Assembly: GCA_947501445.1 (NCBI GenBank)
Contig: CANMVS010000012.1
Location: 62,001 to 126,000 of the forward strand
Source: an uncultured Rhizobiaceae group bacterium
GTDB taxonomy: Bacteria; Pseudomonadota; Alphaproteobacteria; Rhizobiales; Rhizobiaceae
Length of the DNA: 64,000 bases
Direction of reading: 5' to 3'
Positions 1 through 64,000 of this stretch are shown here, in pieces. Each line of letters opens with the position of its first letter. Position 1 is the stretch's first letter. The position numbers and the translations under genes are program-made. Below the pieces are notes generated by a model. That model did no database searches and was not told the DNA's origin. It saw nothing but the letters and a program-made list of their open reading frames with translations.

Positions 1-366
1 GGCGCGCGGGAACGTGCATAGGCGCACTGTCGTTGCCGATTCGGCATTGGTTTCACTTGTTGCCTTGAAGGGACGCCCGAGAAAATCCGGCGCAAACTGC
101 AGTCCAACAATCTGCTGGCGGCCATCGGCCAGTATTTTTGTCAGTTTAACCACGCCCGACAGAATATTGGCATAGGATGATGTCAGCTCAGCATCCGCGG
201 CAAGCTCGGTTCCCGGCACAACCTCGCGCCGACTGGCTTTGGAACTCAGCTGCAGCAGCTCAGTACCTGACAAGGCTCCACAGACTCCCCGGTGACGCGC
301 TTCGCAGGCCTGACACAGCACAGGCATGTCTGAATTATGTACGTCCGCTCGTGGCTCTGACATCAT
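1..366 (-). CDS. fnrN: FnrN/FixK-type Crp-Fnr regulator (5' part; 3' end beyond window)
   Basis: This is the N-terminal part of an oxygen-sensing Crp/Fnr transcription factor, cut by the left edge of the window. Reading from ATG at 366 (a second ATG at 363) the protein has a cysteine cluster C-x2-C-x7-C near residues 18-29 (CQACEARHRGVC). This cluster in FNR/FnrN binds an oxygen-labile 4Fe-4S centre. The cNMP-type effector domain follows, with the family block LSGVVKLTK and then DGRQQIVGLQFAPDFLGRP. The start is preceded by GGAAGG. It diverges from hemN, a standard target of this regulator, with an FNR box in between. The DNA-binding helix-turn-helix is outside the window. Family assignment is strong; FnrN rather than FixK follows from the cysteines. 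Confidence 0.85.
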   Translation of the reverse strand, partial: MMSEPRADVHNSDMPVLCQACEARHRGVCGALSGTELLQLSSKASRREVVPGTELAADAELTSSYANILSGVVKLTKILADGRQQIVGLQFAPDFLGRPFKATSETNAESATTVRLCTFPRA

Positions 367-539
367 GACCTTCCGGTTGTCATTCAATATTCGGTACTCC
401 ACCACCGTAACACTTATAGGAGACAATGCGACCAATTGTCTTGTCTATTCCACTTGCCTAGGCAATTCGCCGCAGGCACCTCATCAGTCGTCCACAGGCA
501 TGGCCCCCGGCCGCTGTATATCCTGTGAGCCTGGCTCAC

Positions 540-553
540 TTGACCCAGATCAA
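540..553. promoter_or_regulatory. FNR/FixK box (anaerobox)
   Basis: TTGACCCAGATCAA matches TTGAT-N4-ATCAA with one mismatch. It lies between the divergent fnrN and hemN genes, about 118 bp before the hemN start. A poorer half-site, ATCAA at 613-617, follows downstream. Rhizobial fnrN and hemN genes are commonly controlled through such boxes; which gene this box serves is inferred. Confidence 0.7.
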
Positions 554-670
554 TGCCACTGCCCATCGATGGTTCTAGATCGCAGTCACCATATTTGCAC
601 GATTACCTAAAGATCAATGCTCATATCATCTGCAAATCTGGTTGTCGTTCCTTGAGCTGGAGCTGTCCTC

Positions 671-2023
671 ATGCAGTCAATTTCAATAAGCCGGCTGAAA
701 CAGCCAACCCCGCGCTACACAAGCTATCCAACCGCGCCACATTTTCAAAAGAGCATTGATGCGCAATCATACAAAAACTGGCTTGCTGGCCTGCCTCCCA
801 AAAGCACCGTGTCGCTGTATCTTCATATTCCTTTTTGCGACAGGCTTTGCTGGTTTTGTGGCTGCACAACCAAGCAGACCAACCGCTACGACCCGATAAA
901 GCGCTATCTTCGCTCGGTGCATCTGGAAATTGCCGCGGTGGCCGCACAATTGCCGAAGACCGTAAGCGTTACCGCACTTCATCTGGGTGGCGGGTCACCA
1001 ACAATGCTCGAGCCCGACGACCTGACAGCGCTCATGGCAACATTCCGGAGACACTTCTCATTTGCCGATGGCGCAGAAATCAGCGTTGAAATGGACCCCA
1101 ACGACCTGAATGATGCAAAATATGATGCACTTGCAGATTTTGGTGTGACGCGGGCCAGCCTTGGCGTTCAGGATTTTGATCCGAAGGTACAACAGGCAAT
1201 CAATCGTCCTCAGACTTTTGAACAGACCAGACAGGTCGTCGAAGCGATGCGCGCGCGCGGTGTTGGCTCCGTCAATCTGGACATGCTTTACGGTCTTCCG
1301 CACCAAAACCTGGATACCATCGATGATACCGTTGATAAAATTGTGTCGCTGGATCCGGACCGGATTGCCCTCTTCGGCTATGCACATGTTCCCTGGGTCA
1401 AGAAACATCAAAACATGATTGATGTAGCCAATTTGCCTGGCATACAGGCGCGTTACGAGCAGGCAGAACACGCAGCTGCTCGTTTCATCAAAAGCGGTTT
1501 CAGGCGCATCGGAATGGATCATTTCGCACGCCAACACGACACAATGAGTATCGCCGAGCAAGACGGTACACTGCGGCGCAATTTTCAGGGCTACACCAGT
1601 GATCATGCTGATGTTCTGATCGGGATTGGCGCTTCGTCAATCGGCCGCCTGCCACAGGGCTATGTGCAAAACACCCCATCGACCCATGAGTATCAGCGCC
1701 GCATAGAGGGCGATGAGAAATTTGCCACGGTTCGTGGCATTCACCTGTCGGATGATGACCGGATGCGCGCCTGGCTGATAGAACGGCTGATGTGTGATTT
1801 CGGATTTTCCGCTGCCGATTTATCCAGACGCTTCGGACAGGTGGCAGATGCTGCCTTGAGCGAGGCAGCAGTGCTTGCCGCCAATGATACCGAACATCAT
1901 TTCGTGCAGTCCGGTGAGCAATTTCTTGTGACAGAATCAGGACGTCCCTATTTGCGCCTCATTGCATCACAGTTTGATCGCTATCTGAAGCAGGGCGAAA
2001 CCCGCCACTCTGTCTCCGTGTGA
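671..2023 (+). CDS. hemN: Oxygen-independent coproporphyrinogen III dehydrogenase HemN
   Basis: Radical-SAM enzyme that decarboxylates coproporphyrinogen III to protoporphyrinogen IX in heme synthesis under low oxygen. The N-terminal substrate region PTPRYTSYPTAP is followed by the cluster motif CDRLCWFCGC (Cys 56, 60 and 63) and the GGGSPT SAM-binding motif. Length is 450 aa, usual for genuine HemN rather than the shorter HemW. The start has GGAG upstream. It lies opposite fnrN with an FNR box in the shared promoter region, so it is probably induced by oxygen limitation. It is followed by a convergent ABC transporter gene. Confidence 0.95.
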   Translation: MQSISISRLKQPTPRYTSYPTAPHFQKSIDAQSYKNWLAGLPPKSTVSLYLHIPFCDRLCWFCGCTTKQTNRYDPIKRYLRSVHLEIAAVAAQLPKTVSVTALHLGGGSPTMLEPDDLTALMATFRRHFSFADGAEISVEMDPNDLNDAKYDALADFGVTRASLGVQDFDPKVQQAINRPQTFEQTRQVVEAMRARGVGSVNLDMLYGLPHQNLDTIDDTVDKIVSLDPDRIALFGYAHVPWVKKHQNMIDVANLPGIQARYEQAEHAAARFIKSGFRRIGMDHFARQHDTMSIAEQDGTLRRNFQGYTSDHADVLIGIGASSIGRLPQGYVQNTPSTHEYQRRIEGDEKFATVRGIHLSDDDRMRAWLIERLMCDFGFSAADLSRRFGQVADAALSEAAVLAANDTEHHFVQSGEQFLVTESGRPYLRLIASQFDRYLKQGETRHSVSV

Positions 2024-2049
2024 ACGCCCTGAACACTTGAGACACCGCA

Positions 2050-2079
2050 TAAAAAAGGGGCCACATTTCTGCGGCCCCT
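2050..2079 (-). terminator. Rho-independent terminator of the pyrimidine/hydantoin operon
   Basis: A perfect 7-bp stem (AGGGGCC at 2056-2062 with GGCCCCT at 2073-2079) is followed on the minus strand by a run of T (A-run at 2051-2056 on plus). It sits just past the end of the substrate-binding-protein gene and would close the minus-strand operon starting near 9900. It may also insulate against hemN. Confidence 0.85.
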
Positions 2080-2117
2080 GTGATAGCTGACGTGTCAGAC
2101 ACGATCGATAGGTGCGG

Positions 2118-3101
2118 TTACATGCCGCTGGTGATCTTGTCTGAAGTAGCACCTTCAGGAGCCTTGGAGATCACCGGGTCTGATCCACCGGACAGCAATG
2201 ATGCGACGGTACGATCATAGTCAGCCTTGTCCAGAGAACCATTGGAACCGGCTGTCAGTTTGGAAATTTCGCGCATCATGCGTTTTTGATGTTTTTCGGT
2301 CTGTGCACCGGTTGCATCATTTTCAAGCACGATTTCTGCAGCTTCATCCGGATGCTCCTCAGCAAATTTCCAGCCCTGCATGGAGGCTTTTACAAAGCGC
2401 TTGAACATGTCGACTTTTGCAGCGTCATCAAGATCAGCTTCCATAACATAGATGCCGTCTTCCAACGTTGCCACGCCCTGGTCTTCGTATTTGAAGGTGA
2501 TCAGGTCATCAGCGGAAATACCGGCATCGATAATCTGCCAATATTCATTGTAGGTCATTGTCGAAATGCAATCGGCCTGTTTTTGCAGCAGCGGATCGAC
2601 GTTGAAACCCTGCTTGAGAACCTTCACGCCGCCGTCAGAACCATCTGTCGGAATGCCCAGTTTGCTCATCCATGAAAGGAATGGATATTCATTGCCGAAG
2701 AACCACACACCCAGCGTACGACCGCGGAAATCTTCTGGCGATTTGATACCACTTTCCTTAAGGCAGGTCAGCATCATTCCGGATGTTTTGAAAGGCTGCG
2801 CAATATTGACAATGGGCACACCTTTTTCACGCGATGCCAATGCAGATGGCATCCAGTCGATGATCACATCAGCGCCGCCTCCGGCAATGACCTGTGCAGG
2901 TGCGATGTCCGGACCACCCGGCTTGATTTCGACATCAAGATCAACGGCGTCATAAAAGCCCTTGTCCTTGGCCACATAATACCCGGCAAACTGCGCCTGT
3001 GTTACCCATTTGAGCTGCAGTGTCAGCTTGTCCTTGGCAAGTGCCGCGCCTGAAGAAAGGCCCACGGCGAGCCCAAGAGATAAAGCCATCAGTTTTTTCA
3101 T
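2118..3101 (-). CDS. ABC transporter substrate-binding protein, NMT1/THI5-like
   Basis: Periplasmic binding protein of an ABC importer, probably for a pyrimidine, hydantoin or related compound given its operon. The start at 3101 (MKKLMALS) is preferred because GAGGAG lies just upstream; it gives a typical signal peptide ending near AALA. The mature part begins KLTLQLKWVTQAQFAGYYVA, the hallmark of the NMT1/THI5 family that binds thiamine-pyrimidine-like ligands. It is the last gene of a minus-strand operon with two permeases, an ATPase, hydantoinase, carbamoylase and aminotransferase, and is followed by a terminator. The exact substrate is inferred from context only. Confidence 0.85.
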   Translation of the reverse strand: MKKLMALSLGLAVGLSSGAALAKDKLTLQLKWVTQAQFAGYYVAKDKGFYDAVDLDVEIKPGGPDIAPAQVIAGGGADVIIDWMPSALASREKGVPIVNIAQPFKTSGMMLTCLKESGIKSPEDFRGRTLGVWFFGNEYPFLSWMSKLGIPTDGSDGGVKVLKQGFNVDPLLQKQADCISTMTYNEYWQIIDAGISADDLITFKYEDQGVATLEDGIYVMEADLDDAAKVDMFKRFVKASMQGWKFAEEHPDEAAEIVLENDATGAQTEKHQKRMMREISKLTAGSNGSLDKADYDRTVASLLSGGSDPVISKAPEGATSDKITSGM

Positions 3102-3144
3102 TTTAGTCACTCCTCTGGTTATGGCTCCGACCATTATTATTGTC

Positions 3145-4005
3145 TCATCGTCTGTAGGACGGATGCCAGAAAGTTACAGCACGCTCAAGCAGGGCAATCA
3201 GTCCATAAGACAGTGACCCGGCAAGTGCCGCGACAAAGATTTCAGCCCAGACCATGTCGATATTCATACGACCAACCTCGGTTGAAATTCTAAAGCCCAT
3301 ACCAACAATCGGTGTTCCGAAAAATTCAGCCACGATTGCACCGATAAGAGCCAAAGTTGAGTTGATTTTCAAGGCATTAAAAATAAATGGCATCGCAGCC
3401 GGTATGCGCAGTTTGAACAATGTCTGCCAATAACTTGAGGCATAGGTCCGCATCAGATCACGTTCCATGGCGCCACTGGCCGAAAGGCCCGCAACCGTGT
3501 TTACCAGCATGGGGAAAAACGTCATGACGATAACCACGGCAGCCTTCGACTGCCAGTCAAAACCGAACCACATTACCATGATGGGCGCGATACCCACCAC
3601 CGGCAGGGCAGCGACCAGATTGCCAATGGGCAACAGGCCTTTTCGTAAAAACGGAACCCGGTCAACAATGATGGCCGCGACAAATCCCGAGCCGCAACCG
3701 ATGGCAAATCCTGCCAGTACTGCTTTCATGAAAGTCTGATAAAAATCGGCCCACAAAATATCGACCGACGATATGATGCGCACCCAGATCATGGATGGTG
3801 AGGGCAGCAGCACACTTGGAATATTAAAACCCTTGGTTATGCCCTCCCAAAGCACAATCAGCGTCATACCGAACAAAACCGGTATGAGCAGATTGATGGC
3901 CCCGGCCACAATGCGATCCGCCGGCCGCAGGCGAACCAGCCAGCTATTGAGTGCCCAGCATCCTATCCAAAAGGCGATCGCGCCAACGATAATACCTGTA
4001 TTCAT
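3145..4005 (-). CDS. ABC transporter permease (SsuC/TauC/ThiX type)
   Basis: Inner-membrane subunit of the NMT1-type importer. It has several hydrophobic segments and the binding-protein-dependent permease EAA-loop region (MRTYASSYWQTLFKLRIPAAMP) that contacts the ATPase. Its ATG overlaps the stop of the preceding permease as ATGA, implying translational coupling. Two different permease genes in one operon suggest a heterodimeric channel. Substrate is likely a pyrimidine or hydantoin, inferred from the catabolic neighbours. Confidence 0.88.
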   Translation of the reverse strand: MNTGIIVGAIAFWIGCWALNSWLVRLRPADRIVAGAINLLIPVLFGMTLIVLWEGITKGFNIPSVLLPSPSMIWVRIISSVDILWADFYQTFMKAVLAGFAIGCGSGFVAAIIVDRVPFLRKGLLPIGNLVAALPVVGIAPIMVMWFGFDWQSKAAVVIVMTFFPMLVNTVAGLSASGAMERDLMRTYASSYWQTLFKLRIPAAMPFIFNALKINSTLALIGAIVAEFFGTPIVGMGFRISTEVGRMNIDMVWAEIFVAALAGSLSYGLIALLERAVTFWHPSYRR

Positions 4006-4898
4006 CGCGCCATCCCCATGCGTCGCATGACAATGCGCGATGCCAGATCAACCAGCATCACCAGTACTGCGGCCAATACAGCGGCCGATATCAATGCGGA
4101 CCATATCTGAATGGTTTGCCCATAGTAGGAACCGGTCAAAAGGCGCGCTCCAAGCCCGGCCACGGCTCCGGTCGGCAACTCTCCGACGATGGCGCCAACA
4201 AGACTGATGGCAACGGCGACTTTCATCGACGTAAACAGAAATGGCACAGCTGACGGCCAACGCAATTTCCAGAACACCTGCGCCTTGCTCGAATTATAGG
4301 TGCGCATCAGGTCGAGGTGCATGACGTCCGGTGAACGAAGACCCTTGACCATGCCCACAGCAACCGGGAAAAACGACAGATAGGCGGAGATCAGGGCTTT
4401 TGGTAATAGTCCGGATATGCCTATGGCGTTGAGAACCACAATGATCATTGGCGCAACGGCCAGGATCGGTACAGTCTGGCTGGTAATGATCCATGGCATC
4501 AAACTGCGATCAAGCACGTTGGAGTGAACAATCAACACCGCAAGCCCAATGCCAAGTGCGGTGCCCATGACAAAGCCCAGAAAGGTCGAAGAAAGGGTAA
4601 TACCGGCATGATAAACGAGGCTGCGCTTGGACGTTATCTTCTTGAGTGCCGTTGTCTTCCATATTTCACTGGCGACCTGATGGGGTGCCGGCAGAACCGG
4701 ACGCTCCTGTGACATGGTGTTGGCAACAAGCTGCGAGGTAGATATTTCCACATTGGCACGCGCCGCCTGATCCTGTTCAAACTGCGCATTCATCAGAACG
4801 GCAAACCCGTACCAAAGCACCAGTATGACAATCACAACTATGCCAACAGGCAGCAACCGGTCAAAGATGAATGCAGACAACCCCTCCCGCTCCTGCAT
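4002..4898 (-). CDS. ABC transporter permease (SsuC/TauC/ThiX type)
   Basis: Second permease of the same importer. The start at 4898 (MQEREGLSAF) has GAGGG upstream; an in-frame extension to 4934 is less likely. A first membrane segment near residues 17-37 is followed by a soluble stretch of about 60 residues and then the permease core with its EAA region (LMRTYNSSKAQVFWKLRWPS). It overlaps the next permease by 4 bp and follows the ATPase gene. Confidence 0.86.
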   Translation of the reverse strand: MQEREGLSAFIFDRLLPVGIVVIVILVLWYGFAVLMNAQFEQDQAARANVEISTSQLVANTMSQERPVLPAPHQVASEIWKTTALKKITSKRSLVYHAGITLSSTFLGFVMGTALGIGLAVLIVHSNVLDRSLMPWIITSQTVPILAVAPMIIVVLNAIGISGLLPKALISAYLSFFPVAVGMVKGLRSPDVMHLDLMRTYNSSKAQVFWKLRWPSAVPFLFTSMKVAVAISLVGAIVGELPTGAVAGLGARLLTGSYYGQTIQIWSALISAAVLAAVLVMLVDLASRIVMRRMGMAR

Positions 4899-4952
4899 TA
4901 TAGGCCCTCTGCGACCGGGGCACCGCCACCCCAATGCCGTTTTGTCAATCGA

Positions 4953-5732
4953 TCAATCCTCATAGGAATGCCCCAATCGCAATCCTTCACGCACCTGATG
5001 TGCAATTTCAAGAAATTTTGGTGTTTCACGAATATCCAGCGGACGGTCATCGCCGAGATCGCAGTCGATAATCTCATGTATGCGGCCCGGACGCGGGCTC
5101 ATCACAACAATACGCGTTGAAAGGAATACGGCTTCCGGAATGGAGTGCGTGACAAAGACCACTGTTTTTTTGGTCTTCGCCCAGAGTTTCAGCAATTGTT
5201 CATTGAGGTGGTCACGAACAATTTCGTCAAGCGCGCCAAAAGGCTCATCCATCAACAGCATGTCCGGATCAAAGCAAAGCGCCCGTGCAATGGATGCCCG
5301 TTGCTGCATGCCACCGGACAATTGCCAGGGGAATTTTTTGTCAAAGCCGGTAAGATTGACCAAATCAAGGTTTTTGGCGATCCGCTCCGTGCGTTCTTCT
5401 TTGGATATGCCCATCACCTCCAGAGGCAATGAAATATTGCCGCCAATCGTTCGCCACGGATAAAGGGCTGCGGCCTGGAACACATAGCCATAGGCGCGCG
5501 CAAGCCGGGCCTGCGATGGTGACACGCCATTGACGGATATGGTGCCGCCGGTGGGCTGTTCCAGATCGGCAATAACCCGCAACAATGTGGTTTTTCCACA
5601 CCCTGACGGTCCGATGAAGGAGACGAATTCGCCCCGTTCAATTTGCAGATTAATGTCCTTCAGAGCATGCACCGGGCCATCATTCGTCTGGAAAGTCAAA
5701 TCCAGACCAGCCGTTTCAATAACCACGCTCAT
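4953..5732 (-). CDS. ABC transporter ATP-binding protein (SsuB/TauB type)
   Basis: Cytoplasmic ATPase that powers the NMT1-type importer. It shows Walker A GPSGCGKTTLL, the signature LSGGMQQRASIARAL, Walker B LLMDEPFGALD and a switch histidine (VFVTHSIPEA). At 259 aa it has the length of nitrate/sulfonate/taurine-type ATPases. It is placed between the hydantoinase gene and the two permeases in the same direction. Confidence 0.9.
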   Translation of the reverse strand: MSVVIETAGLDLTFQTNDGPVHALKDINLQIERGEFVSFIGPSGCGKTTLLRVIADLEQPTGGTISVNGVSPSQARLARAYGYVFQAAALYPWRTIGGNISLPLEVMGISKEERTERIAKNLDLVNLTGFDKKFPWQLSGGMQQRASIARALCFDPDMLLMDEPFGALDEIVRDHLNEQLLKLWAKTKKTVVFVTHSIPEAVFLSTRIVVMSPRPGRIHEIIDCDLGDDRPLDIRETPKFLEIAHQVREGLRLGHSYED

Positions 5733-5791
5733 GCGGTTGTTCCTGAACGAAATTCCGCTTTTGTGTCAGCCGCACAAATCAAGAGCATGCA

Positions 5792-7249
5792 TCACACTCC
5801 ACTTGCTGGAATGCCAGTGCGCTGCACCTTGCGAGGTGCGGTCACTTCTTTCCATTTCGACAAGGCCTTGTTGACAGCCTGAAATGGTTCGCGTTTGACG
5901 AATTGACCATGGCCTTCGCGGGTTTTCATTGTTCCTTCTTCGACAGAGACATGGCCACGGCTCAACGTGAAGCGTGGCAGCCCCTTGACCTGCTTGCCCT
6001 CAAAGACATTATAGTCGATGGCCGACTGCTGACTGGTTGCGCTGATGGTTTTTTCCAATGCCGGATCCCACACAACAATATCCGCATCCGCCCCGACAAG
6101 GATTGCGCCCTTTCTGGGATACACATTGAGGATTTTAGCAATATTGGTTGATGTGACGGCCACGAATTCATTCATCGTCAGGCGGCCCGTTGTGACACCA
6201 TAGGTCCAAAGCATCGGCATGCGATCTTCCAGCCCGCCGGTTCCATTGGGTATTTTGGTGAAATCGCCAATCCCGAACCGCTTCTGCTCGGTTGAAAAAG
6301 CACAATGGTCTGTTGCCACAACCTGCAGCGACCCCGATGCCAGGCCATGCCAGAGCGAATCCTGATGTTTTTTGTTGCGAAATGGCGGTGACATCACCCG
6401 GCGTGCCGAATGGTCCCAATCATGGTGGTGGTATTCGCTGTCATCCAGTGTCAGATGCTGGATCAGTGGCTCACCATAAACCCTGATGCCATTATGGCGC
6501 GCCCGGCGTATGGCCTCATGGGCCTGTTCGGATGAAGTGTGCACTACATAAAGCGGCACACCTGCCATATCGGCAATCATGATGGCGCGGTTTGTTGCTT
6601 CGCCTTCGACCTCCGCCGGGCGCGAATAGGCATGGGCTTCCGGGCCATTGTTGCCTTCTGCCAGCAGCTTTGCCTGTAGCTGAGCGACGACATCGCCATT
6701 TTCAGCGTGAACGAGCGGCAGGGCACCAAGCTCTGCGCAACGCTGGAACGACGAGAACATCTCATCATCATCAACCATCAGCGCGCCTTTATAGGCCATG
6801 AAATGTTTGAAGGTATTGATGCCCTTTTCGCGAACAACCTGCTCCATTTCATTGAAAACCTGTTCACCCCACCAGGTGATCGCCATGTGAAACGAATAAT
6901 CACAATTGGCACGCGTGGACTTATTGTCCCACATCTGAATGGCTTCCAGCAAAGACTGGCCGGGCGATGGCAGCGCGAAATCAACAACCATCGTTGTACC
7001 GCCGGCAAGCGCTGCGCGTGTGCCACTGTCAAAATCATCGGTGGAGTAGGTGCCCATGAAGGGCATTTCCAGATGCGTGTGCGGGTCAATACCACCCGGC
7101 ATGACATAACAGCCTGACGCGTCCAGTGTTTCCTCGCCGCTTAAATTCGGGCCGATTTCGGTGATAACACCATTTTCAACCCTGACATCTGCTGCATAGG
7201 TCAGATCGGCGGTAACAATCGTTCCACCCTTTATGACTGTGCTACCCAT
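5792..7249 (-). CDS. hydA: Dihydropyrimidinase / D-hydantoinase
   Basis: Amidohydrolase opening the ring of 5,6-dihydrouracil or dihydrothymine (or hydantoins) to the N-carbamoyl amino acid, step 2 of reductive pyrimidine degradation. The metal ligands are visible: GIDPHTHLEMP, the lysine of FMAYKG (carboxylated in the family), VHAENGD, YVVHTSSE and ATDHCAF. At 485 aa it is the usual length, and the start has GGGAGGG upstream. It lies directly after the carbamoylase gene and before transporter genes in a RutR-linked operon, which favours dihydropyrimidinase as its physiological role. Confidence 0.93.
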   Translation of the reverse strand: MGSTVIKGGTIVTADLTYAADVRVENGVITEIGPNLSGEETLDASGCYVMPGGIDPHTHLEMPFMGTYSTDDFDSGTRAALAGGTTMVVDFALPSPGQSLLEAIQMWDNKSTRANCDYSFHMAITWWGEQVFNEMEQVVREKGINTFKHFMAYKGALMVDDDEMFSSFQRCAELGALPLVHAENGDVVAQLQAKLLAEGNNGPEAHAYSRPAEVEGEATNRAIMIADMAGVPLYVVHTSSEQAHEAIRRARHNGIRVYGEPLIQHLTLDDSEYHHHDWDHSARRVMSPPFRNKKHQDSLWHGLASGSLQVVATDHCAFSTEQKRFGIGDFTKIPNGTGGLEDRMPMLWTYGVTTGRLTMNEFVAVTSTNIAKILNVYPRKGAILVGADADIVVWDPALEKTISATSQQSAIDYNVFEGKQVKGLPRFTLSRGHVSVEEGTMKTREGHGQFVKREPFQAVNKALSKWKEVTAPRKVQRTGIPASGV

Positions 7250-7264
7250 AGAGCCCTCCCCGGC

Positions 7265-8512
7265 CTATTCTACGATTTGTGCGGTTTCAACGACCGCATG
7301 GAAAAGAACATCAGCACCCGCTGTTGCCCATTCCTGTGAAATATCTTCATCTTCATTATGGCTCAGGCCATCAACACACGGGCACATAACCATAGCGGTC
7401 GGTGCAACGCGATTAACCCAACAGGCATCGTGGCCGGCACCGGAAATCAGATTGCGGTGCGAATAACCAAGCCGTTCTGCGGCACCACGAACAGCGGCGA
7501 CACAGTTTTCATCAAAAGTCACCGGATCAAAGTGCCCGACGGCCTCAATCTCAATTTCCAGACCCAGATCATGCGCAATCTTCGGTGCTTCTGCTTCCAG
7601 CCGTGCTTTCATGCCATTGAGGACATCCAGATGCGGCGAGCGGAAATCGATGGTGAAGACGGTTTTGCCCGGAATCACGTTGCGCGAGTTGGGATAGACA
7701 TCACAATGACCAATGGCACCCACTGCTTCGGGCTGGTTGCTCATGGCAATCTCATGGACCAGTTCGGTAATGCGCGCCATGCCCAAACCGGTATTTTTGC
7801 GCAGGGGCATGGGTGTTGAGCCGGTATGGCTGTCTTTGCCGGTTAAAGTGACCTGCAACCACCACAGCCCCTGTCCATGGGTTACAACGCCCACTTCCTT
7901 GTTTTCAATTTCCAGAATTGGGCCCTGCTCAATATGCAATTCATACATGGCGTGTATCTTGCGGGCACCAACTTCTTCGTCACCGCGCCAGCCGATGCGA
8001 TTGAGTTCGTCACCAAATTTCTTGCCCTCGGCATCCTCGCGCTCATAGGCCCAATCCTGTGTATGCATGCCCGCGAATACACCGGAAGCCAGCATTGCAG
8101 GTGCAAATCGGGTGCCCTCTTCATTGGTCCAGTTGACCACGACAATCGGATGTTTGGTTTTGACGTTCATATCATTGAGCGAACGAATAATTTCCAGTCC
8201 GCCGAGGACACCCAGCACACCATCATATTTACCACCGGTCGGCTGTGTATCAAGATGACTGCCTACATAGACAGGCAGAGCTTCGGGGTCGGTACCCTCA
8301 CGGCGGAAGAACATGTTGCCCATCTGGTCGACACCCATGGTCATGCCCGCATCTTCACACCATTTTTGAAACAGTGCGCGTCCTTCTGCGTCCTCATCGG
8401 TCAAGGTCTGACGATTATTGCCACCGCGCACGCCCGGTCCGATTTTGGCCATTTCCATGAGTGCGTCCCAAAGACGATCACCGTTGATCCTCATGTTTCC
8501 AGTTAGTGTCAT
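7265..8512 (-). CDS. N-carbamoyl-beta-alanine / N-carbamoyl amino acid amidohydrolase (M20 family)
   Basis: Zinc-dependent hydrolase removing the carbamoyl group from N-carbamoyl-beta-alanine (beta-ureidopropionate) to give beta-alanine, CO2 and ammonia. M20-family metal-site motifs are present: VGSHLDTQPTGGKYDG, NEEGTRFAP, ELHIEQGP and GAGHDACWV. Length 415 aa is typical of HyuC/AmaB-like enzymes. The start has GAGGAG upstream. It sits between the aminotransferase and hydantoinase genes, as expected for step 3 of the pathway. Confidence 0.92.
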   Translation of the reverse strand: MTLTGNMRINGDRLWDALMEMAKIGPGVRGGNNRQTLTDEDAEGRALFQKWCEDAGMTMGVDQMGNMFFRREGTDPEALPVYVGSHLDTQPTGGKYDGVLGVLGGLEIIRSLNDMNVKTKHPIVVVNWTNEEGTRFAPAMLASGVFAGMHTQDWAYEREDAEGKKFGDELNRIGWRGDEEVGARKIHAMYELHIEQGPILEIENKEVGVVTHGQGLWWLQVTLTGKDSHTGSTPMPLRKNTGLGMARITELVHEIAMSNQPEAVGAIGHCDVYPNSRNVIPGKTVFTIDFRSPHLDVLNGMKARLEAEAPKIAHDLGLEIEIEAVGHFDPVTFDENCVAAVRGAAERLGYSHRNLISGAGHDACWVNRVAPTAMVMCPCVDGLSHNEDEDISQEWATAGADVLFHAVVETAQIVE

Positions 8513-8540
8513 CGGTGTTCTCCTCGGGTCATTTTGCAGC

Positions 8541-9863
8541 TTAGCTAAGGTTCTTCAATACATCACTGAGCGTATCGACAATGATGTCAATTTGCTCTTT
8601 TTCGATAATCAGCGGCGGCGACAGGGCAATGATATCGCCGGTTGTGCGAATGAGCAGCCCCTTGTCGTAGGCATCCAGAAATGCCTGAAATGCACGCCGT
8701 GTCGGCTCTCCGGCAATGGGTTCGAGTTCAATGGCGCCGATCAGGCCAATATTACGAATATCGATCACATGCGGCAAACCTTTGAGTAAATGCAGCGCAT
8801 CGCCCCAATAGGAGGCAAGCTCGGCACCACGTGTCAGCAATCCGTCTTCCTGATAGGTTTCCAGGGTAGCAAGACCGGCAGCCGAAGCCATCGGGTTACC
8901 GGAATAGGTATAGCCATGGAAAAATTCGATCATATGTTCCGGACCGGTCATGAAGGCATCGTGAATCTCGTTTTTCACAAAAACCGCGCCCATGGGAATG
9001 ACACCATTCGTCAAGCCCTTTGCCGTGACCATAATATCTGGAACCACACCAAAATAATCCGGCGCAAATGGCGTTCCAAGACGACCAAAACCGGTTATGA
9101 CCTCGTCAAAAATCAGCAGAATTCCGTGTTGATCACACAGTTTACGGATTTTTTGCAGATAGCCCTTTGGTGGCAGCAGGACACCGGTTGATCCGGCAAC
9201 CGGCTCAATGATCACCGCCGCAATGGTTGAGGCATCATGCAATGCGATAATCCGTTCCAGATCATCTGCAAATTCAATCCCATGTTCAGGGACTTCACGC
9301 GTAAAAGCATTGCGTTCAATGTCGTGGGTGTGGCGAATATGATCCACACCAGTCAGCAGTGTTCCGAACATTTTGCGGTTTGGCACAATGCCACCAACGG
9401 AAATTCCACCAAAATTGACCCCGTGATAACCGCGCTCACGCCCAATCAGGCGAAACCGCGAACCGTCCCCCTTAACCCGGTGATAGGCCAGCGCCGTCTT
9501 GAGCGCTGTTTCAACCGATTCCGATCCGGAATTGGTGAACATGACATGGTCGAGCCCGGTTGGCGTAAGTTGTACCAGTCTGGATGCAAATTCAAATGCT
9601 TTGGGATGGCCCATCTGAAAAGCTGGCGCATAGTCAAGCTCGGCCGCCTGTTTTTGAATGGCCTCGACAATTTTTGGCCGATTGTGCCCCGCATTGACGC
9701 ACCAAAGGCCAGCGGTCCCATCGAGAACCTGACGACCGTCGGAGGTTGTGTAGTGCATCCGATCCGCACCAACGAACATCCGTGGATTTTTCTTGAACTG
9801 TCGATTGGATGTAAACGGCATCCAAAATGCATCAAGATTATTCGTCGGCACCGGAGCATTCAT
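8541..9863 (-). CDS. Omega-amino acid:pyruvate (beta-alanine) aminotransferase, class III
   Basis: PLP-dependent class III transaminase, probably converting beta-alanine (or 3-aminoisobutyrate) with pyruvate to the semialdehyde, the last step of pyrimidine degradation here. Motifs: FTNSGSESVETALK for cofactor phosphate binding, LIFDEVITGFGR, and the Schiff-base lysine in VTAKGLTNG. ATG at 9863 has GAGAGG upstream. It is the first gene of the minus-strand operon and has the RutR operator about 80 bp upstream. Substrate is inferred from operon partners. Confidence 0.9.
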   Translation of the reverse strand: MNAPVPTNNLDAFWMPFTSNRQFKKNPRMFVGADRMHYTTSDGRQVLDGTAGLWCVNAGHNRPKIVEAIQKQAAELDYAPAFQMGHPKAFEFASRLVQLTPTGLDHVMFTNSGSESVETALKTALAYHRVKGDGSRFRLIGRERGYHGVNFGGISVGGIVPNRKMFGTLLTGVDHIRHTHDIERNAFTREVPEHGIEFADDLERIIALHDASTIAAVIIEPVAGSTGVLLPPKGYLQKIRKLCDQHGILLIFDEVITGFGRLGTPFAPDYFGVVPDIMVTAKGLTNGVIPMGAVFVKNEIHDAFMTGPEHMIEFFHGYTYSGNPMASAAGLATLETYQEDGLLTRGAELASYWGDALHLLKGLPHVIDIRNIGLIGAIELEPIAGEPTRRAFQAFLDAYDKGLLIRTTGDIIALSPPLIIEKEQIDIIVDTLSDVLKNLS

Positions 9864-9940
9864 AATCAAAACCTCTCATTTGGACAGGCAGTCGCCAAAC
9901 AATGAATTTCAGACCGGTTTTACAGGCAAATTTCAAAAAC

Positions 9941-9956
9941 TTGACTGAATGGTCAA
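9941..9956. promoter_or_regulatory. RutR operator between aminotransferase operon and rutR
   Basis: TTGACTGAATGGTCAA is close to the RutR consensus TTGACCAnnTGGTCAA. It lies between rutR and the divergent catabolic operon, and a half-site (TGGTCAA at 9984-9990) follows. RutR in Escherichia coli releases DNA when uracil or thymine binds; a similar uracil switch for this operon is inferred. Confidence 0.8.
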
Positions 9957-10112
9957 AATGTAGGCTAGAAGAGCAATCGAAGGTGGTCAAGTCCAATTTT
10001 TAGGCATGCGCTGGTTTATAAGGGGCTTGCACAGAACGTAAACCTGTTGCATGCCTTATCACCCACTTTACAGTGTGAAGCCTATGAGCAACAGGAATGA
10101 AATTAGCGGTTT

Positions 10113-10760
10113 ATGACAGGTTCCGGCAATAAGAGAACACGAATACAGGGTATTAATCGCGGTATCATTCTGGAGGCAGCTCTGGATGTTTTTTCTGCCT
10201 ATGGCTTTCGTGGTTCAACAATTGACCAGATTGCCGAAAAAGCGGGCATGTCGAAACCCAACCTGCTTTACTATTTTCCCCGCAAGGAAGACATCTATGT
10301 CACCGTGCTGGAAAACACGCTCGAAGACTGGCTGGCACCTTTCCGTGATATAGATCCGGACGGTGACCCGGTTGAGGAGTTGAAAAAATACACGATCCTC
10401 AAGCTGCGCATGTCCGCCAACAAACCGGAAAGCTCACAGTTATTTGCCAATGAGATTCTCCATGGTGCCCCGGCCATTCAGGATTTTCTGCGCAATAATC
10501 TGAAGCGACTGGTTGATGAAAAGGCCAACGTTATTTCCCATTGGATCGAACAGGGAAAAATCGCCCCGGTTGATCCACACCATTTGATTTTCATGATCTG
10601 GGCAACGACCCAGCATTATGCGGACTTCGATGTGCAGGTTCGCGCCATATTGCCGGATCAGACCGAGCAGGCCGATTTCTTTGATCATGCAGCAGATAGT
10701 ATTTTGACAATTTTGCTCAATGGCATCCGACCGCGAGATACAGTGCAACCGGCGCAATAG
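10113..10760 (+). CDS. rutR: TetR-family pyrimidine regulator RutR
   Basis: Transcription factor sensing uracil/thymine. The N-terminal TetR helix-turn-helix is clear (AALDVFSAYGFRGSTIDQIA and MSKPNLLYYFPRKEDIY), and the C-terminal half resembles the RutR/YcdC ligand domain (LFANEILHGAP, FMIWATTQHYADF). Length 215 aa fits. It is divergent from the pyrimidine-degradation operon with a RutR-type palindrome between them. No strong ribosome-binding site is seen before the ATG. Confidence 0.9.
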   Translation: MTGSGNKRTRIQGINRGIILEAALDVFSAYGFRGSTIDQIAEKAGMSKPNLLYYFPRKEDIYVTVLENTLEDWLAPFRDIDPDGDPVEELKKYTILKLRMSANKPESSQLFANEILHGAPAIQDFLRNNLKRLVDEKANVISHWIEQGKIAPVDPHHLIFMIWATTQHYADFDVQVRAILPDQTEQADFFDHAADSILTILLNGIRPRDTVQPAQ

Positions 10761-10779
10761 GGCTGGCCGCCATCATTAT

Positions 10780-10964
10780 ATACACTGAAATCGCCTTCCA
10801 TGATGCCAGTGCGGTGACCGTATTGGTATCCCGGTCGAGGATCATTTGAGCCCCTGCCAATCCGGTTGACTTCGAACAAGGTCGGGATTTGTCTGCTCAA
10901 ACAGGCGCGCGCAGTCGCCAACCGTCCCCGGTTTCAGTGCGACGGTGGTTGTAATCATGAACAT
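10780..10964 (-). pseudogene. Decayed antibiotic-biosynthesis-monooxygenase (ABM) domain gene
   Basis: From ATG at 10964 the frame reads MFMITTTVALKPGTVG, then FEQTNPDLVRSQPDWQG, and stops at 10842. A shifted frame starting at 10845 continues the domain with MILDRDTNTVTALASWKA. Together they resemble a short ABM/DUF family protein broken by a frameshift. It converges on rutR. The match is by eye; a sequencing error at the shift is an alternative. Confidence 0.5.
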
Positions 10965-11034
10965 ATGAAACGCCGCTGGTTCAGACACTTTCAGGTAGAT
11001 ATTGCCGGAACGAGCACTGCATATTGGCTGGCCG

Positions 11035-11592
11035 CTACGTTTCACCCATTTTGCGGTCGCGTTCAAAAACCAGTGTTGGATCACCGTGGTAGGTCGATTC
11101 TCGCGTCTGTACAAAGCCGCCCTTGACCGCCACCCGTATGGATGCCCCATGATCCGGCGCAATAATACAGGTGGTTTTAGCTGCATTCAGATTGCCGTCC
11201 GCCCAATTCAGCGCCGCGGCCACGACTTCGCTTGCAATGCCGCGCCCATGACTGTGGGTGGCCAATACCCATCCCATCTCGGGTGTACCGTCGACCCAAC
11301 CGTCTATGTCCCGCTTGAAGTCGGCAAAACCCGCCTCCCCCAGAAATGCACCGCTTTGCCTGTCTTCTATTGCCCAATAGCCATAGCCCAGCGCATGCCA
11401 ATGACCAATGTAGCGAATCAACCGCGCCCAGCTATCCTGCTTTGTTGCAGGAACACCGCCAATATAACGCACCACATTGTCGTCGGCCCACATGGCGGCA
11501 CAGTCGGCAAAATCACTGATTTGATGGCCACGCATCCGTGTCTGGAGCGTCTCGATGATTGGTGCTTCACATGGCATAAAATCTGCGGGCAT
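11035..11592 (-). CDS. GNAT family N-acetyltransferase (RimJ/RimL-like)
   Basis: Acetyl-CoA-dependent acetyltransferase of unknown target. The RimJ/RimL-like pattern is visible: an N-terminal TLQTRMRGHQ segment, YWAIEDRQSGAFLGEAGF, PEMGWVLATHSHGRGIASE (acetyl-CoA-binding loop) and GGFVQTRESTYHGDPTLVF at the end. The start is uncertain. ATG at 11592 fits the family N-terminus, but the frame is open to another ATG at 11643 and neither has a clear ribosome-binding site. It lies between the EamA transporter and the ABM remnant. Confidence 0.82.
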   Translation of the reverse strand: MPADFMPCEAPIIETLQTRMRGHQISDFADCAAMWADDNVVRYIGGVPATKQDSWARLIRYIGHWHALGYGYWAIEDRQSGAFLGEAGFADFKRDIDGWVDGTPEMGWVLATHSHGRGIASEVVAAALNWADGNLNAAKTTCIIAPDHGASIRVAVKGGFVQTRESTYHGDPTLVFERDRKMGET

Positions 11593-11676
11593 TGTCGGTA
11601 TTCCGATGACTGGTATTGAGAGTTGAAATGCGAATGTCATCACAAAAAGGCCTGCACGACAATCTCTGAGAGCGGA

Positions 11677-12606
11677 TCAAAGGTCCGGAGCGAATGCAAC
11701 AACCACCAGTCCCAGAACAGTGACAAGAGCCCCGACAAAGACCGTGGGACTTGCCCAACCGTGACCAAGCAGCCCCTCATAAATGATTATGAATACCGGG
11801 ATCAGATAGCCGTAGGTCAAGACCTTGGACGCCGGCAGACGCAGTGATGCAAACTGAACCAGAAAAAATGTGCCCGCCGAGGTAAAAATGGCCAGATATC
11901 CAACAGCAATCCAAACGATTGCCGGTAGCGACGTCCAATCGGTGTTGATGATTTCACCACTGCCATAGATCGCAATGACCAGAAATGTAGCTGCCGTGGT
12001 CCAATAGGTTGTCAAAACAACATGCTCACCGCGATTGAGTTTTTTGATCAGCGGTGCAAAGGCAGCATGACAAATGCAACCGAAAAAGAAAATCGTTTCA
12101 CCAAGACCGATATCAAAAGCCAATATGGCGTTTATGTCGCCACCGAAGATAACCCAGATCGTTCCACAGCCGGCGATAAACAGGCTGACCAATACAATCG
12201 GCCGTACCGTTTGCCCAAGCAGGATAAAGCCAAAACCGGTGCTCATCAAAGGTATCAGTGTAAATACGGCGCCCGTGCTCACCGGATGGGTCATGCCAAG
12301 CGCCGTAAACATGGTCACAAAATAAATGCCCATCAGCAGCCCGAGCAAAGCAAAGCGCCATGGCGCTGTTGCAGGCATGGGCAGTTTCTTAAACAGGACA
12401 AAGACGACAGCAGCCATGACCATGGTCGCAAGAAAAAATCTGGCGGCGTTGAGTGCAGAGGCGCCCATAAAAGGCATCGCCATGGAGCCGAGGGAAAATG
12501 ATGCGGAAATGAGCGCTGCGAAGAGGATCATTGCAAGATGCCCAAGCAGCTTGTCATTGCCGACAGCCAGCCCGCTCACCGATACCGCAGTTTGCCGATT
12601 GCTCAT
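11677..12606 (-). CDS. DMT/EamA family transporter
   Basis: Inner-membrane transporter of the drug/metabolite superfamily, 309 aa with about ten hydrophobic segments arranged as two EamA repeats. The second repeat ends in KVLTYGYLIPVFIIIYEGLL, a typical feature. The start at 12606 has GAAGGG upstream. It lies between preA and the acetyltransferase. The substrate cannot be told; the position inside the pyrimidine region hints at a base or amino-acid exporter but this is weak. Confidence 0.87.
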   Translation of the reverse strand: MSNRQTAVSVSGLAVGNDKLLGHLAMILFAALISASFSLGSMAMPFMGASALNAARFFLATMVMAAVVFVLFKKLPMPATAPWRFALLGLLMGIYFVTMFTALGMTHPVSTGAVFTLIPLMSTGFGFILLGQTVRPIVLVSLFIAGCGTIWVIFGGDINAILAFDIGLGETIFFFGCICHAAFAPLIKKLNRGEHVVLTTYWTTAATFLVIAIYGSGEIINTDWTSLPAIVWIAVGYLAIFTSAGTFFLVQFASLRLPASKVLTYGYLIPVFIIIYEGLLGHGWASPTVFVGALVTVLGLVVVAFAPDL

Positions 12607-12678
12607 TCAATGCCCTTCAGCTTTTGCTCAGGGCGCTTGATTACACCCGGCGACGATCCGGCACCAGTATATATTTGG

Positions 12679-12706
12679 CCCGGTGTCATTTCATTTCGAC
12701 ACCGGG
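12679..12706 (-). terminator. Hairpin after preA (possible terminator)
   Basis: A perfect 9-bp stem (CCCGGTGTC at 12679-12687 with GACACCGGG at 12698-12706) lies 26 bp past the preA stop. It is followed on the minus strand by A/T-rich sequence but not a clean T-run, so it may be a weak terminator or an mRNA 3'-end stabiliser for preTA. Confidence 0.5.
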
Positions 12707-12731
12707 ACAGATTGTTGCGTCGTTGATCGAC

Positions 12732-14030
12732 CTATTCGGCGGCCATCGGATTATTCGGATGGGTCGTCCAATTGGCATAATCAGGATCAATGGCTTCCCC
12801 GGTACGTGGGTCAACACCACTGATGGTCTCCATTGTTATGCAATTTTCCACCGGGCAGACATTCACACACAGATTACAGCCGACGCATTCCTCGTCGATA
12901 ACCTCAAACATGCGCGCACCATCAACCATATCGGTGATCGCCTGATGGGACGTGTCTTCGCAGGCAATGTGACAACGACCGCATTTGATACATGAATCCT
13001 GATCAATGCGCGCCTTGGTGACATAATTCAGATTGAGATGCTGCCAGTCGGACAAATTGGGAACGGCTGAACCTTCAAATTCGGCAATGGTTTTATAACC
13101 CTGCGCGTCCATCCAGTCAGACAGGCCGGACTTCATTTCTTCAACGATCTTGAAGCCATAGGTCATGGCTGCCGTACAGACCTGAACGTTGCCGCAGCCA
13201 AGCGCAATAAACTCAGCCGCATCGCGCCATGTGTTAATCCCGCCAATACCCGAAATTGGCAGGCCCCGGGTTTCCGGGCTGCGTGCAATCTCGGCAACCA
13301 TATTTAACGCAATTGGCTTAACCGCAGGCCCGCAATAACCACCATGTGAGCCTTTGCCATCAATCGTTGGCACCGGGGCCATATTGTCCAGATCAACAGC
13401 GACAATTGAATTGATCGTGTTGATGAGTGATACGGCATCAGCGCCGCCCCTTTGAGCAGCTTGCGCCGGATATCTGACATCCGTGATATTGGGCGTCAGT
13501 TTTACGATGACCGGCATGTCGGTATTTTCTTTACACCACCGGGTCACCATCTCGATATATTCCGGCACCTGCCCGACCGCAGCACCCATGCCACGTTCGC
13601 TCATGCCGTGCGGACAACCAAAGTTCAATTCTATGCCGTCAGCACCGGTTTCGTTTACCCGGGCAAGGATATCTTTCCATGCCTGCTCTTCGCACGGTAC
13701 CATCAGTGATACGATGATCGCCCGGTCAGGCCAGCGTTTTTTGACTTCGGTGATTTCTTTCAGGTTGATTTCCAGATCGCGGTCCGTGATCAGTTCGATA
13801 TTGTTCAATCCGAGCAACCGGCGGTCGGGTCCATGAATTGCCCCGTAACGCGGTCCATTGACATTGACCAGGGGTGGCCCTGCTTCGCCCAGTGTTTTCC
13901 AGACGACGCCGCCCCAACCGGCTTCAAAAGCGCGCTCGACGTTATAGGCTTTATCTGTCGGTGGTGCTGAAGCCAGCCAGAATGGATTTGGTGACTTGAT
14001 GCCAAGAAAATTTGATGAAATATCTGCCAT
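12732..14030 (-). CDS. preA: NAD-dependent dihydropyrimidine dehydrogenase subunit PreA
   Basis: FMN- and Fe-S-containing subunit that reduces uracil/thymine to the 5,6-dihydro form, step 1 of reductive pyrimidine degradation. The N-terminal two thirds is a dihydroorotate-dehydrogenase-like barrel (NFGCPHGMSERGMGAAVGQ with the active-site Cys, and ISGIGGINTW). The C-terminus has two 4Fe-4S motifs, CIKCGRCHIACEDTSH and CVGCNLCVNVCPVENC. Length 432 aa. It follows preT by 15 bp with GGGAGGG before the ATG. Confidence 0.95.
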   Translation of the reverse strand: MADISSNFLGIKSPNPFWLASAPPTDKAYNVERAFEAGWGGVVWKTLGEAGPPLVNVNGPRYGAIHGPDRRLLGLNNIELITDRDLEINLKEITEVKKRWPDRAIIVSLMVPCEEQAWKDILARVNETGADGIELNFGCPHGMSERGMGAAVGQVPEYIEMVTRWCKENTDMPVIVKLTPNITDVRYPAQAAQRGGADAVSLINTINSIVAVDLDNMAPVPTIDGKGSHGGYCGPAVKPIALNMVAEIARSPETRGLPISGIGGINTWRDAAEFIALGCGNVQVCTAAMTYGFKIVEEMKSGLSDWMDAQGYKTIAEFEGSAVPNLSDWQHLNLNYVTKARIDQDSCIKCGRCHIACEDTSHQAITDMVDGARMFEVIDEECVGCNLCVNVCPVENCITMETISGVDPRTGEAIDPDYANWTTHPNNPMAAE

Positions 14031-14045
14031 GATGCCCTCCCGAGC

Positions 14046-15395
14046 CTACGCTGTTAGCATTGCATGAATGGATTCAGCGGCAATCTTGCCATCTTCCACC
14101 GATACAACAGTTAGGTCTTCACCGCTTCGCACACAATCGCCGCCAGCCCACACATTGCCAAGATTGGTCTTGCGATTATCATCGGTCTGGATGCGACCGC
14201 GATCCAGATTGAGACCACTGTTTGCCAGAGGACCGTCATCAAATTGCTGACCGATGGCTTTAAATACCTGATCGGCAGCAAGCGTTACAGTTTCACCTGT
14301 TCCCGAAAGTGAGCCATTGCTCTGGCTGGTATATTCCAGCTCGATCCCGGCAATCGCACCGGCATCATCAAGCACAAGTGCCTTTGGCTGCAACCAGTGG
14401 CGGATGGTTACACCATGGGTCTGCGCCAGTTCCTGTTCGTATTCACTGGCATTCATGCCGTCTTTGCCACGGCGGTATGCGATCGTCACTTCCTCTGCGC
14501 CAAGCAATTTTGCCTGTGCCGCCACATCAATGGCGGTCATGCCACCACCAATGACCACGACACGGCGACCGACCGGAATTGTTGAAAGATCAGACGCCTG
14601 ACGCAGGTTTGCGATATATTCGACAGCATCCTCGCAGCCATCCGCGTCCTCGCCATCAAGACCCAGCGCATTGACATTGGCCAGGCCTATTCCAAGAAAC
14701 ACCGCATCATAATCCGAAGCCATATCTGAAAGATGGATATCCGTGCCAAGCTTCTTGCCCGTTTGAACGCTGATCCCACCAATATCCAGAATGAACTGCA
14801 GTTCCTTTTGGGCGAAATCATCGACCGATTTATAGGCTGCGATACCGTATTCACTCAATCCACCAGCTTTTTCGCGTGCATCAAAAACCGTTACATCATG
14901 ACCGTGCATCGCCAATCGGTGTGCACAGGAAAGTCCGGCAGGTCCGCCGCCAACAACTGCTATTCGCTTGCCGGTCGGTGCTGCACGGGAAAATGGATGT
15001 TCGTCGCTTTCGCGCATCAGGTAATCGGTCGCATAGCGCTGCAACTGGCCTATCTTGACCGGTTTTCCCTCTGCAACTTCGCGGACACAGGCCTGCTCAC
15101 AAAGGGTTTCGGTCGGACATACCCGGGCGCACATCCCGCCGAGAATATTCTGTTCAAATATTGTCTTTGCCGATCCCTTGGCATTATCAGCCGAGATCTG
15201 GCGAATGAACATCGGCACATCGATGCTGGTCGGGCAAGCCGTCATACAGGGTGCGTCGTAGCAAAAATAACACCGATCCGCCTCGACCATCGCCTCATGG
15301 CGGCTCAAAAGTGGATGATGATCAGAAAAATTTTCCGTGTATTCAGACGGCTCCAGCCGTCCGCCTTTGACGTCACGCATTGTCCTGGTCGACAT
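14046..15395 (-). CDS. preT: NAD-dependent dihydropyrimidine dehydrogenase subunit PreT
   Basis: FAD/NAD(P)-binding, Fe-S electron-input subunit partnering PreA. The N-terminal cysteine clusters are CYFCYDAPCMTACPTSIDVP and CARVCPTETLCEQACVR. These are followed by the dinucleotide fold VVGGGPAGLSCAHRLA and a second one VVVIGGGMTAIDVAAQA, as in glutamate-synthase small-subunit-like oxidoreductases. Length 449 aa. AAGGAGG precedes the start. A RutR-like operator lies about 115 bp upstream, so preTA is probably co-regulated with the hydA operon. Confidence 0.95.
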   Translation of the reverse strand: MSTRTMRDVKGGRLEPSEYTENFSDHHPLLSRHEAMVEADRCYFCYDAPCMTACPTSIDVPMFIRQISADNAKGSAKTIFEQNILGGMCARVCPTETLCEQACVREVAEGKPVKIGQLQRYATDYLMRESDEHPFSRAAPTGKRIAVVGGGPAGLSCAHRLAMHGHDVTVFDAREKAGGLSEYGIAAYKSVDDFAQKELQFILDIGGISVQTGKKLGTDIHLSDMASDYDAVFLGIGLANVNALGLDGEDADGCEDAVEYIANLRQASDLSTIPVGRRVVVIGGGMTAIDVAAQAKLLGAEEVTIAYRRGKDGMNASEYEQELAQTHGVTIRHWLQPKALVLDDAGAIAGIELEYTSQSNGSLSGTGETVTLAADQVFKAIGQQFDDGPLANSGLNLDRGRIQTDDNRKTNLGNVWAGGDCVRSGEDLTVVSVEDGKIAAESIHAMLTA

Positions 15396-15507
15396 TCACG
15401 CCTCCTTCTTCTTTTTGGCTGCAGGGCATAATTCATCGCCCCTTTTTGCAGCCGGGCTCCCGTTTATGGAGGGTAGAATGGCCTGATTTTCTTAGAAGGT
15501 CAAATTT

Positions 15508-15523
15508 TTTATCATATGGTCAA
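15508..15523. promoter_or_regulatory. RutR-like operator upstream of preTA
   Basis: TTTATCATATGGTCAA matches TTGACCAnnTGGTCAA at 12 of 14 defined positions, with the right half-site perfect. It lies 113 bp before the preT start, downstream of the apbC terminator. Regulation by RutR is inferred from the same motif near rutR. Confidence 0.65.
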
Positions 15524-15550
15524 TTTTATTTTTACCAGCAGAAACCTCCG

Positions 15551-15597
15551 ATCAAACGAAAAGAGCGGTATACGGGAATGTCTGCCCGTTACCGCTC
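15551..15597 (-). terminator. Rho-independent terminator of apbC
   Basis: A strong hairpin: GAGCGGTA (15563-15570) pairs with TACCGCTC (15590-15597), extended after a one-base bulge by ACGGG with CCCGT. On the minus strand it is followed by TTTTCGTTT. It lies past apbC and the repeat copy, before the preTA promoter region. Confidence 0.75.
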
Positions 15598-15613
15598 CTT
15601 GTATAACCCGATG

Positions 15614-15719
15614 GTCTAGACCGTTTCACGTTTTGTCAGAAACGGGACAACGGTTTCGGCCTTTGATTTTGTTTGTGCATTCAGGTTTTGCCGATTCCGT
15701 CAAAAGCTGAACTGCTCTG
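15614..15719 (+). repeat. Dispersed 105-bp repeat, copy 1
   Basis: Copy of a repeat found five times in the window. Common landmarks in order are ACCGTTTCACGTTTTGTCAG, AAACGGGACAACGG, GGCCTTTGATTTTG, GCATTCAGG, GCCGATTCCGTCAAA and a GCT end. CCGTTTC/GAAACGG can form a stem around an 11-nt loop, and TTTTG/CAAAA a second one. It lies between apbC and its terminator. Confidence 0.88.
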
Positions 15720-15729
15720 ATGGCAGGTG

Positions 15730-16878
15730 TTATTCAAACACAATCCGTGGGGCCGCAGTGTCCAGCGCCGCCTGACTTTCAAAAATCTGGTCACGAACCT
15801 TGGTCGCCATTTCACGGTAAATGCGGGCATGGGGGCCATCGGGTTGCGACACGACGACGGGTGTGCCCGCATCCGAGTTTTCACGGATATCCATATGCAA
15901 TGGCACGGCACCAAGAAATGGCACGTTGATTTTTTCGGCTTCATCGCGCGCACCGCCATGGCCAAATATATCCGAACGTTCCCCACAGGACGGGCATTGA
16001 AAATAGCTCATGTTCTCAATGAGTCCCAAAAGCGGAACATCAACCTTTTTGAACATATTGAGCCCCTTGCGTGCATCAATAAGCGCAAGGTCCTGCGGTG
16101 TGGATACAATGACGGCTCCGGCGAGCGGCACCTTTTGTGCCAGCGTGAGCTGCGCATCACCGGTTCCCGGTGGCATATCGACCACAATGACATCCAGCGT
16201 TCCCCAATCCACCTCGCGCAGCATTTGTGTCAAAGCGGATACGACCATCGGGCCGCGCCAGATCATCGGTGTATCTTCCGCCACCAGAAATCCCATTGAC
16301 ATGACTTTCAGGCCATAGGCTTCCTTTGGCTTGAGCATGCGACCGCCAACCTCTTCGGGCCGGCCGGTTACATTGAGCAGGCGGGGCATGGACGGCCCGT
16401 AGATATCCGCATCCAAAATGCCAACCTTCAAACCAATCGATTGAAGTCCAAGCGCAAGATTGACGGCGGTCGTTGATTTACCAACCCCTCCTTTGCCCGA
16501 CGCGACGGCTATGATCGAGGCAACCCCGGGCACACCAGGTTTGGCTGGTGCCGGTTGTTTGCCCGGCTCACCGGCGGGCGCCCTTGGGGGCGTGCCATTG
16601 CCCTGTGGTGAATCTGTAGCACCAGGTTTCTTTTCGGCCGTCAAAGCCACCATCGCGCCCTTCACACCGGTGATCGACGTCACCGCCTGTTCTGCAGCCA
16701 TCCGCAAGGGCTCCAGTTTCTGCGCCAAAGCGGCAGGAACCGTGATCGAGAAATAAACCTTGTCATCGGCTATGAAAATATCCGAGATCATATTCTTGCT
16801 GACAATGTCTCCACCAATCGCTGGATGGCTGACACCGGCAAGTTGCTCAAGAACGGCTTCTTTGGTAACTGACGACAT
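15730..16878 (-). CDS. apbC: Iron-sulfur cluster carrier protein ApbC/Mrp
   Basis: P-loop ATPase that holds and passes on Fe-S clusters in the cytosol. The N-terminal DUF59/MIP18-like domain (SSVTKEAVLEQLAGVSHPAI) is joined by a Pro/Ala-rich linker (about residues 100-120) to the Mrp domain. This domain has the deviant Walker A ASGKGGVGKSTTAVNL and the CxxC of YFQCPSCGERSD that binds the bridging cluster. ATG at 16878 has AGGGAA upstream. It is divergent from the acpXL operon, and its transcript runs through repeat copy 1 to a terminator. Confidence 0.93.
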   Translation of the reverse strand: MSSVTKEAVLEQLAGVSHPAIGGDIVSKNMISDIFIADDKVYFSITVPAALAQKLEPLRMAAEQAVTSITGVKGAMVALTAEKKPGATDSPQGNGTPPRAPAGEPGKQPAPAKPGVPGVASIIAVASGKGGVGKSTTAVNLALGLQSIGLKVGILDADIYGPSMPRLLNVTGRPEEVGGRMLKPKEAYGLKVMSMGFLVAEDTPMIWRGPMVVSALTQMLREVDWGTLDVIVVDMPPGTGDAQLTLAQKVPLAGAVIVSTPQDLALIDARKGLNMFKKVDVPLLGLIENMSYFQCPSCGERSDIFGHGGARDEAEKINVPFLGAVPLHMDIRENSDAGTPVVVSQPDGPHARIYREMATKVRDQIFESQAALDTAAPRIVFE

Positions 16879-17173
16879 AATTGGCAATTCCCTGAAAATT
16901 CTGGGTTTGGAGCTGAACAGATCCACTTATTCACACGCACTGCGATACATATGATGCAATGATCGCAAGAACAGTGGAACCGGGCATTGACACGGCAAAT
17001 AGTGCACAATACCGGTTCACACAATGGAATAATCGTCACAACCACGCCACCTATCGTAACCAAATGGCAATGGGAACTGGTATTCGAACAGGAAACTGCA
17101 TACAGACCATTGGCTTTTGCAACGGATTTTTCTATAGCTCACCGCAATCTAGATAAACCACAAGGATATAAGC

Positions 17174-17452
17174 GTGTCTGCCACATTCGATAAAGTTGCC
17201 GACATTATCGCTGAGACGAGCGAAATCGATCGGGAAACCATCACGCCCGAGAGTCACACAATCGATGATCTGGGCATTGATAGCCTTGATTTTCTCGATA
17301 TCGTCTTTGCGATCGATAAGGAATTCGGTATCAAAATACCACTGGAACAATGGACGCAAGAGGTCAATGACGGCAAAGCCGCAACCGAAGAATATTTCGT
17401 TCTGAAAAATCTCTGCGCTAAAATCGACGAACTGAGAGCGGCCAAAGGCTGA
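17174..17452 (+). CDS. acpXL: Acyl carrier protein AcpXL for very-long-chain fatty acid of lipid A
   Basis: Specialised acyl carrier protein carrying the growing C26-C28 hydroxy fatty acid that is attached to lipid A in Rhizobiales. The phosphopantetheine serine is in the motif DSLDFLD (about residue 37). At 92 aa it is longer than housekeeping AcpP (about 78 aa), as known for AcpXL. It uses GTG at 17174 with AAGGAT upstream. It begins the operon acpXL-fabZ-fabF2-fabF1-adh-lpxXL. Confidence 0.93.
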
Positions 17453-17499
17453 AAATCAAGCTCTGATTCGGCAAAGCCCGGACGGCAGGCAGGATAGCG

Positions 17500-17997
17500 A
17501 TGCTTCTTGAATATTTTCAGATGATTGATCGTGTGGAGCGGATTGACCTCGATGCGGGCCAAATCTCTGTGACCTCAATTGTTCCGGACAAAAGTACGGT
17601 TTTCGAGGGGCACTTTCCTGGTCTGCCACTGGTACCGGGCGTTTTGCTGATAGAAACCATGGCGCAGGCCAGCGGTTTCCTGCTGCTGGCCAACAATGAT
17701 TTTGCAGCCATGCCTTTCCTGATGTCCGTGGACAGCGCCAAATTACGCACATTTGTGGAACCGCAAACCGAACTGAATGTTGAAGTTGATCTGGAACATG
17801 AGGGTTCAGGATTTGCTGTGACAAGGGCGCGCATAAAGAGCCAGGGCAAAAAAATCTGCGACGCTCAACTCAAATTTCGCACCGCTGCTTTCAATGCCGA
17901 CGCCGGTATTGATACAAGCGGTCTTGTTGACATCATCAGATCACGCGCTGTCGAGGTAGGTCTTCTTGACGCCCTTTCAGCCAAACAAGCCACCTGA
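17500..17997 (+). CDS. fabZ: 3-hydroxyacyl-ACP dehydratase FabZ-like (VLCFA cluster)
   Basis: Hot-dog-fold dehydratase for the 3-hydroxyacyl-AcpXL intermediates. The FabZ motif GHFPGLPLVPGVLLIETMAQ holds the catalytic His and Glu. Length 165 aa. AGGA precedes the start. The gene is 47 bp after acpXL and 12 bp before the next ketosynthase, consistent with one operon. Function in VLCFA synthesis rather than general fatty acid synthesis follows from context. Confidence 0.92.
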   Translation: MLLEYFQMIDRVERIDLDAGQISVTSIVPDKSTVFEGHFPGLPLVPGVLLIETMAQASGFLLLANNDFAAMPFLMSVDSAKLRTFVEPQTELNVEVDLEHEGSGFAVTRARIKSQGKKICDAQLKFRTAAFNADAGIDTSGLVDIIRSRAVEVGLLDALSAKQAT

Positions 17998-18009
17998 GAG
18001 TAAAAGACC

Positions 18010-19209
18010 ATGAGCAAAAATCCCAATGACGTTGTCATTACGGGTGTTGGCATTGTCAGTTGCCACGGCGTTGGCCGCGAGGCCCATGAAGCGTTGCTGA
18101 ATGCCGAACAGATGCCGGAAACCAAGGTGGATTGCGAGCGATTTGCGCCCTACCCCGTGCACCCGATGCCACAGATTGACTGGTCGACGCAAATTCCGCG
18201 CCGCGGTGATCAGCGGCAAATGGAAAACTGGCAAAGGCTGGGCGTTTTCACCGCCGGATTGGCTCTGGATGATGCCGGGCTGAAGGAAGATGCCGAAGCA
18301 TGTGACACCATGGATATGATTGTTGGTGCCGGCGGTGGTGAACGTGACATATCCGTTGATACGCTTATTATCAACGAAGCGGCAGACCGCAATGACCGTG
18401 AGATACTTCTCAATGAAAAGCTGACAACGGAGCTGCGTCCAACACTGTTTCTGGCGCAATTATCCAATCTGCTGGCAGGCAATATATCCATAGTGCACAA
18501 GGTTGCCGGTTCATCAAAAACCTTCATGGGTGAAGAGGGTGCAGGCATATCTGCAGTTGCAACCGCTTTTGAGCGCATCCGCCATGGCCAATCGACCCAC
18601 GCGCTGGTCGGCGGGGCCTATAATGCTGAACGCTCGGACATGCATCTTCTTTATGAGGGCGTTCAAAGTCTTGGGCGCGACAGCTGGCAGCCGATGTGGT
18701 CACGCAATGATGCTGGCGGTGGGATTATCACAGGTTCAGCCTCTGCCTTTCTTGTTCTGGAATCGCGCCAGTATGCCAATGCACGCGGTGCCCATATCTA
18801 TGCGACGATTGAAGGTGTGGATGGTGACCGCGGCGGTCGGGACAACGATGCAATGGAAGTTCGTTTTGAAACCATGGCAGACAGGAGCGGCGTTTCTGAC
18901 ACCGCCGACCTGTTAATTATGTCCGGCGCTTCGGGACTGCACGAATTGTCCAGACGGGAAAAACAACTGATCGACCGCAAATGGCCACAGGCGGCTTTGC
19001 GCGGTTACAGCGGCCTGCTGGGGCACACCATGGAAGCCCAATTTCCGATCGGCGTGGCTCTTGCTGCACTGGCATTGAAAACCGGTGCCAAACTGCCCAG
19101 ATTTGACCCCGAAATGGAAACCGGCATGCAGGATAGTGCCAAACAGGCGCTGGTCACGACAATCGGGTTCTTTCGTGGTGAAGGCCTGGCTAAGCTGAAA
19201 GCTGAATAG
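18010..19209 (+). CDS. Ketosynthase-like protein FabF2XL lacking catalytic Cys
   Basis: Beta-ketoacyl-ACP synthase homologue of the VLCFA operon, 399 aa. The thiolase fold is recognisable (VVITGVGIVSCHG at the N-terminus, GGAYNAERSDM, AGGGIITGSASAFLVLE, GLLGHTMEAQFPIGVALAAL). Aligned by eye with the next gene, the nucleophilic Cys is replaced by Glu176 (FMGEEGAG). The first active-site His motif (NAHGTSTPEND) is also absent, and only a GHT motif remains near the end. It may therefore work as a non-condensing or chain-length-factor partner of the following ketosynthase; that role is inferred. Confidence 0.85.
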   Translation: MSKNPNDVVITGVGIVSCHGVGREAHEALLNAEQMPETKVDCERFAPYPVHPMPQIDWSTQIPRRGDQRQMENWQRLGVFTAGLALDDAGLKEDAEACDTMDMIVGAGGGERDISVDTLIINEAADRNDREILLNEKLTTELRPTLFLAQLSNLLAGNISIVHKVAGSSKTFMGEEGAGISAVATAFERIRHGQSTHALVGGAYNAERSDMHLLYEGVQSLGRDSWQPMWSRNDAGGGIITGSASAFLVLESRQYANARGAHIYATIEGVDGDRGGRDNDAMEVRFETMADRSGVSDTADLLIMSGASGLHELSRREKQLIDRKWPQAALRGYSGLLGHTMEAQFPIGVALAALALKTGAKLPRFDPEMETGMQDSAKQALVTTIGFFRGEGLAKLKAE

Positions 19210-19338
19210 CACACCTTGCATTGGGACACCCTGCGGACCTGATGCAAAATACCAGAACCAATGATAAAACTTTGAGGCACAGCGTTTAGCGGATTCAGCA
19301 ACGTTGAAAATTCTCAAAAGCCCATATGGGAAACCGAT

Positions 19339-20622
19339 ATGAATAAGAGTGCTTATACCGACCATCTTGGCAGACCATTGATCGCCGTTACCGGCATGGG
19401 AATTGTAACGTCCCTGGGTCAGGGCAAAGACGACAACTGGAATGCACTGACCAGCGGCACCTCGGGAATACATGCCATAACAAGGTTCCCCACAGATGAA
19501 CTCGCGACGCGTATCTGCGGAACGGTCGACTTTATGGATGCACCAAAAGTGTCCAGTGAGTTGTCCTTCACCTTTGCCAATGCAGCAACCAGCGAAGCGA
19601 TTGCACAGTCCGGAATCAACGGAGATTTCAACGGGCCACTGTTTGTTGCAGCACCGCCGGTCGAGTGTGAATGGTCGGACCGTTTTGCCCTTGGCGATGA
19701 GGCCGCATTGGGCGCACATCAGGAGAATGCCTATACCGGGATCCTTCAGGTCATGCGCAATAGATACCACGAAGGTTTTACCCGCTCCTCCCTCTTCGGC
19801 ACAGTGGCTGAACGCATTGCAGATACCTATGGAACACGCGGCCTGCCGGTAACATTGTCAACGGCCTGTGCCTCAGGGGCAACAGCAATTCAGCTGGGTG
19901 TTGACGCTATTCGCCAGGGCAGAACAAACCGCGCCCTGACCGTTGCAACCGACGGCTCTGTCAATGCCGAAGCACTTATCCGGTTTTCGCTTCTATCCGC
20001 ACTATCCACACAAAACGATGTGCCCGAAAAAGCATCAAAACCCTTCACCAGGGACCGCGATGGTTTTGTCATTGCGGAGGGAAGCGCCGCACTGGTGCTG
20101 GAATCTCTCGAGAGTGCCATTGCGCGTGGTGCCAAAGTGCTGGGTATTCTTAAGGGCTATGGCGAAAAGGCGGATCATTTCCACCGCACGCGTTCATCGC
20201 CCGATGGTGGTCCGGCCATTGCAACCATTCAGGCGGCGCTGCGCGATGCCGGCCTTGATGAAAATGGCATTGGCTATATCAATGCACACGGCACATCGAC
20301 ACCTGAAAACGACAAGATGGAGTATCAGTCGCTCTCCACAGTTTTCGGCGATCAGCTTGCCAATATCCCGGCGTCATCAAACAAATCGATGATTGGCCAC
20401 ACACTGACTGCCGCAGGCGCAGTTGAAGCGGTATTTTCCATGCTGACCATCGCCACGGGCACGCTGCCACCAACCATTAATTTTGAAAATCCAGACCCGG
20501 CAATCGAGATGGATGTGGTGCCAAACGTCAAGCGCAATCACCCGGTCACGTCAGTGCTTTCCAATTCATTTGGCTTTGGCGGTCAGAACGCCTGCCTTGT
20601 CATGACGGCAGAACCAGCCTAA
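19339..20622 (+). CDS. Beta-ketoacyl-ACP synthase FabF1XL (active, VLCFA cluster)
   Basis: Condensing enzyme elongating the very-long-chain acyl group on AcpXL. The catalytic triad is complete: Cys177 in LSTACASGATAIQLG, His in NAHGTSTPENDK and Lys/His in SNKSMIGHTLTAAGAVE. Length 427 aa, FabF type. It follows the degenerate ketosynthase by 129 bp. The pairing of an active and an inactive ketosynthase recalls KS-alpha/KS-beta pairs of type II polyketide systems. Confidence 0.92.
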   Translation: MNKSAYTDHLGRPLIAVTGMGIVTSLGQGKDDNWNALTSGTSGIHAITRFPTDELATRICGTVDFMDAPKVSSELSFTFANAATSEAIAQSGINGDFNGPLFVAAPPVECEWSDRFALGDEAALGAHQENAYTGILQVMRNRYHEGFTRSSLFGTVAERIADTYGTRGLPVTLSTACASGATAIQLGVDAIRQGRTNRALTVATDGSVNAEALIRFSLLSALSTQNDVPEKASKPFTRDRDGFVIAEGSAALVLESLESAIARGAKVLGILKGYGEKADHFHRTRSSPDGGPAIATIQAALRDAGLDENGIGYINAHGTSTPENDKMEYQSLSTVFGDQLANIPASSNKSMIGHTLTAAGAVEAVFSMLTIATGTLPPTINFENPDPAIEMDVVPNVKRNHPVTSVLSNSFGFGGQNACLVMTAEPA

Positions 20623-20676
20623 ACGGCACCTCAGACATAACGACCAAGACCGCTAACACCAAGGACCGCCCCCGTC

Positions 20677-21705
20677 ATGCGCGCATTGCAGCTCATTGAA
20701 GACCGAAAGCTCGAAGTAACCGATATTGCGCCGCCCCCCGAACCGGCGGCTGGTGAGGTCACACTCCGCATCAGGGCCGTCGCACTGAACCATATTGACG
20801 TCTGGGGCTGGCGCGGTATGGCCTTTGCCAAACGCAAGCTGCCACTGGTTATTGGTGCAGAGGCCTCAGGTGAAGTTGAGGCCGTGGGACCCGGTGTTTC
20901 CAGTTTGCTACCTGGACAGCTTGTCTCCATCTATGGCGCTCGCACCTGTGGTTTGTGTCAGCCGTGCCGGGAAAAACGCGATAATCTTTGTGAACATGTC
21001 TCTGGCGTCCACGGCTTTCATCTGGATGGATTTGCCCAGGAGCTGATCAATCTTCCCGCCCGATTGCTGGTCCCTGCCCCTCCCGGCGTTGACGCCATTG
21101 GTGCGGCTCTGGCACCGGTGACTTTCGGTACGGTTGAGCACATGCTGTTCGACAATGCGAAACTGCAGCCGGGTGAAAATATCCTGATACACGCTGGCGG
21201 CTCAGGCATCGGATCTGCCGCCATTCAACTGGCCAAGAAACATGGCTGCACCGTCTACACCACTGTTGGCTCCGACGACAAAATTGAAAAAGCGCGTGCA
21301 CTGGGTGCCGATCACGTCATCAATTATCGCGAAGACCGTTTTGAGGGGGTTGTCAGAAAACTGACAAAAAAGAAGGGTGTTGACGTCGTCTTTGAACACG
21401 TTGGTACCGATACAATTCCCGGCTCCATGCTGTGTATGAAGCGTGGTGGACGGCTCGTCACCTGCGGATCAACATCCGGTGTTTCTGCACAGGTCAATCT
21501 GATGATGCTGTTTCAGCAGCAGTTGCGACTCATCGGCTCCTTCGGCTGCCGAATGGAGAATATGGCTGATTCCATGCAGAAGATGGCAAAAGGACTTGTT
21601 CATCCTGTGATCGATACCCAGGTGCAACTGGATGATATCGATACGGCACTTGAGCGCATGGAAGGGCGCAAAGTGTTTGGGAAAATCCTTCTGAAGATGG
21701 ATTGA
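20677..21705 (+). CDS. Zinc-type alcohol dehydrogenase/reductase of the VLCFA cluster
   Basis: Medium-chain dehydrogenase/reductase, 342 aa. It has the structural-zinc cysteines CGLCQPCREKRDNLC and the Rossmann motif IHAGGSGIGSAAIQLAKKHG. In the known rhizobial acpXL cluster this position holds adh2XL, thought to act as an enoyl- or keto-reduction partner in VLCFA synthesis; its exact reaction is not shown by the sequence. Its stop overlaps the possible start of lpxXL. Confidence 0.88.
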   Translation: MRALQLIEDRKLEVTDIAPPPEPAAGEVTLRIRAVALNHIDVWGWRGMAFAKRKLPLVIGAEASGEVEAVGPGVSSLLPGQLVSIYGARTCGLCQPCREKRDNLCEHVSGVHGFHLDGFAQELINLPARLLVPAPPGVDAIGAALAPVTFGTVEHMLFDNAKLQPGENILIHAGGSGIGSAAIQLAKKHGCTVYTTVGSDDKIEKARALGADHVINYREDRFEGVVRKLTKKKGVDVVFEHVGTDTIPGSMLCMKRGGRLVTCGSTSGVSAQVNLMMLFQQQLRLIGSFGCRMENMADSMQKMAKGLVHPVIDTQVQLDDIDTALERMEGRKVFGKILLKMD

Positions 21706-22640
21706 TCAGCGTGAATCTTTACATGACGCGTTGGGCTCTGCGCATATATAAGGCCAAAAACTGGCTGGTTGCGCAATTGATTTTTTCAATTCTGTCTATC
21801 TTGAGGTTGCTGCCGGCACGGCGCGCGATACGCTTCACTGAGAAGATGGCCTATAAAATCGGCCCAAGAACAGCACGCCACAAACTTGTGCTGCATAATC
21901 TGGAACGTGCACTTCCTGATAAATCGCAAGAGGAACGCGAGGCCATCGCGCTTGATATGTGGGGCCATATGGCACGGCTGATGGCCGAGTATATTTTTGT
22001 CGATGTTCTGATTGATGATGATGTCAGCGAAGACGGTTCCGGCCTCATTGAAGTGGTAGGTATTGAACGGTTTCTCGAACTGCGCGACAACCCTCGCCCA
22101 TTTATCGTTTTCACGGCCCACACCGGCAATTTTGAACTACTGCCTATTGTTGCCGCCAAATATGGTCTGAATGTCACGGCCATGTTCAGGCCACCCAACA
22201 ACCCCTACATCGCCAAAAAACTACTGTCTGCCAGACGCACCCATATGGGCGCGCTAGTCCCGTCCAAAGCCGGTGCCGCATGGAATCTTGCCAGTGTGCT
22301 TGAGGCTGGCAAAGGTGTGGGGCTTCTCGTCGACCAGAAATTTCACAAGGGCGCTACCACACAGTTTTTTGGCATGGATGTTCAGACGAACCCTCTATTG
22401 GCAAAACTTGCCCGCAATTTTGACTGTGATGTCTATCCGGCGCGCTCCATTCGCCTGCCTGGCGGCCGGTTCCGGCTTGAAATTGAACCAGCAGTGACAA
22501 TGCCGCTGGATGACAAAGGCAATCTTGATGTGACAGCGACCGCGCAGCTCCTTAACGACAAGGTTGAGAGCTGGGTACGCGAGTATCCGGGCCAATGGAT
22601 GTGGTTTCATGATCGCTGGCGGATAAAACATACGCTGTAG
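21702..22640 (+). CDS. lpxXL: Lipid A VLCFA acyltransferase LpxXL (HtrB/MsbB family)
   Basis: Membrane-bound acyltransferase transferring the C28-type acyl group from AcpXL to lipid A. The lysophospholipid-acyltransferase motif HTGNFE (HX4E) is at about residue 140, preceded by an N-terminal hydrophobic segment. About 312 aa, typical. The start is unsettled: TTG 21702 overlaps the dehydrogenase stop, while GTG 21711 and ATG 21723 are alternatives. It ends the acpXL operon, and repeat copy 2 follows. Confidence 0.9.
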   Translation: MISVNLYMTRWALRIYKAKNWLVAQLIFSILSILRLLPARRAIRFTEKMAYKIGPRTARHKLVLHNLERALPDKSQEEREAIALDMWGHMARLMAEYIFVDVLIDDDVSEDGSGLIEVVGIERFLELRDNPRPFIVFTAHTGNFELLPIVAAKYGLNVTAMFRPPNNPYIAKKLLSARRTHMGALVPSKAGAAWNLASVLEAGKGVGLLVDQKFHKGATTQFFGMDVQTNPLLAKLARNFDCDVYPARSIRLPGGRFRLEIEPAVTMPLDDKGNLDVTATAQLLNDKVESWVREYPGQWMWFHDRWRIKHTL

Positions 22641-22667
22641 GCATACGCTCCGGGTACCCCGAAGCCG

Positions 22668-22771
22668 TTTAGACCGTTCGACGTTTTGTCAGAAACGGGA
22701 CAACGGTGTCGGCCTTTGATTTTGTTGATGCATTCAGGTTTTGCCGATTCCGTCAAAACATGAATTGCTCT
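22668..22771 (+). repeat. Dispersed 105-bp repeat, copy 2
   Basis: Same landmarks and orientation as copy 1, but the first stem is damaged (ACCGTTCGACG instead of ACCGTTTCACG). It lies between the convergent lpxXL and membrane-protein genes, just past the end of lpxXL. Confidence 0.88.
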
Positions 22772-22849
22772 ATTCCGCTTGGGCTTGGGATGTGCACAGG
22801 TTTGTGTTTTCCTTGGGTTTAACCGGGCGTAATGCTCAACACACGGCAC

Positions 22850-23491
22850 TCACACTTCAAGTGGTTCGCCCTCCAGCGGTTTCGCAAAGCCGCGTCTGGT
22901 CGAGCGGCCCAAAGCCATCGCCAGAACAATTGTGCCATACAGTGTGAACAGATAAAGCGGGTAAGCCAGCAATACAAAATCGAGCTGTCCGACAGAGCAG
23001 ATTGCACAAATCGAGGCAAAAAGAGAAACCACCCAGGTGACCATCGTCTCGCTGTCGGGATCACGATAGGACTTTATGACCGTAACACTGCCACCCAGCA
23101 GGCTGATCGAGATTGTAATGACCAGTGCGTAGGCCGCAGATTCCGTCTGCTGCCAAAGCACAAGTCCAAATGCGGCGCAGGCGAGAACAAGGAAATCGGT
23201 AGTTTTGAGATAATGTCCGACCCCTCTCCATATCGACAGAAGTAATACAATCACAGTGCCAGACACCTGCACCCCGGCAAACCAAATCGATGCAGCTGCC
23301 CCTTCATGGACCTGCGAAAAAAATGCAATCGATCCAAGCACGGACCAGATCAGCCAGGATGCTCGCTGTGGCCGTGTTCGACCGGCAATGATGTCGATGA
23401 TATAGGGGATATAGGCGAAGATACTTAACATACCCGAAAAGACACCAAGGATTGTCAGGTGTGTCATTGTATCAAAGAACTCACTGCCCAT
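22850..23491 (-). CDS. Polytopic membrane protein, possibly PQ-loop/SemiSWEET-like
   Basis: Unassigned inner-membrane protein of 213 aa with about seven hydrophobic segments. The first segment contains FAYIPYIIDIIAGRTRPQRA followed by SWLIW, reminiscent of the PQ-loop motif of SWEET/SemiSWEET carriers, and a second, weaker repeat follows (VTVIKSYRDPDSETMVTWVV). Start ATG 23491 has GGAAAG upstream; ATG 23467 is an alternative. Sugar or other solute transport is only a suggestion. Confidence 0.7.
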   Translation of the reverse strand: MGSEFFDTMTHLTILGVFSGMLSIFAYIPYIIDIIAGRTRPQRASWLIWSVLGSIAFFSQVHEGAAASIWFAGVQVSGTVIVLLLSIWRGVGHYLKTTDFLVLACAAFGLVLWQQTESAAYALVITISISLLGGSVTVIKSYRDPDSETMVTWVVSLFASICAICSVGQLDFVLLAYPLYLFTLYGTIVLAMALGRSTRRGFAKPLEGEPLEV

Positions 23492-23817
23492 GGATCCCGC
23501 TTTCCTTGTCCGGGAAGCCGCTCGACCATGTTAAAACAGCCATCATCAAAATCGCCCCCGGCACGAAATTGATTGCGATGAAGGTGTTTGAATGTGGATG
23601 CGATGTCTGTGCGAAATCCCACCGAAAAGCGATCCAGTGTGTGGTTTACAGGCCAGGCAACGGCCCATCCCATAAATCGGGGATGGCAACTGCAATTCAC
23701 GTGATTTGATTGAGTGGTGCCCTGTCAAAACTACGGTGATGGGTATTCCTAACCCATTACCGTAATTTCTTGTTCCGTTGCCGCTCAGTCATCTGCAGGC
23801 GGCCAGGGTTTTCGGGT
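23492..23817. other. Intergenic region, no gene recognised
   Basis: Short open frames occur on both strands (for example a 78-residue one on minus at 23464-23700) but none has a recognisable motif or a convincing ribosome-binding site. Some of it may be gene debris. Confidence 0.5.
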
Positions 23818-23920
23818 TTAGACCGTTTCACGTTTTTGTCAGAAACGAAACAACCGTATCGGTCTTTGATTTTGTCGATGCATTCAGGTCTTACCGATTC
23901 CGTCAAACATGAATTGCTCT
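23818..23920 (+). repeat. Dispersed 105-bp repeat, copy 3
   Basis: Most diverged plus-strand copy (AAACGAAACAACCG for AAACGGGACAACGG, TTACCGATTCCGTCAAA for TTGCCGATTCCGTCAAA) yet alignable from end to end. It lies downstream of the L,D-transpeptidase gene, about 1.1 kb from copy 2. Confidence 0.85.
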
Positions 23921-24069
23921 GGGCAATCATCCCCGAAATCAGCGCTTTTCAAGCACGAAGAGAAACACAAAAGTCCGCGCAGAACGACAGTCATTCAATC
24001 CAGGAAAATAGGCCTCAGCCCCCGAAAGTCAGACCACAACCCGACAGGGCCGTGGTCTTCTGTGCGAAG

Positions 24070-24501
24070 TTACTGGTTGATGATGATGCGTGTGTTCTTG
24101 AAGCCTTCACGCTCGACCAGCGAAAACAGTTTGGCGGCATGGTTCGGATCAAGCCGAACACAGCCATGCGACGCGGGGCGACCAAGGCGTTTCAGATCCG
24201 TTGTGCCATGCACGGCATAGCCGCCACGGAAAAAGATGGCAAAGGGCATGGGTGCATTGTTGTATTTGCGTGAGCGATGGTGCTTGGACAACCATTTCGG
24301 GCTGTACGTCCCTGTCGGCGTGTAATACCCGCGCCGCCCTGTTGAAACTTTCCAGCGATATTTAACCCTGCCGCGATGTGTCACGACCATGGTCTGCTTG
24401 GAAATATCAATCCGTGCCGTCAATGTCGTCGCCTTGGCAATGACAGTCTGCAGCGGCAGGAAGCTCAAGCTCAGCAATAGTGCTATGAAAATCCGTTTCA
24501 T
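24070..24501 (-). CDS. L,D-transpeptidase (YkuD domain)
   Basis: Small exported enzyme of 143 aa, probably making 3-3 peptidoglycan crosslinks or attaching protein to peptidoglycan in the periplasm. ATG at 24501 (GAGAGGG upstream) gives a signal peptide of about 22 residues ending VIA. The YkuD domain follows: RGYYTPTGTYSP, FFRGGYAVHGT and the catalytic SHGCVRLDP with the nucleophilic Cys. A 7-bp hairpin (AGACCAC 24031-24037, GTGGTCT 24052-24058) lies just downstream but lacks a T-run. Confidence 0.9.
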   Translation of the reverse strand: MKRIFIALLLSLSFLPLQTVIAKATTLTARIDISKQTMVVTHRGRVKYRWKVSTGRRGYYTPTGTYSPKWLSKHHRSRKYNNAPMPFAIFFRGGYAVHGTTDLKRLGRPASHGCVRLDPNHAAKLFSLVEREGFKNTRIIINQ

Positions 24502-24559
24502 TGTCCCTCTCCATCGAAACGCTGCGGCGCGATGCCCCCCGTTTCGCAAAATATACTAC

Positions 24560-25071
24560 CCCGGTACTTTTGGGTGTCATCAACGAAATGCATTGCAATC
24601 CGCAAAACCCCCACAGGTAATATAAACGTAAAAACCGTTACGAAAAGTGATTTACCGGCTTATGGTTACTCGCACAGTAGTGATTGCCACTGAAAACACA
24701 GGATATTTTTCACCGGGCGACAAAAATCGGCAGTCCAGTTTGCGGCTCCACTGGACCATATTTGCTGCGATCAGCAGCACAGACACCTGCAACCACCTTA
24801 AAAACCTTTGCGATACCGAAACCCTTGGCGACACTGGCCCATCTTGGAGCTTATTCCGTATGCTGCCGCCACAGGCGCGCAATTTGTGCGGGGTGTACTT
24901 GAGTTTGAAACACACACTGCCGCAGTTTCACGTCATCAATATCGCGTTCGTGCCGGTCGTACTGACATCGAAACATAAAACACAAAAGCCGCTTCATTAA
25001 AAATATATATTTATATATAGAAAATTATGTGCAATAAGTATTGGGTAGAATTTAAGTAAATTTTCGAAACG
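24560..25071. other. Long AT-rich leader before autotransporter, no gene recognised
   Basis: About 510 bp without a supported gene. Its last part (24995-25065) is strongly A/T-rich with runs such as AAATATATATTTATATATAG, unlike the surrounding sequence. It probably holds the autotransporter promoter. No operator was recognised. Confidence 0.5.
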
Positions 25072-27576
25072 GTGACAAGCGTGAAAAACAGTACTGCTTA
25101 TTATAAATACGGAGCTATCGCCCTTGCAATCGTGGCGACTGCATCACTGGGTCACATTGTTGATACAAATGCTGCAGACAGAACGTTCGATAACTCTGAT
25201 ATTTATACAACAAGCGTCAACGGTCCAATTACCGCCTCGGAGCACAATGGTTCTGCTCGGATACTCACATATGACTTCAACGGATACTCAACTCTGACGG
25301 TGGATTCGAGTAACGGGGTAACCGGTGCGACGTTAAACCTGAATGAATTCAGCACGCTCACCATCGGAGATATCAATGATGCCACCGACGCCACTTACGC
25401 AATAAACCGATGGGAGTCCAACGACGGCAGCCTTCACGCAGACACACAAATTTTCATGAATGATTCCAGCATCCTGAACGTCAAAACCGGCTACAAAATC
25501 AAAGCGGCATCAATCACGCTTACGGAGCAGGCACGTATGAGGATATCGGCAGGCTCTGGTGCCACACAACCCGGCCTTATGGATGAAACGGAGCTCGTTT
25601 TCGTGGCAACAGATGGTATCTATAGCGGCATTCTCTATATGAATGGAAATGATGTTAATATCGGCGGTGTCAGTTCCATTGCGGGAACAACAAAGGGTGG
25701 CAAAGCCGGTGTAATTCAAAATCAAGAGCGCAGCCTGTCGGGCAGAGCCGCCCTTTCCATCTACGCAGCAGCTGATAGAGAATTCCAGTTTGGCGGTTTA
25801 ATTCAGGATGGCCCGGGTGATATACCCAATGACCCAGGCTCACTACGTCTCAACATGGAGGGTACAGGGACACAGGTCTTCACCGGCAGCTTGATCTATT
25901 CTGGCGACACAAATGTCAATGCCGGTACGCTGATCATACTCACCGACCTTCCAAACTCCACCGTCTTTGTGGATGATACAGGAACGCTCGGCGGAACGGG
26001 GACATTCAAAAAGGGCATTACCGTCTATTCAGGCGGCACTATCGCACCGGGACGATCATCCAATTTCCATTCGGGTTCGTCGGTTGGGACAATGACAACC
26101 GTCGATGGCCCCGTCTTTAACGCGCTAACGATGAGCCCAGGATCAAACCTGATAATCGAAACACAGTCCGACGGCACCTCGGACAAGATCGTATCGACTG
26201 GTGCCGTTGAGATCAATGGCGCCAATCTGCTGGTCAATCCCGGATATATCGTCAACTTTTTGGACAACCAATATATATATACAATCGTGGATAATGATGG
26301 GACGGATCCCATAACCGGCACCGGCTTTTCCAGTGTCACGGAAAATTTTCTGTATTTTGATGCAACAGCGTCGATCAATGCGAACGACACCAACGACGCT
26401 CAGGTGACACTTTCACGCAATGCAAATTTCGCCCAGGATACTCAAAGCATCACAAAAAACACATTTGCAAAAGCTGTCATTCTCGACGATTTGGAACAGA
26501 CTGGCACGCATACCGATGAACTTAGCATTGCTCTTGGCGCAGTGCTTGGCGCACAAAGTGAAGAGCAGGTCATCGCCATACTTAATAGTCTTACCGGCGA
26601 GATACACGCCTCACAGCAGGTCGCTTCCGAAGCTCTGACGGCAGGTTTCGACAATGTACTGCGTGGGCGCGGCGCATCCTTTAGCGGCAATAACAGTGCA
26701 ACGACCTTCAATTATGGCGATGGCTCAGATGCTACCAGTGACTACGGTTACTGGGCGTCAGGCCTCGGTTCGACCGGGCGTCTTGACAGCGATGGGAATG
26801 CTGCTGGACTGCACTATGCTTCAGGAGGCATCGCTACTGGCATTGAAACACAACGTCAATTGGGCGACGGCCAGCTCGTCTACGGTCTCGGCTTCGGTTA
26901 CCAGTACCAGGATACCGATGTTTCCGGCAGATCGTCCAGTGCCAACACGCATGCCTATAGTGCAGGGCTTTATGCAAATTATGCAAATGGTCCTTTCAAT
27001 CTCTCCGGGGCTGTGAGCTACAGCTACTTCGACATCAACACCGCCCGCACGATTACGGCGGGCTCAACCTGGATCGCAGAGGCTGACTATGGCGGATACG
27101 GCGTCGGCCTGTCTGGCGAAGCGTCCTATGGTTTCGAACTGGGCGGCCTGACACTGGCGCCGCTTGCTTCACTCGAGGCCTTCTGGACCGGGCATGGCAG
27201 CACGAGCGAAACCGGTGCCGGTGGCATCAGCCTGGTTCTTGGCAGTGAATCCTATCAGACCGTCAATCTTGGTGCGGGCGCCATGCTGTCGAAGCAGTTG
27301 GCGCTGCCCAATGGCACCAGTGCAACAGCGCAATTGCGCTTTGCCTATGAGTATAATGCCGGGGATACAGTCGCCAGCCAGACGGCTGCAAATGCCGGTG
27401 GTGGCGGCCAGTTCACGGTTTTGAGCGCCGAACAGGACCGCAGCCGGTTTCGGTTCGGAACCAACCTGGAAGCCGATGTTGCCCGCAATACCAGCCTGCA
27501 TTTTCGCACCGACAGCACCATTGCTTCGGACGGCTATACGTTCTCAGGCAATGTCGGGCTGACGATGCAATTCTAG
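25072..27576 (+). CDS. Autotransporter (type Va) with beta-helix passenger
   Basis: Large surface protein of about 834 aa. A Sec signal peptide (about residues 15-37, AIALAIVATASLGHIV) is followed by a repetitive, Gly/Thr/Asn-rich passenger. An autotransporter-associated repeat lies near residues 255-330 (TQVFTGSLIYSGDTNVNAGT, LGGTGTFKKGITV, GGTIAPGRS). A C-terminal beta-barrel of about 280 residues starts near residue 550 and ends in Phe (GNVGLTMQF), as outer-membrane insertion requires. Starts GTG 25072 or GTG 25081 are both possible. Passenger function (adhesion, aggregation) cannot be told; no protease triad is seen. Low GC upstream hints at acquisition. Confidence 0.88.
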   Translation: MTSVKNSTAYYKYGAIALAIVATASLGHIVDTNAADRTFDNSDIYTTSVNGPITASEHNGSARILTYDFNGYSTLTVDSSNGVTGATLNLNEFSTLTIGDINDATDATYAINRWESNDGSLHADTQIFMNDSSILNVKTGYKIKAASITLTEQARMRISAGSGATQPGLMDETELVFVATDGIYSGILYMNGNDVNIGGVSSIAGTTKGGKAGVIQNQERSLSGRAALSIYAAADREFQFGGLIQDGPGDIPNDPGSLRLNMEGTGTQVFTGSLIYSGDTNVNAGTLIILTDLPNSTVFVDDTGTLGGTGTFKKGITVYSGGTIAPGRSSNFHSGSSVGTMTTVDGPVFNALTMSPGSNLIIETQSDGTSDKIVSTGAVEINGANLLVNPGYIVNFLDNQYIYTIVDNDGTDPITGTGFSSVTENFLYFDATASINANDTNDAQVTLSRNANFAQDTQSITKNTFAKAVILDDLEQTGTHTDELSIALGAVLGAQSEEQVIAILNSLTGEIHASQQVASEALTAGFDNVLRGRGASFSGNNSATTFNYGDGSDATSDYGYWASGLGSTGRLDSDGNAAGLHYASGGIATGIETQRQLGDGQLVYGLGFGYQYQDTDVSGRSSSANTHAYSAGLYANYANGPFNLSGAVSYSYFDINTARTITAGSTWIAEADYGGYGVGLSGEASYGFELGGLTLAPLASLEAFWTGHGSTSETGAGGISLVLGSESYQTVNLGAGAMLSKQLALPNGTSATAQLRFAYEYNAGDTVASQTAANAGGGGQFTVLSAEQDRSRFRFGTNLEADVARNTSLHFRTDSTIASDGYTFSGNVGLTMQF

Positions 27577-27599
27577 AGTTCGGTTATTACTGACCAGAT

Positions 27600-28586
27600 C
27601 TATAGAATAGCATTCGCAGCAATCAGCAATAGCACCACAAGCACCAGCAGTGCAGAACAGGCCGCAAAGAAAACGCCAATCGCCCGATCAATATCACCGG
27701 CATCAATCATGCGCCTGCCAGCGGCATTCAACAGAGGCTCACGCACAACGACACCGCCATAGATACGTTCGCCCGCCAGAGAAACGCCAAGCGCACCAGC
27801 CATGGCACTCTCGGGCCAACCGGCATTGGGAGAGCGGTGAAGTCCGGCGTCGCGCATGGACGCGGTGATTGCCCGGATTGCTGCGCGCCAACTCATGCGC
27901 ACCCAGGCGCCAGCGGCAATCAGCACTGCGGAAAGCCGTGCAGCCGGCCAATTGGCATAGTCATCAAGACGGGCCGAAGCCCAGCCAAAATCACTATATC
28001 TGGCATTCTTGTGGCCGATCATTGAATCTGCCGTATTGAGCATTTTATAGGCGAACAGTCCTGGCAGGCCAAACAGCGCATACCAGAACACCGGTGCCAC
28101 AACACCATCAGAGAAATTTTCCGCAATGCTCTCAATCGCCGCGCGGCAAACACCGCCTTTGTCAAGACTTTGCGGATCGCGACCAACAATCAGCGAAACT
28201 GCCTCGCGTCCGCCTGACAGGCCGTTCTGGCGAAGTCCGATCGCGACATTGCCGACATGATCCGCCAGACTTTTTTGCGCCAGCAGCACCGCAACGATTA
28301 TCACTTCCAGTGCCAGACCAATGACAGAGAAACCAGCAAGCAGCCGATCCAGAACCGCACCGACAATCACGCTGATCAGCAAAAGAACGACGATTACCAG
28401 CACACCGTTTCGACGCCTTATGGCGGCTGAATGCCGATCACGATTGGCCATGGCATCAAACAACGAGATCGCCTTGCCGAACAAAACAACCGGGTGCGGT
28501 ACTGCACGCCACAACCAATGCGGATCGCCGACCAGACGATCCACGATCAGCGCCAATAGGAGGACCAGCAGGTGATGTTCCAGCAC
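27600..28586 (-). CDS. cobD: Adenosylcobinamide-phosphate synthase CobD/CbiB
   Basis: Inner-membrane enzyme attaching aminopropanol phosphate (or its phosphorylated form) to adenosylcobyric acid. Family blocks include LVGDPHWLWRAVPHPVVLFG near the N-terminus, CRAAIESIAENFSDGVVAPVFWY and NTADSMIGHKNARYSDFGWASARLDD. GTG at 28586 is chosen: AAGG lies just upstream and it starts 8 bp after the cobC stop, whereas the longer frame runs into cobC. It is last in cobA-cobB-cobC-cobD and converges on the autotransporter gene. Confidence 0.92.
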   Translation of the reverse strand: MLEHHLLVLLLALIVDRLVGDPHWLWRAVPHPVVLFGKAISLFDAMANRDRHSAAIRRRNGVLVIVVLLLISVIVGAVLDRLLAGFSVIGLALEVIIVAVLLAQKSLADHVGNVAIGLRQNGLSGGREAVSLIVGRDPQSLDKGGVCRAAIESIAENFSDGVVAPVFWYALFGLPGLFAYKMLNTADSMIGHKNARYSDFGWASARLDDYANWPAARLSAVLIAAGAWVRMSWRAAIRAITASMRDAGLHRSPNAGWPESAMAGALGVSLAGERIYGGVVVREPLLNAAGRRMIDAGDIDRAIGVFFAACSALLVLVVLLLIAANAIL

Positions 28587-28593
28587 GGCCTTA

Positions 28594-29643
28594 TCACAAT
28601 CGTTTTTTGTGTGTATCAGCCAGCGCCAATCGCAGCCGTTCATCTGCCCCGGCATCGGGGCAAAGACCGAAGCGCAACCAACGGGGCGCATAGGAAAATG
28701 CCCGTGTTAATATGCGATGACGGCACAGCGCCTGATGGAGTTGTTGGCCGCTGTCACAGTCGGTCAGAATGAACAGGCCGGCACCACCGACAATGGTCAG
28801 CCCGGCACCGGTCAATTGCTTTTCAAGCGCTGCGTGACGTTCGGATATTTCATCGCGAATGTGTGTTGCCAATGGTCGGTCCGACAGGGTTACGCGGGCA
28901 ATCTCCAGTGCCGGCCCCGAAACAGCCCATGGTCCCTGCATGTGTTCAATGCGTCGAAGCACACTGGGTGCAGCCAGCACAAAGCCAAGCCGCAACCCCG
29001 CAAATCCATAAAATTTGCCGAAGGACTTTAACACGATCAGATTTTCAATGTTGCCCGCATCTGCTGCGACACTGTGCCGGGGTAAAAGATCACCAAAGGC
29101 TTCATCCACCACAACATGTCCACCGGATACAGCCATCCGTTCAGCCGCGGCGAGAATGGCCTGGCGGGTGACAGTCCTGCCGTCGGGGTTGTTGGGATTG
29201 ACCAGAATGACCAGCCGATGTCTTTCGGTTACCTGATCAAGATTTTCAATAATGTCGACGAAGGTGCCTGCCTGCGCAAAGCGGGCGCGGTATTCTTCAT
29301 AGGTTGGCCCAACAATGGCAATCGGGCCATCAAACAGTTTTGGCAGTAGCAGGATAACACTTTGAGTGCCGGCAACGGGCAGTGCTCTTGCACCCGCTGA
29401 TATCCCATAGGCGAGCGCAGCAGCATCACCGGCCGCCGCATGCAGGCTCTCGTCCGGGAGCCGCGACCAGATGCGTTGTGCAATTTGCGGTACGCGCACC
29501 GGATTGGGATTGATCCCTGTTGACAGGTCCAGCCAGTCCGATGGTTGCCCACCATAGCGCAGACAGGCCTGCGTCAGCCCGCCCCCATGCTCAATGGTGT
29601 GTTGAGTGCCATCTTCTCTATCGGGGGCCAAATTCAAGTTCAT
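28594..29643 (-). CDS. cobC: Threonine-phosphate decarboxylase CobC
   Basis: PLP enzyme of class I aminotransferase fold producing (R)-1-amino-2-propanol phosphate for the nucleotide loop of cobalamin. It begins EHGGGLTQACLRYG and LDLSTGINPNP, typical of CobC/CobD. PLP-binding residues lie in ILVNPNNPDGRTV, VDEAFGD and the lysine of LKSFGKFYGFAGLRLG. Length 349 aa. The start overlaps the cobB stop by 4 bp. Confidence 0.93.
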   Translation of the reverse strand: MNLNLAPDREDGTQHTIEHGGGLTQACLRYGGQPSDWLDLSTGINPNPVRVPQIAQRIWSRLPDESLHAAAGDAAALAYGISAGARALPVAGTQSVILLLPKLFDGPIAIVGPTYEEYRARFAQAGTFVDIIENLDQVTERHRLVILVNPNNPDGRTVTRQAILAAAERMAVSGGHVVVDEAFGDLLPRHSVAADAGNIENLIVLKSFGKFYGFAGLRLGFVLAAPSVLRRIEHMQGPWAVSGPALEIARVTLSDRPLATHIRDEISERHAALEKQLTGAGLTIVGGAGLFILTDCDSGQQLHQALCRHRILTRAFSYAPRWLRFGLCPDAGADERLRLALADTHKKRL

Positions 29644-30944
29644 GACCTGCCTGCCAGATCAATAATGTGCATATAGGACCCGGTGACAGAACCGCGCCGC
29701 AACCCCGCTTCACCCAGATCATTACCCAGAGCATCCTCGACCTGAAACAACCGGTCTGCATCGCCTTCATTGATGATGGACGCATAGTGAAATTCATGGG
29801 CCGTCAAATGATCGTTCCAGAAGTGCGGCTTTAAAGCGCGCAGGCGCCGATAGCCAAGATGCAGCTTCTTTTGTGCAAAGCTGGTTGTCAAAGGCAAAAG
29901 ATCAAGCATCGCATGACGGGAACCCGCCTTGTCAATCAGCCCTTCCCCAAGCACCATATAGCCGCCGCACTCACCATAGATGATGGTTCCCCTGTCAGCC
30001 GCCTTTCGCATCGATGCATGAAAAAGATCAGCCTGTGCCAGCGTTTGAGCATGAAGCTCCGGGTATCCACCGGGCAGATAGATGGCATCGCAATCATCGA
30101 CAGGCTGTTCATTGGCCAATGGTGAGAAAAAGGAAATTTCCGCACCGCGGCGTCGCCATCCCATCAGCAAATGCTCATATGCGAATGAAAAAGCTAGGTC
30201 TTTTGCCACGGCGAGCCGCTGGCCAGGTGGTGGCAACCGGTCAATATTGGATTCCGTTTCAAATTTTCCAAGAGACGTTGCGACACTCAAAATCTGATTG
30301 AGATCACAGCCCGTCTCCACCAGATCGGCGGCGCGGGAGATAAAATCTTCCAGATCCGCCTTTTCACCGGCCTGAACAAGGCCAAGATGCCTCTGCGGTA
30401 AAACTAGCCCCTCATCGCGGCGGATGACGCCCAGGATGGTCATGCCGATACCAGCCAGTGCATCACGCAACATGGCTTCATGGCGATCACTGGCAACATT
30501 ATTCAGGATCACACCGGCAATCATCACATTGGGGTTGAATTGACTGAACCCCTGCACAATGGCGGCAATCGAGTGGGATAATTTGGCGCAATTGACGACA
30601 AACAGAACCGGCAGCCTGAGTGTCTCGGCCAGATCAGCCGCCGCTCCCTTGCCATCAGCGGCACCATCAAACAGGCCCATCATGGCTTCGATCACCAAAA
30701 GCCGATCACCGCTGATGGCAAGACCGGCATTGGCAAGAATGTGCTCGGGGCGCATGCCCCAGGGATCAAAATTCAAACAGGCCTGATCACTGGCCGCCGC
30801 ATGAAATGCCGGGTCGATGTAATCGGGACCAGCCTTGCCGGGCGCCAGCGCGATGCCGCGTCGCTTGAGCGCTCGCAGCAACCCGAGTGTCACCGTGGTT
30901 TTACCCGAGCCCGACATGGGCGAGGCAATGAGCAATCCGCCCAT
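29640..30944 (-). CDS. cobB: Cobyrinate a,c-diamide synthase CobB/CbiA
   Basis: ATP- and glutamine-dependent amidation of cobyrinate side chains a and c. The N-terminal P-loop SPMSGSGKTTVTLG and GPDYIDPAFH are followed by a class I glutamine amidotransferase domain with the nucleophilic Cys in YGECGGYMVLGE. ATG at 30944 has AAGGAG upstream and starts the protein at MGGLLIASP, as in the family; the longer open frame is not supported. Length 434 aa. Confidence 0.93.
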   Translation of the reverse strand: MGGLLIASPMSGSGKTTVTLGLLRALKRRGIALAPGKAGPDYIDPAFHAAASDQACLNFDPWGMRPEHILANAGLAISGDRLLVIEAMMGLFDGAADGKGAAADLAETLRLPVLFVVNCAKLSHSIAAIVQGFSQFNPNVMIAGVILNNVASDRHEAMLRDALAGIGMTILGVIRRDEGLVLPQRHLGLVQAGEKADLEDFISRAADLVETGCDLNQILSVATSLGKFETESNIDRLPPPGQRLAVAKDLAFSFAYEHLLMGWRRRGAEISFFSPLANEQPVDDCDAIYLPGGYPELHAQTLAQADLFHASMRKAADRGTIIYGECGGYMVLGEGLIDKAGSRHAMLDLLPLTTSFAQKKLHLGYRRLRALKPHFWNDHLTAHEFHYASIINEGDADRLFQVEDALGNDLGEAGLRRGSVTGSYMHIIDLAGRS

Positions 30945-30957
30945 CAGCAATACTCCT

Positions 30958-31776
30958 TCATTCGCCCGGTTCCATGTTCGGTGAAGCCGCCTGGCTTTGT
31001 CCCAGCCAGTCAAGCGTTTCACGCATGCCAACAACACCACCGACCACCACAATCGCCGGCGGCGACAGTCCGGCGATCATCAAATCCGCTTCGGCATCAC
31101 GCAAATTGGTCACAATCACCTGCTGTTGGGGGGTCGTGGCATTGCAGACAACAGCAACGGCCTCATCAGGCGCGCGTCCTGCATCAATGAGGCGCCGGGT
31201 AATGACCGCAATATGTTTCATCGCCATATACATGACAATCACCGGTGAACCACTGGCAACACCAGCCCAGTCAATCCGGTCGGGCACAATGCCGGTGGAA
31301 TCATGGCCGGTCAGGAAGGTCACGGTATGGTTGACATCACGATGGGTCACCGGAATGCCGGCATAGGCCAGCCCGCCAATACCGGCAGTGATGCCCGGAA
31401 CAATGCGAAAGGGCACGTCGTGCTGAACCAGCGTCAGCGCTTCTTCGCCGCCGCGGCCAAATACGAAGGGATCGCCGCCCTTCAAACGCAGTACCCGCTT
31501 GTTCTGCTTTGCCAGTTCGACGAGCCGCAGCGAAATATCGCGCTGTTTCGCCGACGGTTTGCCGCCGCGTTTTCCGGCATATTCCAGCACCACATCGTCA
31601 CGCGCCAGTTTGAGGCAATTGGCATTGACCAGCGCATCGTGAACAATGACGTCCGCCTGGCGGATCGCATTGATGGCATGCAGCGTCAACAGGCCCGGAT
31701 CACCCGGCCCGGCACCCACAAGCCACACTGCGCCCTTGTCGAGAACGGGCAAGCCTTCAAACAGTTCATCCACCAT
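30958..31776 (-). CDS. cobA: Uroporphyrinogen-III C-methyltransferase CobA
   Basis: SAM-dependent methylase adding C2 and C7 methyls to uroporphyrinogen III, forming precorrin-2, the branch point to cobalamin (and siroheme). It has the N-terminal SUMT signature VGAGPGDPGLLTLHA and the second one LRLKGGDPFVFGRGGEEA. Length 272 aa with no CysG oxidase domain. GGAG precedes the ATG. It is divergent from cbiD, with only 49 bp between the starts. Confidence 0.95.
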   Translation of the reverse strand: MVDELFEGLPVLDKGAVWLVGAGPGDPGLLTLHAINAIRQADVIVHDALVNANCLKLARDDVVLEYAGKRGGKPSAKQRDISLRLVELAKQNKRVLRLKGGDPFVFGRGGEEALTLVQHDVPFRIVPGITAGIGGLAYAGIPVTHRDVNHTVTFLTGHDSTGIVPDRIDWAGVASGSPVIVMYMAMKHIAVITRRLIDAGRAPDEAVAVVCNATTPQQQVIVTNLRDAEADLMIAGLSPPAIVVVGGVVGMRETLDWLGQSQAASPNMEPGE

Positions 31777-31825
31777 GGGAATTCTCCGTCTTTCGTTCCG
31801 CCCAATGCTCGCCTATAAGGCAATC

Positions 31826-32941
31826 ATGACCGATACGCCCATCGAAACCAAGCCGGAGCCTGATCTGGAGCCTGCACCACTGCGCCGGGGATGGACAACC
31901 GGTGCCTGCGCCACGGCTGCCACCAAGGCGGCACTGACGGCGCTTGTAACGGGCGAATTCCCCGATCCGGTGACAATCGTCCTGCCAAAGGGTCAGGAGC
32001 CGTCGTTTCCACTGGCCTTCGAGACGCTGGGTGACGGCTATGCCTCTGCGGGCATTGTCAAGGATGCCGGGGATGATCCCGATGTGACCCATGGTGCGAC
32101 TGTTGTTGCGACGATACGACCATTGCGTCCGGGCTCCGGCATTGTCTTTGCAGCGGGCAAGGGCGTTGGCACGGTCACGCTGCGGGGGCTGCCGGTTAGC
32201 GTTGGCGAGCCTGCCATCAATCCGGTTCCCCGCTCGATGATGAGCGGTGTCGTTGAGGCCATCTGCGATGAGTATGAACTGCCTGCAGATGTTGAAATTA
32301 CCATATCGATCCCAGATGGCGAAGCGCTGGCGCAAAAAACCTGGAACCCCAGGCTTGGCATTGTTGGCGGTCTTTCCGTGCTGGGCACCACCGGCATTGT
32401 GCAGCCGTATTCCTGTGCCGCGTGGATCCATTCCATTCATCGCGGCATTGATGTTTCCCGCGCTGCCGGGTTGACCCATGTGCTGGGCGCCACCGGTTCG
32501 ACCTCGGAATCCGCAGCACAGAAAATTTACAATCTGCCCGAGATCGCGCTGCTTGACATGGGTGATTTTGCCGGTGGCCTGCTGAAATATCTGCGCAAGC
32601 ACCCGGTCGAACGCCTGACCATCGCAGGCGGATTTGCCAAACTGGTCAAGCTTGCGCAGGGTGCCATGGACCTTCATTCCAGCCGCAGTCAGGTCAATAT
32701 GGATTTTCTTGCTGATTTCATTCCCGACACAGCGTTGAATCAAAATGTCAAAAAACAGATTCAATCTGCCAACACCGCCATGGAAGTGCTTGAAATCACC
32801 AGCAATTCCGATGTTGATCTTCCCGGCATAATCGCTGAAAAGGCCCGCGATACCGCCCTGACCACCTTGCGGGGTGCGCCGATTGCCGTGGACATTATCG
32901 TGACGGATCGAAAGGGAAACATCCTTGCCCGGCGCGACTGA
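31826..32941 (+). CDS. cbiD: Cobalt-precorrin-5B C1-methyltransferase CbiD
   Basis: Methylates C1 of the corrin ring in the early-cobalt (anaerobic) pathway. Characteristic N-terminus LRRGWTTGACATAATKAAL; later blocks GGLSVLGTTGIVQPYS and LTIAGGFAKLVKLAQG. ATG 31826 has ATAAGG upstream; the frame is open further 5' but overlaps cobA antisense. Length 371 aa. CbiD takes the place of CobF of the aerobic route, which was not seen. Confidence 0.94.
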   Translation: MTDTPIETKPEPDLEPAPLRRGWTTGACATAATKAALTALVTGEFPDPVTIVLPKGQEPSFPLAFETLGDGYASAGIVKDAGDDPDVTHGATVVATIRPLRPGSGIVFAAGKGVGTVTLRGLPVSVGEPAINPVPRSMMSGVVEAICDEYELPADVEITISIPDGEALAQKTWNPRLGIVGGLSVLGTTGIVQPYSCAAWIHSIHRGIDVSRAAGLTHVLGATGSTSESAAQKIYNLPEIALLDMGDFAGGLLKYLRKHPVERLTIAGGFAKLVKLAQGAMDLHSSRSQVNMDFLADFIPDTALNQNVKKQIQSANTAMEVLEITSNSDVDLPGIIAEKARDTALTTLRGAPIAVDIIVTDRKGNILARRD

Positions 32942-33665
32942 TACAATCCTGATCCTGGGTGGCACGTTGCAGGCCGCAGCCATTGCCGAGCGGCTTTGCA
33001 ATGATACTCCGGCACGCGTCATCACATCACTGGCCGGACGCACGCAAAACCCGCTGCCTGTTGCAGGCGAAACGCGGACGGGCGGTTTTGGTGGCGCAGC
33101 AGGACTGGCGACATATCTGCGTGCGCACAATGTCGATCTTGTCATCGATGCCACGCATCCTTTCGCACAAACCATATCCGGCAACGCAGCCTGGGCGGCG
33201 GAACAGACCGGAGTTCGCCTGATGCGATTGTGCAGACCAGCCTGGGAGCCGGACACACAGGATCGCTGGTTGCGCGTTGCATCACTGGAGGCTGCCCGTG
33301 ATGCGATCCCATCATCGAGCCGCACCTTTCTGGCACTCGGGCGCCAGCATATTGATCTGTTTGCGTGCCGCGATGACGTCCACTTCATCCTGCGCATGGT
33401 CGACGCGCCCGCCGATGATCTGCCGTTCAGGTCATATGAGGTGATTGTCGGCAAGCCTTCACCCGATGTGGATGCCGAGACCGATCTGCTGACCGGCTGT
33501 GGCGCAAGCCATATCGTCTGTCGCAATTCGGGAGGCACAGGCGCTTTCGCCAAAATTCTGGCCGCACGCCAATGCGGCCTGCCGGTTATCATGATCGATC
33601 GACCGGCAGAGGCTGGCGGCCCGTCCTTTGCATCTGTCAGCGCCCTGTTGGCCGCAGTCATCTAA
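32925..33665 (+). CDS. cobK: Precorrin-6A / cobalt-precorrin-6A reductase CobK/CbiJ
   Basis: NADPH-dependent reduction of the macrocycle of (cobalt-)precorrin-6A. Opens with the nucleotide fold ILILGGTLQAAAIAERL and contains VIDATHPFAQTISGNA, conserved in CobK. It starts with TTG at 32925, 17 bp inside cbiD, with AAAGGGAAA upstream. Length 246 aa. Its end overlaps the convergent cobM by 4 bp. Confidence 0.92.
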   Translation: MPGATDTILILGGTLQAAAIAERLCNDTPARVITSLAGRTQNPLPVAGETRTGGFGGAAGLATYLRAHNVDLVIDATHPFAQTISGNAAWAAEQTGVRLMRLCRPAWEPDTQDRWLRVASLEAARDAIPSSSRTFLALGRQHIDLFACRDDVHFILRMVDAPADDLPFRSYEVIVGKPSPDVDAETDLLTGCGASHIVCRNSGGTGAFAKILAARQCGLPVIMIDRPAEAGGPSFASVSALLAAVI

Positions 33666-34444
33666 GCCTCGACACGGTTTTTCTTTTTGCCCGCGTTTCG
33701 CAACACATGGGTATAATTGGCATCATAAAGTGCCGAGTCACGAAACTGCACATCGCCCAGAACCGGACCGACCATGATAAGCGCCGTGCGGGTGATTTTT
33801 GCCTTGCGCACGTCCTGTTTCATCTGTGTCAGCGTGGTGCGGATATATAGCTCATCGGGCCAGGTGGCACGATAAGCGACCACCACCGGGCAGTCTTCAC
33901 CATAGAAGGGAACCAGCGCCTCACGCACATAATCCAGATTGCGAATGCTCAGATGAATAGCCAGTGTTGCGCCTGATCGACCCAGAATTTCAAGCTGTTC
34001 ACCATCCGGCATCGAAGAGGCCTTCATACCGGTGCGGGTGATGATGATCGTCTGGGCAATTTCCGGCAGGGTCAATTCGGTCTTCAGCTTGGCGGCAACC
34101 CCGGCAAATGCCGGAACACCCGGCACAACATCATAGTCGATGGCCAATGCATCCAGTCGCCGCATCTGCTCTGCGGTTGCACCATAGATGGACGGATCGC
34201 CGGAATGAACCCGCGCGACATCTTTTCCGGCCGCATGGGCTTTTTCAATTTCCGCAATGATCATATCCAGATGCATCGGAGCCGTATCCATTACCAGCGC
34301 ATCATCCGGCGCTGCTGCGACGATTTCTTCCGGCACCAGCGAGCCCGCGTAAAGACACACCGGACATTTTTCCACCAGCCGCAATCCGCGCACGGTGATA
34401 AGATCAGCAGCGCCGGGGCCTGCTCCAATAAAATATACGGTCAT
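33662..34444 (-). CDS. cobM: Precorrin-4 C11-methyltransferase CobM/CbiF
   Basis: SAM-dependent methylase of C11. It begins VYFIGAGPGAADLITVRG, with RVHSGDPSIYGATAEQM and VVPGVPAFAGVAAKL, typical of CobM/CbiF. Length 260 aa. Its ATG overlaps the stop of the upstream fusion gene (ATGA). It is the last gene of the long minus-strand cob operon that begins near 40350. Confidence 0.94.
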   Translation of the reverse strand: MTVYFIGAGPGAADLITVRGLRLVEKCPVCLYAGSLVPEEIVAAAPDDALVMDTAPMHLDMIIAEIEKAHAAGKDVARVHSGDPSIYGATAEQMRRLDALAIDYDVVPGVPAFAGVAAKLKTELTLPEIAQTIIITRTGMKASSMPDGEQLEILGRSGATLAIHLSIRNLDYVREALVPFYGEDCPVVVAYRATWPDELYIRTTLTQMKQDVRKAKITRTALIMVGPVLGDVQFRDSALYDANYTHVLRNAGKKKNRVEA

Positions 34445-36294
34445 TGTGCTGCAACCTTCCCGTCAATCACACTGTCAGATTTGGCCGCATAGCCGCGTGG
34501 CGTATAGACCCATTGTTTGCCGTCACCGGATGTTACCGTACGGCTTTGTGAGGAACCGACGATAACCACCGTCAGCATATCCACATCATCCACATTCAGC
34601 CCGCCCAGCGGCACAACGCGCACCTGCTCACCCGTGCGCCCAAGGTTTGTCGCCAGAATGACCGGCGTATCAGCCGGGCGATATTTGACGAGTTCATCGC
34701 GTGCATAGGCAAGCTGTGTGCGCCGTCGCCGCGAGACCGGGTTATAAAAGGCAATCACAAAGTCCCCCTCGCCTGCCGCTTTGATACGCCTTTGGATGTC
34801 GGGCCATGGGGTGAGCAGGTCAGACAGCGAAATGGTGCAAAAATCATGCCCCAGCGGCGCGCCAATGCGGGCGGCTGCAGCCTGCAGGGCGGAAATGCCG
34901 GGGGAGACAACCAGCTCAACGCGCCGTGCCGCATCGCTCAGGCCCGCATCATCTTCGAGCTTTGCGCGTCCCTTATCCAGCAGTTCGAAAGCCAGCGTTG
35001 CCATGGCATAAATGCCGGCATCGCCTGAACAGACCAGCGCGACGGTGCGGCCAGTGCCAGCCAGTTCCATCGCGTGGTGCACCCGCGCCTCTTCCTTGCC
35101 AAGATCAAAATCATGCCGTTGCTTGCCATCGGCAAGCGGCCCCAGAAGATCAAGATAAAGCGAGTAGCCGACAAGATCGCTTGACTGCTGCACCATGGAA
35201 GAGACCTCCGGCGAACGCCAGGCCTGACTGCCGGGTCCAATGCCGACGATGAACAATTTGCCGCGCGCCCTGCCGAGGCTCAATGCATCGACCGGTTGAA
35301 CAGCACGAGCAATGGCGCAGGTCACCCGTTTCGACTTCTGTTTGGCAACAATCAATGCACCATCGCCGCCACTGGCAGCAAGCGCTGCCCCTTCGGCAAC
35401 GCCATGGCAGCCCACTTCCGCAAAAACAATCGCAGATGGCGTTTCCAGTCGGTCGGCTTCGGCCTCCAGACGCGCCGCATCAAAAAAGCGGGCCGGTACA
35501 CCAAAATGATCCGCAACAGCCTGTATGGCCCGCTCATCGGCTTTCAGGTCTATGGAATAGACACCACTCAGCGCCCTTGGAGACAGGTCAGCCTCGTCCA
35601 GCACCCGCTGTGCCAGGGCAATGGCCTCGGCAGGTTCCGTGCCCCGCTCACAGCCCATGCCAAGGCTCAAGACCGTTGGCGCATAGACCAGCTCCAGATT
35701 TTCGGGCGTCCTGCGTTTTTCTGTCACCGTCAGACATACAGCACCATCGCGTGCAAGTGGCAGACGGGCTGTTTCAAGCCACGGTGCCTTGCCATTCAGC
35801 CTCGCTGTGCGCCCGGCGACCAGTTCAGCCATGACCGGTTTTGCCGCATCACCATTGACCAGCACATAGCCGGCCGGCGGCATATCCAGTGCCACACCGA
35901 AACGAAGATCACCGGCGGTGGTGATGGCCGCATGCCCGTCAATAGCCGATGCAATCTGGCGCGCCAGATCATTGGCCCCGTGGTGGCCGCCCAGCAGGGG
36001 CACAACACTTGACCCATCATCCGACACGGCAACCACCGACGGTTCTGTCAATTTGTCTTTCAGGTGCGGTGCCAAAAGGCGGATCAGCGCGCCGCTGGCC
36101 ATCAGGCCGATGATTGGCCGTCCCTGATCAAACAAATGCATCAGGTGGTCAGACAGATTGTCAAACAGCCTATCGGCGTCCTCTACACGTGCGGCAGCGC
36201 CGTGCAGTTCACCATTAATGCTTTCAGCAATCCTGCGTGCCAGTGGCAGGGCAGCATTGCTGAGAACGAGTACGACGGGGTTCATCTCAACCAT
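34441..36294 (-). CDS. cobJ: CbiG-CobJ fusion: cobalt-precorrin-5A hydrolase + precorrin-3B C17-methyltransferase
   Basis: Two-domain protein of 617 aa. Residues about 1-335 match CbiG: the N-terminal part has GLMASGALIRLLAPHL and PLLGGHHGANDLARQ, and a CobE-like C-terminal part has LGMGCERGT. Residues about 345-600 match CobJ/CbiH: LFIVGIGPGSQAWRSPE, VCSGDAGIYAMATLAFE, VSPGISALQAAAARIGAPLG and FYNPVSRRRR. The domains catalyse C20 fragment removal with lactone opening and C17 methylation/ring contraction. ATG 36294 overlaps the cobI end; ATG 36285 is an alternative start. Confidence 0.93.
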   Translation of the reverse strand: MVEMNPVVLVLSNAALPLARRIAESINGELHGAAARVEDADRLFDNLSDHLMHLFDQGRPIIGLMASGALIRLLAPHLKDKLTEPSVVAVSDDGSSVVPLLGGHHGANDLARQIASAIDGHAAITTAGDLRFGVALDMPPAGYVLVNGDAAKPVMAELVAGRTARLNGKAPWLETARLPLARDGAVCLTVTEKRRTPENLELVYAPTVLSLGMGCERGTEPAEAIALAQRVLDEADLSPRALSGVYSIDLKADERAIQAVADHFGVPARFFDAARLEAEADRLETPSAIVFAEVGCHGVAEGAALAASGGDGALIVAKQKSKRVTCAIARAVQPVDALSLGRARGKLFIVGIGPGSQAWRSPEVSSMVQQSSDLVGYSLYLDLLGPLADGKQRHDFDLGKEEARVHHAMELAGTGRTVALVCSGDAGIYAMATLAFELLDKGRAKLEDDAGLSDAARRVELVVSPGISALQAAAARIGAPLGHDFCTISLSDLLTPWPDIQRRIKAAGEGDFVIAFYNPVSRRRRTQLAYARDELVKYRPADTPVILATNLGRTGEQVRVVPLGGLNVDDVDMLTVVIVGSSQSRTVTSGDGKQWVYTPRGYAAKSDSVIDGKVAAQ

Positions 36295-37063
36295 CCTGTC
36301 TTGAGCTTTGAGGGGAAGCAGCAGACGTGCTTACCGTATTGCGAATTTCAACCGGTAGATCGGCAACCCAGTTCTCAGATCCGCGATAGACGAGGATCAT
36401 GGAAAAATACGGCGCTTTGCCTTCGGCTTCCCCGAGCGGCAAAATACGTTCCTGATCCAGCGATATACGTTCAAGATACCCGGCACAGGAAATCAGATCA
36501 TGGTCGGCAAGCAGCCTTTTGATCCGTCCGAAATGCCGGCCGATCTTGATGATCGCCATGGCATCGGCCTGCACAAGTCTTGGTGCTATGGCCTCATCCG
36601 GCAACGGACCGGGTATCACGCTCAACACATCATTGCGCGCGGCCAGCGGCCGTTTGAGCGCGGCAGCACCGGCCATCATCGAAGAGACACCGGGTACGAT
36701 TTCGCAAGGGAAACGCCCGGCCAGCCGCTCATACAGGTACATGAATGACCCATAGAAAAACGGATCACCTTCACACAGAACGGCAACATCGTGCCCGGCC
36801 ACAAGGTGCTTTTCCAGTTCCACCGATGCGGTGTCATAAACCTTTTGCGCCGGAAACCGTTCCACCCGCATGGGCACGACAATCGGATACTCGATCTGAT
36901 CGCGGCGCAGATACCCGCTGACAATCTGCCGGGCAAAGCTCGGGCCGGTATCGGGTGCAGGATAGGCCACAATCGGACAGGCCTGCAGCAGCCTGTGGGC
37001 CTTGAGGGTGATCAACTCGGGATCGCCCGGACCAACACCCAGACCATAAAGTGTGCCGGTCAT
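36287..37063 (-). CDS. cobI: Precorrin-2 C20-methyltransferase CobI/CbiL
   Basis: SAM-dependent methylase acting on (cobalt-)precorrin-2 at C20. Signature GLGVGPGDPELITLKAHRLL at the N-terminus, then VLCEGDPFFYGSFMYLYERL and VPGVSSMMAGAAAL. The start at 37063 shares ATGA with the cobL stop; a longer frame upstream is unlikely. Length 258 aa. Confidence 0.94.
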   Translation of the reverse strand: MTGTLYGLGVGPGDPELITLKAHRLLQACPIVAYPAPDTGPSFARQIVSGYLRRDQIEYPIVVPMRVERFPAQKVYDTASVELEKHLVAGHDVAVLCEGDPFFYGSFMYLYERLAGRFPCEIVPGVSSMMAGAAALKRPLAARNDVLSVIPGPLPDEAIAPRLVQADAMAIIKIGRHFGRIKRLLADHDLISCAGYLERISLDQERILPLGEAEGKAPYFSMILVYRGSENWVADLPVEIRNTVSTSAASPQSSRQDG

Positions 37064-38331
37064 GCGGCCCCCCAGGGTTTTTGAACCGCCCACTGGGTGA
37101 CGGGCATCAGCGATTTCCAGCCGCGATAGGTGCCAACCGGTTGCGCCCGTGCCACCGACAGGCGGGTTAGTGACCCGCCATAGCGGATTTGCAACTCGGC
37201 AACGCGCGCCTCATTTTCCAGCGTGACCGCATTGGCCACCAGCCGACCGCCGGGTTTCAACGCCCGCCAGCAGGCATCAAAAACGCCGTCATTGCTCAAG
37301 CCCCCGCCAATAAACACGGCGTCCGGCGCATCAAGCGCCTCACAGGCCTGCGGTGCCCTGCCCTCGATAATCTTTAATCGCGGTGTGCCGAGCGCCGTGG
37401 CGTTTTCGCCGATCATGGCCAGACGCTCCGGTTCACGCTCAATGGCGATGGCCTCGGTACCGCGCGCTGCGCGCATCCACTCGATGGATATCGACCCGCA
37501 TCCGGCACCCACATCCCACAACAGTGCCTGTGGGCAGGGCTGCAGAGCAGCCAGTGTCATCGCGCGCACTTCCCGCTTGGTCAGCTGACCATCATGCACA
37601 AAGGCATCATCTGACAATCCGGGCACAGTCGATTGAATGGCAGCGCCCTGTTCGGCAATACATTCAATTGCCAGCACATTGAAATCCTCGAACGGGCTGC
37701 CATCATAGGGGCCGACTTCCCTGGCCAGAACACGGCTGGTGCGTTCTTTCGCACCGCCCATATGTTCAAGTACCGTCAGCATCGACTTGCCATAACCACG
37801 CGCGGTGAGTATCTCCGCCACCTCATGAACGGTGCGGGCAACGGATGTCAGCGACAATATACGGTTGCCCGGCTGAATGTGCGGCTGCACACCGGCCACA
37901 GCGCGCCCGTGCAAAGAGATACAGGCAACATCACTTAAGGCCCAGCCCATGCGGGCCGCCGCCAGCGAAAAACCGGAGGGCGACGGGATAACCAGCATTT
38001 CCTGCGCATCCACATTGCGCCGCATGGTGGCCCCGATGCCAAAGTGCATCGGATCACCGGTGGCCAGAATGGTGACAGGCGTACCGCGCCGCTTTTGCAA
38101 AAACGCCAATGTTGGCCCGACACCCATGGTCCAGGGTACAATTTCGCAATTGCTCAAACCAAGCGCTTCAAGATCAAGACTATCCAGCACCCTTTGCGGT
38201 GCGACCAGCGTTTTTGACCGTTTCATCAGGGCCAGCGCCACTGGCGAAAGACTGTCGGTGCCATTGTCACCAATGCCGAGAATTGTCAGCCAGCATTGTG
38301 TGCCGGCCTGTTGGGATTGACTGGCACTCAT
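37060..38331 (-). CDS. cobL: Precorrin-6B C5,15-methyltransferase (decarboxylating) CobL (CbiE-CbiT fusion)
   Basis: Bifunctional methylase of C5 and C15 with decarboxylation of the acetate at C12. The N-terminal CbiE-type domain (LTILGIGDNGTDSLSP, ILATGDPMHFGIG) is followed by a C-terminal CbiT-type SAM-binding domain (LLWDVGAGCGSISIEWMR, AVFIGGGLSNDGVFD). Length 423 aa, usual for CobL. It overlaps cobH (ATGA) and cobI. Confidence 0.94.
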   Translation of the reverse strand: MSASQSQQAGTQCWLTILGIGDNGTDSLSPVALALMKRSKTLVAPQRVLDSLDLEALGLSNCEIVPWTMGVGPTLAFLQKRRGTPVTILATGDPMHFGIGATMRRNVDAQEMLVIPSPSGFSLAAARMGWALSDVACISLHGRAVAGVQPHIQPGNRILSLTSVARTVHEVAEILTARGYGKSMLTVLEHMGGAKERTSRVLAREVGPYDGSPFEDFNVLAIECIAEQGAAIQSTVPGLSDDAFVHDGQLTKREVRAMTLAALQPCPQALLWDVGAGCGSISIEWMRAARGTEAIAIEREPERLAMIGENATALGTPRLKIIEGRAPQACEALDAPDAVFIGGGLSNDGVFDACWRALKPGGRLVANAVTLENEARVAELQIRYGGSLTRLSVARAQPVGTYRGWKSLMPVTQWAVQKPWGAA

Positions 38332-38966
38332 GCGTTCAACCCTCCGGCAATGGCGTTGACGGCGGCGGCTGCCATGGCGCTGCCACCGCGCCGCCCGCGC
38401 ACCGCAATGAATGGCACGCCGCGTGAATCTTCAATCAGCGCGTCCTTTGCCTCGACGGCGCCAACAAAGCCCACCGGAATGCCGATGATCAGCGCCGGTT
38501 TTTCAACACCACGATCAATCATATCCAACAGATGAAACAGCGCCGTCGGCGCATTGCCGACAACCACAATGGAACCGGGCACATCGCTGCGCAGCGCTTC
38601 AAAGGCTGCGGCAGAGCGGGTGGTGCCCATCTCCTTTGCCAGAGCTGCAGTGTCTTTGTGAGCCACGTTGCAAAGCAGCTTTATGTCTTCGGGCAACAGG
38701 CGCGCAATAATACCACGGCGCACCATTTCCACATCGCAGATGATCGCCCGCGATTGGGCGATGGCTGCACGCCCGGCTGCAACGGCGCCCGCCGACATCA
38801 CCAGATCATCGACAATATCAACCATGCCGCAGGCATGAATCAATCTGACAGCAATCGCTTCCATCTCATTGGGAAAACGCGACAAATCCGCCTCCCGGCG
38901 GATCATCTCGAAGCTCTGCTGGTAGATTTTCGCCGGATCGCGAATATAGTCCAATGCCGCAGACAT
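38328..38966 (-). CDS. cobH: Precorrin-8X methylmutase CobH/CbiC
   Basis: Moves the methyl group from C11 to C12 to form hydrogenobyrinate/cobyrinate. The catalytic His is in AVRLIHACGMVDI, and the family blocks AIICDVEMVRRGI and GNAPTALFHLLDMI are present. Length 212 aa. It lies 5 bp after cbiX and overlaps cobL. Confidence 0.95.
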   Translation of the reverse strand: MSAALDYIRDPAKIYQQSFEMIRREADLSRFPNEMEAIAVRLIHACGMVDIVDDLVMSAGAVAAGRAAIAQSRAIICDVEMVRRGIIARLLPEDIKLLCNVAHKDTAALAKEMGTTRSAAAFEALRSDVPGSIVVVGNAPTALFHLLDMIDRGVEKPALIIGIPVGFVGAVEAKDALIEDSRGVPFIAVRGRRGGSAMAAAAVNAIAGGLNA

Positions 38967-38971
38967 GACGA

Positions 38972-40120
38972 CTAACGCTTTTTCTTCATCGACACCGGCC
39001 CGTGGGGATGGTCGGCATGGGGATAGGGATGATGATGGTGATCATGGGCGTGCGCATGATCGTGGTCGTGTTTGTGATCGTGACTGTGCTCATGGCCGTG
39101 GCCGGAATCGTGCCCGTGATCATCGTTATGATCATGCAGCGGTGTCCATGGAAGTCCGTGCTCCATGCAAAATGCCTCTTCCCGGCAGGACGCATCACAA
39201 TCACCCTTGCAGGGGCAATTCTCCAGCCCGCCGCCAATGCCTTCAACATGGTGGTGATGGCTTTCCTGCGGCAGGCCGATTTCGGCTTCAAAGCCCAGAA
39301 CCTGATCGCGATATTTGCACATCTGGCAATTCATCAGCGCCAGGCCGACGCGGGTTTCCTCCACCCGGTCATCAAATGTATCAAGCACGAGGTCGTGATC
39401 GTTGAGATAACCGGCCTTGATGAATTCAATGTCGTCAATATCGGCAGCAACCTGATCGGTATAGCTGTAGATGCGTTTGACCAGAACGCCGGTAAACAGA
39501 AAATAGGGAAACACGACAATACGCCTGTAACCAAGCTTTGCCGCATGGCGAAGCCCCGGCTCCACCAGCGGAAATGTGACACCGGAATAGCAGGTTTCAG
39601 CCCAGCCAAAGCCCATGCCTTCCCACAGCATCCGCGTGACCTTCGATGCATTGGAATTGGCATCGGGATCGGAAGAGCCGCGCCCGACCACCATCAACAG
39701 CGTCTCATGCATCGGCACATCGCCATTTTCAGCATTGGCCGTATCCAGCGCTTCCTGAATGCGGGCACCCGCGGCGCGGATCATTTTCAGGTCAAAGCCG
39801 AGCTCGCGGCCATAATCGATCTTCATATCGGGATGCTGCGCCTGATAGGTATTGAGCACGGATGGAATATCATTCTTGGCGTGACCGGCAGCAAATAGCA
39901 TGCCCGGTACAGCCAGCACCCGTGTCACCCCCTGCTCGCGCAGTGCATCTAAGCCTGAATGGATGACCGGGTTGCAGAACTCCAGATAGCCATATTCAAC
40001 CGGCGTATCCGGATGGCGCGCTTTCAGCCCCTTTGCAACCTTGGCAAATTCGCTGGCCGCATTCTGGTTGCGGCTGCCATGGCCACACACCATGATGCCG
40101 AGTTTTTCTGGCTGGCTCAT
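38972..40120 (-). CDS. cbiX: Sirohydrochlorin cobaltochelatase CbiX, long form with His-rich tail
   Basis: Inserts Co(II) into sirohydrochlorin, the entry step of early-cobalt cobalamin synthesis. Two chelatase repeats are visible: MVCGHGSRNQNAASEF with MLFAAGHAKNDIPSVL, and MVVGRGSSDPDANSNASK with VVFPYFLFTGVLVKRI. Near residue 262 is MNCQMC (MxCxxC, an Fe-S or metal motif of long CbiX). A Cys cluster (CPCKGDCDASCREEAFC) and about 50 residues extremely rich in His and Asp follow (HGHEHSHDHKHDHDHAHAHD), likely cobalt storage or delivery. Length 382 aa. Its ATG overlaps the small membrane-protein gene before it. Confidence 0.94.
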   Translation of the reverse strand: MSQPEKLGIMVCGHGSRNQNAASEFAKVAKGLKARHPDTPVEYGYLEFCNPVIHSGLDALREQGVTRVLAVPGMLFAAGHAKNDIPSVLNTYQAQHPDMKIDYGRELGFDLKMIRAAGARIQEALDTANAENGDVPMHETLLMVVGRGSSDPDANSNASKVTRMLWEGMGFGWAETCYSGVTFPLVEPGLRHAAKLGYRRIVVFPYFLFTGVLVKRIYSYTDQVAADIDDIEFIKAGYLNDHDLVLDTFDDRVEETRVGLALMNCQMCKYRDQVLGFEAEIGLPQESHHHHVEGIGGGLENCPCKGDCDASCREEAFCMEHGLPWTPLHDHNDDHGHDSGHGHEHSHDHKHDHDHAHAHDHHHHPYPHADHPHGPVSMKKKR

Positions 40121-40350
40121 ACGGAAGCCCCTTCCGGCTGATCTTCGCCCTCGCCTTCAGCTTCCTCGCCCTCATCCTTCTTCTGCTTGCCCGCCTTGGC
40201 CACCAGCGCCGCCAGCGCGGCTGCACCAACAGTTGCGGCGATACCCACCCAATGGGCGTGCCCCGCCAGATCACCGACATGGCCCACATGGGCCTTGGCC
40301 CCCGAAGCGGCAAAAAACAGGATGGAAAACGGGATGAACAGGCGCGTCAT
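40117..40350 (-). CDS. Small His-rich single-span membrane protein (DUF6732-like), head of cob operon
   Basis: A 77-aa protein starting at ATG 40350 (GGAGG upstream). A signal peptide ends near AKA. It is followed by a His-rich segment HVGHVGDLAGHAHWVG, one membrane segment (GIAATVGAAALAALVA) and a charged acidic tail (KQKKDEGEEAEGEGEDQ). It overlaps cbiX by 4 bp and starts the operon. A role in cobalt uptake or handling, in the manner of small cobalt-transport subunits, is inferred; the family name is from memory. A broken copy lies at 42089-42181. Confidence 0.75.
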   Translation of the reverse strand: MTRLFIPFSILFFAASGAKAHVGHVGDLAGHAHWVGIAATVGAAALAALVAKAGKQKKDEGEEAEGEGEDQPEGASV

Positions 40351-40477
40351 TTCAAAACCTCCGGCTGGCATTTTTCGTGCACGAAACGCCGCAGCGGATA
40401 CAATCCGCTGTTTGTCGGTCTGGACAGCTCCGGCATCGCACCCCCTGATTGGGTCGGTCGTACCGAAATTTCTCTCA

Positions 40478-40493
40478 GCCCGTTCGAACGGGC
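40478..40493. promoter_or_regulatory. 16-bp perfect palindrome upstream of the cob operon
   Basis: GCCCGTTCGAACGGGC is a perfect inverted repeat 128 bp before the first gene of the cbiX operon. It could be an operator for an unknown regulator. No cobalamin riboswitch core was recognised in this leader. Confidence 0.4.
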
Positions 40494-40612
40494 GCCGTCT
40501 CACGCTGACAATGTTCTAGGCAAAGCGGGAAGCAAGGTCAAACACAAACGCGGCAGATGACGTGTGGGATGCGACATGGGGTGTGGGGATGGTGGATCAA
40601 GTTGGACCAAAC

Positions 40613-40658
40613 ATCAATAGTTTACATTAATCAGGGATTTAACAAACCATCACCGCAA
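40613..40658 (+). repeat. RAYT-flank repeat, copy A (no transposase attached)
   Basis: Shares with copies B-D the pattern CAAnAGTTT, ATTA and AACCATCACCGCA. Here it stands alone and borders the toxin fragment, suggesting that a transposase-linked rearrangement joined the sequences. Confidence 0.55.
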
Positions 40659-40662
40659 ATGA

Positions 40663-40821
40663 ATAACGCCTAGCAGAGTAGGTCGGGGAGGAAGAATTAT
40701 CATTGGGGGAGTTGGAAGCGGTGTAGGCATCAGAATTGCCCAAGGAAAAAATGGTGATATTGTTACTAGTGTGCCAACAAAGTTCCGGGGAATTCTGAAA
40801 AATAATGAGCACTTACTTTGA
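40663..40821 (+). pseudogene. C-terminal tip of a polymorphic toxin (5' part missing)
   Basis: An open frame with no start codon of its own reads VGRGGRIIIGGVGSGVGIRI, then AQGKNGDIVTSVPTK, and stops at 40821. This resembles the last 40-50 residues of secreted polymorphic (contact-dependent) RNase-type toxins. It overlaps the next small gene by 17 bp, as toxin and immunity genes often do. The rest of the toxin is absent; a RAYT-flank repeat lies immediately upstream. Identification is by pattern only. Confidence 0.45.
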
Positions 40822-41068
40822 AATTGTTGAAGGAAAAATATCAGAGTTGGTGGTGACCTTAAGCTCCGAATTCACACAGGATGAAAAGCAAGAAATCGCC
40901 AGATTTGTCGATGTTGGCGAATATGGATTAGCATTGGAAACTTTGGTGGACATTGTCGCTGAGGAAAACAAGAATGTTACCGGTTCATCTACTTTGTTAA
41001 TTTTTGAATTGGTTGATTTGATGAAATTGAATCGATCCGCATTTAGTGGAAAACTGAAATCACGGTGA
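40805..41068 (+). CDS. Probable immunity protein (MafI-like)
   Basis: An 87-aa acidic cytoplasmic protein. The stretch FVDVGEYGLALETLVDIVAE resembles the conserved core of MafI-type immunity proteins that neutralise MafB/CDI-like toxins. It overlaps a toxin-like C-terminal fragment by 17 bp. The gene is A/T-richer than its cobalamin-side neighbours, in line with transfer. It may now be an orphan immunity gene protecting against toxins of relatives; that is inferred. Confidence 0.6.
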   Translation: MSTYFEIVEGKISELVVTLSSEFTQDEKQEIARFVDVGEYGLALETLVDIVAEENKNVTGSSTLLIFELVDLMKLNRSAFSGKLKSR

Positions 41069-41572
41069 CAGCTCGCTCAATCCTTTTTGCGGCAGCCTCC
41101 AGACCCGTTTGCCCAATGCTAGAATGTGCGCCGTCGGGGTTTCCCGGTCGTTCAACAAAGCTGCGTCACGGATTGGCCTGCCAATCGTTTCGCCACCATA
41201 ACGCGCATAAGCCAAACCTTCTTCGACAGACTTGCGCAAAGAGTGGGCGAAGTCGCTCGTGCGTTCCAGAATCGGTTCGACCTTCACGGGGGCGTCATCA
41301 CGCCCGGCCAGTTGGGAACTAATAGCTCATGCACCAATCGGCAAAGGTACGGCACAAACCATCCTTATCGTATGGAACAAGAATATTGTGGACATGGTTG
41401 GGTATCCGGCAATAGGCCCAGACCGCGCATTTGGCACGTGCGCTACTGTCTTTCTGCAGATCAAGATAAGGGGCATAGTCGCCCTTTTCATAAATGCCTA
41501 CCCGTGCCTGTTGCCGCATTGGGTAACGAGATGGGGAAGACCGGGTACGACAAGACGAGCAAGACGGGCCAT
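41060..41572 (-). pseudogene. REP-associated transposase (RAYT/Y1-Tnp) relic 1
   Basis: From ATG 41572 it reads MARLARLVVPGLPHLVTQ, the usual RAYT start. The frame is then broken and resumes with YEKGDYAPYLDLQKDSSARA and AVWAYCRIPNHVHNILVPYD, where PNHVH is the HUH metal motif. The central part after FADW is deleted. A further frame resembles the C-terminus (VEPILERTSDFAHSLRK, ending ALGKRVWRLPQKG). It is not functional. Confidence 0.85.
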
Positions 41573-41574
41573 GG

Positions 41575-41621
41575 CGCAACAGTTCGCATTAATTAGCAAT
41601 TATGTAGACCGTCATCGCAGT
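41575..41621 (+). repeat. RAYT-flank repeat, copy B
   Basis: GCGCAACAGTTCGCATTAAT, then AGCAATTATGTAGACCGTCA. It lies directly before the start of RAYT relic 1 and is similar to copies A, C and D. Confidence 0.65.
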
Positions 41622-41627
41622 GCGAAT

Positions 41628-41999
41628 TCAGTTGATCAGAATTTTTGAACAAAAGACCATGGCAACCAGTTCGTCGGTGCCAATACCAACCTGGAACATC
41701 ACTTCAATTCCATTTTCGTCCGTATAAGTGCCAGCAATCAGCTCATTGGATAGTGACACAAAAAGGAAGTCAAAAATCTCACTTTTTCTTGGAAAGCCGG
41801 TTGTGTAGAATTCAGTCAAATCCTCGCTTTGATACTCAATACCATTCCGCTCAAAGTTTGATATGACGGTTTTTCTCTGCGCATTTATATTGATGCTGTC
41901 GCATACACCACCTGAAGTTTCTTCAGTTTGGGCTGCAACGACAGGGTAAATCGACATATAAGCTGCTGCCAATACGACCGCTCTGAGGAACAAACTCAT
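41628..41999 (-). CDS. Hypothetical small secreted protein
   Basis: A 123-aa protein with an N-terminal signal peptide (MSLFLRAVVLAAAYMSIYPV, cleavage near VVAA). The mature part is acidic with two Cys (VCDSI and FCSKI), possibly a disulfide. No family is recognised. It lies in the accessory region between RAYT relic 1 and the duplicated fragment. Confidence 0.6.
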   Translation of the reverse strand: MSLFLRAVVLAAAYMSIYPVVAAQTEETSGGVCDSININAQRKTVISNFERNGIEYQSEDLTEFYTTGFPRKSEIFDFLFVSLSNELIAGTYTDENGIEVMFQVGIGTDELVAMVFCSKILIN

Positions 42000-42088
42000 T
42001 TGCTATTGCTTCCTGATAGTGGAATGTTTTTTGTTGATTGTGCTCATCAAAATATGCCTCAATATCGTTTAATAATGCCTCAACTACC

Positions 42089-42181
42089 CTATGGATTTAT
42101 CCCGGTAATATCACCGACATGGGCCTCTGCCCGCGAAGCGGCGAAAAACCGGATGGAAAACGGGACGAATGGGCGCGTCAT
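42089..42181 (-). pseudogene. Truncated duplicate of the cob-operon small His-rich membrane protein
   Basis: From ATG 42181 it reads MTRPFVPFSIRFFAASRAEA, then HVGDITGINP and a stop. This matches MTRLFIPFSILFFAASGAKA and HVGHVGDLAG of the 40117-40350 protein. The nucleotide match extends upstream of the ATG to about 42210 (CCGGCTGGCATTTTT against TCGGCTGGCATTTTT), so it is a DNA duplication of about 110 bp. The membrane span and tail are missing. Confidence 0.8.
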
Positions 42182-42373
42182 TTCAAAACCTTCGGCTGGC
42201 ATTTTTTGGCATGGTTCAACCATTTCGATGAATCAGTTATTGTGTCCGCTTTTGATGGGTTCAAAATGATGTTCGCCCTATGGGCAACAAGCCCGCCGAC
42301 AGCTGATTGTGCGGCAGCCCTAAATACATGCGCCTCTGTTGGGGAGCCGCCTCATAGTTGCAGTACGGAAGCA

Positions 42374-43246
42374 TCAGTCAGTGCGATTAAGTGCGTTGGG
42401 AATTTTGTCCAAGAGTTTCTGAATTGATGTCAGCCGCTTGGAATATCTACTGCGCAATTTGTCTCTTTTTGCGTGAAAAGGAAAATCGCTCAAAGCTTCC
42501 CAATCAGGATACCCGGGCTTGCCGGGTAAGGGATACCACATCTCAAAAGCGGACAGAGTTTGCACCCCGGCCAATTTCGACAAAATGGAAAAACACGCCT
42601 GATCATGCCTGTGCTCTATAAAATCCGGATAGTTTGGGGAATTCGATGGTGTATCATCAATTAGGCTGAAATCACTGGAAAATACGGCACGCCATTTCTG
42701 CGCCAATTCCACCGCTTTCGGACACTTCCTGAAAAGGATAATAGTCGCAACCGTAGTGGGAGAGCACAAAATTTCGGTATCATCTCGCACCCCCAAAAAA
42801 TCGATCAGATCACCTTTGGTCCAGGTTTTATCCTGCCAGATTTCCAGTTCTCTACCATCATGGATTAACGGTCCATTTGGCGGTTTGGCTTGGAACCCAA
42901 CAACACCGGATTCCGCCACATCAATCTCGTTGAAATACTCAAGCAAGCGATTTCTACCTGCCAAATTTATATGGCAACCGGCATCGACATAAAGCAGTGT
43001 GTCACCATCCCGCATATCCTCCAATGTCTGGAGGATTATCTGAGGTTTCCAACACCAATAACCATAACCGCGTGAACCGCGTTTAAGATGTTTTTGAAAC
43101 TCCTCGCGGAAAGCAGGATTTAGTGCACGTTCATCAAGCGTAATGATCCGATCGAACGCATTTATCTGCATCGCCTGTTTATGAATTCTATTCAGGCTTT
43201 TCCTTAATCCAGAATCAGCAAAACTGAGAAATACGCGTTCCGGCAT
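42374..43246 (-). CDS. Glycosyltransferase-like protein
   Basis: A 290-aa cytoplasmic protein of a type often found in polysaccharide gene sets. The sequence SRGYGYWCWKPQIILQTL, the DxD-like LLYVDAGCHIN and the late block IEHRHDQACFSILSKLAG are typical of an uncharacterised GT-A-like family. The start gives MPERVFLSFADSG. Base composition is A/T-richer than the core genes. No other polysaccharide genes are nearby, so the acceptor is unknown. Confidence 0.7.
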   Translation of the reverse strand: MPERVFLSFADSGLRKSLNRIHKQAMQINAFDRIITLDERALNPAFREEFQKHLKRGSRGYGYWCWKPQIILQTLEDMRDGDTLLYVDAGCHINLAGRNRLLEYFNEIDVAESGVVGFQAKPPNGPLIHDGRELEIWQDKTWTKGDLIDFLGVRDDTEILCSPTTVATIILFRKCPKAVELAQKWRAVFSSDFSLIDDTPSNSPNYPDFIEHRHDQACFSILSKLAGVQTLSAFEMWYPLPGKPGYPDWEALSDFPFHAKRDKLRSRYSKRLTSIQKLLDKIPNALNRTD

Positions 43247-43378
43247 TTAGACCCCCATCAAAATGCTGCCAGATATTACCCTATTCCAATAATCCATAGA
43301 ACTCCTAATGAATATCCTTCGCAGGCATCCATGTCGTGTCTCTCCGAGCGTTTGTCTAATTTTCAACCCTAGTTTTTT

Positions 43379-43438
43379 GGGAGAAATTACCAGGTTGACG
43401 GCGATGCCTCTAGTGTTGATTTTGAGCAGTATCACTAG
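43379..43438 (+). pseudogene. HigB (RelE-type) toxin C-terminal remnant
   Basis: The 20-codon stretch GRNYQVDGDASSVDFEQYH plus stop resembles the conserved HigB ending (FRFxxGDAxxVDxxDYH). It ends 16 bp before the higA start, the usual distance in higBA operons. Upstream frames are broken by stops. The match is short and judged by eye. Confidence 0.45.
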
Positions 43439-43454
43439 AAAGGAGAATTTTGCG

Positions 43455-43763
43455 ATGACCGACATTCCCGCTGTACGCCATCCTGATCGCTGTCCTTCTC
43501 ATCCTGGTGCAGTAATTTCTGATATCCTTCCCGATATCGGTATTCACAAAGGTGTACTGGCTGAAATGCTTGGCATTTCACGTCAGCAGCTTTACGACAT
43601 CATGAACGAACGCATACCGGTTTCCCCGGCGATAGCTGCCCGACTTGGCAAGCTGTTTGGTGACGGCGCTAGCATCTGGCTCCGAATGCAGGCTTCATAT
43701 GATGCCTGGCATGCTGAACGTGAGACAGATTTAAGTAACGTCCGTGTTCTCAAAATTGCTTGA
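43455..43763 (+). CDS. higA: HigA-family antitoxin (XRE-type addiction module regulator)
   Basis: DNA-binding antitoxin of 102 aa that normally neutralises and co-represses with HigB. The N-terminal HPGAVISDILPDIGIHKGVL and the helix-turn-helix AEMLGISRQQLYDIMNER are classic HigA, followed by ISPAIAARL-type helices and GDGASIWLRMQASYDAW. ATG 43455 has AAAGGAGA upstream; a longer frame exists but covers the higB remnant. With higB ruined it is probably an orphan. Confidence 0.88.
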   Translation: MTDIPAVRHPDRCPSHPGAVISDILPDIGIHKGVLAEMLGISRQQLYDIMNERIPVSPAIAARLGKLFGDGASIWLRMQASYDAWHAERETDLSNVRVLKIA

Positions 43764-43849
43764 TCTCGAATATTGCAATTTCACTCTCCAACAGAACGGT
43801 GATGTCCAACCCGTAGGCCGCTCGTACTTATGTCTCCGTTCCGGCTTTC

Positions 43850-44169
43850 CATATCCCACAATCAATCCGGATCACCGGTCGGCTTTCGGACTATCTCGGC
43901 ACTGCATAGGTCGGGTCTTCATCAATCGATGTGCGCAAAAAGCCGACGATGCCGCCAGTGGCTCCAGTATTTCCAATGGCGTGGGCGCATGATCAATTGA
44001 ACCCCCACCGTATTAAGCAGGTGGTTCTTGTCCACTGTCCCATAGCGCCCGGCCATAAATGCCAGTCACCCGCGTACGGGCTTTTGGTATAGTCCGAATA
44101 GCGCCTGTTACCGGTGTTGGGTGCTGTATTGGGGAAGACCAGGGATTACAGACAAGCGCGATAGGCCAT
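43850..44169 (-). pseudogene. REP-associated transposase (RAYT) relic 2
   Basis: Heavily decayed. From ATG 44169 the DNA aligns to relic 3 at the start (MAYRACL, then VFPNT). It matches again near the C-terminus, where TTTTTGCGCA, then CGATTGATGAAGACC and CTATGCAG parallel the segment of relic 3 encoding LRKPIDKDQAYAA. Several stops and deletions lie between. Confidence 0.65.
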
Positions 44170-44170
44170 A

Positions 44171-44216
44171 GTACAACAGTTGGAATTAGTCAGGACCTGG
44201 TAAACCATCAACACGT
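44171..44216 (+). repeat. RAYT-flank repeat, copy C
   Basis: GTACAACAGTTGGAATTAGT, then GGTAAACCATCAACACG. It lies directly before the start of RAYT relic 2. Confidence 0.6.
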
Positions 44217-44278
44217 ATTTCCATCCAGTGAATATATTGACGACATGAGTAAATTACTGAGAGTAGCCAGTTCACACC

Positions 44279-44701
44279 TTATAGCTTTTCGATATTGCCA
44301 TTAAAGCGTACGACGAAAAGTGCCTGCCCTAAGCCCGTCCCGTTGAAATAATAGTCGGCCGTTGGGATAATCCTTATTAGTGAAAAGACTTCAAGAGGAC
44401 GCCGATATAGATAGACCACGTGCCATTTGCTCGGGTCTGTCCCATCATTGTGATAAGAATAACATGTTTGATATTTGTAAATATAAAAATACGTCTGAAA
44501 CCAGCAATCGTGCCGCTTATTGCCCTCCCAATCTATTTCTCGAGTTTCATAACTTGCATAAAAATTGGCATCGTTTGCGAGTATTCTTTTGTCAGAAACA
44601 AAATACATAATTTTGTCCGTCACAAATAGGCACAATAATATGACCAGTATTGCTCCGGGATTATCCACAAACCAATTAACAATTCGGCTTTCAGTAATCA
44701 T
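44279..44701 (-). CDS. Hypothetical membrane-anchored protein
   Basis: A 140-aa protein with one membrane segment near the N-terminus (AILVILLCLFVTDKIMYFVS) followed by a Tyr-rich soluble part (YFYIYKYQTCYSYHNDG). No family is recognised. It is A/T-rich compared with the core genes and sits between RAYT relics 2 and 3, so probably acquired. Confidence 0.5.
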   Translation of the reverse strand: MITESRIVNWFVDNPGAILVILLCLFVTDKIMYFVSDKRILANDANFYASYETREIDWEGNKRHDCWFQTYFYIYKYQTCYSYHNDGTDPSKWHVVYLYRRPLEVFSLIRIIPTADYYFNGTGLGQALFVVRFNGNIEKL

Positions 44702-44769
44702 ATGCTAGCGACCCATACACTTTGTTGAAGTCAACGTTCTATCTTGGTATCTCGAATTGGGGTGACAGC

Positions 44770-45424
44770 TCACTCTATCCCTTTGTGCCCCGGTTTCCTG
44801 CCCCGTTTACCCGATTCAAGCACTTGCCTGGTCCGATTTTCCAGGGCCTTCAACCATTCCGGGTTACCGATTATATCGGCGCGCCTTAGAGCTGCATAGG
44901 CCTGGTCTTTGTCAATCGGTTTGCGCAAAAAAACGGGCGAAGTTTCCGTTGCACTCCAGTATCGATGCGACCTTCACCAAGGCATCATCAATCCCGGTCA
45001 GATGCACCCGTGCGCTCGACCAATTCCAGTCGCGTGGACGTTTGACCAATTTGGCCCGCACAGGATTGAGCGTTACATTGCGTACTGCATTGAGCAGATG
45101 GTTCTCATCCATCACCACAGATCCAAAGCACTCCTGCCACAAATGCCCGGTCACCCGCGCACGCGCATAGACATAACCTGTATAGCGCTTGTGCAGATCG
45201 GCAAAGGTGCGGTACAGCCCATCTTCATCGGATGGCACAAGGATGACGTGGACATGGTTTGGCATCAGGCAATAAGCTCAGACGGCACACTTGGCATGCG
45301 AACTGCTGTCCTCCAATAGATCCAGATAAATCGTATAATCGTCCCCTTCGAAAAAAGCCTTTCCACCGCTGTTGCCGTGTTGGGCAACGCGACGGGGAGG
45401 TCCAGGAACAACAAGGTGGGCCAT
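44770..45424 (-). pseudogene. REP-associated transposase (RAYT/Y1-Tnp) relic 3, most complete
   Basis: Almost full length. From ATG 45424 it reads AHLVVPGPPRRVAQHGN, then an in-frame TGA where relic 1 encodes Trp (AV-stop-AYCLMPNHVHVIL). It continues with PNHVH (metal-binding HUH), LWQECFGSVVMDENHLLNAV and RNVTLNPVRAKLVKRP. A one-base expansion of a T-run near 44928-44934 then shifts the frame to LRKPIDKDQAYAALRRADII and ESGKRGRKPGHKGIE. Two lesions make it inactive. RAYTs mobilise or maintain REP palindromes. Confidence 0.9.
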
Positions 45425-45426
45425 GG

Positions 45427-45472
45427 GTCAACAGTTTGTATTTATTAGCAATTATGTAAACCATCACCGCAA
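45427..45472 (+). repeat. RAYT-flank repeat, copy D
   Basis: GTCAACAGTTTGTATTTATT, then AGCAATTATGTAAACCATCA and CCGCA. It lies directly before the start of RAYT relic 3 and closely matches copy B. Confidence 0.65.
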
Positions 45473-45522
45473 TTTGAAAAACAAGCTTTGCCAGATCCAG
45501 CGCGCTTGTTGTAACGTGACCC

Positions 45523-46197
45523 ATGGCCTTCATGAAATTTTCAAAACACGTTCTTAATAGCACCCTGCAAAGCGGGTGGGAGCATCACCACTACCTGGTG
45601 AAACACTTTCTTGTCCATTCCACAGCTGCCGCGCTGCTTCTTGTTGCGCTGCCTGCCCATGCTGACATTCGGGCCAAGGAAATCGAAAAGACCTACGCGA
45701 TTTCCGGGACGAGCGGCCTGGCGCTTTACAAGTCGATTGGCGCACGTGGCCCACGCCTTCGTAAAGGCGCATCAAGCGCCATAGCCCAGACCGATTTCGA
45801 TCTGAAATGGGGCCGCGACTACAAGCGTGACGGCAATGATTGCGTGCTGGCCGTCGTGCGGCCCTTCCTGACCATCACCTATACCCTGCCGAAACCGGCG
45901 AAAAAACTGGCGCCGGACGTCGCCGCCCGCTGGCGTATCTTCATCAAGGGCATTCGCGCCCATGAAGCCGTCCATGGCCAATATATCACCGAAATGGCGC
46001 AGGAAATCTACGACACGACACTTGGCTTCAGGCAGCAGAATGACCCCAACTGCAAGACGATCCGCAACGCCATACAGGCCCCCCTCAAGGCCGCCTTTGT
46101 GCGCTACAAGACCCGCAACCGCACCTTTGAACAGGATGAGATGAGTGCCGGCGGCAATGTCCAACAGCTGATCCTCCAGCTGATCAACGGGCGTTAG
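45523..46197 (+). CDS. Secreted DUF922-family Zn-protease-like protein
   Basis: Exported protein of up to 224 aa. A hydrophobic signal (STAAALLLVALPAHA) lies about residues 33-47, so a shorter start such as ATG 45532 or GTG 45598 may be real. The mature domain has RAHEAVHGQYITEMA with an HExxH-like HEAVH metal motif, as in DUF922 predicted zinc proteases. Two Cys (NDCVLAVV and DPNCKTIRN) are kept. The target is unknown. Repeat copy 4 follows the stop at once. Confidence 0.82.
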   Translation: MAFMKFSKHVLNSTLQSGWEHHHYLVKHFLVHSTAAALLLVALPAHADIRAKEIEKTYAISGTSGLALYKSIGARGPRLRKGASSAIAQTDFDLKWGRDYKRDGNDCVLAVVRPFLTITYTLPKPAKKLAPDVAARWRIFIKGIRAHEAVHGQYITEMAQEIYDTTLGFRQQNDPNCKTIRNAIQAPLKAAFVRYKTRNRTFEQDEMSAGGNVQQLILQLINGR

Positions 46198-46207
46198 GGA
46201 GATTTAG

Positions 46208-46297
46208 GCTTTGACTGAATCGGCAAAGCCTGATGCATCAACGAAATCAAAGGCCGACACCGTTGTCCCGTTTCTGACAAAACGTGAAACGGTCTGG
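46208..46297 (-). repeat. Dispersed 105-bp repeat, copy 4 (inverted, shortened)
   Basis: Reverse-orientation copy: TTTGACTGAATCGGCAAAGC, then GAAATCAAAGGCCGACACCG, TTGTCCCGTTTCTGACAAAA and CGTGAAACGGTCTGG. The GAATTGCT end is missing. It follows the DUF922 gene by 10 bp. Confidence 0.88.
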
Positions 46298-46537
46298 TAC
46301 AAATGTCCCACTGACACGGCGGCCTTTGGCGGAATCGCAAGACAAATTACGGTGTCTTCAATCAACTTGCGCCGTCAATCAGCCTGCCAGTCGTCTCTGG
46401 CGCAACAATGTAGAACAGACCTGATTTCTGCCAATCAGTGTGCTCAAAAAGCGGGGACAATCACCGCATCTGCGGAGAAGCCCTGGCCCTATTGTTCAAC
46501 CAAGGATATACGCTGCAGGAATGCCCAGCCAAAACCG
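46298..46537. other. Intergenic region, no gene recognised
   Basis: Between repeat copy 4 and the next gene. Short frames on plus strand show no motif. No terminator or promoter stands out. Confidence 0.5.
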
Positions 46538-47158
46538 TCACTGCTTTCCGGCTGGTCCCAGCCCAAACAAGCGCCTCCAGCCCGCAACCGGCTTTGAATA
46601 GGCGCAACGGTCCGGAAGCAGATCAACCTGCCAGGATCGATGCAGGGATGCGTTTACACAATGGGCAAGGCTGAGCGAGACAGACTTGAGATTTTTTCGC
46701 TCGCCAGACGTTGCAACGGCACTCAGACTATCCGGTTTGCAGATATCCGGACTGACCAGTTTGAATTCATTTCTGAAGGCAACCATCGCCTTTTCAACCA
46801 GCTCATCTTCTACAACGGCAAGGCCGCCCCAATAGAGTTCCTCGAAACGATCACAATCATCGGCATATTCGCCGATGCATTTTTCATCGCCCGTCAGACA
46901 TTGTGCTGTCGCAAGCCGCCCGGTAACCGCAACCGCTTCTTCGTAAAGCTTGAACTGAAATTCCAGAAATGGCTTTTTGGCCTCAAGAGCACGGGTGTCC
47001 AGATAGGAGTAAACTGTCCACACCAGACCCATTATTGCGACAATGCTGCCAACGGCCTTCAACAGGGACGCTACCCAGCCGTAGGTTTTTGTCTTGGCCT
47101 TGGTGTTGGTGTTGGTGTTTTCGGGATCGGACACGGCTTCCTCCAGTAATGATGGCAA
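46538..47158 (-). CDS. Hypothetical single-span membrane protein
   Basis: A 206-aa protein. A Thr/Asn/Lys-rich N-terminus (NTNTNTKAKTKT) is encoded by a short tandem ACCAAC-like repeat, which may vary in length. One membrane segment follows (LLKAVGSIVAIMGLVWTVYS), then a helical domain with several Cys (TAQCLTGDEKCIGEYADDCD). No family is recognised. Confidence 0.6.
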   Translation of the reverse strand: MPSLLEEAVSDPENTNTNTKAKTKTYGWVASLLKAVGSIVAIMGLVWTVYSYLDTRALEAKKPFLEFQFKLYEEAVAVTGRLATAQCLTGDEKCIGEYADDCDRFEELYWGGLAVVEDELVEKAMVAFRNEFKLVSPDICKPDSLSAVATSGERKNLKSVSLSLAHCVNASLHRSWQVDLLPDRCAYSKPVAGWRRLFGLGPAGKQ

Positions 47159-47397
47159 GTGTAGTGCAATTGCCTGGCCTTTTACAATCGAACACCCCGT
47201 CTATGCGCGTGGACCGGAACCAGCGCGGCCCACGGCATTGATCACATGATATTCATCCACAGGTACGTATTGCGCCTTCATAGGTGACCGCATCACCAAT
47301 TTGCCCATCCTCAACGCGGGGTGTACAGGCAACCCTCGCATCGTTCTTCACAAAACCATGGCCGCCATGCCCATGAGAAGCAGCATCGGATCTTGAT

Positions 47398-47787
47398 ATG
47401 AAACGCCAGTCAATCGTACCACAGGAACTGGAATCCTATTACACCGATTGGAAAATGTCGCCGGGATTGATTTCAGGCGAACACGTCTTTTTCACCGGGT
47501 TCACGGGTGCAGGTTCAGATGGACGTCTGTCAGACGACCCTGAAATACAGATGCGCAATGCCTTTGAAAAGATCGGCTATGTTTTGCGCGACGCAAATTT
47601 GAGCTTTGGGTCGATTGTCGAGATGACGACCTACCACGTGGGGCTTCGCGATCATCTCGATGTGTTCAAATCGGTTCGAGCCGAATATGTAAAAGAACCC
47701 TATCCAGCATGGACCGCAATAGAAGTGGCGGGGTTTGTGAGAGAGGGTGCCATTATCGAAATTCGTGTGATCGCTGCTATTGGATAA
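47398..47787 (+). CDS. RidA/YjgF family protein
   Basis: Small trimeric-family enzyme of 129 aa. RidA proteins deaminate reactive enamine/imine intermediates from PLP enzymes. Visible blocks: VFFTGFTGAGSDG, MRNAFEKIGYVLRDANLSFG and a C-terminal YPAWTAIEVAGFVREGAIIE. The substrate-binding Arg of RidA (IEIRVIA here) is near the end. It stands alone before the SRPBCC gene. The 239 bp before it contain no recognised gene. Confidence 0.88.
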   Translation: MKRQSIVPQELESYYTDWKMSPGLISGEHVFFTGFTGAGSDGRLSDDPEIQMRNAFEKIGYVLRDANLSFGSIVEMTTYHVGLRDHLDVFKSVRAEYVKEPYPAWTAIEVAGFVREGAIIEIRVIAAIG

Positions 47788-47955
47788 CCGTACGGATGCA
47801 GGTCTGCCCTTTGAACCGGGCACCGGTCCAATTCGCCGCATGTCATTGGGTAGAAGCGTTTGCTAGACCGGGTTTGGATTTGTTGCCCGCAAAGACTTGA
47901 GGGACAACGGAACCGGATAAATGCAGCACCCGAATTTCTAAAGAGGATGTCCTTT

Positions 47956-48396
47956 GTGAAAACAGTTCTGGTCGAAAGTGAATACCCTGTCTCCACGAAC
48001 AGACTGTGGGCACTGGTAACCGATTATGGCGCACTTGCTGAGGTGATGAAGGGCATTGCCACTTTTGAAGGATTGCCACCGGGTCGATCAGCGACAGGTC
48101 AAACCATGAACATTATGGTCTCATTATTCGGCAAACTGCCAAAACAGCCCTACACCATTGACATTGTCGAGTGTGATGACGACCGGATGATTTTGCGTTC
48201 ATCGGAGAAAGGGAGCGGCGTAAAAAGCTGGCGCCACACGCTGACGGTCACCCAAACCACCACCGGTTGTCGATTGACGGATTGTATTGAGATCGACGCC
48301 GGGTTGCTCACGCCTGTCTTTGCACGTTGGGCAAAATATCTCTATGGCGCCCGCCACAAACCGCGCCTTGAACTGTTGAAAAACGGCCGTTTTTAG
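47956..48396 (+). CDS. SRPBCC family protein (polyketide cyclase/START-like)
   Basis: A 146-aa protein with the ligand-binding helix-grip pattern: VSTNRLWALVTDYGALAEVM at the start and CRLTDCIEIDAGLLTP with RHKPRLELLKNGRF at the end. The ligand is unknown. GTG at 47956 has AAGAGG nine bases upstream; ATG 47947 abuts the same AAGAGG and is less likely. Confidence 0.82.
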   Translation: MKTVLVESEYPVSTNRLWALVTDYGALAEVMKGIATFEGLPPGRSATGQTMNIMVSLFGKLPKQPYTIDIVECDDDRMILRSSEKGSGVKSWRHTLTVTQTTTGCRLTDCIEIDAGLLTPVFARWAKYLYGARHKPRLELLKNGRF

Positions 48397-48528
48397 AACC
48401 CGATTCAACCGGGACCGTTTCACATGTGGTTGACCGGGCAAGTCAAATACCTACTGAGCCGACAACAGCGGTAAGCCATTGTTCATAATGCACCCTCGGG
48501 TTTGTGAGACAGGAACCATAAAAACAGA

Positions 48529-49512
48529 TCAGGGCGCATTGCGTTCTGCTCGTTTTGCCAGTTTTTGTGCCAGATTCTCGCCAACACCGGGCCGTGACCA
48601 GGGACATACGGCAATACAGATGGCGCAACCGGATGTTTCGGCAAAAAACGGTATGCATTTGTCAAAATCCACGTACCATTTTTCAGTGCCGCGCACAGTC
48701 TGCTTTTCGGAAGATATGGCAAAAGGTGGGCAGGCATCTTCGCAGACCCGGCACCGGGAGCAAAAATCATCCACGCCAAATTCCCGCTTGGATGTATGCG
48801 CGAAGGGCGCATCTGTCAGCACGGCTCCAAGACGAAACGCTGATCCGAATTCCTTGTTGATCAGGGACCCGTGCTTGCCCAATTCACCAAAGCCGCATTC
48901 AAGCGCCGGTGGGATCATCAGGATTTTGCCGACCATTGGCCCGGTCACAGGATCTGCGTCCCAACCCTGTTGCCGCAACCACCCGGCCACTTTCTTTGCC
49001 GCCGCTGCCGCCCGGCAATATTGATAGGTGACCTCTATGCCACCGCGTGTTTCAGGCACATATTTGAGCTCATCATAGGTATGTTGAACACCCAGCATGA
49101 CAACGGTGCCAAAATCGGTCTGGTGATGGGAAAACACCCATTCGGGTTGCAGCGCCGTTGCACCAACCATTTCACAATCGCCCCGACCAATGAACTGATC
49201 GAGTGCTGCCGTCCATTCGTCGGGTGTGCGCTGTGTCTGGTCAGCAGCCAGATCCGGCAGGGGCGCATCCAGAATTTCCTTGCGCCGCTTTCTGTGTTCC
49301 ATCAAAACCGGATCAGCGGGCTCATTGCCATAAAACCACTTCTGGACCTCACCAAATGCAATATCGTCAGGATCAGGTGCCCAATAGACCATATCCGGCT
49401 GGCGGGTTTTGCTTTCACCCAATCCGTTGATGGCATTGCCGGTTACATCCGGTCTGCGCGCCATCATGTCGGGATTGGGTTTAAAGGGACGATAGGGGTT
49501 TTGCTTTGGCAT
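48529..49512 (-). CDS. Reductive dehalogenase/QueG-like Fe-S protein
   Basis: A 327-aa cytoplasmic protein without a Tat signal. The cofactor-domain block GKHGSLINKEFGSAFRLGAV, then LTDAPF, is typical of the reductive-dehalogenase/epoxyqueuosine-reductase superfamily, which uses a corrinoid. Two ferredoxin-type clusters follow: CSRCRVCEDACPP and CAICIAVCPWSRP. It is far shorter than NpRdhA-type catabolic dehalogenases, and the N-terminus differs from QueG. ATG 49512 gives MPKQNPYRPF; a GTG at 49548 is possible. Substrate unknown. Confidence 0.78.
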   Translation of the reverse strand: MPKQNPYRPFKPNPDMMARRPDVTGNAINGLGESKTRQPDMVYWAPDPDDIAFGEVQKWFYGNEPADPVLMEHRKRRKEILDAPLPDLAADQTQRTPDEWTAALDQFIGRGDCEMVGATALQPEWVFSHHQTDFGTVVMLGVQHTYDELKYVPETRGGIEVTYQYCRAAAAAKKVAGWLRQQGWDADPVTGPMVGKILMIPPALECGFGELGKHGSLINKEFGSAFRLGAVLTDAPFAHTSKREFGVDDFCSRCRVCEDACPPFAISSEKQTVRGTEKWYVDFDKCIPFFAETSGCAICIAVCPWSRPGVGENLAQKLAKRAERNAP

Positions 49513-49638
49513 GATGATACGCACCCAGCTCCTGTTACCTTTGTGCACCCGTTTGACGCAAAAAGAACCAATCCATCCTGCGCATCAATGCACCGGTTGT
49601 GCCAATGTGTACCCAGCATAGCACATTTGATGCGCCAG

Positions 49639-49740
49639 CCAGACCGTTTCACGTTTCGTCAGAAACGGGACAACGGTGTCGGCCTTTGATTTTGTTGATG
49701 CATTCAGGAATTGCCGATTCCGTCGAAACCAGAATTGCTC
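49639..49740 (+). repeat. Dispersed 105-bp repeat, copy 5
   Basis: Nearly identical to copies 1 and 2 in its core (AGAAACGGGACAACGGTGTC, GGCCTTTGATTTTGTTGATG). The first stem CCGTTTC/GAAACGG is intact. It lies between the Fe-S protein start and the end of the enolase-family gene. Confidence 0.9.
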
Positions 49741-49795
49741 CAAGGGCTTCGACCCTGCCCTGATTAAAGAGCACCATTTGATGGCAGCCCACGCC

Positions 49796-50998
49796 CTAGG
49801 ATCTTGCCCAGTAGCTGTCGGGCGGCGGGCCAAAATCGATCAGGGCGCATGAATATACCGCGGTCTCATCAAAGGGATAGCGCGCTTCCATCTGCGGGGT
49901 CAGTGTCAGACCGAGACCCGGTGCCGTTGGGCGGATGAGGCGCCCGTCAACGATGCGCCCCTGATCACCCATCATTTCTGCACCCAAAGGGAAATCGAGC
50001 ATCGGGTATTCGACCAGCTTTCCATCTGCAGCAAAGGCGGCATGATAGCTGGCCATGATTGCAGCAGCCCCGCCCCAGGCGTGCACCACAACCGGCGTAT
50101 CTTTGGCTCCGGCAGCCTCAAACACATCCATTACCGCCGAAATCCCGCCCATGACTGAAGCGTCAGGTTGAACAAAATCATAGACATCACCGTTGATCCG
50201 CTCGATCATTTCTCTGGGTGTGGTGATAATTTCGCCGCCGCAAACATCAACATCAATGCGATCGCGCAATTGTCTGAAACCCTCAGGGGCGTCAGGCCCT
50301 ATCGCCTCTTCAACAAAGATCATGCGATAGTCTGTCAGACCATGAACGGCATCAACAAAATTGACCACATCTTCGACGTCCTGCGGCGGGTCAGCCAGAT
50401 TCTGGCACATATCGACGCCCACTTCGATACCGCGTGCACCAGCCTCCTCAAGGACCCAGGCCGTGCGCAGAACATCCGTTTTGATAGACCGCATCTTATA
50501 GCGTTTGATACCAAGACTATCGAGCAGGTCGAGTTCACGGTGAAACTGTTCCATGGCATCACAGCAGCCACCCGAGCCATAAATCGGGATTGATGCGGAT
50601 TTCGCACCACCCAGCAATTCATAAACGGGTACATCCAGACTTTTGCCCCTGGCGTCCTGCAGCGCGATTTCAAACGCGGCAATCACATGACGCGCTGCCC
50701 CCTGAAGTGACCAGTAGTCACACAGCGAACGCAAATCCCTGACCCGACCGGCAATGTCAAAGCCATCTTTGTTCATCACCTGCGGCGTGCACAGATCGAC
50801 AATGGATTTGAACACCAGCGGTGCAAAGACCGCCAGATAGCCCTCACCCAGTCCGGTAACGCCATTGTCCAGGGTTATTTCCACCATCCCGATCGTGCGT
50901 TTCGGGCCGTTCGGAAAACATTCCTTGATTTCAGGGTCGTCTGCATCTGCATAGGAGGAGCTGAGCAATACGCAGCGTACATTGGTGATCTTGGGCAT
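49796..50998 (-). CDS. Enolase-superfamily (mandelate racemase/muconate lactonizing type) enzyme
   Basis: Probably a sugar-acid dehydratase or racemase, 400 aa, Mg-dependent. The N-terminal capping domain is followed by the barrel with RYKMRSIK (catalytic Lys region), VGVDMCQNL, VEEAIGPD and VCGGEIIT (metal ligands Asp/Glu/Glu) and VVVHAWGG (His). The exact substrate cannot be read. It overlaps the 2-hydroxyacid dehydrogenase by one base and is in line with an ABC importer and a DHDPS-family gene. Confidence 0.88.
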   Translation of the reverse strand: MPKITNVRCVLLSSSYADADDPEIKECFPNGPKRTIGMVEITLDNGVTGLGEGYLAVFAPLVFKSIVDLCTPQVMNKDGFDIAGRVRDLRSLCDYWSLQGAARHVIAAFEIALQDARGKSLDVPVYELLGGAKSASIPIYGSGGCCDAMEQFHRELDLLDSLGIKRYKMRSIKTDVLRTAWVLEEAGARGIEVGVDMCQNLADPPQDVEDVVNFVDAVHGLTDYRMIFVEEAIGPDAPEGFRQLRDRIDVDVCGGEIITTPREMIERINGDVYDFVQPDASVMGGISAVMDVFEAAGAKDTPVVVHAWGGAAAIMASYHAAFAADGKLVEYPMLDFPLGAEMMGDQGRIVDGRLIRPTAPGLGLTLTPQMEARYPFDETAVYSCALIDFGPPPDSYWARS

Positions 50999-51903
50999 CA
51001 GTAACCTCGGTTCATATCCACAACCCCCATCAGGGGCGCACCGTTACGGTAGCGCTGCAGATTTTCCATAAACATATCAATTTTGCGGTCCATTTCGTCA
51101 TTGGTCCCGCCACCGGTGTGCTGTGTCAAAAGGGTGTTCGGGCATCGCCAGAACGGATGGTCCGCTGGCAGCGGCTCCTCACAGGTCACGTCCAGCACCG
51201 CGCCCGCCAAATGACCCCGGCGCAAGGCACCAGCCAATGCCGCCTCATCCACCACGGAGCCGCGCCCCAAATTTACAAACACCGCATTTGCCGGTAACAG
51301 GGCCAGCCGATCTGCATTCATCAGATTACGGGTTGCAGGTGTATCAGGTACCGCGCTGACCAGAATATCCGTCGTTGGCAGCACAGCATCCAGTTTATCA
51401 GGTGCTGCATCGCTGCCAACCGGGCTGATCGTGCATCCAAATGGTTGCAGCAGCTCTGCAAGCCGCCGGTTGATTGCACCATAGCCCAGCATGACCACAT
51501 GCGCGCCCTTCAGCAGGCGCAGATCAGCGCGGATAGGATCGCCAACCCATTCGCCCGCGGCTTGAAGCCTCACCAGATGGTTCACGCCACGCCCCAGAGC
51601 CAAAATGCCGGCAAGGGCTGTTTCGGCTACCGGATCGCAAAAGAACCCGGCAAGGTTCGTCAATGTCACCCGACTGCCCAGACCTGACCAGTCCAGGTCA
51701 ATGTATTCGCCAAAGCCAACAGATTCCAATTGAACCCAGCGCAGGGTCTCTGCACTCAGCAGGTCATCCGGATCGGGGTTGCCAAAAGCGATATCACAGC
51801 CCTGCAGCGTTCCGTTGGTCACCAGCTCGGCGTCTTCAAGATTGGCCTGCAACCGCGCGATCTGCACCGTTGACAGATCAAGACAAAGCCCGATCCGGTT
51901 CAT
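50998..51903 (-). CDS. D-isomer-specific 2-hydroxyacid dehydrogenase
   Basis: NAD(P)-dependent dehydrogenase/reductase of 301 aa. Nucleotide fold VVMLGYGAINRRLAELL, then VNLGRGSVVDEAAL, and catalytic Glu and His in DVTCEEPLPADHPFW and LLTQHTGG. It is part of the 49.8-55.7 kb catabolic operon and overlaps a small open frame before it by ATGA. Confidence 0.9.
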   Translation of the reverse strand: MNRIGLCLDLSTVQIARLQANLEDAELVTNGTLQGCDIAFGNPDPDDLLSAETLRWVQLESVGFGEYIDLDWSGLGSRVTLTNLAGFFCDPVAETALAGILALGRGVNHLVRLQAAGEWVGDPIRADLRLLKGAHVVMLGYGAINRRLAELLQPFGCTISPVGSDAAPDKLDAVLPTTDILVSAVPDTPATRNLMNADRLALLPANAVFVNLGRGSVVDEAALAGALRRGHLAGAVLDVTCEEPLPADHPFWRCPNTLLTQHTGGGTNDEMDRKIDMFMENLQRYRNGAPLMGVVDMNRGY

Positions 51904-52088
51904 GCACCAGCCTCCGAAAGAGCCTGGAATTTCGCTGGCCGGAGATACGGTCTCATGGCCTGACTGTTATCGTCAGGTGACGAGTATTGCGACTGCGAAC
52001 AACTGCCACAACTGCTTTTAACAACGGTCCTTGCCGGTTGCGTCGGCCCGGATGCGATGCCGCAATCCTGCTTTGCTGTTAGTTTCAT
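51900..52088 (-). CDS. Small open frame, Cys/Ser-rich (hypothetical)
   Basis: A 62-codon frame from ATG 52088 (GGAG seven bases upstream) ends in an ATGA overlap with the 2-hydroxyacid dehydrogenase and fills the gap to the ABC permease gene. It encodes KSSCGSCSQSQYSSPDDNSQ and no known domain. Position and coupling suggest translation, perhaps only as a leader that couples expression. Function unknown. Confidence 0.35.
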   Translation of the reverse strand: MKLTAKQDCGIASGPTQPARTVVKSSCGSCSQSQYSSPDDNSQAMRPYLRPAKFQALSEAGA

Positions 52089-52116
52089 GATCGTCTCCAT
52101 CGCACAGATAAAAGGT

Positions 52117-52917
52117 TCAACCCCGCCGGACAGAAATATGCCAGGGGATCAACAGGCGCTCGGCCAGAGTGACAAGGCCAAAAAGGCTCAACCCCAATAG
52201 CGTCAGGAAGAAGATGCCTGCAAAGGCCAGATCAGGGCGCATGTTGCCGGTGACAATCTGAATATAAAACCCAAGCCCTTCATCCGAACCGATAAATTCG
52301 GCGATTGCGGCACCAACGGTTGCATTGATTGCTGCATATTTGAAACCAACAAAACATTGCGGCAGCGCCGCAGGCAGCCGAACCTTTATGAATGTCCGCC
52401 AGACCCCACCGCCGGTGGATCGGCTGAATAAGGTCAGCTCCTCGCTAAGCGAATTGAAAGCCAAAATGGCATTCAAAACAATGGGAAAGAAACAAACCAG
52501 AAAGACGATGATCACCTTGGGCAACAGGCCAAAACCAAGCCACGAGATAAAAAGCGGCGCGAATGCGATCTTTGGCACCATTTCGATGCAAACAATGAAT
52601 GGGTAAACCGTGCGTTTGAGGATGGAGGAGAATGCTATTGCCAATCCCAATGGCAAGGCCAGCACCACAGCGGTTGAGTAGCCCAATACGACCTCAAGTC
52701 CGGTAATATAGGTGTAATAGAGCAACCGATCGAGGTCTGCCGCGCCCTTTTCAACGATCAGTGAAGGTGGCGTCAGGATATAGCGCGGGATGTCGAACCA
52801 GATCACAGAATATTCCCAGAACACGAAGAAGCCGATGAAAAAGGCGATGAACATCCACGTATCCTGCAGCCGCAGTTTCATCGCCGTGAACATCGGTTTT
52901 TTATCAAATGACGCCAT
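52117..52917 (-). CDS. ABC transporter permease (SsuC/TauC type)
   Basis: Inner-membrane channel subunit of 266 aa with about six hydrophobic segments and the EAA-type loop (LFSRSTGGGVWRTFIKVRLP). ATG 52917 (GGAGAT upstream) overlaps the ATPase gene by 14 bp; the longer open frame into that gene is rejected. It works with the ATPase at 52904-53671 and the binding protein at 53730-54731. Confidence 0.88.
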   Translation of the reverse strand: MASFDKKPMFTAMKLRLQDTWMFIAFFIGFFVFWEYSVIWFDIPRYILTPPSLIVEKGAADLDRLLYYTYITGLEVVLGYSTAVVLALPLGLAIAFSSILKRTVYPFIVCIEMVPKIAFAPLFISWLGFGLLPKVIIVFLVCFFPIVLNAILAFNSLSEELTLFSRSTGGGVWRTFIKVRLPAALPQCFVGFKYAAINATVGAAIAEFIGSDEGLGFYIQIVTGNMRPDLAFAGIFFLTLLGLSLFGLVTLAERLLIPWHISVRRG

Positions 52918-53671
52918 AGCCTCGAAATATCTCCTGTGTTTCGCGCACATAGGCGGCAAATTCGGGGGAATTCTTGACCTCAAAGTCCCGTGGGAAAGGC
53001 AGGTCAATATCGATGATACGTTCTATCGTCCCGGGGCGCGGTGTGATCACCGCAACCTTGGTGGACAATTGGATTGCCTCCTCAATGGAGTGGGTGACAA
53101 AGATTACCGTCGGCCGTTCCTGCATCCACAGATTTTGCAGATCGCTGCGAATGCGTTCGCGGGTCATCGCATCAAGCTTGCCCAGCGGCTCATCCAGCAG
53201 CATGGTTTTGGGTTCATGCACCATCGCCTGACAAAAAGCCGCGCGCTGCTGCATTCCCCCCGACAGCTCATAGGGGTGGCGGTCGGCAAAATCCTCCATG
53301 TGGACAGAGGTGAGCAGTTGATCCACCTTGTCCTTGTTGGCGGAAAGTGACATGCCGCGCATCTCAAGCTGCAGCTCAACATTGCCACGCACCGTTCGCC
53401 AGGGCACCAGCGTGTTGTCCTGAAACATAACGCCCACATCAGTTTGCGGACCCTTAACTTTGGTTCCACCGATCAATACACTGCCTTCAGTCGCTTCCAG
53501 CAGACCGGAGGTCATCAGCATCAATGTGGATTTACCGCAACCTGATGGGCCAAGCAGCGAGATGAACTCGCCTTCCGCGATACTCAGATCAACCGGGCCG
53601 AAGGCATGAACAGCGCTTGCGCCGGTGCCAAACACTTTTTTGACGCCTGAAAATTCGATCTGGTGGCTCAT
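52904..53671 (-). CDS. ABC transporter ATP-binding protein (SsuB/TauB type)
   Basis: ATPase of 255 aa. Walker A LLGPSGCGKSTLMLM, signature LSGGMQQRAAFCQAM, Walker B MLLDEPLGKLD and switch VIFVTHSIEEA. It sits between the binding-protein gene (with an intervening hairpin) and the permease gene. Confidence 0.92.
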   Translation of the reverse strand: MSHQIEFSGVKKVFGTGASAVHAFGPVDLSIAEGEFISLLGPSGCGKSTLMLMTSGLLEATEGSVLIGGTKVKGPQTDVGVMFQDNTLVPWRTVRGNVELQLEMRGMSLSANKDKVDQLLTSVHMEDFADRHPYELSGGMQQRAAFCQAMVHEPKTMLLDEPLGKLDAMTRERIRSDLQNLWMQERPTVIFVTHSIEEAIQLSTKVAVITPRPGTIERIIDIDLPFPRDFEVKNSPEFAAYVRETQEIFRGYGVI

Positions 53672-53689
53672 TTATCTTGCCTTGTTTTT

Positions 53690-53715
53690 GTCGGAGGTCC
53701 CGAGAGACCTCCGAC
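53690..53715 (-). terminator. Intercistronic hairpin after the binding-protein gene
   Basis: Perfect 10-bp stem GTCGGAGGTC/GACCTCCGAC with a 6-nt loop, 14 bp past the binding-protein stop. No T-run follows on minus strand, so it looks like an attenuator or mRNA stabiliser that lets the binding protein be made in excess over the ATPase and permease. Confidence 0.6.
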
Positions 53716-53729
53716 AGACGGGAGAGTTT

Positions 53730-54731
53730 TTAGTTGACGAACTCATTGGTATAAAATGATGCAGGATCCGCGTTGGGATCCAGATCATTATATTCCTTCA
53801 TCAGGTTGACCATGCTTTCCCAATCGCCTGGCACGTTCAAGCCAAGTTGCTTGTCGGTATTTGCACTTGAGTAAAGCAATCCCAGCGTAACATCGAGAAC
53901 AGCTCGCGATTGGGCCTTGCCCTCCTCTTCGGCCATGGTGCCACCGACGATATCTGCAATGGCGGCCACTGCGGCATCCGGGTCAGCCTCGGTCTTTTTG
54001 TAGGCTGCAATGGTCGCATCAACAAACCGGTTTACAAGATCCGGGTTATCAGCAACCAGCGCCTTGCTGGTTGAAATACAATAACCAACCTGATCAACGC
54101 CGAAATCCGAATAGGGGATCAGCACCGGATCTTCACCACCATTGGCTCGAATTTCGGCTGGCTTGTCATCCAGACCTCCCAGAATACCTACGGCACCGCC
54201 CGCGCCCTGCAGATAGCTGGAAACAAGCGCGCCGTCAGGCACATTGGTAATCGTCACGTCATCTGTTGTCAGACCTGCATTTGCCAGCACGATCGGGAAG
54301 AAAGTATTCACCCCGGCATTGGCGGTTGTCAAAATGGTTTTGCCTTTCAGATCGGCAATTTTACCCACGCCACTATCAGGACGTAGAATAATTGCCTCTG
54401 CGCCCATGGCGTCAATAACGCCAACTGAAATAATCTCCGCTCCCTGGCTGGCCAGATTGATCAGCGCTCCGCAGGAACCATAGGCAAAATCGCTGTCACC
54501 ATTGGCGACCAATCGGTGCGCAGAGCTGGACCCGTTGCCGGAGCGAATATCAATATCAATCCCGGCATCATCATAAATGCCGCTGTCCTTGCCAAGTGCA
54601 AAACCCGCGTGTGAACCGTAATACATCCAATTCAGGCGCAGCCGTACATCATCCTCGGCCAGCGACGCTGTCATCAGTGTCAAACTGGCTGCCACAGCCA
54701 GTGTGGCAGTTTTGATCGCAGTTTTTATCAT
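53730..54731 (-). CDS. ABC transporter substrate-binding protein, NMT1-like
   Basis: Exported binding protein of 333 aa. Signal peptide MIKTAIKTATLAVAASLTLM, cleavage near SLA. The mature part opens VRLRLNWMYYGSHAGFALGK, then GIDIDIRSGNGSSSAH, in the NMT1/THI5 manner. The ligand is unknown; the operon includes DHDPS-like, enolase-like and hydroxyacid-dehydrogenase enzymes, which suggests a carboxylic or sugar acid. Confidence 0.88.
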   Translation of the reverse strand: MIKTAIKTATLAVAASLTLMTASLAEDDVRLRLNWMYYGSHAGFALGKDSGIYDDAGIDIDIRSGNGSSSAHRLVANGDSDFAYGSCGALINLASQGAEIISVGVIDAMGAEAIILRPDSGVGKIADLKGKTILTTANAGVNTFFPIVLANAGLTTDDVTITNVPDGALVSSYLQGAGGAVGILGGLDDKPAEIRANGGEDPVLIPYSDFGVDQVGYCISTSKALVADNPDLVNRFVDATIAAYKKTEADPDAAVAAIADIVGGTMAEEEGKAQSRAVLDVTLGLLYSSANTDKQLGLNVPGDWESMVNLMKEYNDLDPNADPASFYTNEFVN

Positions 54732-54780
54732 ATCTGTTCTCCATTGGTTTGGTTTGTTGGAGGCTGTTCTGCGCAGCCCT

Positions 54781-55740
54781 TCAGTTGATATCTCGTAATC
54801 GGGGAACGCCTATCTTCTGCATCATTGCGTGCGTCGCAGCACGGTAATTGTCGCGAATATCGCGTGTAGGCGGTCGGCATCGGCTGGACGGCAGACCGAT
54901 CAGTTCCATGCACAATTTATCAAGATAGCCATCGCCGGATGTATAATCACGCTCGATGGTGACCCACAGTTTGTAAAAGGGCATGCCCTCTTCAACCAGC
55001 ATTCGGGTCAGCTCCGCGTAATTGCCTGCGCGTACTTCATCAATCAGCCTGATTCCCCACTCGGGCCAAAAATTGCAGTGGTGCACTTCGAACGCCTTTG
55101 CACCCAACGCAGGCATCGCGCTCATTCCAAAGAAAAGATTATTGTCGATAACGGTAAAACGGTCCGAGAACTGCGAACAGACGTCTTCAAATTCCATTGC
55201 GTCCGTGCGTGGGGCAGCCCATTTCAGGCCGACAATATTGGGGATCGCTGCCAGCCGCTCAATCATTGCAAATGACAGGTTCTGGCTGGTCCAGAACGTA
55301 TTGTAGATAATGATCCCCAGTTCGGGTTCAGCTGCCGCGGCAGCACGCACGTATTCTTCGAAATCACCCTCGGTATGGGCAAAATAAAACGGGCATGACA
55401 CCTGAATGAAATTCACGCCAATGCGCCTGGCCGCATGGGCCAGTCGAACCAGTTCCAGCGTACTGGTCGTTTGCGCGCCCATGGCTATCGGCACGGCACC
55501 GGCGGCCTCGTCCACGACGATTTCGGCCACCCGCAACCGCTCATCAAAGCTCATCGTTGAAAAATCGCCAGCAGCCCCACCGGCCAGCAGCGTGGCATAG
55601 TCCCCGTTCAAACCGGAATCGACCAAAAAGCGCACATAGGCACGAAGTGCGGTTTCATTCACCGCCATCTCCGGGCTGTCGTGAAAAGGCGTTGGGATGG
55701 TTACATAACAACCTTCCAGCATCTTTTTCAGTTTGTTCAC
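54781..55740 (-). CDS. Dihydrodipicolinate synthase (DapA/NAL) family lyase
   Basis: Schiff-base aldolase-type enzyme of 319 aa, probably cleaving or dehydrating a keto acid. The Schiff-base Lys is in PNIVGLKWAAPR and the catalytic Tyr in LGIIIYNTFWTS. The usual GTTGE loop is replaced by LLAGGAAGDFSTM, so it is not housekeeping DapA. First gene of the minus-strand catabolic operon, divergent from the AraC regulator. Confidence 0.88.
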   Translation of the reverse strand: MNKLKKMLEGCYVTIPTPFHDSPEMAVNETALRAYVRFLVDSGLNGDYATLLAGGAAGDFSTMSFDERLRVAEIVVDEAAGAVPIAMGAQTTSTLELVRLAHAARRIGVNFIQVSCPFYFAHTEGDFEEYVRAAAAAEPELGIIIYNTFWTSQNLSFAMIERLAAIPNIVGLKWAAPRTDAMEFEDVCSQFSDRFTVIDNNLFFGMSAMPALGAKAFEVHHCNFWPEWGIRLIDEVRAGNYAELTRMLVEEGMPFYKLWVTIERDYTSGDGYLDKLCMELIGLPSSRCRPPTRDIRDNYRAATHAMMQKIGVPRLRDIN

Positions 55741-55973
55741 GTCGCACTACCACTTCGTATTATGGACATAGATCCGCCCTCCCCGGCACGCCATGTGCCG
55801 CGATCAGACAGTGTCTGCGCCCTAAGCAAAATCCCGTACCGCTCTCTGTCGCCAATTTTTGCCATGACGGTACACACACATATTCAGTGGATTTTTCAGA
55901 AATAAATTGATCATGCTGGCCAATATTTTTACATTTCTGGCCAGATATTCGAACTAATGAGCGGGATCACACT

Positions 55974-57002
55974 ATGTCGGCAGAGCAGCACACCCGGTTT
56001 GTCTTTCTCATGCAGCCCGAATTTTCACTCACAACACTGACCATTGCCACCGAGTCACTGCGGATTGCCAATCAGAATTCCGGGCAGCCTTTGTTCAGCT
56101 GGCAACTTGTTTCAGAGAACGGAGAGGACGTGCGCGCCAGCAACGGCATGTGGTTTGCCGCTGATTGCGGCCTTGCGGATCTGGAACTCGCTGATGTCAG
56201 CCTGTTGTTTGAAGGCAATCTGCCGACGCAACACCTGTCAAAAAAACTGCTGGGATATCTTCGCAAGGCCGGACGGTTCGGCACGTTGATAGGCGGATTG
56301 GACAGCGCAACCTACGCGCTGGCTCAGGCAGGATTGGTCGGCACTGAGGTCGCACCCGAAGTCGTTTTACATTGGGAGGCCGTGCCGTCTTTTCGCGAAT
56401 GGTTTCCCGATGCACGTCCGCAAAACCGGATTTATCAATTGACCCCAACGCGTGCGCAATGCGCAGGTGGCATCGCCACACTTGATCTGATGCTGGATCT
56501 GATCACCCGGTTTGCAGACGAGGCGATGGCCAACGAGGTCGCCAATGCGCTGATTCACACCCGCCGCGACAGCTTTACCCGTCAGCGCGACGATCAGAGT
56601 TTTGAGGGCAATGCCATCAGCCCCTCGGCACGTATTGTCAGCACAATGAAAGAAAACCTGGATATACCCCTGTCGCTAGAAGAACTGGCGCAGGGTCTGA
56701 ACCTGCCGCCACGGTCATTGTCGCGGGTTTGCAATAGGGCGTTTGGCACATCGCCAATGCGGCTTTATCTGCGCATTCGACTTCAGGCCGCACGCAATTT
56801 TCTGTTCTATGAAGAACATTCGATCAAGGAAATCGCCACAGCAACGGGATTTTCATCGCCGGCAACATTTTCACGTTGTTTCATGGCTCAGTTCGGGCAA
56901 TCGCCTTCGAAATTTCGCATGAGCCTGCGTGAAAAACAAAAATTTGCCGAACACCCGGAAATTCACCGTCTGATCCGCCACGATATCAATGCCCTGGATT
57001 AA
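55974..57002 (+). CDS. GlxA-like AraC-family transcriptional regulator
   Basis: Regulator of 342 aa with an N-terminal DJ-1/PfpI-like (class I amidotransferase-like) domain (FVFLMQPEFSLTTLTIATES, FGTLIGGLDSATYALAQAG) and C-terminal AraC helix-turn-helices (SLEELAQGLNLPPRSLSRV, SIKEIATATGFSSPATFSR). This architecture is typical of regulators of amine or betaine catabolism. It is divergent from the DHDPS-family operon, which it probably controls; no operator was recognised in the 233-bp spacer. Confidence 0.9.
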   Translation: MSAEQHTRFVFLMQPEFSLTTLTIATESLRIANQNSGQPLFSWQLVSENGEDVRASNGMWFAADCGLADLELADVSLLFEGNLPTQHLSKKLLGYLRKAGRFGTLIGGLDSATYALAQAGLVGTEVAPEVVLHWEAVPSFREWFPDARPQNRIYQLTPTRAQCAGGIATLDLMLDLITRFADEAMANEVANALIHTRRDSFTRQRDDQSFEGNAISPSARIVSTMKENLDIPLSLEELAQGLNLPPRSLSRVCNRAFGTSPMRLYLRIRLQAARNFLFYEEHSIKEIATATGFSSPATFSRCFMAQFGQSPSKFRMSLREKQKFAEHPEIHRLIRHDINALD

Positions 57003-57033
57003 AGTCTTTATCAGCCAGGGTCCTGAACCGGAA

Positions 57034-57948
57034 TTAAAGGGAGGATGCAAAGAACTTCAGAACCGCGCGACGCATATCGGGTGTTTCCGTGTGACCGGCT
57101 TCAGCGTCCCTGACGATATGAAGGTGCTCGGCTGAGCCTGAATAGGCTGCACGCAGCTCGCCAAGTGCCGGATCTGCCGCATGCGGGGGTGTGAGTGGAT
57201 CCTGATCGCCAATACCGACGAATTGCGGTCTGGGTGCTATGGCCCCGGCAATCTGCCCGTTGGAAGCAACATTGAGCAGGTTCGGGATGGTCAGATAAGG
57301 ACCATGCAGATCATGGGCATCGGTTTCGATCAACGCAGCAAAATCGGCAAAACAGCACAGATGAGTCACAGCCGCCACCCTGGGTTCGGCGGCAGCCAGC
57401 CAATAGGCAAATGTCGCCCCCATCGACAGGCCAAACAGGCCAATGCGGCTGGAATCAACCCCGTCCTGGCTGCCAAGCCAGTGAAAGGCCGAATGCAACT
57501 CGCCGAGCATTTGTCCCGCCAGTGATCCACCGTACCAAAGCGCCTTCTTGGCCAACGCACTTTCGGATTTATCGCAGCGCTCGCCAAAACCGGGCAGATC
57601 AATGCACAAGACCGCACAACCAAGATCAGCCAGCGATTGTCCCATGGGACCGGCCAGTGCCGGTCTTCCGTCAATGAGTTCACGTGCACCGATGTCATAT
57701 CGCGCACCATGGGCATGAATGTAGAGCACGGCCGGTCCCGGAGCCGTATTTTTTGGTGGCACATAAAATGCCCGAACCTTTTCATGGCTGGCATTGGAAA
57801 AATGCAATTGCTGAAAAATTGTGCCTTCAAGATCACCAGGGTCCTGCGGCGGCGGGTACAGGGGATGGTGCCCGATCTCAAAAAGTGCCCGCAGCTGGTC
57901 GCGCAGTTGAAACCCCGGCACATCCTGGCCTGCAGGCTTGGTGCTCAC
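57034..57948 (-). CDS. Alpha/beta hydrolase (dienelactone hydrolase/acetyl xylan esterase-like)
   Basis: Cytoplasmic hydrolase of 304 aa. Nucleophile elbow GLFGLSMGATFAYWLAA with catalytic Ser, an earlier VLYIHAHGARYD oxyanion region and catalytic His in DAEAGHTETPDM. GTG 57948 is chosen because it overlaps the upstream gene as GTGA. It is the last gene seen of the minus-strand sugar-type operon. Confidence 0.85.
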   Translation of the reverse strand: MSTKPAGQDVPGFQLRDQLRALFEIGHHPLYPPPQDPGDLEGTIFQQLHFSNASHEKVRAFYVPPKNTAPGPAVLYIHAHGARYDIGARELIDGRPALAGPMGQSLADLGCAVLCIDLPGFGERCDKSESALAKKALWYGGSLAGQMLGELHSAFHWLGSQDGVDSSRIGLFGLSMGATFAYWLAAAEPRVAAVTHLCCFADFAALIETDAHDLHGPYLTIPNLLNVASNGQIAGAIAPRPQFVGIGDQDPLTPPHAADPALGELRAAYSGSAEHLHIVRDAEAGHTETPDMRRAVLKFFASSL

Positions 57949-58967
57949 GCCAGCGCTCCGAGGCGCACGGCCTGCGCCTGTGCCCTCAGGGAAAGTTCCA
58001 TGACCTTGAAGCAATGCGCCTGTGACATTGCCGTTTCAGTGCGATTGTTCACATCGTCAATCAATTGCTTAAAATACGGCAGCGGTGCATCGGATGCATC
58101 GATATATTCGCAGGTGTCTGCATTGACCAGGAAGACATGGTCGGTCCCGTCACGTCCGGCCACATCGACATATTTACGCAATTCGATGGTGCCTTCAGTT
58201 CCAAGGATTGTCAGTCGCCCGTCGCCCCAGGTCGGCAGTCCATCGGGTGTATACCAGTCTACCCGGATGTAGCCCTGTGCCCGGTCAGACCTCAACATGA
58301 TTTCACCAAAATCCTGCAACCCGACATCGCCGGGGTTGGCAAAATTTCCAACGCTTGACGCGACGATTTCCGCATCCTTCGCGCCGGTAAAAAACATGAA
58401 CTGATCCACCTGATGTGAGGCAATGTCGGCGAGTATGCCACCATAGGATGCCTCGTTAAAAAACCAATCGGGCCGCGTTGCCCGGTTCAAACGGTGGGGG
58501 CCCAGACCCGTGGTCTGCACCACTGTCCCGATACACCCATTGGCAATCAGTTCTGCGGCCTTTGTCACAGCGGGAACTTCAAAACGTTCCGAAAAATCGA
58601 TTGACCAGATACGCCCGGTATCAGCGACACATTGCCGGATCATATCGAGCTGTTGAAGCGTCGTGCAGCCCGGCTTGTCAGTCATCACGTCCTTGCCGGC
58701 GCGCATGGCCTCAATCGCGCGGGTAGCGCGACGGACCGGAACATCGGCAATCAGGATCATATCGATCTCCGGATCGTCCAGAAGTGTCTGACGATTGGCC
58801 ACCCGGGGTATATCCGCGAAGCGTTCAACGAAGCCCTGAGCCGGTTGGGGTTCTCCTTCGGTCCACCAGCCTTTGCAGGTGCAGCCCATCGCCAGCATCT
58901 TTTCAAGTTGGCCAAATATGTGACGATGATCGATGCCAATAACACCAAGTTTTAGTGATCTCATCAA
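57945..58967 (-). CDS. Gfo/Idh/MocA family oxidoreductase
   Basis: NAD(P)-dependent dehydrogenase of 340 aa, likely acting on a sugar, inositol or sugar acid. It begins LGVIGIDHRHIFGQLEKM; the conserved DKPGCTTLQQ corresponds to the EKP motif with Asp for Glu. A C-terminal MocA-type domain follows. It is next to a second family member, suggesting consecutive oxidation and reduction steps. Confidence 0.88.
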   Translation of the reverse strand: MMRSLKLGVIGIDHRHIFGQLEKMLAMGCTCKGWWTEGEPQPAQGFVERFADIPRVANRQTLLDDPEIDMILIADVPVRRATRAIEAMRAGKDVMTDKPGCTTLQQLDMIRQCVADTGRIWSIDFSERFEVPAVTKAAELIANGCIGTVVQTTGLGPHRLNRATRPDWFFNEASYGGILADIASHQVDQFMFFTGAKDAEIVASSVGNFANPGDVGLQDFGEIMLRSDRAQGYIRVDWYTPDGLPTWGDGRLTILGTEGTIELRKYVDVAGRDGTDHVFLVNADTCEYIDASDAPLPYFKQLIDDVNNRTETAMSQAHCFKVMELSLRAQAQAVRLGALA

Positions 58968-58969
58968 AA

Positions 58970-60001
58970 TTACCCTTTTGTGATGCGCACCATCCGGCCT
59001 GTCCGCGAGGATGTTTCAATTGCCTCGATCAACCGGTGAACGGACATTGCCTGGCGTCCGGTGACCCGTGGCGCACGCCCGGTTCTGATGGCAGTCGCGA
59101 AATCCGCAATTTGCGCCTTGTGCCAGTCATGGGGAAATGCCATCGGATCTGCGCCACCGCCTGTAGCCGCCTCTTCACCAATGGTTTCCACGCGACCGTC
59201 GCGCCAATGGATTGTCAGCACGCCGGATTTGAGAAGCACCGAACCATTGTCGCAATCAAGTGTCAGGCTCTCGGCGCTACCGGGAAAGCTGGCAGTGCTT
59301 GCGAAGATGGATCCAACGGCACCGCTTTCGAATGCGAGTGCCCCAGCGGCGACGTCTTCGGCCTCCATCCTGTGAAACGGGGTTGTTGAACACATCGCCT
59401 GAACCGAGGCCACAGGTCCCGTCAGGGACAGCATCAAATTCAATGTGTGAATGGCCTGGCTGATCAAAACACCGCCGCCGTCACGCGCATAGGTACCACG
59501 CCCCGGTTCGTCATAATAGCTTTGGTCCCGCCACCATGGCACATCTGCCCGCACAATCCGGATCGCCCCCAAACTGCCCTTGGCCAAGAGCGCTGCCAAT
59601 GCCTGTGATGCTTCACGAAAGCGGTGTTGAAAGACAACCCCGAGTAAAACACCGGCGCTGTCGCAGGTATCCACGATAGCCTGAGCAGCATTGGCGGTAC
59701 GCTCCAGTGGTTTTTCAGTCAGGATATGTTTGCCATTATTGGCAAAGAGCGTGATCAAGTCGCTGCGTGCGTTCGGCGGCGTGATCAACAAAAGCGCATC
59801 AACTGACGGGTCGCATGCCAGGGACTGCACATTATCCGCCTGCTTAAATCCATAGGTTTCGCAAAAGTGCTGCCGCGCCGGTGCAGAGCGCGCATAGACC
59901 CCGCGTATATCAATCAGATCGCCCAGTTCCTGTAGCGCAAGTGCATGGGGTTTGGCGGCCATGCCGGTGCCAATAATGGCCAATCCCACACGATCGCTCA
60001 T
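58970..60001 (-). CDS. Gfo/Idh/MocA family oxidoreductase
   Basis: Second oxidoreductase, 343 aa. Rossmann start LAIIGTGMAAKPHALALQEL and the canonical LTEKPLERTANAA (EKP). C-terminal domain with DGGGVLISQAIHTLNLMLSL (conserved His). It overlaps the upstream ATPase gene by 4 bp. Confidence 0.9.
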   Translation of the reverse strand: MSDRVGLAIIGTGMAAKPHALALQELGDLIDIRGVYARSAPARQHFCETYGFKQADNVQSLACDPSVDALLLITPPNARSDLITLFANNGKHILTEKPLERTANAAQAIVDTCDSAGVLLGVVFQHRFREASQALAALLAKGSLGAIRIVRADVPWWRDQSYYDEPGRGTYARDGGGVLISQAIHTLNLMLSLTGPVASVQAMCSTTPFHRMEAEDVAAGALAFESGAVGSIFASTASFPGSAESLTLDCDNGSVLLKSGVLTIHWRDGRVETIGEEAATGGGADPMAFPHDWHKAQIADFATAIRTGRAPRVTGRQAMSVHRLIEAIETSSRTGRMVRITKG

Positions 60002-61089
60002 GCGGTCAACCGATTGGCAAGTGCCCGCCCTTGTGCATCAAACACATGCAGATTTGCACGGTCAAAACTCAAACCAATCTGCTGACCTTTTTTGACCGGT
60101 AACTGACCGGGCTGATGAACGGTTATCTGCGGCAATCCTTCAACATCACAATAGAGATAAGTTTCGCCGCCCAGCTGTTCTGCAAAAGCAACAGCGACAG
60201 TTGTGTCCCTCACCCCGTCATCGGCAATGCGCACATGTTCCGGCCGAATGCCGATGGTGCATTTTGCCCCGTCGCTCAGACCTTCAACCTGGGGAACTGC
60301 CATCGTCAGATTCTGGGCCTCCAGCACCCAGCCCTGCGGGCCGTTCTTTGCTGTTGCATCCAGAAGGTTCATGCGCGGCGAGCCTATGAATCCGGCGACA
60401 AACACATTTTGCGGGCTGTTGTAGAGATCAAGCGGTTCACCAACCTGCTCAATGCACCCGCCCTTGAGCACCACGATCTTGTCGGCCAGGGTCATGGCCT
60501 CTATCTGATCGTGGGTCACATAGATCATAGTATCGCCGATTTTGTCGTGCAGCGCTGACAACTCCTTGCGCATTGTGACACGCAAATCCGCGTCCAGATT
60601 GGATAGCGGTTCATCAAACAAAAAGGCCTTCGGGTTTCGCACAATCGCACGGCCGATGGCGACCCGCTGGCGCTGTCCGCCGGACAGGGCCTTGGGTTTT
60701 CTGTGCAGATAGTCTTCAATCTGCAGCATTTGCGCTGCAGCACGCACCCGTGTCTCGATCTCAGGCTTGGGTATCTTCGTATTCTCAAGCCCAAAGGCCA
60801 TGTTCTTATAGACGCTCATATGCGGATAAAGCGCGTAGGATTGAAACACCATTGCAAGGCCCCGCGCAGATGCGCTGACGGAATTGACGACGGCGCCATC
60901 AATCTCGATGGTGCCCGATGTTACGTCTTCCAACCCGGCTATAATCCTCAAAAGCGTGGACTTGCCACAGCCCGAGGGACCTACAAACACGCAGAATTCA
61001 CCCGAGTTCACGGTAAGATCAATGCCGTGAATAACCTCATCACTACCATAGGATTTGAATATTTGCTGTAGTTTTATTTCGGTCATCAA
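59998..61089 (-). CDS. Carbohydrate ABC transporter ATP-binding protein (UgpC/MsmX type)
   Basis: ATPase of 363 aa for the importer whose permeases lie at 62110-64000. Walker A GPSGCGKSTLLRIIAG, signature LSGGQRQRVAIGRAIV, Walker B FLFDEPLSNLD and a C-terminal TOBE/MalK-like domain (IGIRPEHVRIADDG). Starts at ATG 61089 or 61086. Confidence 0.93.
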   Translation of the reverse strand: MMTEIKLQQIFKSYGSDEVIHGIDLTVNSGEFCVFVGPSGCGKSTLLRIIAGLEDVTSGTIEIDGAVVNSVSASARGLAMVFQSYALYPHMSVYKNMAFGLENTKIPKPEIETRVRAAAQMLQIEDYLHRKPKALSGGQRQRVAIGRAIVRNPKAFLFDEPLSNLDADLRVTMRKELSALHDKIGDTMIYVTHDQIEAMTLADKIVVLKGGCIEQVGEPLDLYNSPQNVFVAGFIGSPRMNLLDATAKNGPQGWVLEAQNLTMAVPQVEGLSDGAKCTIGIRPEHVRIADDGVRDTTVAVAFAEQLGGETYLYCDVEGLPQITVHQPGQLPVKKGQQIGLSFDRANLHVFDAQGRALANRLTA

Positions 61090-61102
61090 AAGACTCCTCG
61101 CG

Positions 61103-62113
61103 TCATCGGGAACGCATTTTCGCAGCGAGTTTGGGGTCGGCTCTTTGCATACGCAAGGGCGGCAATCCTTTCAGGATTTGGGCAATGTCATCGAGCATGG
61201 CCTCACGAATTCTGGCATATGACGCATTCAGACCGCCGGCAAGATGTGAGGAGAACAGCACATTTGCAACGCTGCGACAGGCACTGTCCGCAGGAACCGG
61301 TTCTTCAGGAAATACATCCACTGCCACACGAAATGCGCCATCACCCGCCAGCTGAAGAAATGCATCAAATGCAACAATCTCTGCTCGGGAAGCCAGGATC
61401 ACACTTGCATCCCTGCGGATGGTTTCCAGCAACGCACGATCAAGAAAGCCCTCGTTTTCTGAGGATACGCCGGCAAGCAGAAACAGCACATCACTTTGGC
61501 TGAGCGCCGTTTCCAGCGCTACAGGCTCCAGGCCCTCACTGCGAAGATAACCATCCGACAGCCACGGATCGTGAACCATAAGACGCACCCCAAAAGGCCT
61601 GAGAAGCGGCGCCAGCGCCCGCCCCAGATTGCCATAGCCGACCATAGCAACCTGCGCACCATAAAGGCTTTTTGCCCGCTGGTTACCGCTTATTCCATAG
61701 GCTTCACGCCCGGCGCGAAAGAGTGGATCTGCCAAATGCAATCCACGCAGCAGCGTGATCGCCTGTCCCAGACAAAATTCTGCGACAGCCGGTGCCATAG
61801 CCGGGGCTGCAGACAGGACCTGAATGCCACGCGCATGGCATTCGACGTAATCAATATTGGGCTCCCAATTAGCTTTGACGTTCAAAATAGCCCGCAAATT
61901 CGGCGCTCTGTCGAGGCGTTCCTTTGGCATGTCGGTCTGGCCGATAAGTATGGTCATGTCAGCCAGATGTGCCTCGACCAGCGCATCCGGGGCACGCGAT
62001 CCCCAGTGGGCCACAACCGTGCCCATGGCATCAAGGGAGGCTGCACACCCGGACGTGTATACCATGGCCTCGTTACGCGGATATGGGTCCATGAATATGA
62101 GTGGTTTTGTCAT
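61103..62113 (-). CDS. 2-hydroxyacid dehydrogenase family protein
   Basis: NAD(P)-binding dehydrogenase of 336 aa. Nucleotide fold VAMVGYGNLGRALAPLL, Glu in VDVFPEEPVPA and His in FSSHLAGGLNASY. The usual Arg is kept in ILASRAEIV. ATG 62113 overlaps the permease stop as ATGA; the longer frame upstream is antisense-like overlap and rejected. Confidence 0.88.
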   Translation of the reverse strand: MTKPLIFMDPYPRNEAMVYTSGCAASLDAMGTVVAHWGSRAPDALVEAHLADMTILIGQTDMPKERLDRAPNLRAILNVKANWEPNIDYVECHARGIQVLSAAPAMAPAVAEFCLGQAITLLRGLHLADPLFRAGREAYGISGNQRAKSLYGAQVAMVGYGNLGRALAPLLRPFGVRLMVHDPWLSDGYLRSEGLEPVALETALSQSDVLFLLAGVSSENEGFLDRALLETIRRDASVILASRAEIVAFDAFLQLAGDGAFRVAVDVFPEEPVPADSACRSVANVLFSSHLAGGLNASYARIREAMLDDIAQILKGLPPLRMQRADPKLAAKMRSR

Positions 62114-63183
62114 TTCATTCCTGAGCTGGCGATACCGGTGGTGATGAATTTCTGCAAAAAGGTGAACACCACCACAACCGGAATGAGGGTGACCACAGTC
62201 ATTGCCAGAATGTAGTGCCACTGAACATCAAGCTCGCCCTGAAACGCGTTCAATCCTACCTGCAATGTGTAGACTTCCGAGCGGTTGAGAACAATCAAGG
62301 GCCACAGGAACTCATTCCAGCGCCACATGATTGAGAAAATGGCCAGAACCGCAATCGCCGGCATGGCCAGAGGAAGCACCACCTTGGAGTAAATCGCCCA
62401 TTCCGATGCATTGTCCATTCGGGCAGCTTCTATCAGGTCCTTTGGTATGGTCAGCATATATTGCCGCAATAAAAAGACACCTGTCGGGGTTGCCGCCCCG
62501 GGCAGGATTACCGCCCACAGCGAGTTGATCATCCCCATCTTTGTCACCACCAGATAGACCGGTACCAGGATCACTGTTATCGGGATCATCAGCGTGCCGA
62601 TGATAAACAGCATAATCGCATTGCGGCCTCGAAACTCGTAAATGCTCAATCCATAGGCTGCCATGGAGTTTATGAGCAATGTCACCAGTGTTGCCACAAC
62701 CGTGACGATGATGGAGTTGTTAAGGAATGAAACGAAATTGAAACGCTCAAGCGGGTCGGTGTAATTCTCCCACGCCATGCGAAATTCGCGTACCTTGGTC
62801 CGCTGGTCGATTGGAACCTTGACGGTCGTATCAGGATTTTGCGGATCGACCATCTGGCTGACGATGCCAATGCGGCGCACCTGAGCCAATTGTCTGGTTG
62901 TCCCATCCTGCGATGTCACCTCATAAAGCGGCAGCGGTTTGTCATGGCCGTCCACCTGAACTTCAATCTGACCCAGGGGTAGAAATGTCGGTGGAAATTC
63001 AAGCAGTCCTGATGGTGTTTTGAAGGATGACATCACCAGCCAGATTACCGGCCCGAACATCAAAAGCACGCCGAATAACAGGTAGGCGTAAGTAAACACG
63101 TCGGTCCAATGCAGCTTGCCGCGTCCGCGCTGTGCGCTGATCAAAGATGCAAGGCTTCGGCGTGTAGTGCTTGTGTCAGCCAT
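62110..63183 (-). CDS. Carbohydrate ABC transporter permease (MalG type)
   Basis: Inner-membrane subunit with about six membrane segments, 357 aa. The EAA loop lies at LIEAARMDNASEWAIYSKVV, then LPLAMPAIA. Between the first and second span is an unusually long periplasmic loop of about 100 residues (near residues 50-150), as in some MalG-family permeases. ATG 63183 overlaps the next permease's end by 8 bp. Confidence 0.9.
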   Translation of the reverse strand: MADTSTTRRSLASLISAQRGRGKLHWTDVFTYAYLLFGVLLMFGPVIWLVMSSFKTPSGLLEFPPTFLPLGQIEVQVDGHDKPLPLYEVTSQDGTTRQLAQVRRIGIVSQMVDPQNPDTTVKVPIDQRTKVREFRMAWENYTDPLERFNFVSFLNNSIIVTVVATLVTLLINSMAAYGLSIYEFRGRNAIMLFIIGTLMIPITVILVPVYLVVTKMGMINSLWAVILPGAATPTGVFLLRQYMLTIPKDLIEAARMDNASEWAIYSKVVLPLAMPAIAVLAIFSIMWRWNEFLWPLIVLNRSEVYTLQVGLNAFQGELDVQWHYILAMTVVTLIPVVVVFTFLQKFITTGIASSGMK

Positions 63184-64000
63184 TGTCACGCGCCCTTGTT
63201 GCTGCAAGTTGGGTCATTGTCAGGACGAACAGAATTATGCCCAAAACCACCGAGGCGGCTGATGCAAGGCCGAAGTTCTGAACCTGTTCGGTAAAGCCCG
63301 TATTGTAAATATATTGCACAATGAACTGCGTTGCCGTGCCCGGACCGCCGCCTGTCAGCACAAAGACTTCATCGAATATCTGAACCCCCTTGATCAGCGC
63401 CAGCACGATCACGACAAGCATATTGGGCCACAAAAGCGGCAGTGTGATTCGCCAGAACACCCGCTCTTTCGAGGCACCATCCATTTCCGCTGCCTCATAA
63501 AGGTCCGGCTGAATTGCCTGTAGACCTGCAAGCAGGATCAATGTGTAAAAGCCCATATGGGCCCAGATTGACACGAAGACCGCCCAGAACATCGACCATT
63601 CAGGGCTGACAAAAAACAGGATCTTGTCCAGTCCGATCGATACAAGAAACGCATTCAATATGCCATCGCGCAGCAGCACCCATTTCCAGATCAGTGCAAC
63701 GACAACCGGTGACAATAACACCGGAAAGAAGAAGACGGCGCGAAAAAACCCCCGCCCACGAATCTCACGATTGAGGATCAGTGCGGTGATCAGCGAAAAC
63801 AAAACCAAAAAGGTTACCTGAAAGAATATGAAAATGGCGGTGTTGTAGAGCCCCTTCCAGAAACGGTCTTCGCGACAGGTGGTCGGATCGCCAAAGGTTT
63901 CGCAATCCAGCAGGAACTCATATTGCTCTGTCCCGGTATAGACCCGGTTGCCCAAAAACAGTTCAGTTCCGCCGGTGAAGGAGAAAGCGAAATTGATAAA
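63176..64000 (-). CDS. Carbohydrate ABC transporter permease (MalF type), 5' end beyond window
   Basis: The open frame continues to the right edge (FINFAFSFTGGTELFLGN at the edge), so the true start is outside. About six membrane segments are seen and the EAA loop LYEAAEMDGASKERVFWRIT, then LPLLWP. It pairs with the MalG-type permease. The binding-protein gene is presumably just outside the window. Confidence 0.92.
   Translation of the reverse strand, partial: FINFAFSFTGGTELFLGNRVYTGTEQYEFLLDCETFGDPTTCREDRFWKGLYNTAIFIFFQVTFLVLFSLITALILNREIRGRGFFRAVFFFPVLLSPVVVALIWKWVLLRDGILNAFLVSIGLDKILFFVSPEWSMFWAVFVSIWAHMGFYTLILLAGLQAIQPDLYEAAEMDGASKERVFWRITLPLLWPNMLVVIVLALIKGVQIFDEVFVLTGGGPGTATQFIVQYIYNTGFTEQVQNFGLASAASVVLGIILFVLTMTQLAATRARDNG

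Follow-up and report, generated by a model that had tools for sequence, protein, structure and literature searches.

The repeats dispersed through the 64-kb stretch of Rhizobiaceae DNA analyzed here (the window) are probably non-autonomous, MITE-like elements, which reside at TA sites and owe their movement to a DDE transposase that acts in trans and duplicates TA. A preliminary description had noticed five such repeats, and all five are real: a covariance-model search of the window finds them with E-values from 7.8e-21 to 1e-15 (Table 1), and while this model was built partly from the five window copies, separate DNA searches also recover every one of them. The five-copy observation is far beyond chance. 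A first DNA search gave at least 41 matches genome-wide (40 of 632 first-look candidates scored), and 96 non-overlapping copies are present in 924 kb of the Rhizobiaceae home genome (G000), from which a whole-genome copy number of about 700 is extrapolated. The possibility, raised in the preliminary description, that only five copies exist and that their structure is not conserved is excluded by this number and by compensatory changes in the stems. A sixth row of the covariance-model output (E 0.0059) arises from the palindromic nature of copy 2, which is matched again on the opposite strand.

The core of each copy, GACCGTTTC...AATTGCTC, is 98-99 bp long and is bordered by TA, or by what is likely a decayed TA, within a YTAR-like site. 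The body consists of two hairpins, left and right, joined by a linker. The element ends are imperfect inverted repeats, in which 26 of 35 inverted positions are identical, TA included, and which follow approximately the pattern TA-GASC-NN-TTCANGTTTTG; the TA ends and the end-to-end inverted repeat had been missed before. A second stem, initially given as TTTTG/CAAAA, does exist but is longer than described (GCATTCAGGTTTTG/CAAAACCTGAATTGC). Likewise, copy 4 had been placed at 46208-46297, where the location is right and the span slightly short: the copy reaches the TAG stop codon of a DUF922 gene, inside which its right-end TA falls. Some copies combine the usual linker and right arm with an alternative left arm. 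No Rfam family reaches its gathering score in the window.

Table 1. Repeat copies and transposase remnant in the window (element coordinates take in the flanking dinucleotides).
Feature	Position	Strand	Score	Remarks
Copy 1	15617..15719	+	E 7.8e-21	flanks TA / TG
Copy 1 arms	left ~15619-15646; right ~15677-15715	+		
Copy 2	22670..22772	+	E 1.1e-20	both flanks TA; ~30 bp behind lipid A acyltransferase gene
Copy 3	23819..23921	+	E 1e-15	flanks TA / TG; one-base insertion and one-base deletion in the alignment
Copy 4	46195..46296	-	E 4.4e-18	flanks CA (left end) / TA (right end)
Copy 5	49640..49742	+	E 1.2e-19	flanks CA / CA
Degenerate Y1_Tnp (RAYT-like) remnant	45095..45355	-	24.1 bits (cut-off 23)	one in-frame TGA

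The flanks of the constant core show Y-T-A on the left and T-A-R on the right, with no signal further out. Among 59 near-full-length copies, the dinucleotide is TA in 32 on the left and in 23 on the right, and the remaining ones are mostly TG, CA or CG. The two dinucleotides of the same copy are equal in 18 of 46 cases (17.4 expected), i.e., not in excess over chance, and are reverse complements of each other in 22 (17.6 expected, p 0.08). Since the paired dinucleotides do not match beyond chance, the duplication of TA rests on the flank profile and on one empty site. A scan of the flanks flagged no target duplication longer than TA.

Empty sites were mapped in relatives, a check that the preliminary description had proposed. 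Of 95 copies tested, three had collinear flanks, and at all three sites relatives lack the element. The site of the copy at G000 C1:135729-135828 is empty in G002 and G003, with a single TA at the junction; L070, L071 and G002 lack copy 1 at the orthologous position; and the copy at G000 C12:161742-161841 is absent from G002. At the latter two sites, the intergenic sequence has diverged too far for the TA to be recognized. A strict joined-flank test was informative for 2 of 66 copies in G000 and for none of 7 in G002. The MITE-like nature that the preliminary description had suspected is supported by several features: short elements in hundreds of copies, TA flanks, imperfect terminal inverted repeats, and sites that are empty in relatives.

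A DDE transposase acting in trans would recognize the element ends and insert the element at YTAR, thereby duplicating the TA. The IS711 element of Brucella is reported to duplicate the TA of YTAR and to be associated with the Bru-RS repeats (PMC2266754). The most likely mover is an IS711-like enzyme of the IS5 type, for which the published target rule is the same as the one proposed here, with an IS630-type enzyme as the alternative. One repeat copy ends in a YTAR at which an 843-bp, TA-bounded IS of the IS5 family (L207) is precisely inserted. The search for an autonomous partner covered the home genome and the families DDE_Tnp_1 and DDE_3, and found none: the five DDE_Tnp_1 loci were rejected, as no repeat-like ends were found in them (clear ends of any kind were seen in L207 only), and IS630 was rejected as a resident partner, as DDE_3 has no match in the genome. 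Nor did the repeats prove to belong to the end of a known IS or to a known REP family, where CIR, RIME and Bru-RS (see below) were judged by description only.

The preliminary description had linked the repeats to RAYTs, the Y1 tyrosine transposases that would mobilize REP-type palindromes. The elements are indeed palindromic and extragenic, and copy 4 has a Y1_Tnp remnant about 0.8 kb away. However, this degenerate remnant is the sole Y1_Tnp match in G000; no Y1_Tnp was found in six other genomes that bear the repeat or relatives of it (G002, G011, G015, G020, G146, G165), and the domain is present in five of six same-genus genomes in which the repeat was not found (G001, G003-G006; G007 is without both). 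Moreover, REP elements are described as 20-40 bp long with GTAG or CGTC tags (PMC3733652), unlike the TA-ended elements of about 100 bp found here. RAYT was therefore rejected as the mover, and a REP-type origin is most improbable.

The position of the copies relative to genes, based on home-made gene calls throughout, agrees with the intergenic placement, mostly past gene 3' ends, that had been noted at the outset: overlap with a gene never exceeds 50 bases in the placed copies, among them the five of the window, and the nearest gene end is a 3' end for 56 of 69 placed copies, compared to 46% of intergenic YTAR sites, with a median distance to the 3' end of 14 bp. Convergent gene pairs host 27 copies and divergent pairs 5, compared to 15% and 31% of sites. 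Such a distribution could reflect elements selected at 3' ends (terminators, mRNA stabilizers or RNase III sites) and kept as helpful to the preceding gene. In line with such a role, stems covary between genera and, within the genome, are more conserved (0.92-0.93) than the right loop (0.86) and the linker (0.89); the left loop, however, reaches 0.94. Against it, copies at 3' ends show no strand preference (27 sense, 29 antisense), copies in tandem gaps are split into 13 sense and 24 antisense, and searches of seven genomes from the same genus found no repeat in six of them (at most 14 candidates scored in each). In the three copies scanned, terminator matches were weak (5-6 pairs), and an intrinsic terminator was rejected for these. 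A 3'-end function, including the processing role considered in the preliminary description, is therefore unlikely. With MITE-like elements, the 3'-end bias would instead arise from the loss of insertions that land in genes and promoters, and resident copies probably lack a specific role in the cell. A YTAR stop codon would tolerate the insertion, as the terminal G of the element rebuilds TAG. Stop-codon junctions number 15 against the 69 placed copies (from a list that ran over 70; expected 10.8%, p 0.01), and are not enriched among sites at 3' ends (15 of 56 vs. 23.5%, p 0.53).

The distribution among relatives is patchy. G002 shares 78-80% identity with G003 over two stretches and 72-75% with G000, yet its best copies of the repeat reach 96-99% identity with the G000 consensus, and G003 gives no match. 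In 220 kb of G002 stretches, four of seven copies score just 51-76 bits, which suggests that many copies in G002 are old. Diverged versions with compensatory stem changes are present in other Rhizobiaceae genera, between which the right arm is maintained by compensatory change; an inner stem of the left arm that all genera would share is not supported. The element was not found in plasmids and phages. A G020 copy gave one 23-base match among plasmids, in Bacteroides. The alternative left arm matched 17 plasmid records at E up to 10 and a 270-bp relic matched three; these are taken as chance, as the records inspected (two of the 17 and one of the three) show a short match and no second end.

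The element joins a known type of repeat as a new member, where CIR, RIME and Bru-RS were compared by description only. A literature search that included G000 consensus strings found no publication describing the element (subscription journals were thinly covered), but the earlier statement that no named element matches was too strong: the same plan is in print for CIR, and Bru-RS and RIME share the size class or host group. The Caulobacter CcrM-associated intergenic repeats (CIR; Chen and Shapiro, 2003) are described as intergenic repeats of about 110 bp in Alphaproteobacteria, in which a linker joins two inverted-repeat arms, one of them with GANTC at its loop, and the termini are TA; a 2007 review table lists their TIR as “-” and their TSD as “?”, and their mobility is said there to need more information (PMC2229807). 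By description, the elements agree with CIR in arms, linker, TA termini, size, intergenic location and host class, and their consensus has the GANTC in one loop, but they differ in having hundreds of copies, inverted ends (though imperfect ones) and empty sites. Bru-RS1 and Bru-RS2 of Brucella are palindromic intergenic repeats of 103-106 bp in 35-40 copies (PMC10800456, PMC2266754, PMC2267715). Here, by description, the likeness lies in size, palindromic form, intergenic location, and association with an IS of YTAR/TA target, as seen once in L207, and the difference in the published copy number, compared to hundreds. Brucella is a related genus. The Rhizobium-specific intergenic mosaic elements (RIME; Osteras, 1995, cited in PMC2573895, PMC2245857) are likewise described as rhizobial, intergenic and mosaic, reminiscent of the alternative left arm. 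RUP of pneumococcus (107 bp, 108 copies, TA target) has IS630-Spn1 as its proposed mover in trans (PMC2229807) and is similar in size class, target and proposed in-trans movement by an IS; for the elements studied here, however, no matching IS was found, and the fold has two arms.

An idea attached to CIR is that copies are kept as a CcrM-related chromosomal mark, owing to the GANTC in the right loop. The loop reads GATTC in the G000 consensus, in most G002 copies shown, and in 8 of 10 g14 and g5 copies in A1. GANTC is scarce in G000 (1372 sites vs. about 3598 expected from base composition), and the RAMA domain, which is linked to CcrM, occurs in G000, G002, G003 and G020 and, among 14 controls, in Caulobacter only. 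However, resident copies are losing the site, which is a further difference from CIR. Among 69 full-length G000 copies, 38 retain GANTC, compared to 51.8 expected from their own divergence, and the site is the third least preserved of 96 windows in these copies; even among the 14 least diverged ones, 9 retain it (12.5 expected). It is present in 44 of 87 copies of a wider set and in 10 of the 16 cross-genus matches that score above 65 bits. A chromosomal mark is thus very unlikely. Dam sites license the transposition of IS10 and IS50 by hemimethylation. By analogy, the loop GANTC might serve the mobile cycle instead of the resident copy, with mobile copies needing this CcrM site in their right end, hemimethylation just after replication licensing transposition and the site decaying once the copy is fixed; this suggestion is speculative and has a small chance of being correct. 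If it were true, the CIR-like repeats of Alphaproteobacteria would be cell-cycle-coupled transposons.

Repeats with two arms and TA ends have been on record in Alphaproteobacteria for decades: CIR is one such family, and Bru-RS and RIME may be others. Their mobility becomes testable in a lineage that offers about 700 copies, relatives that lack the repeats, and readable empty sites. For such tests, the present analysis supplies YTAR and its TA as the target rule, the sequences of the ends, and enzymes that are candidates for the mover.

The repeat (consensus TA-GACCGTTTCACGTTTTGTCAGAAACGGGACAACGGTGTCGGCCTTTGATTTTGTTGATGCATTCAGGTTTTGCCGATTCCGTCAAAACCTGAATTGCTC-TA) consists of a left hairpin, whose CCGTTTC/GAAACGG stem had been noticed before, a linker, and a right hairpin with the stem GCATTCAGGTTTTG/CAAAACCTGAATTGC and the loop CCGATTCCGT. 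Its ends are inverted repeats that match at 26 of 35 positions, TA counted, and outside the constant core the left flank reads Y-T-A and the right flank T-A-R, with no signal farther out. In 59 two-ended copies, the left dinucleotide is TA (32), TG (12) or CA (10), the right one TA (23), CA (12) or TG (9). Within a copy the two agree in 18 of 46 cases versus 17.4 by chance, so that duplication of the TA is unproven copy by copy. Single-copy folds vary: the first window copy alone clearly beats shuffles (z -3.0; the other four: -1.15, 0.13, -1.57, -0.78).

A covariance model recovers the five window copies of the preliminary description and no sixth. The genome-wide search that had been proposed shows a much larger family: a profile run over 864 kb (two 400-kb stretches and the window) yielded 90 copies without overlap, 63 being nearly full length, and three further stretches raised this to 96 in 924 kb, which rules out a family of only five. 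By extrapolation, the whole home genome G000 (6.82 Mb, 110 contigs) holds about 700 copies, a figure in keeping with whole-genome searches, whose first look gave 632 and 658 candidates. For one window gene, the nearest named loci belong to two Rhizobiaceae MAGs (83-84% protein identity) and to JANSYK010000001.1 (76%), which places the genome in this family. Same-orientation pairs occur on its contigs C12 (130547-130770, 25 bp apart) and C2 (198551-198879, 130 bp apart).

Mobility can be judged at the three of 95 copies whose flanks are collinear in the fetched relatives; the mapping of empty sites suggested earlier found all three empty, none being occupied in a relative. At contig C1:135729-135828, once the element and one TA are subtracted, the flanks align across the junction in the same-genus relatives G002 and G003, TA included. 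G002 and the relatives' loci L070 and L071 lack the window copy at 15617-15719, and G002 also lacks the copy at C12:161742-161841; at two of the three sites the target is not visible, as the intergenic DNA is too diverged. The flank-to-flank gap equals that of the home genome minus the element within 2-7 bases, except in G002 at the window site (208, versus 177 without the element and 277 with it). Two direct-orientation copies at window 22670-23921 enclose about 1.05 kb that includes a 213-aa minus-strand open frame, which has neither a Pfam match nor a relative in the fetched relatives' DNA; G003 has merely 54 bases between the flanking matches at this place.

In two stretches each, G002 is 80% and 78% identical to G003, and 75% and 72% identical to G000. 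Identity to the G000 consensus reaches 96-99% in the best G002 copies, while in G003 the repeat was found neither among the candidates scored nor in 120 kb; the repeat has thus spread or been lost in patchy fashion. Four of seven G002 copies in 220 kb score just 51-76 bits, so the copies there are not all young.

The G000 consensus matched 5 of 61 genomes and a query of the type in G020 and G011, two other repeat-bearing genomes, 5 of 199, own included in both cases. The covariance model, with rough E-values and up to 10 candidates scored per genome, matched at least 20 of 394 Rhizobiaceae genomes at E 0.001, own included. Matches above 65 bits come from ten genomes of five genera (g1, g5, g14, g64, g71); eight loci at 38-40 bits have no more than the plan in common with the repeat, and chance matches may be among them. 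A further genome, G015, was missed by the model and has five short BLAST matches, through which the TA-ended two-hairpin form was reached in four of the five loci shown.

The proposed check of the fold for compensatory changes favours the right arm. In an alignment of 27 sequences from five genomes, 29 structure cells changed on both sides versus 11.9 in shuffles; neither the pairs changed on both sides (5 versus 4.1) nor the pair types (15 versus 16.3) rose above shuffles, and most of the signal comes from a single split between lineages. In a second alignment (26 sequences, 18 genomes, five copies common to both), which was aligned to the model and hence leans toward it, both sides changed in 14 of 21 pairs versus 6.0 in shuffles, and 0 of 500 shuffles reached 14. 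RNAalifold predicted nine pairs in the first alignment, all within the right arm. The right arm is therefore conserved as structure, with weaker evidence for the left.

In the consensus the right loop carries the CcrM site GATTC, which is also present in 10 of the 16 cross-genus matches that score above 65 bits. The RAMA domain, which is linked to CcrM, occurs in each of the four genomes tested (G000, G002, G003, G020). However, the site is intact in 38 of 69 resident copies versus an expectation of 51.8, ranking third from the bottom among 96 windows, and the loop is less conserved than the right stem (0.86 versus 0.93), so that no maintained function of the GANTC site is visible in G000. Overall, GANTC occurs 1372 times in 924 kb of this genome (L009-L048, the window and L253-L255) versus about 3598 expected from base composition.

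Of 70 copies passing the length cut, 69 were placed. As described for the window, they are intergenic and mostly past 3' ends: overlap with a called gene never exceeds 50 bases, and 56 lie nearest to a 3' end (median 14 bp), compared to 46% of intergenic YTAR sites. Convergent gaps hold 27 copies (15% of such sites) and divergent gaps 5 (31%). The junction TA falls inside the neighbour's stop codon at 15 copies, which is the expectation for 3'-end sites anyway: the stop codons YTAG and YTAA are YTAR sites, and the element starts with G. The 3'-end processing element considered earlier would be a directional signal, and the copies at 3' ends comprise 27 in sense and 29 in antisense orientation. 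Together with the 3'-end and convergent bias and the scarcity in divergent gaps, this placement is better explained by insertion and later elimination of harmful copies than by such a signal.

A RAYT relation, also suggested earlier, is disfavoured, since Y1_Tnp presence does not track with the repeat across genomes. DDE_3 (IS630) has no match in G000. None of the five DDE_Tnp_1 loci of G000 showed repeat-like ends, and clear ends are confined to one, an IS comprising two open frames (NF033580; DUF4096 and DDE_Tnp_1) that has TA on either side and lies precisely at the outer YTAR of one repeat copy. IS711, an element of Brucella, belongs to the IS5 family. It is 842 bp long, reportedly duplicates the TA of YTAR and is reported in association with Bru-RS repeats (PMC2266754). 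The IS inserted at a repeat end in G000 parallels this. The target rule shared with IS711 (YTAR, TA) makes an IS5-type enzyme our first-choice mover, if a tentative one.

Features of the home genome related to candidate movers and to the alternative left end
Feature	Location	Length	Remark
Degenerate Y1_Tnp remnant	window 45095-45355		sole Y1_Tnp match in the genome
IS5-family IS	L207:1077-1919 (stretch of contig C2)	843 bp	sole DDE_Tnp_1 locus with clear ends
Relic	L042:18633-18902	~270 bp	alternative end CTAGGGTCTGTTGAGGATCAGG inverted on both sides
Relic	L027:10512-10683	~170 bp	end CTAGGGTCTGTTGAGGATCAGG inverted on both sides; second end a weak match

Six of the 26 partial copies listed retain the linker but begin with another left end, which resembles CTAGGGTCTGTTGAGGATCAGGATTGCGGTGTCGGC, five of them with the right arm as well, and some other partial copies end near model position 68; the family is therefore mosaic. 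A model of the alternative left end gave 13 matches at E up to 1 in the G000 sample, two of them weak, and the two relics possibly represent a second TA-flanked element family. Next to a repeat fragment in stretch L036, upstream of 9654, lies a distinct imperfect palindrome, which is about 72 bp long and has CTAG at either end.

The closest published description is CIR, which has about 110 bp, two arms and a linker, GANTC at one loop and TA termini, with the table entries '?' for TSD and '-' for TIR (PMC2229807). The plan is the same, and as the likeness stands at the level of this description, the G000 repeat is not filed as CIR. Judged from their descriptions, Bru-RS and RIME may be related to it, given their size, host group or mosaic nature. 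The repeat is ordinary in kind and numerous, and it is useful since its insertion is readable.
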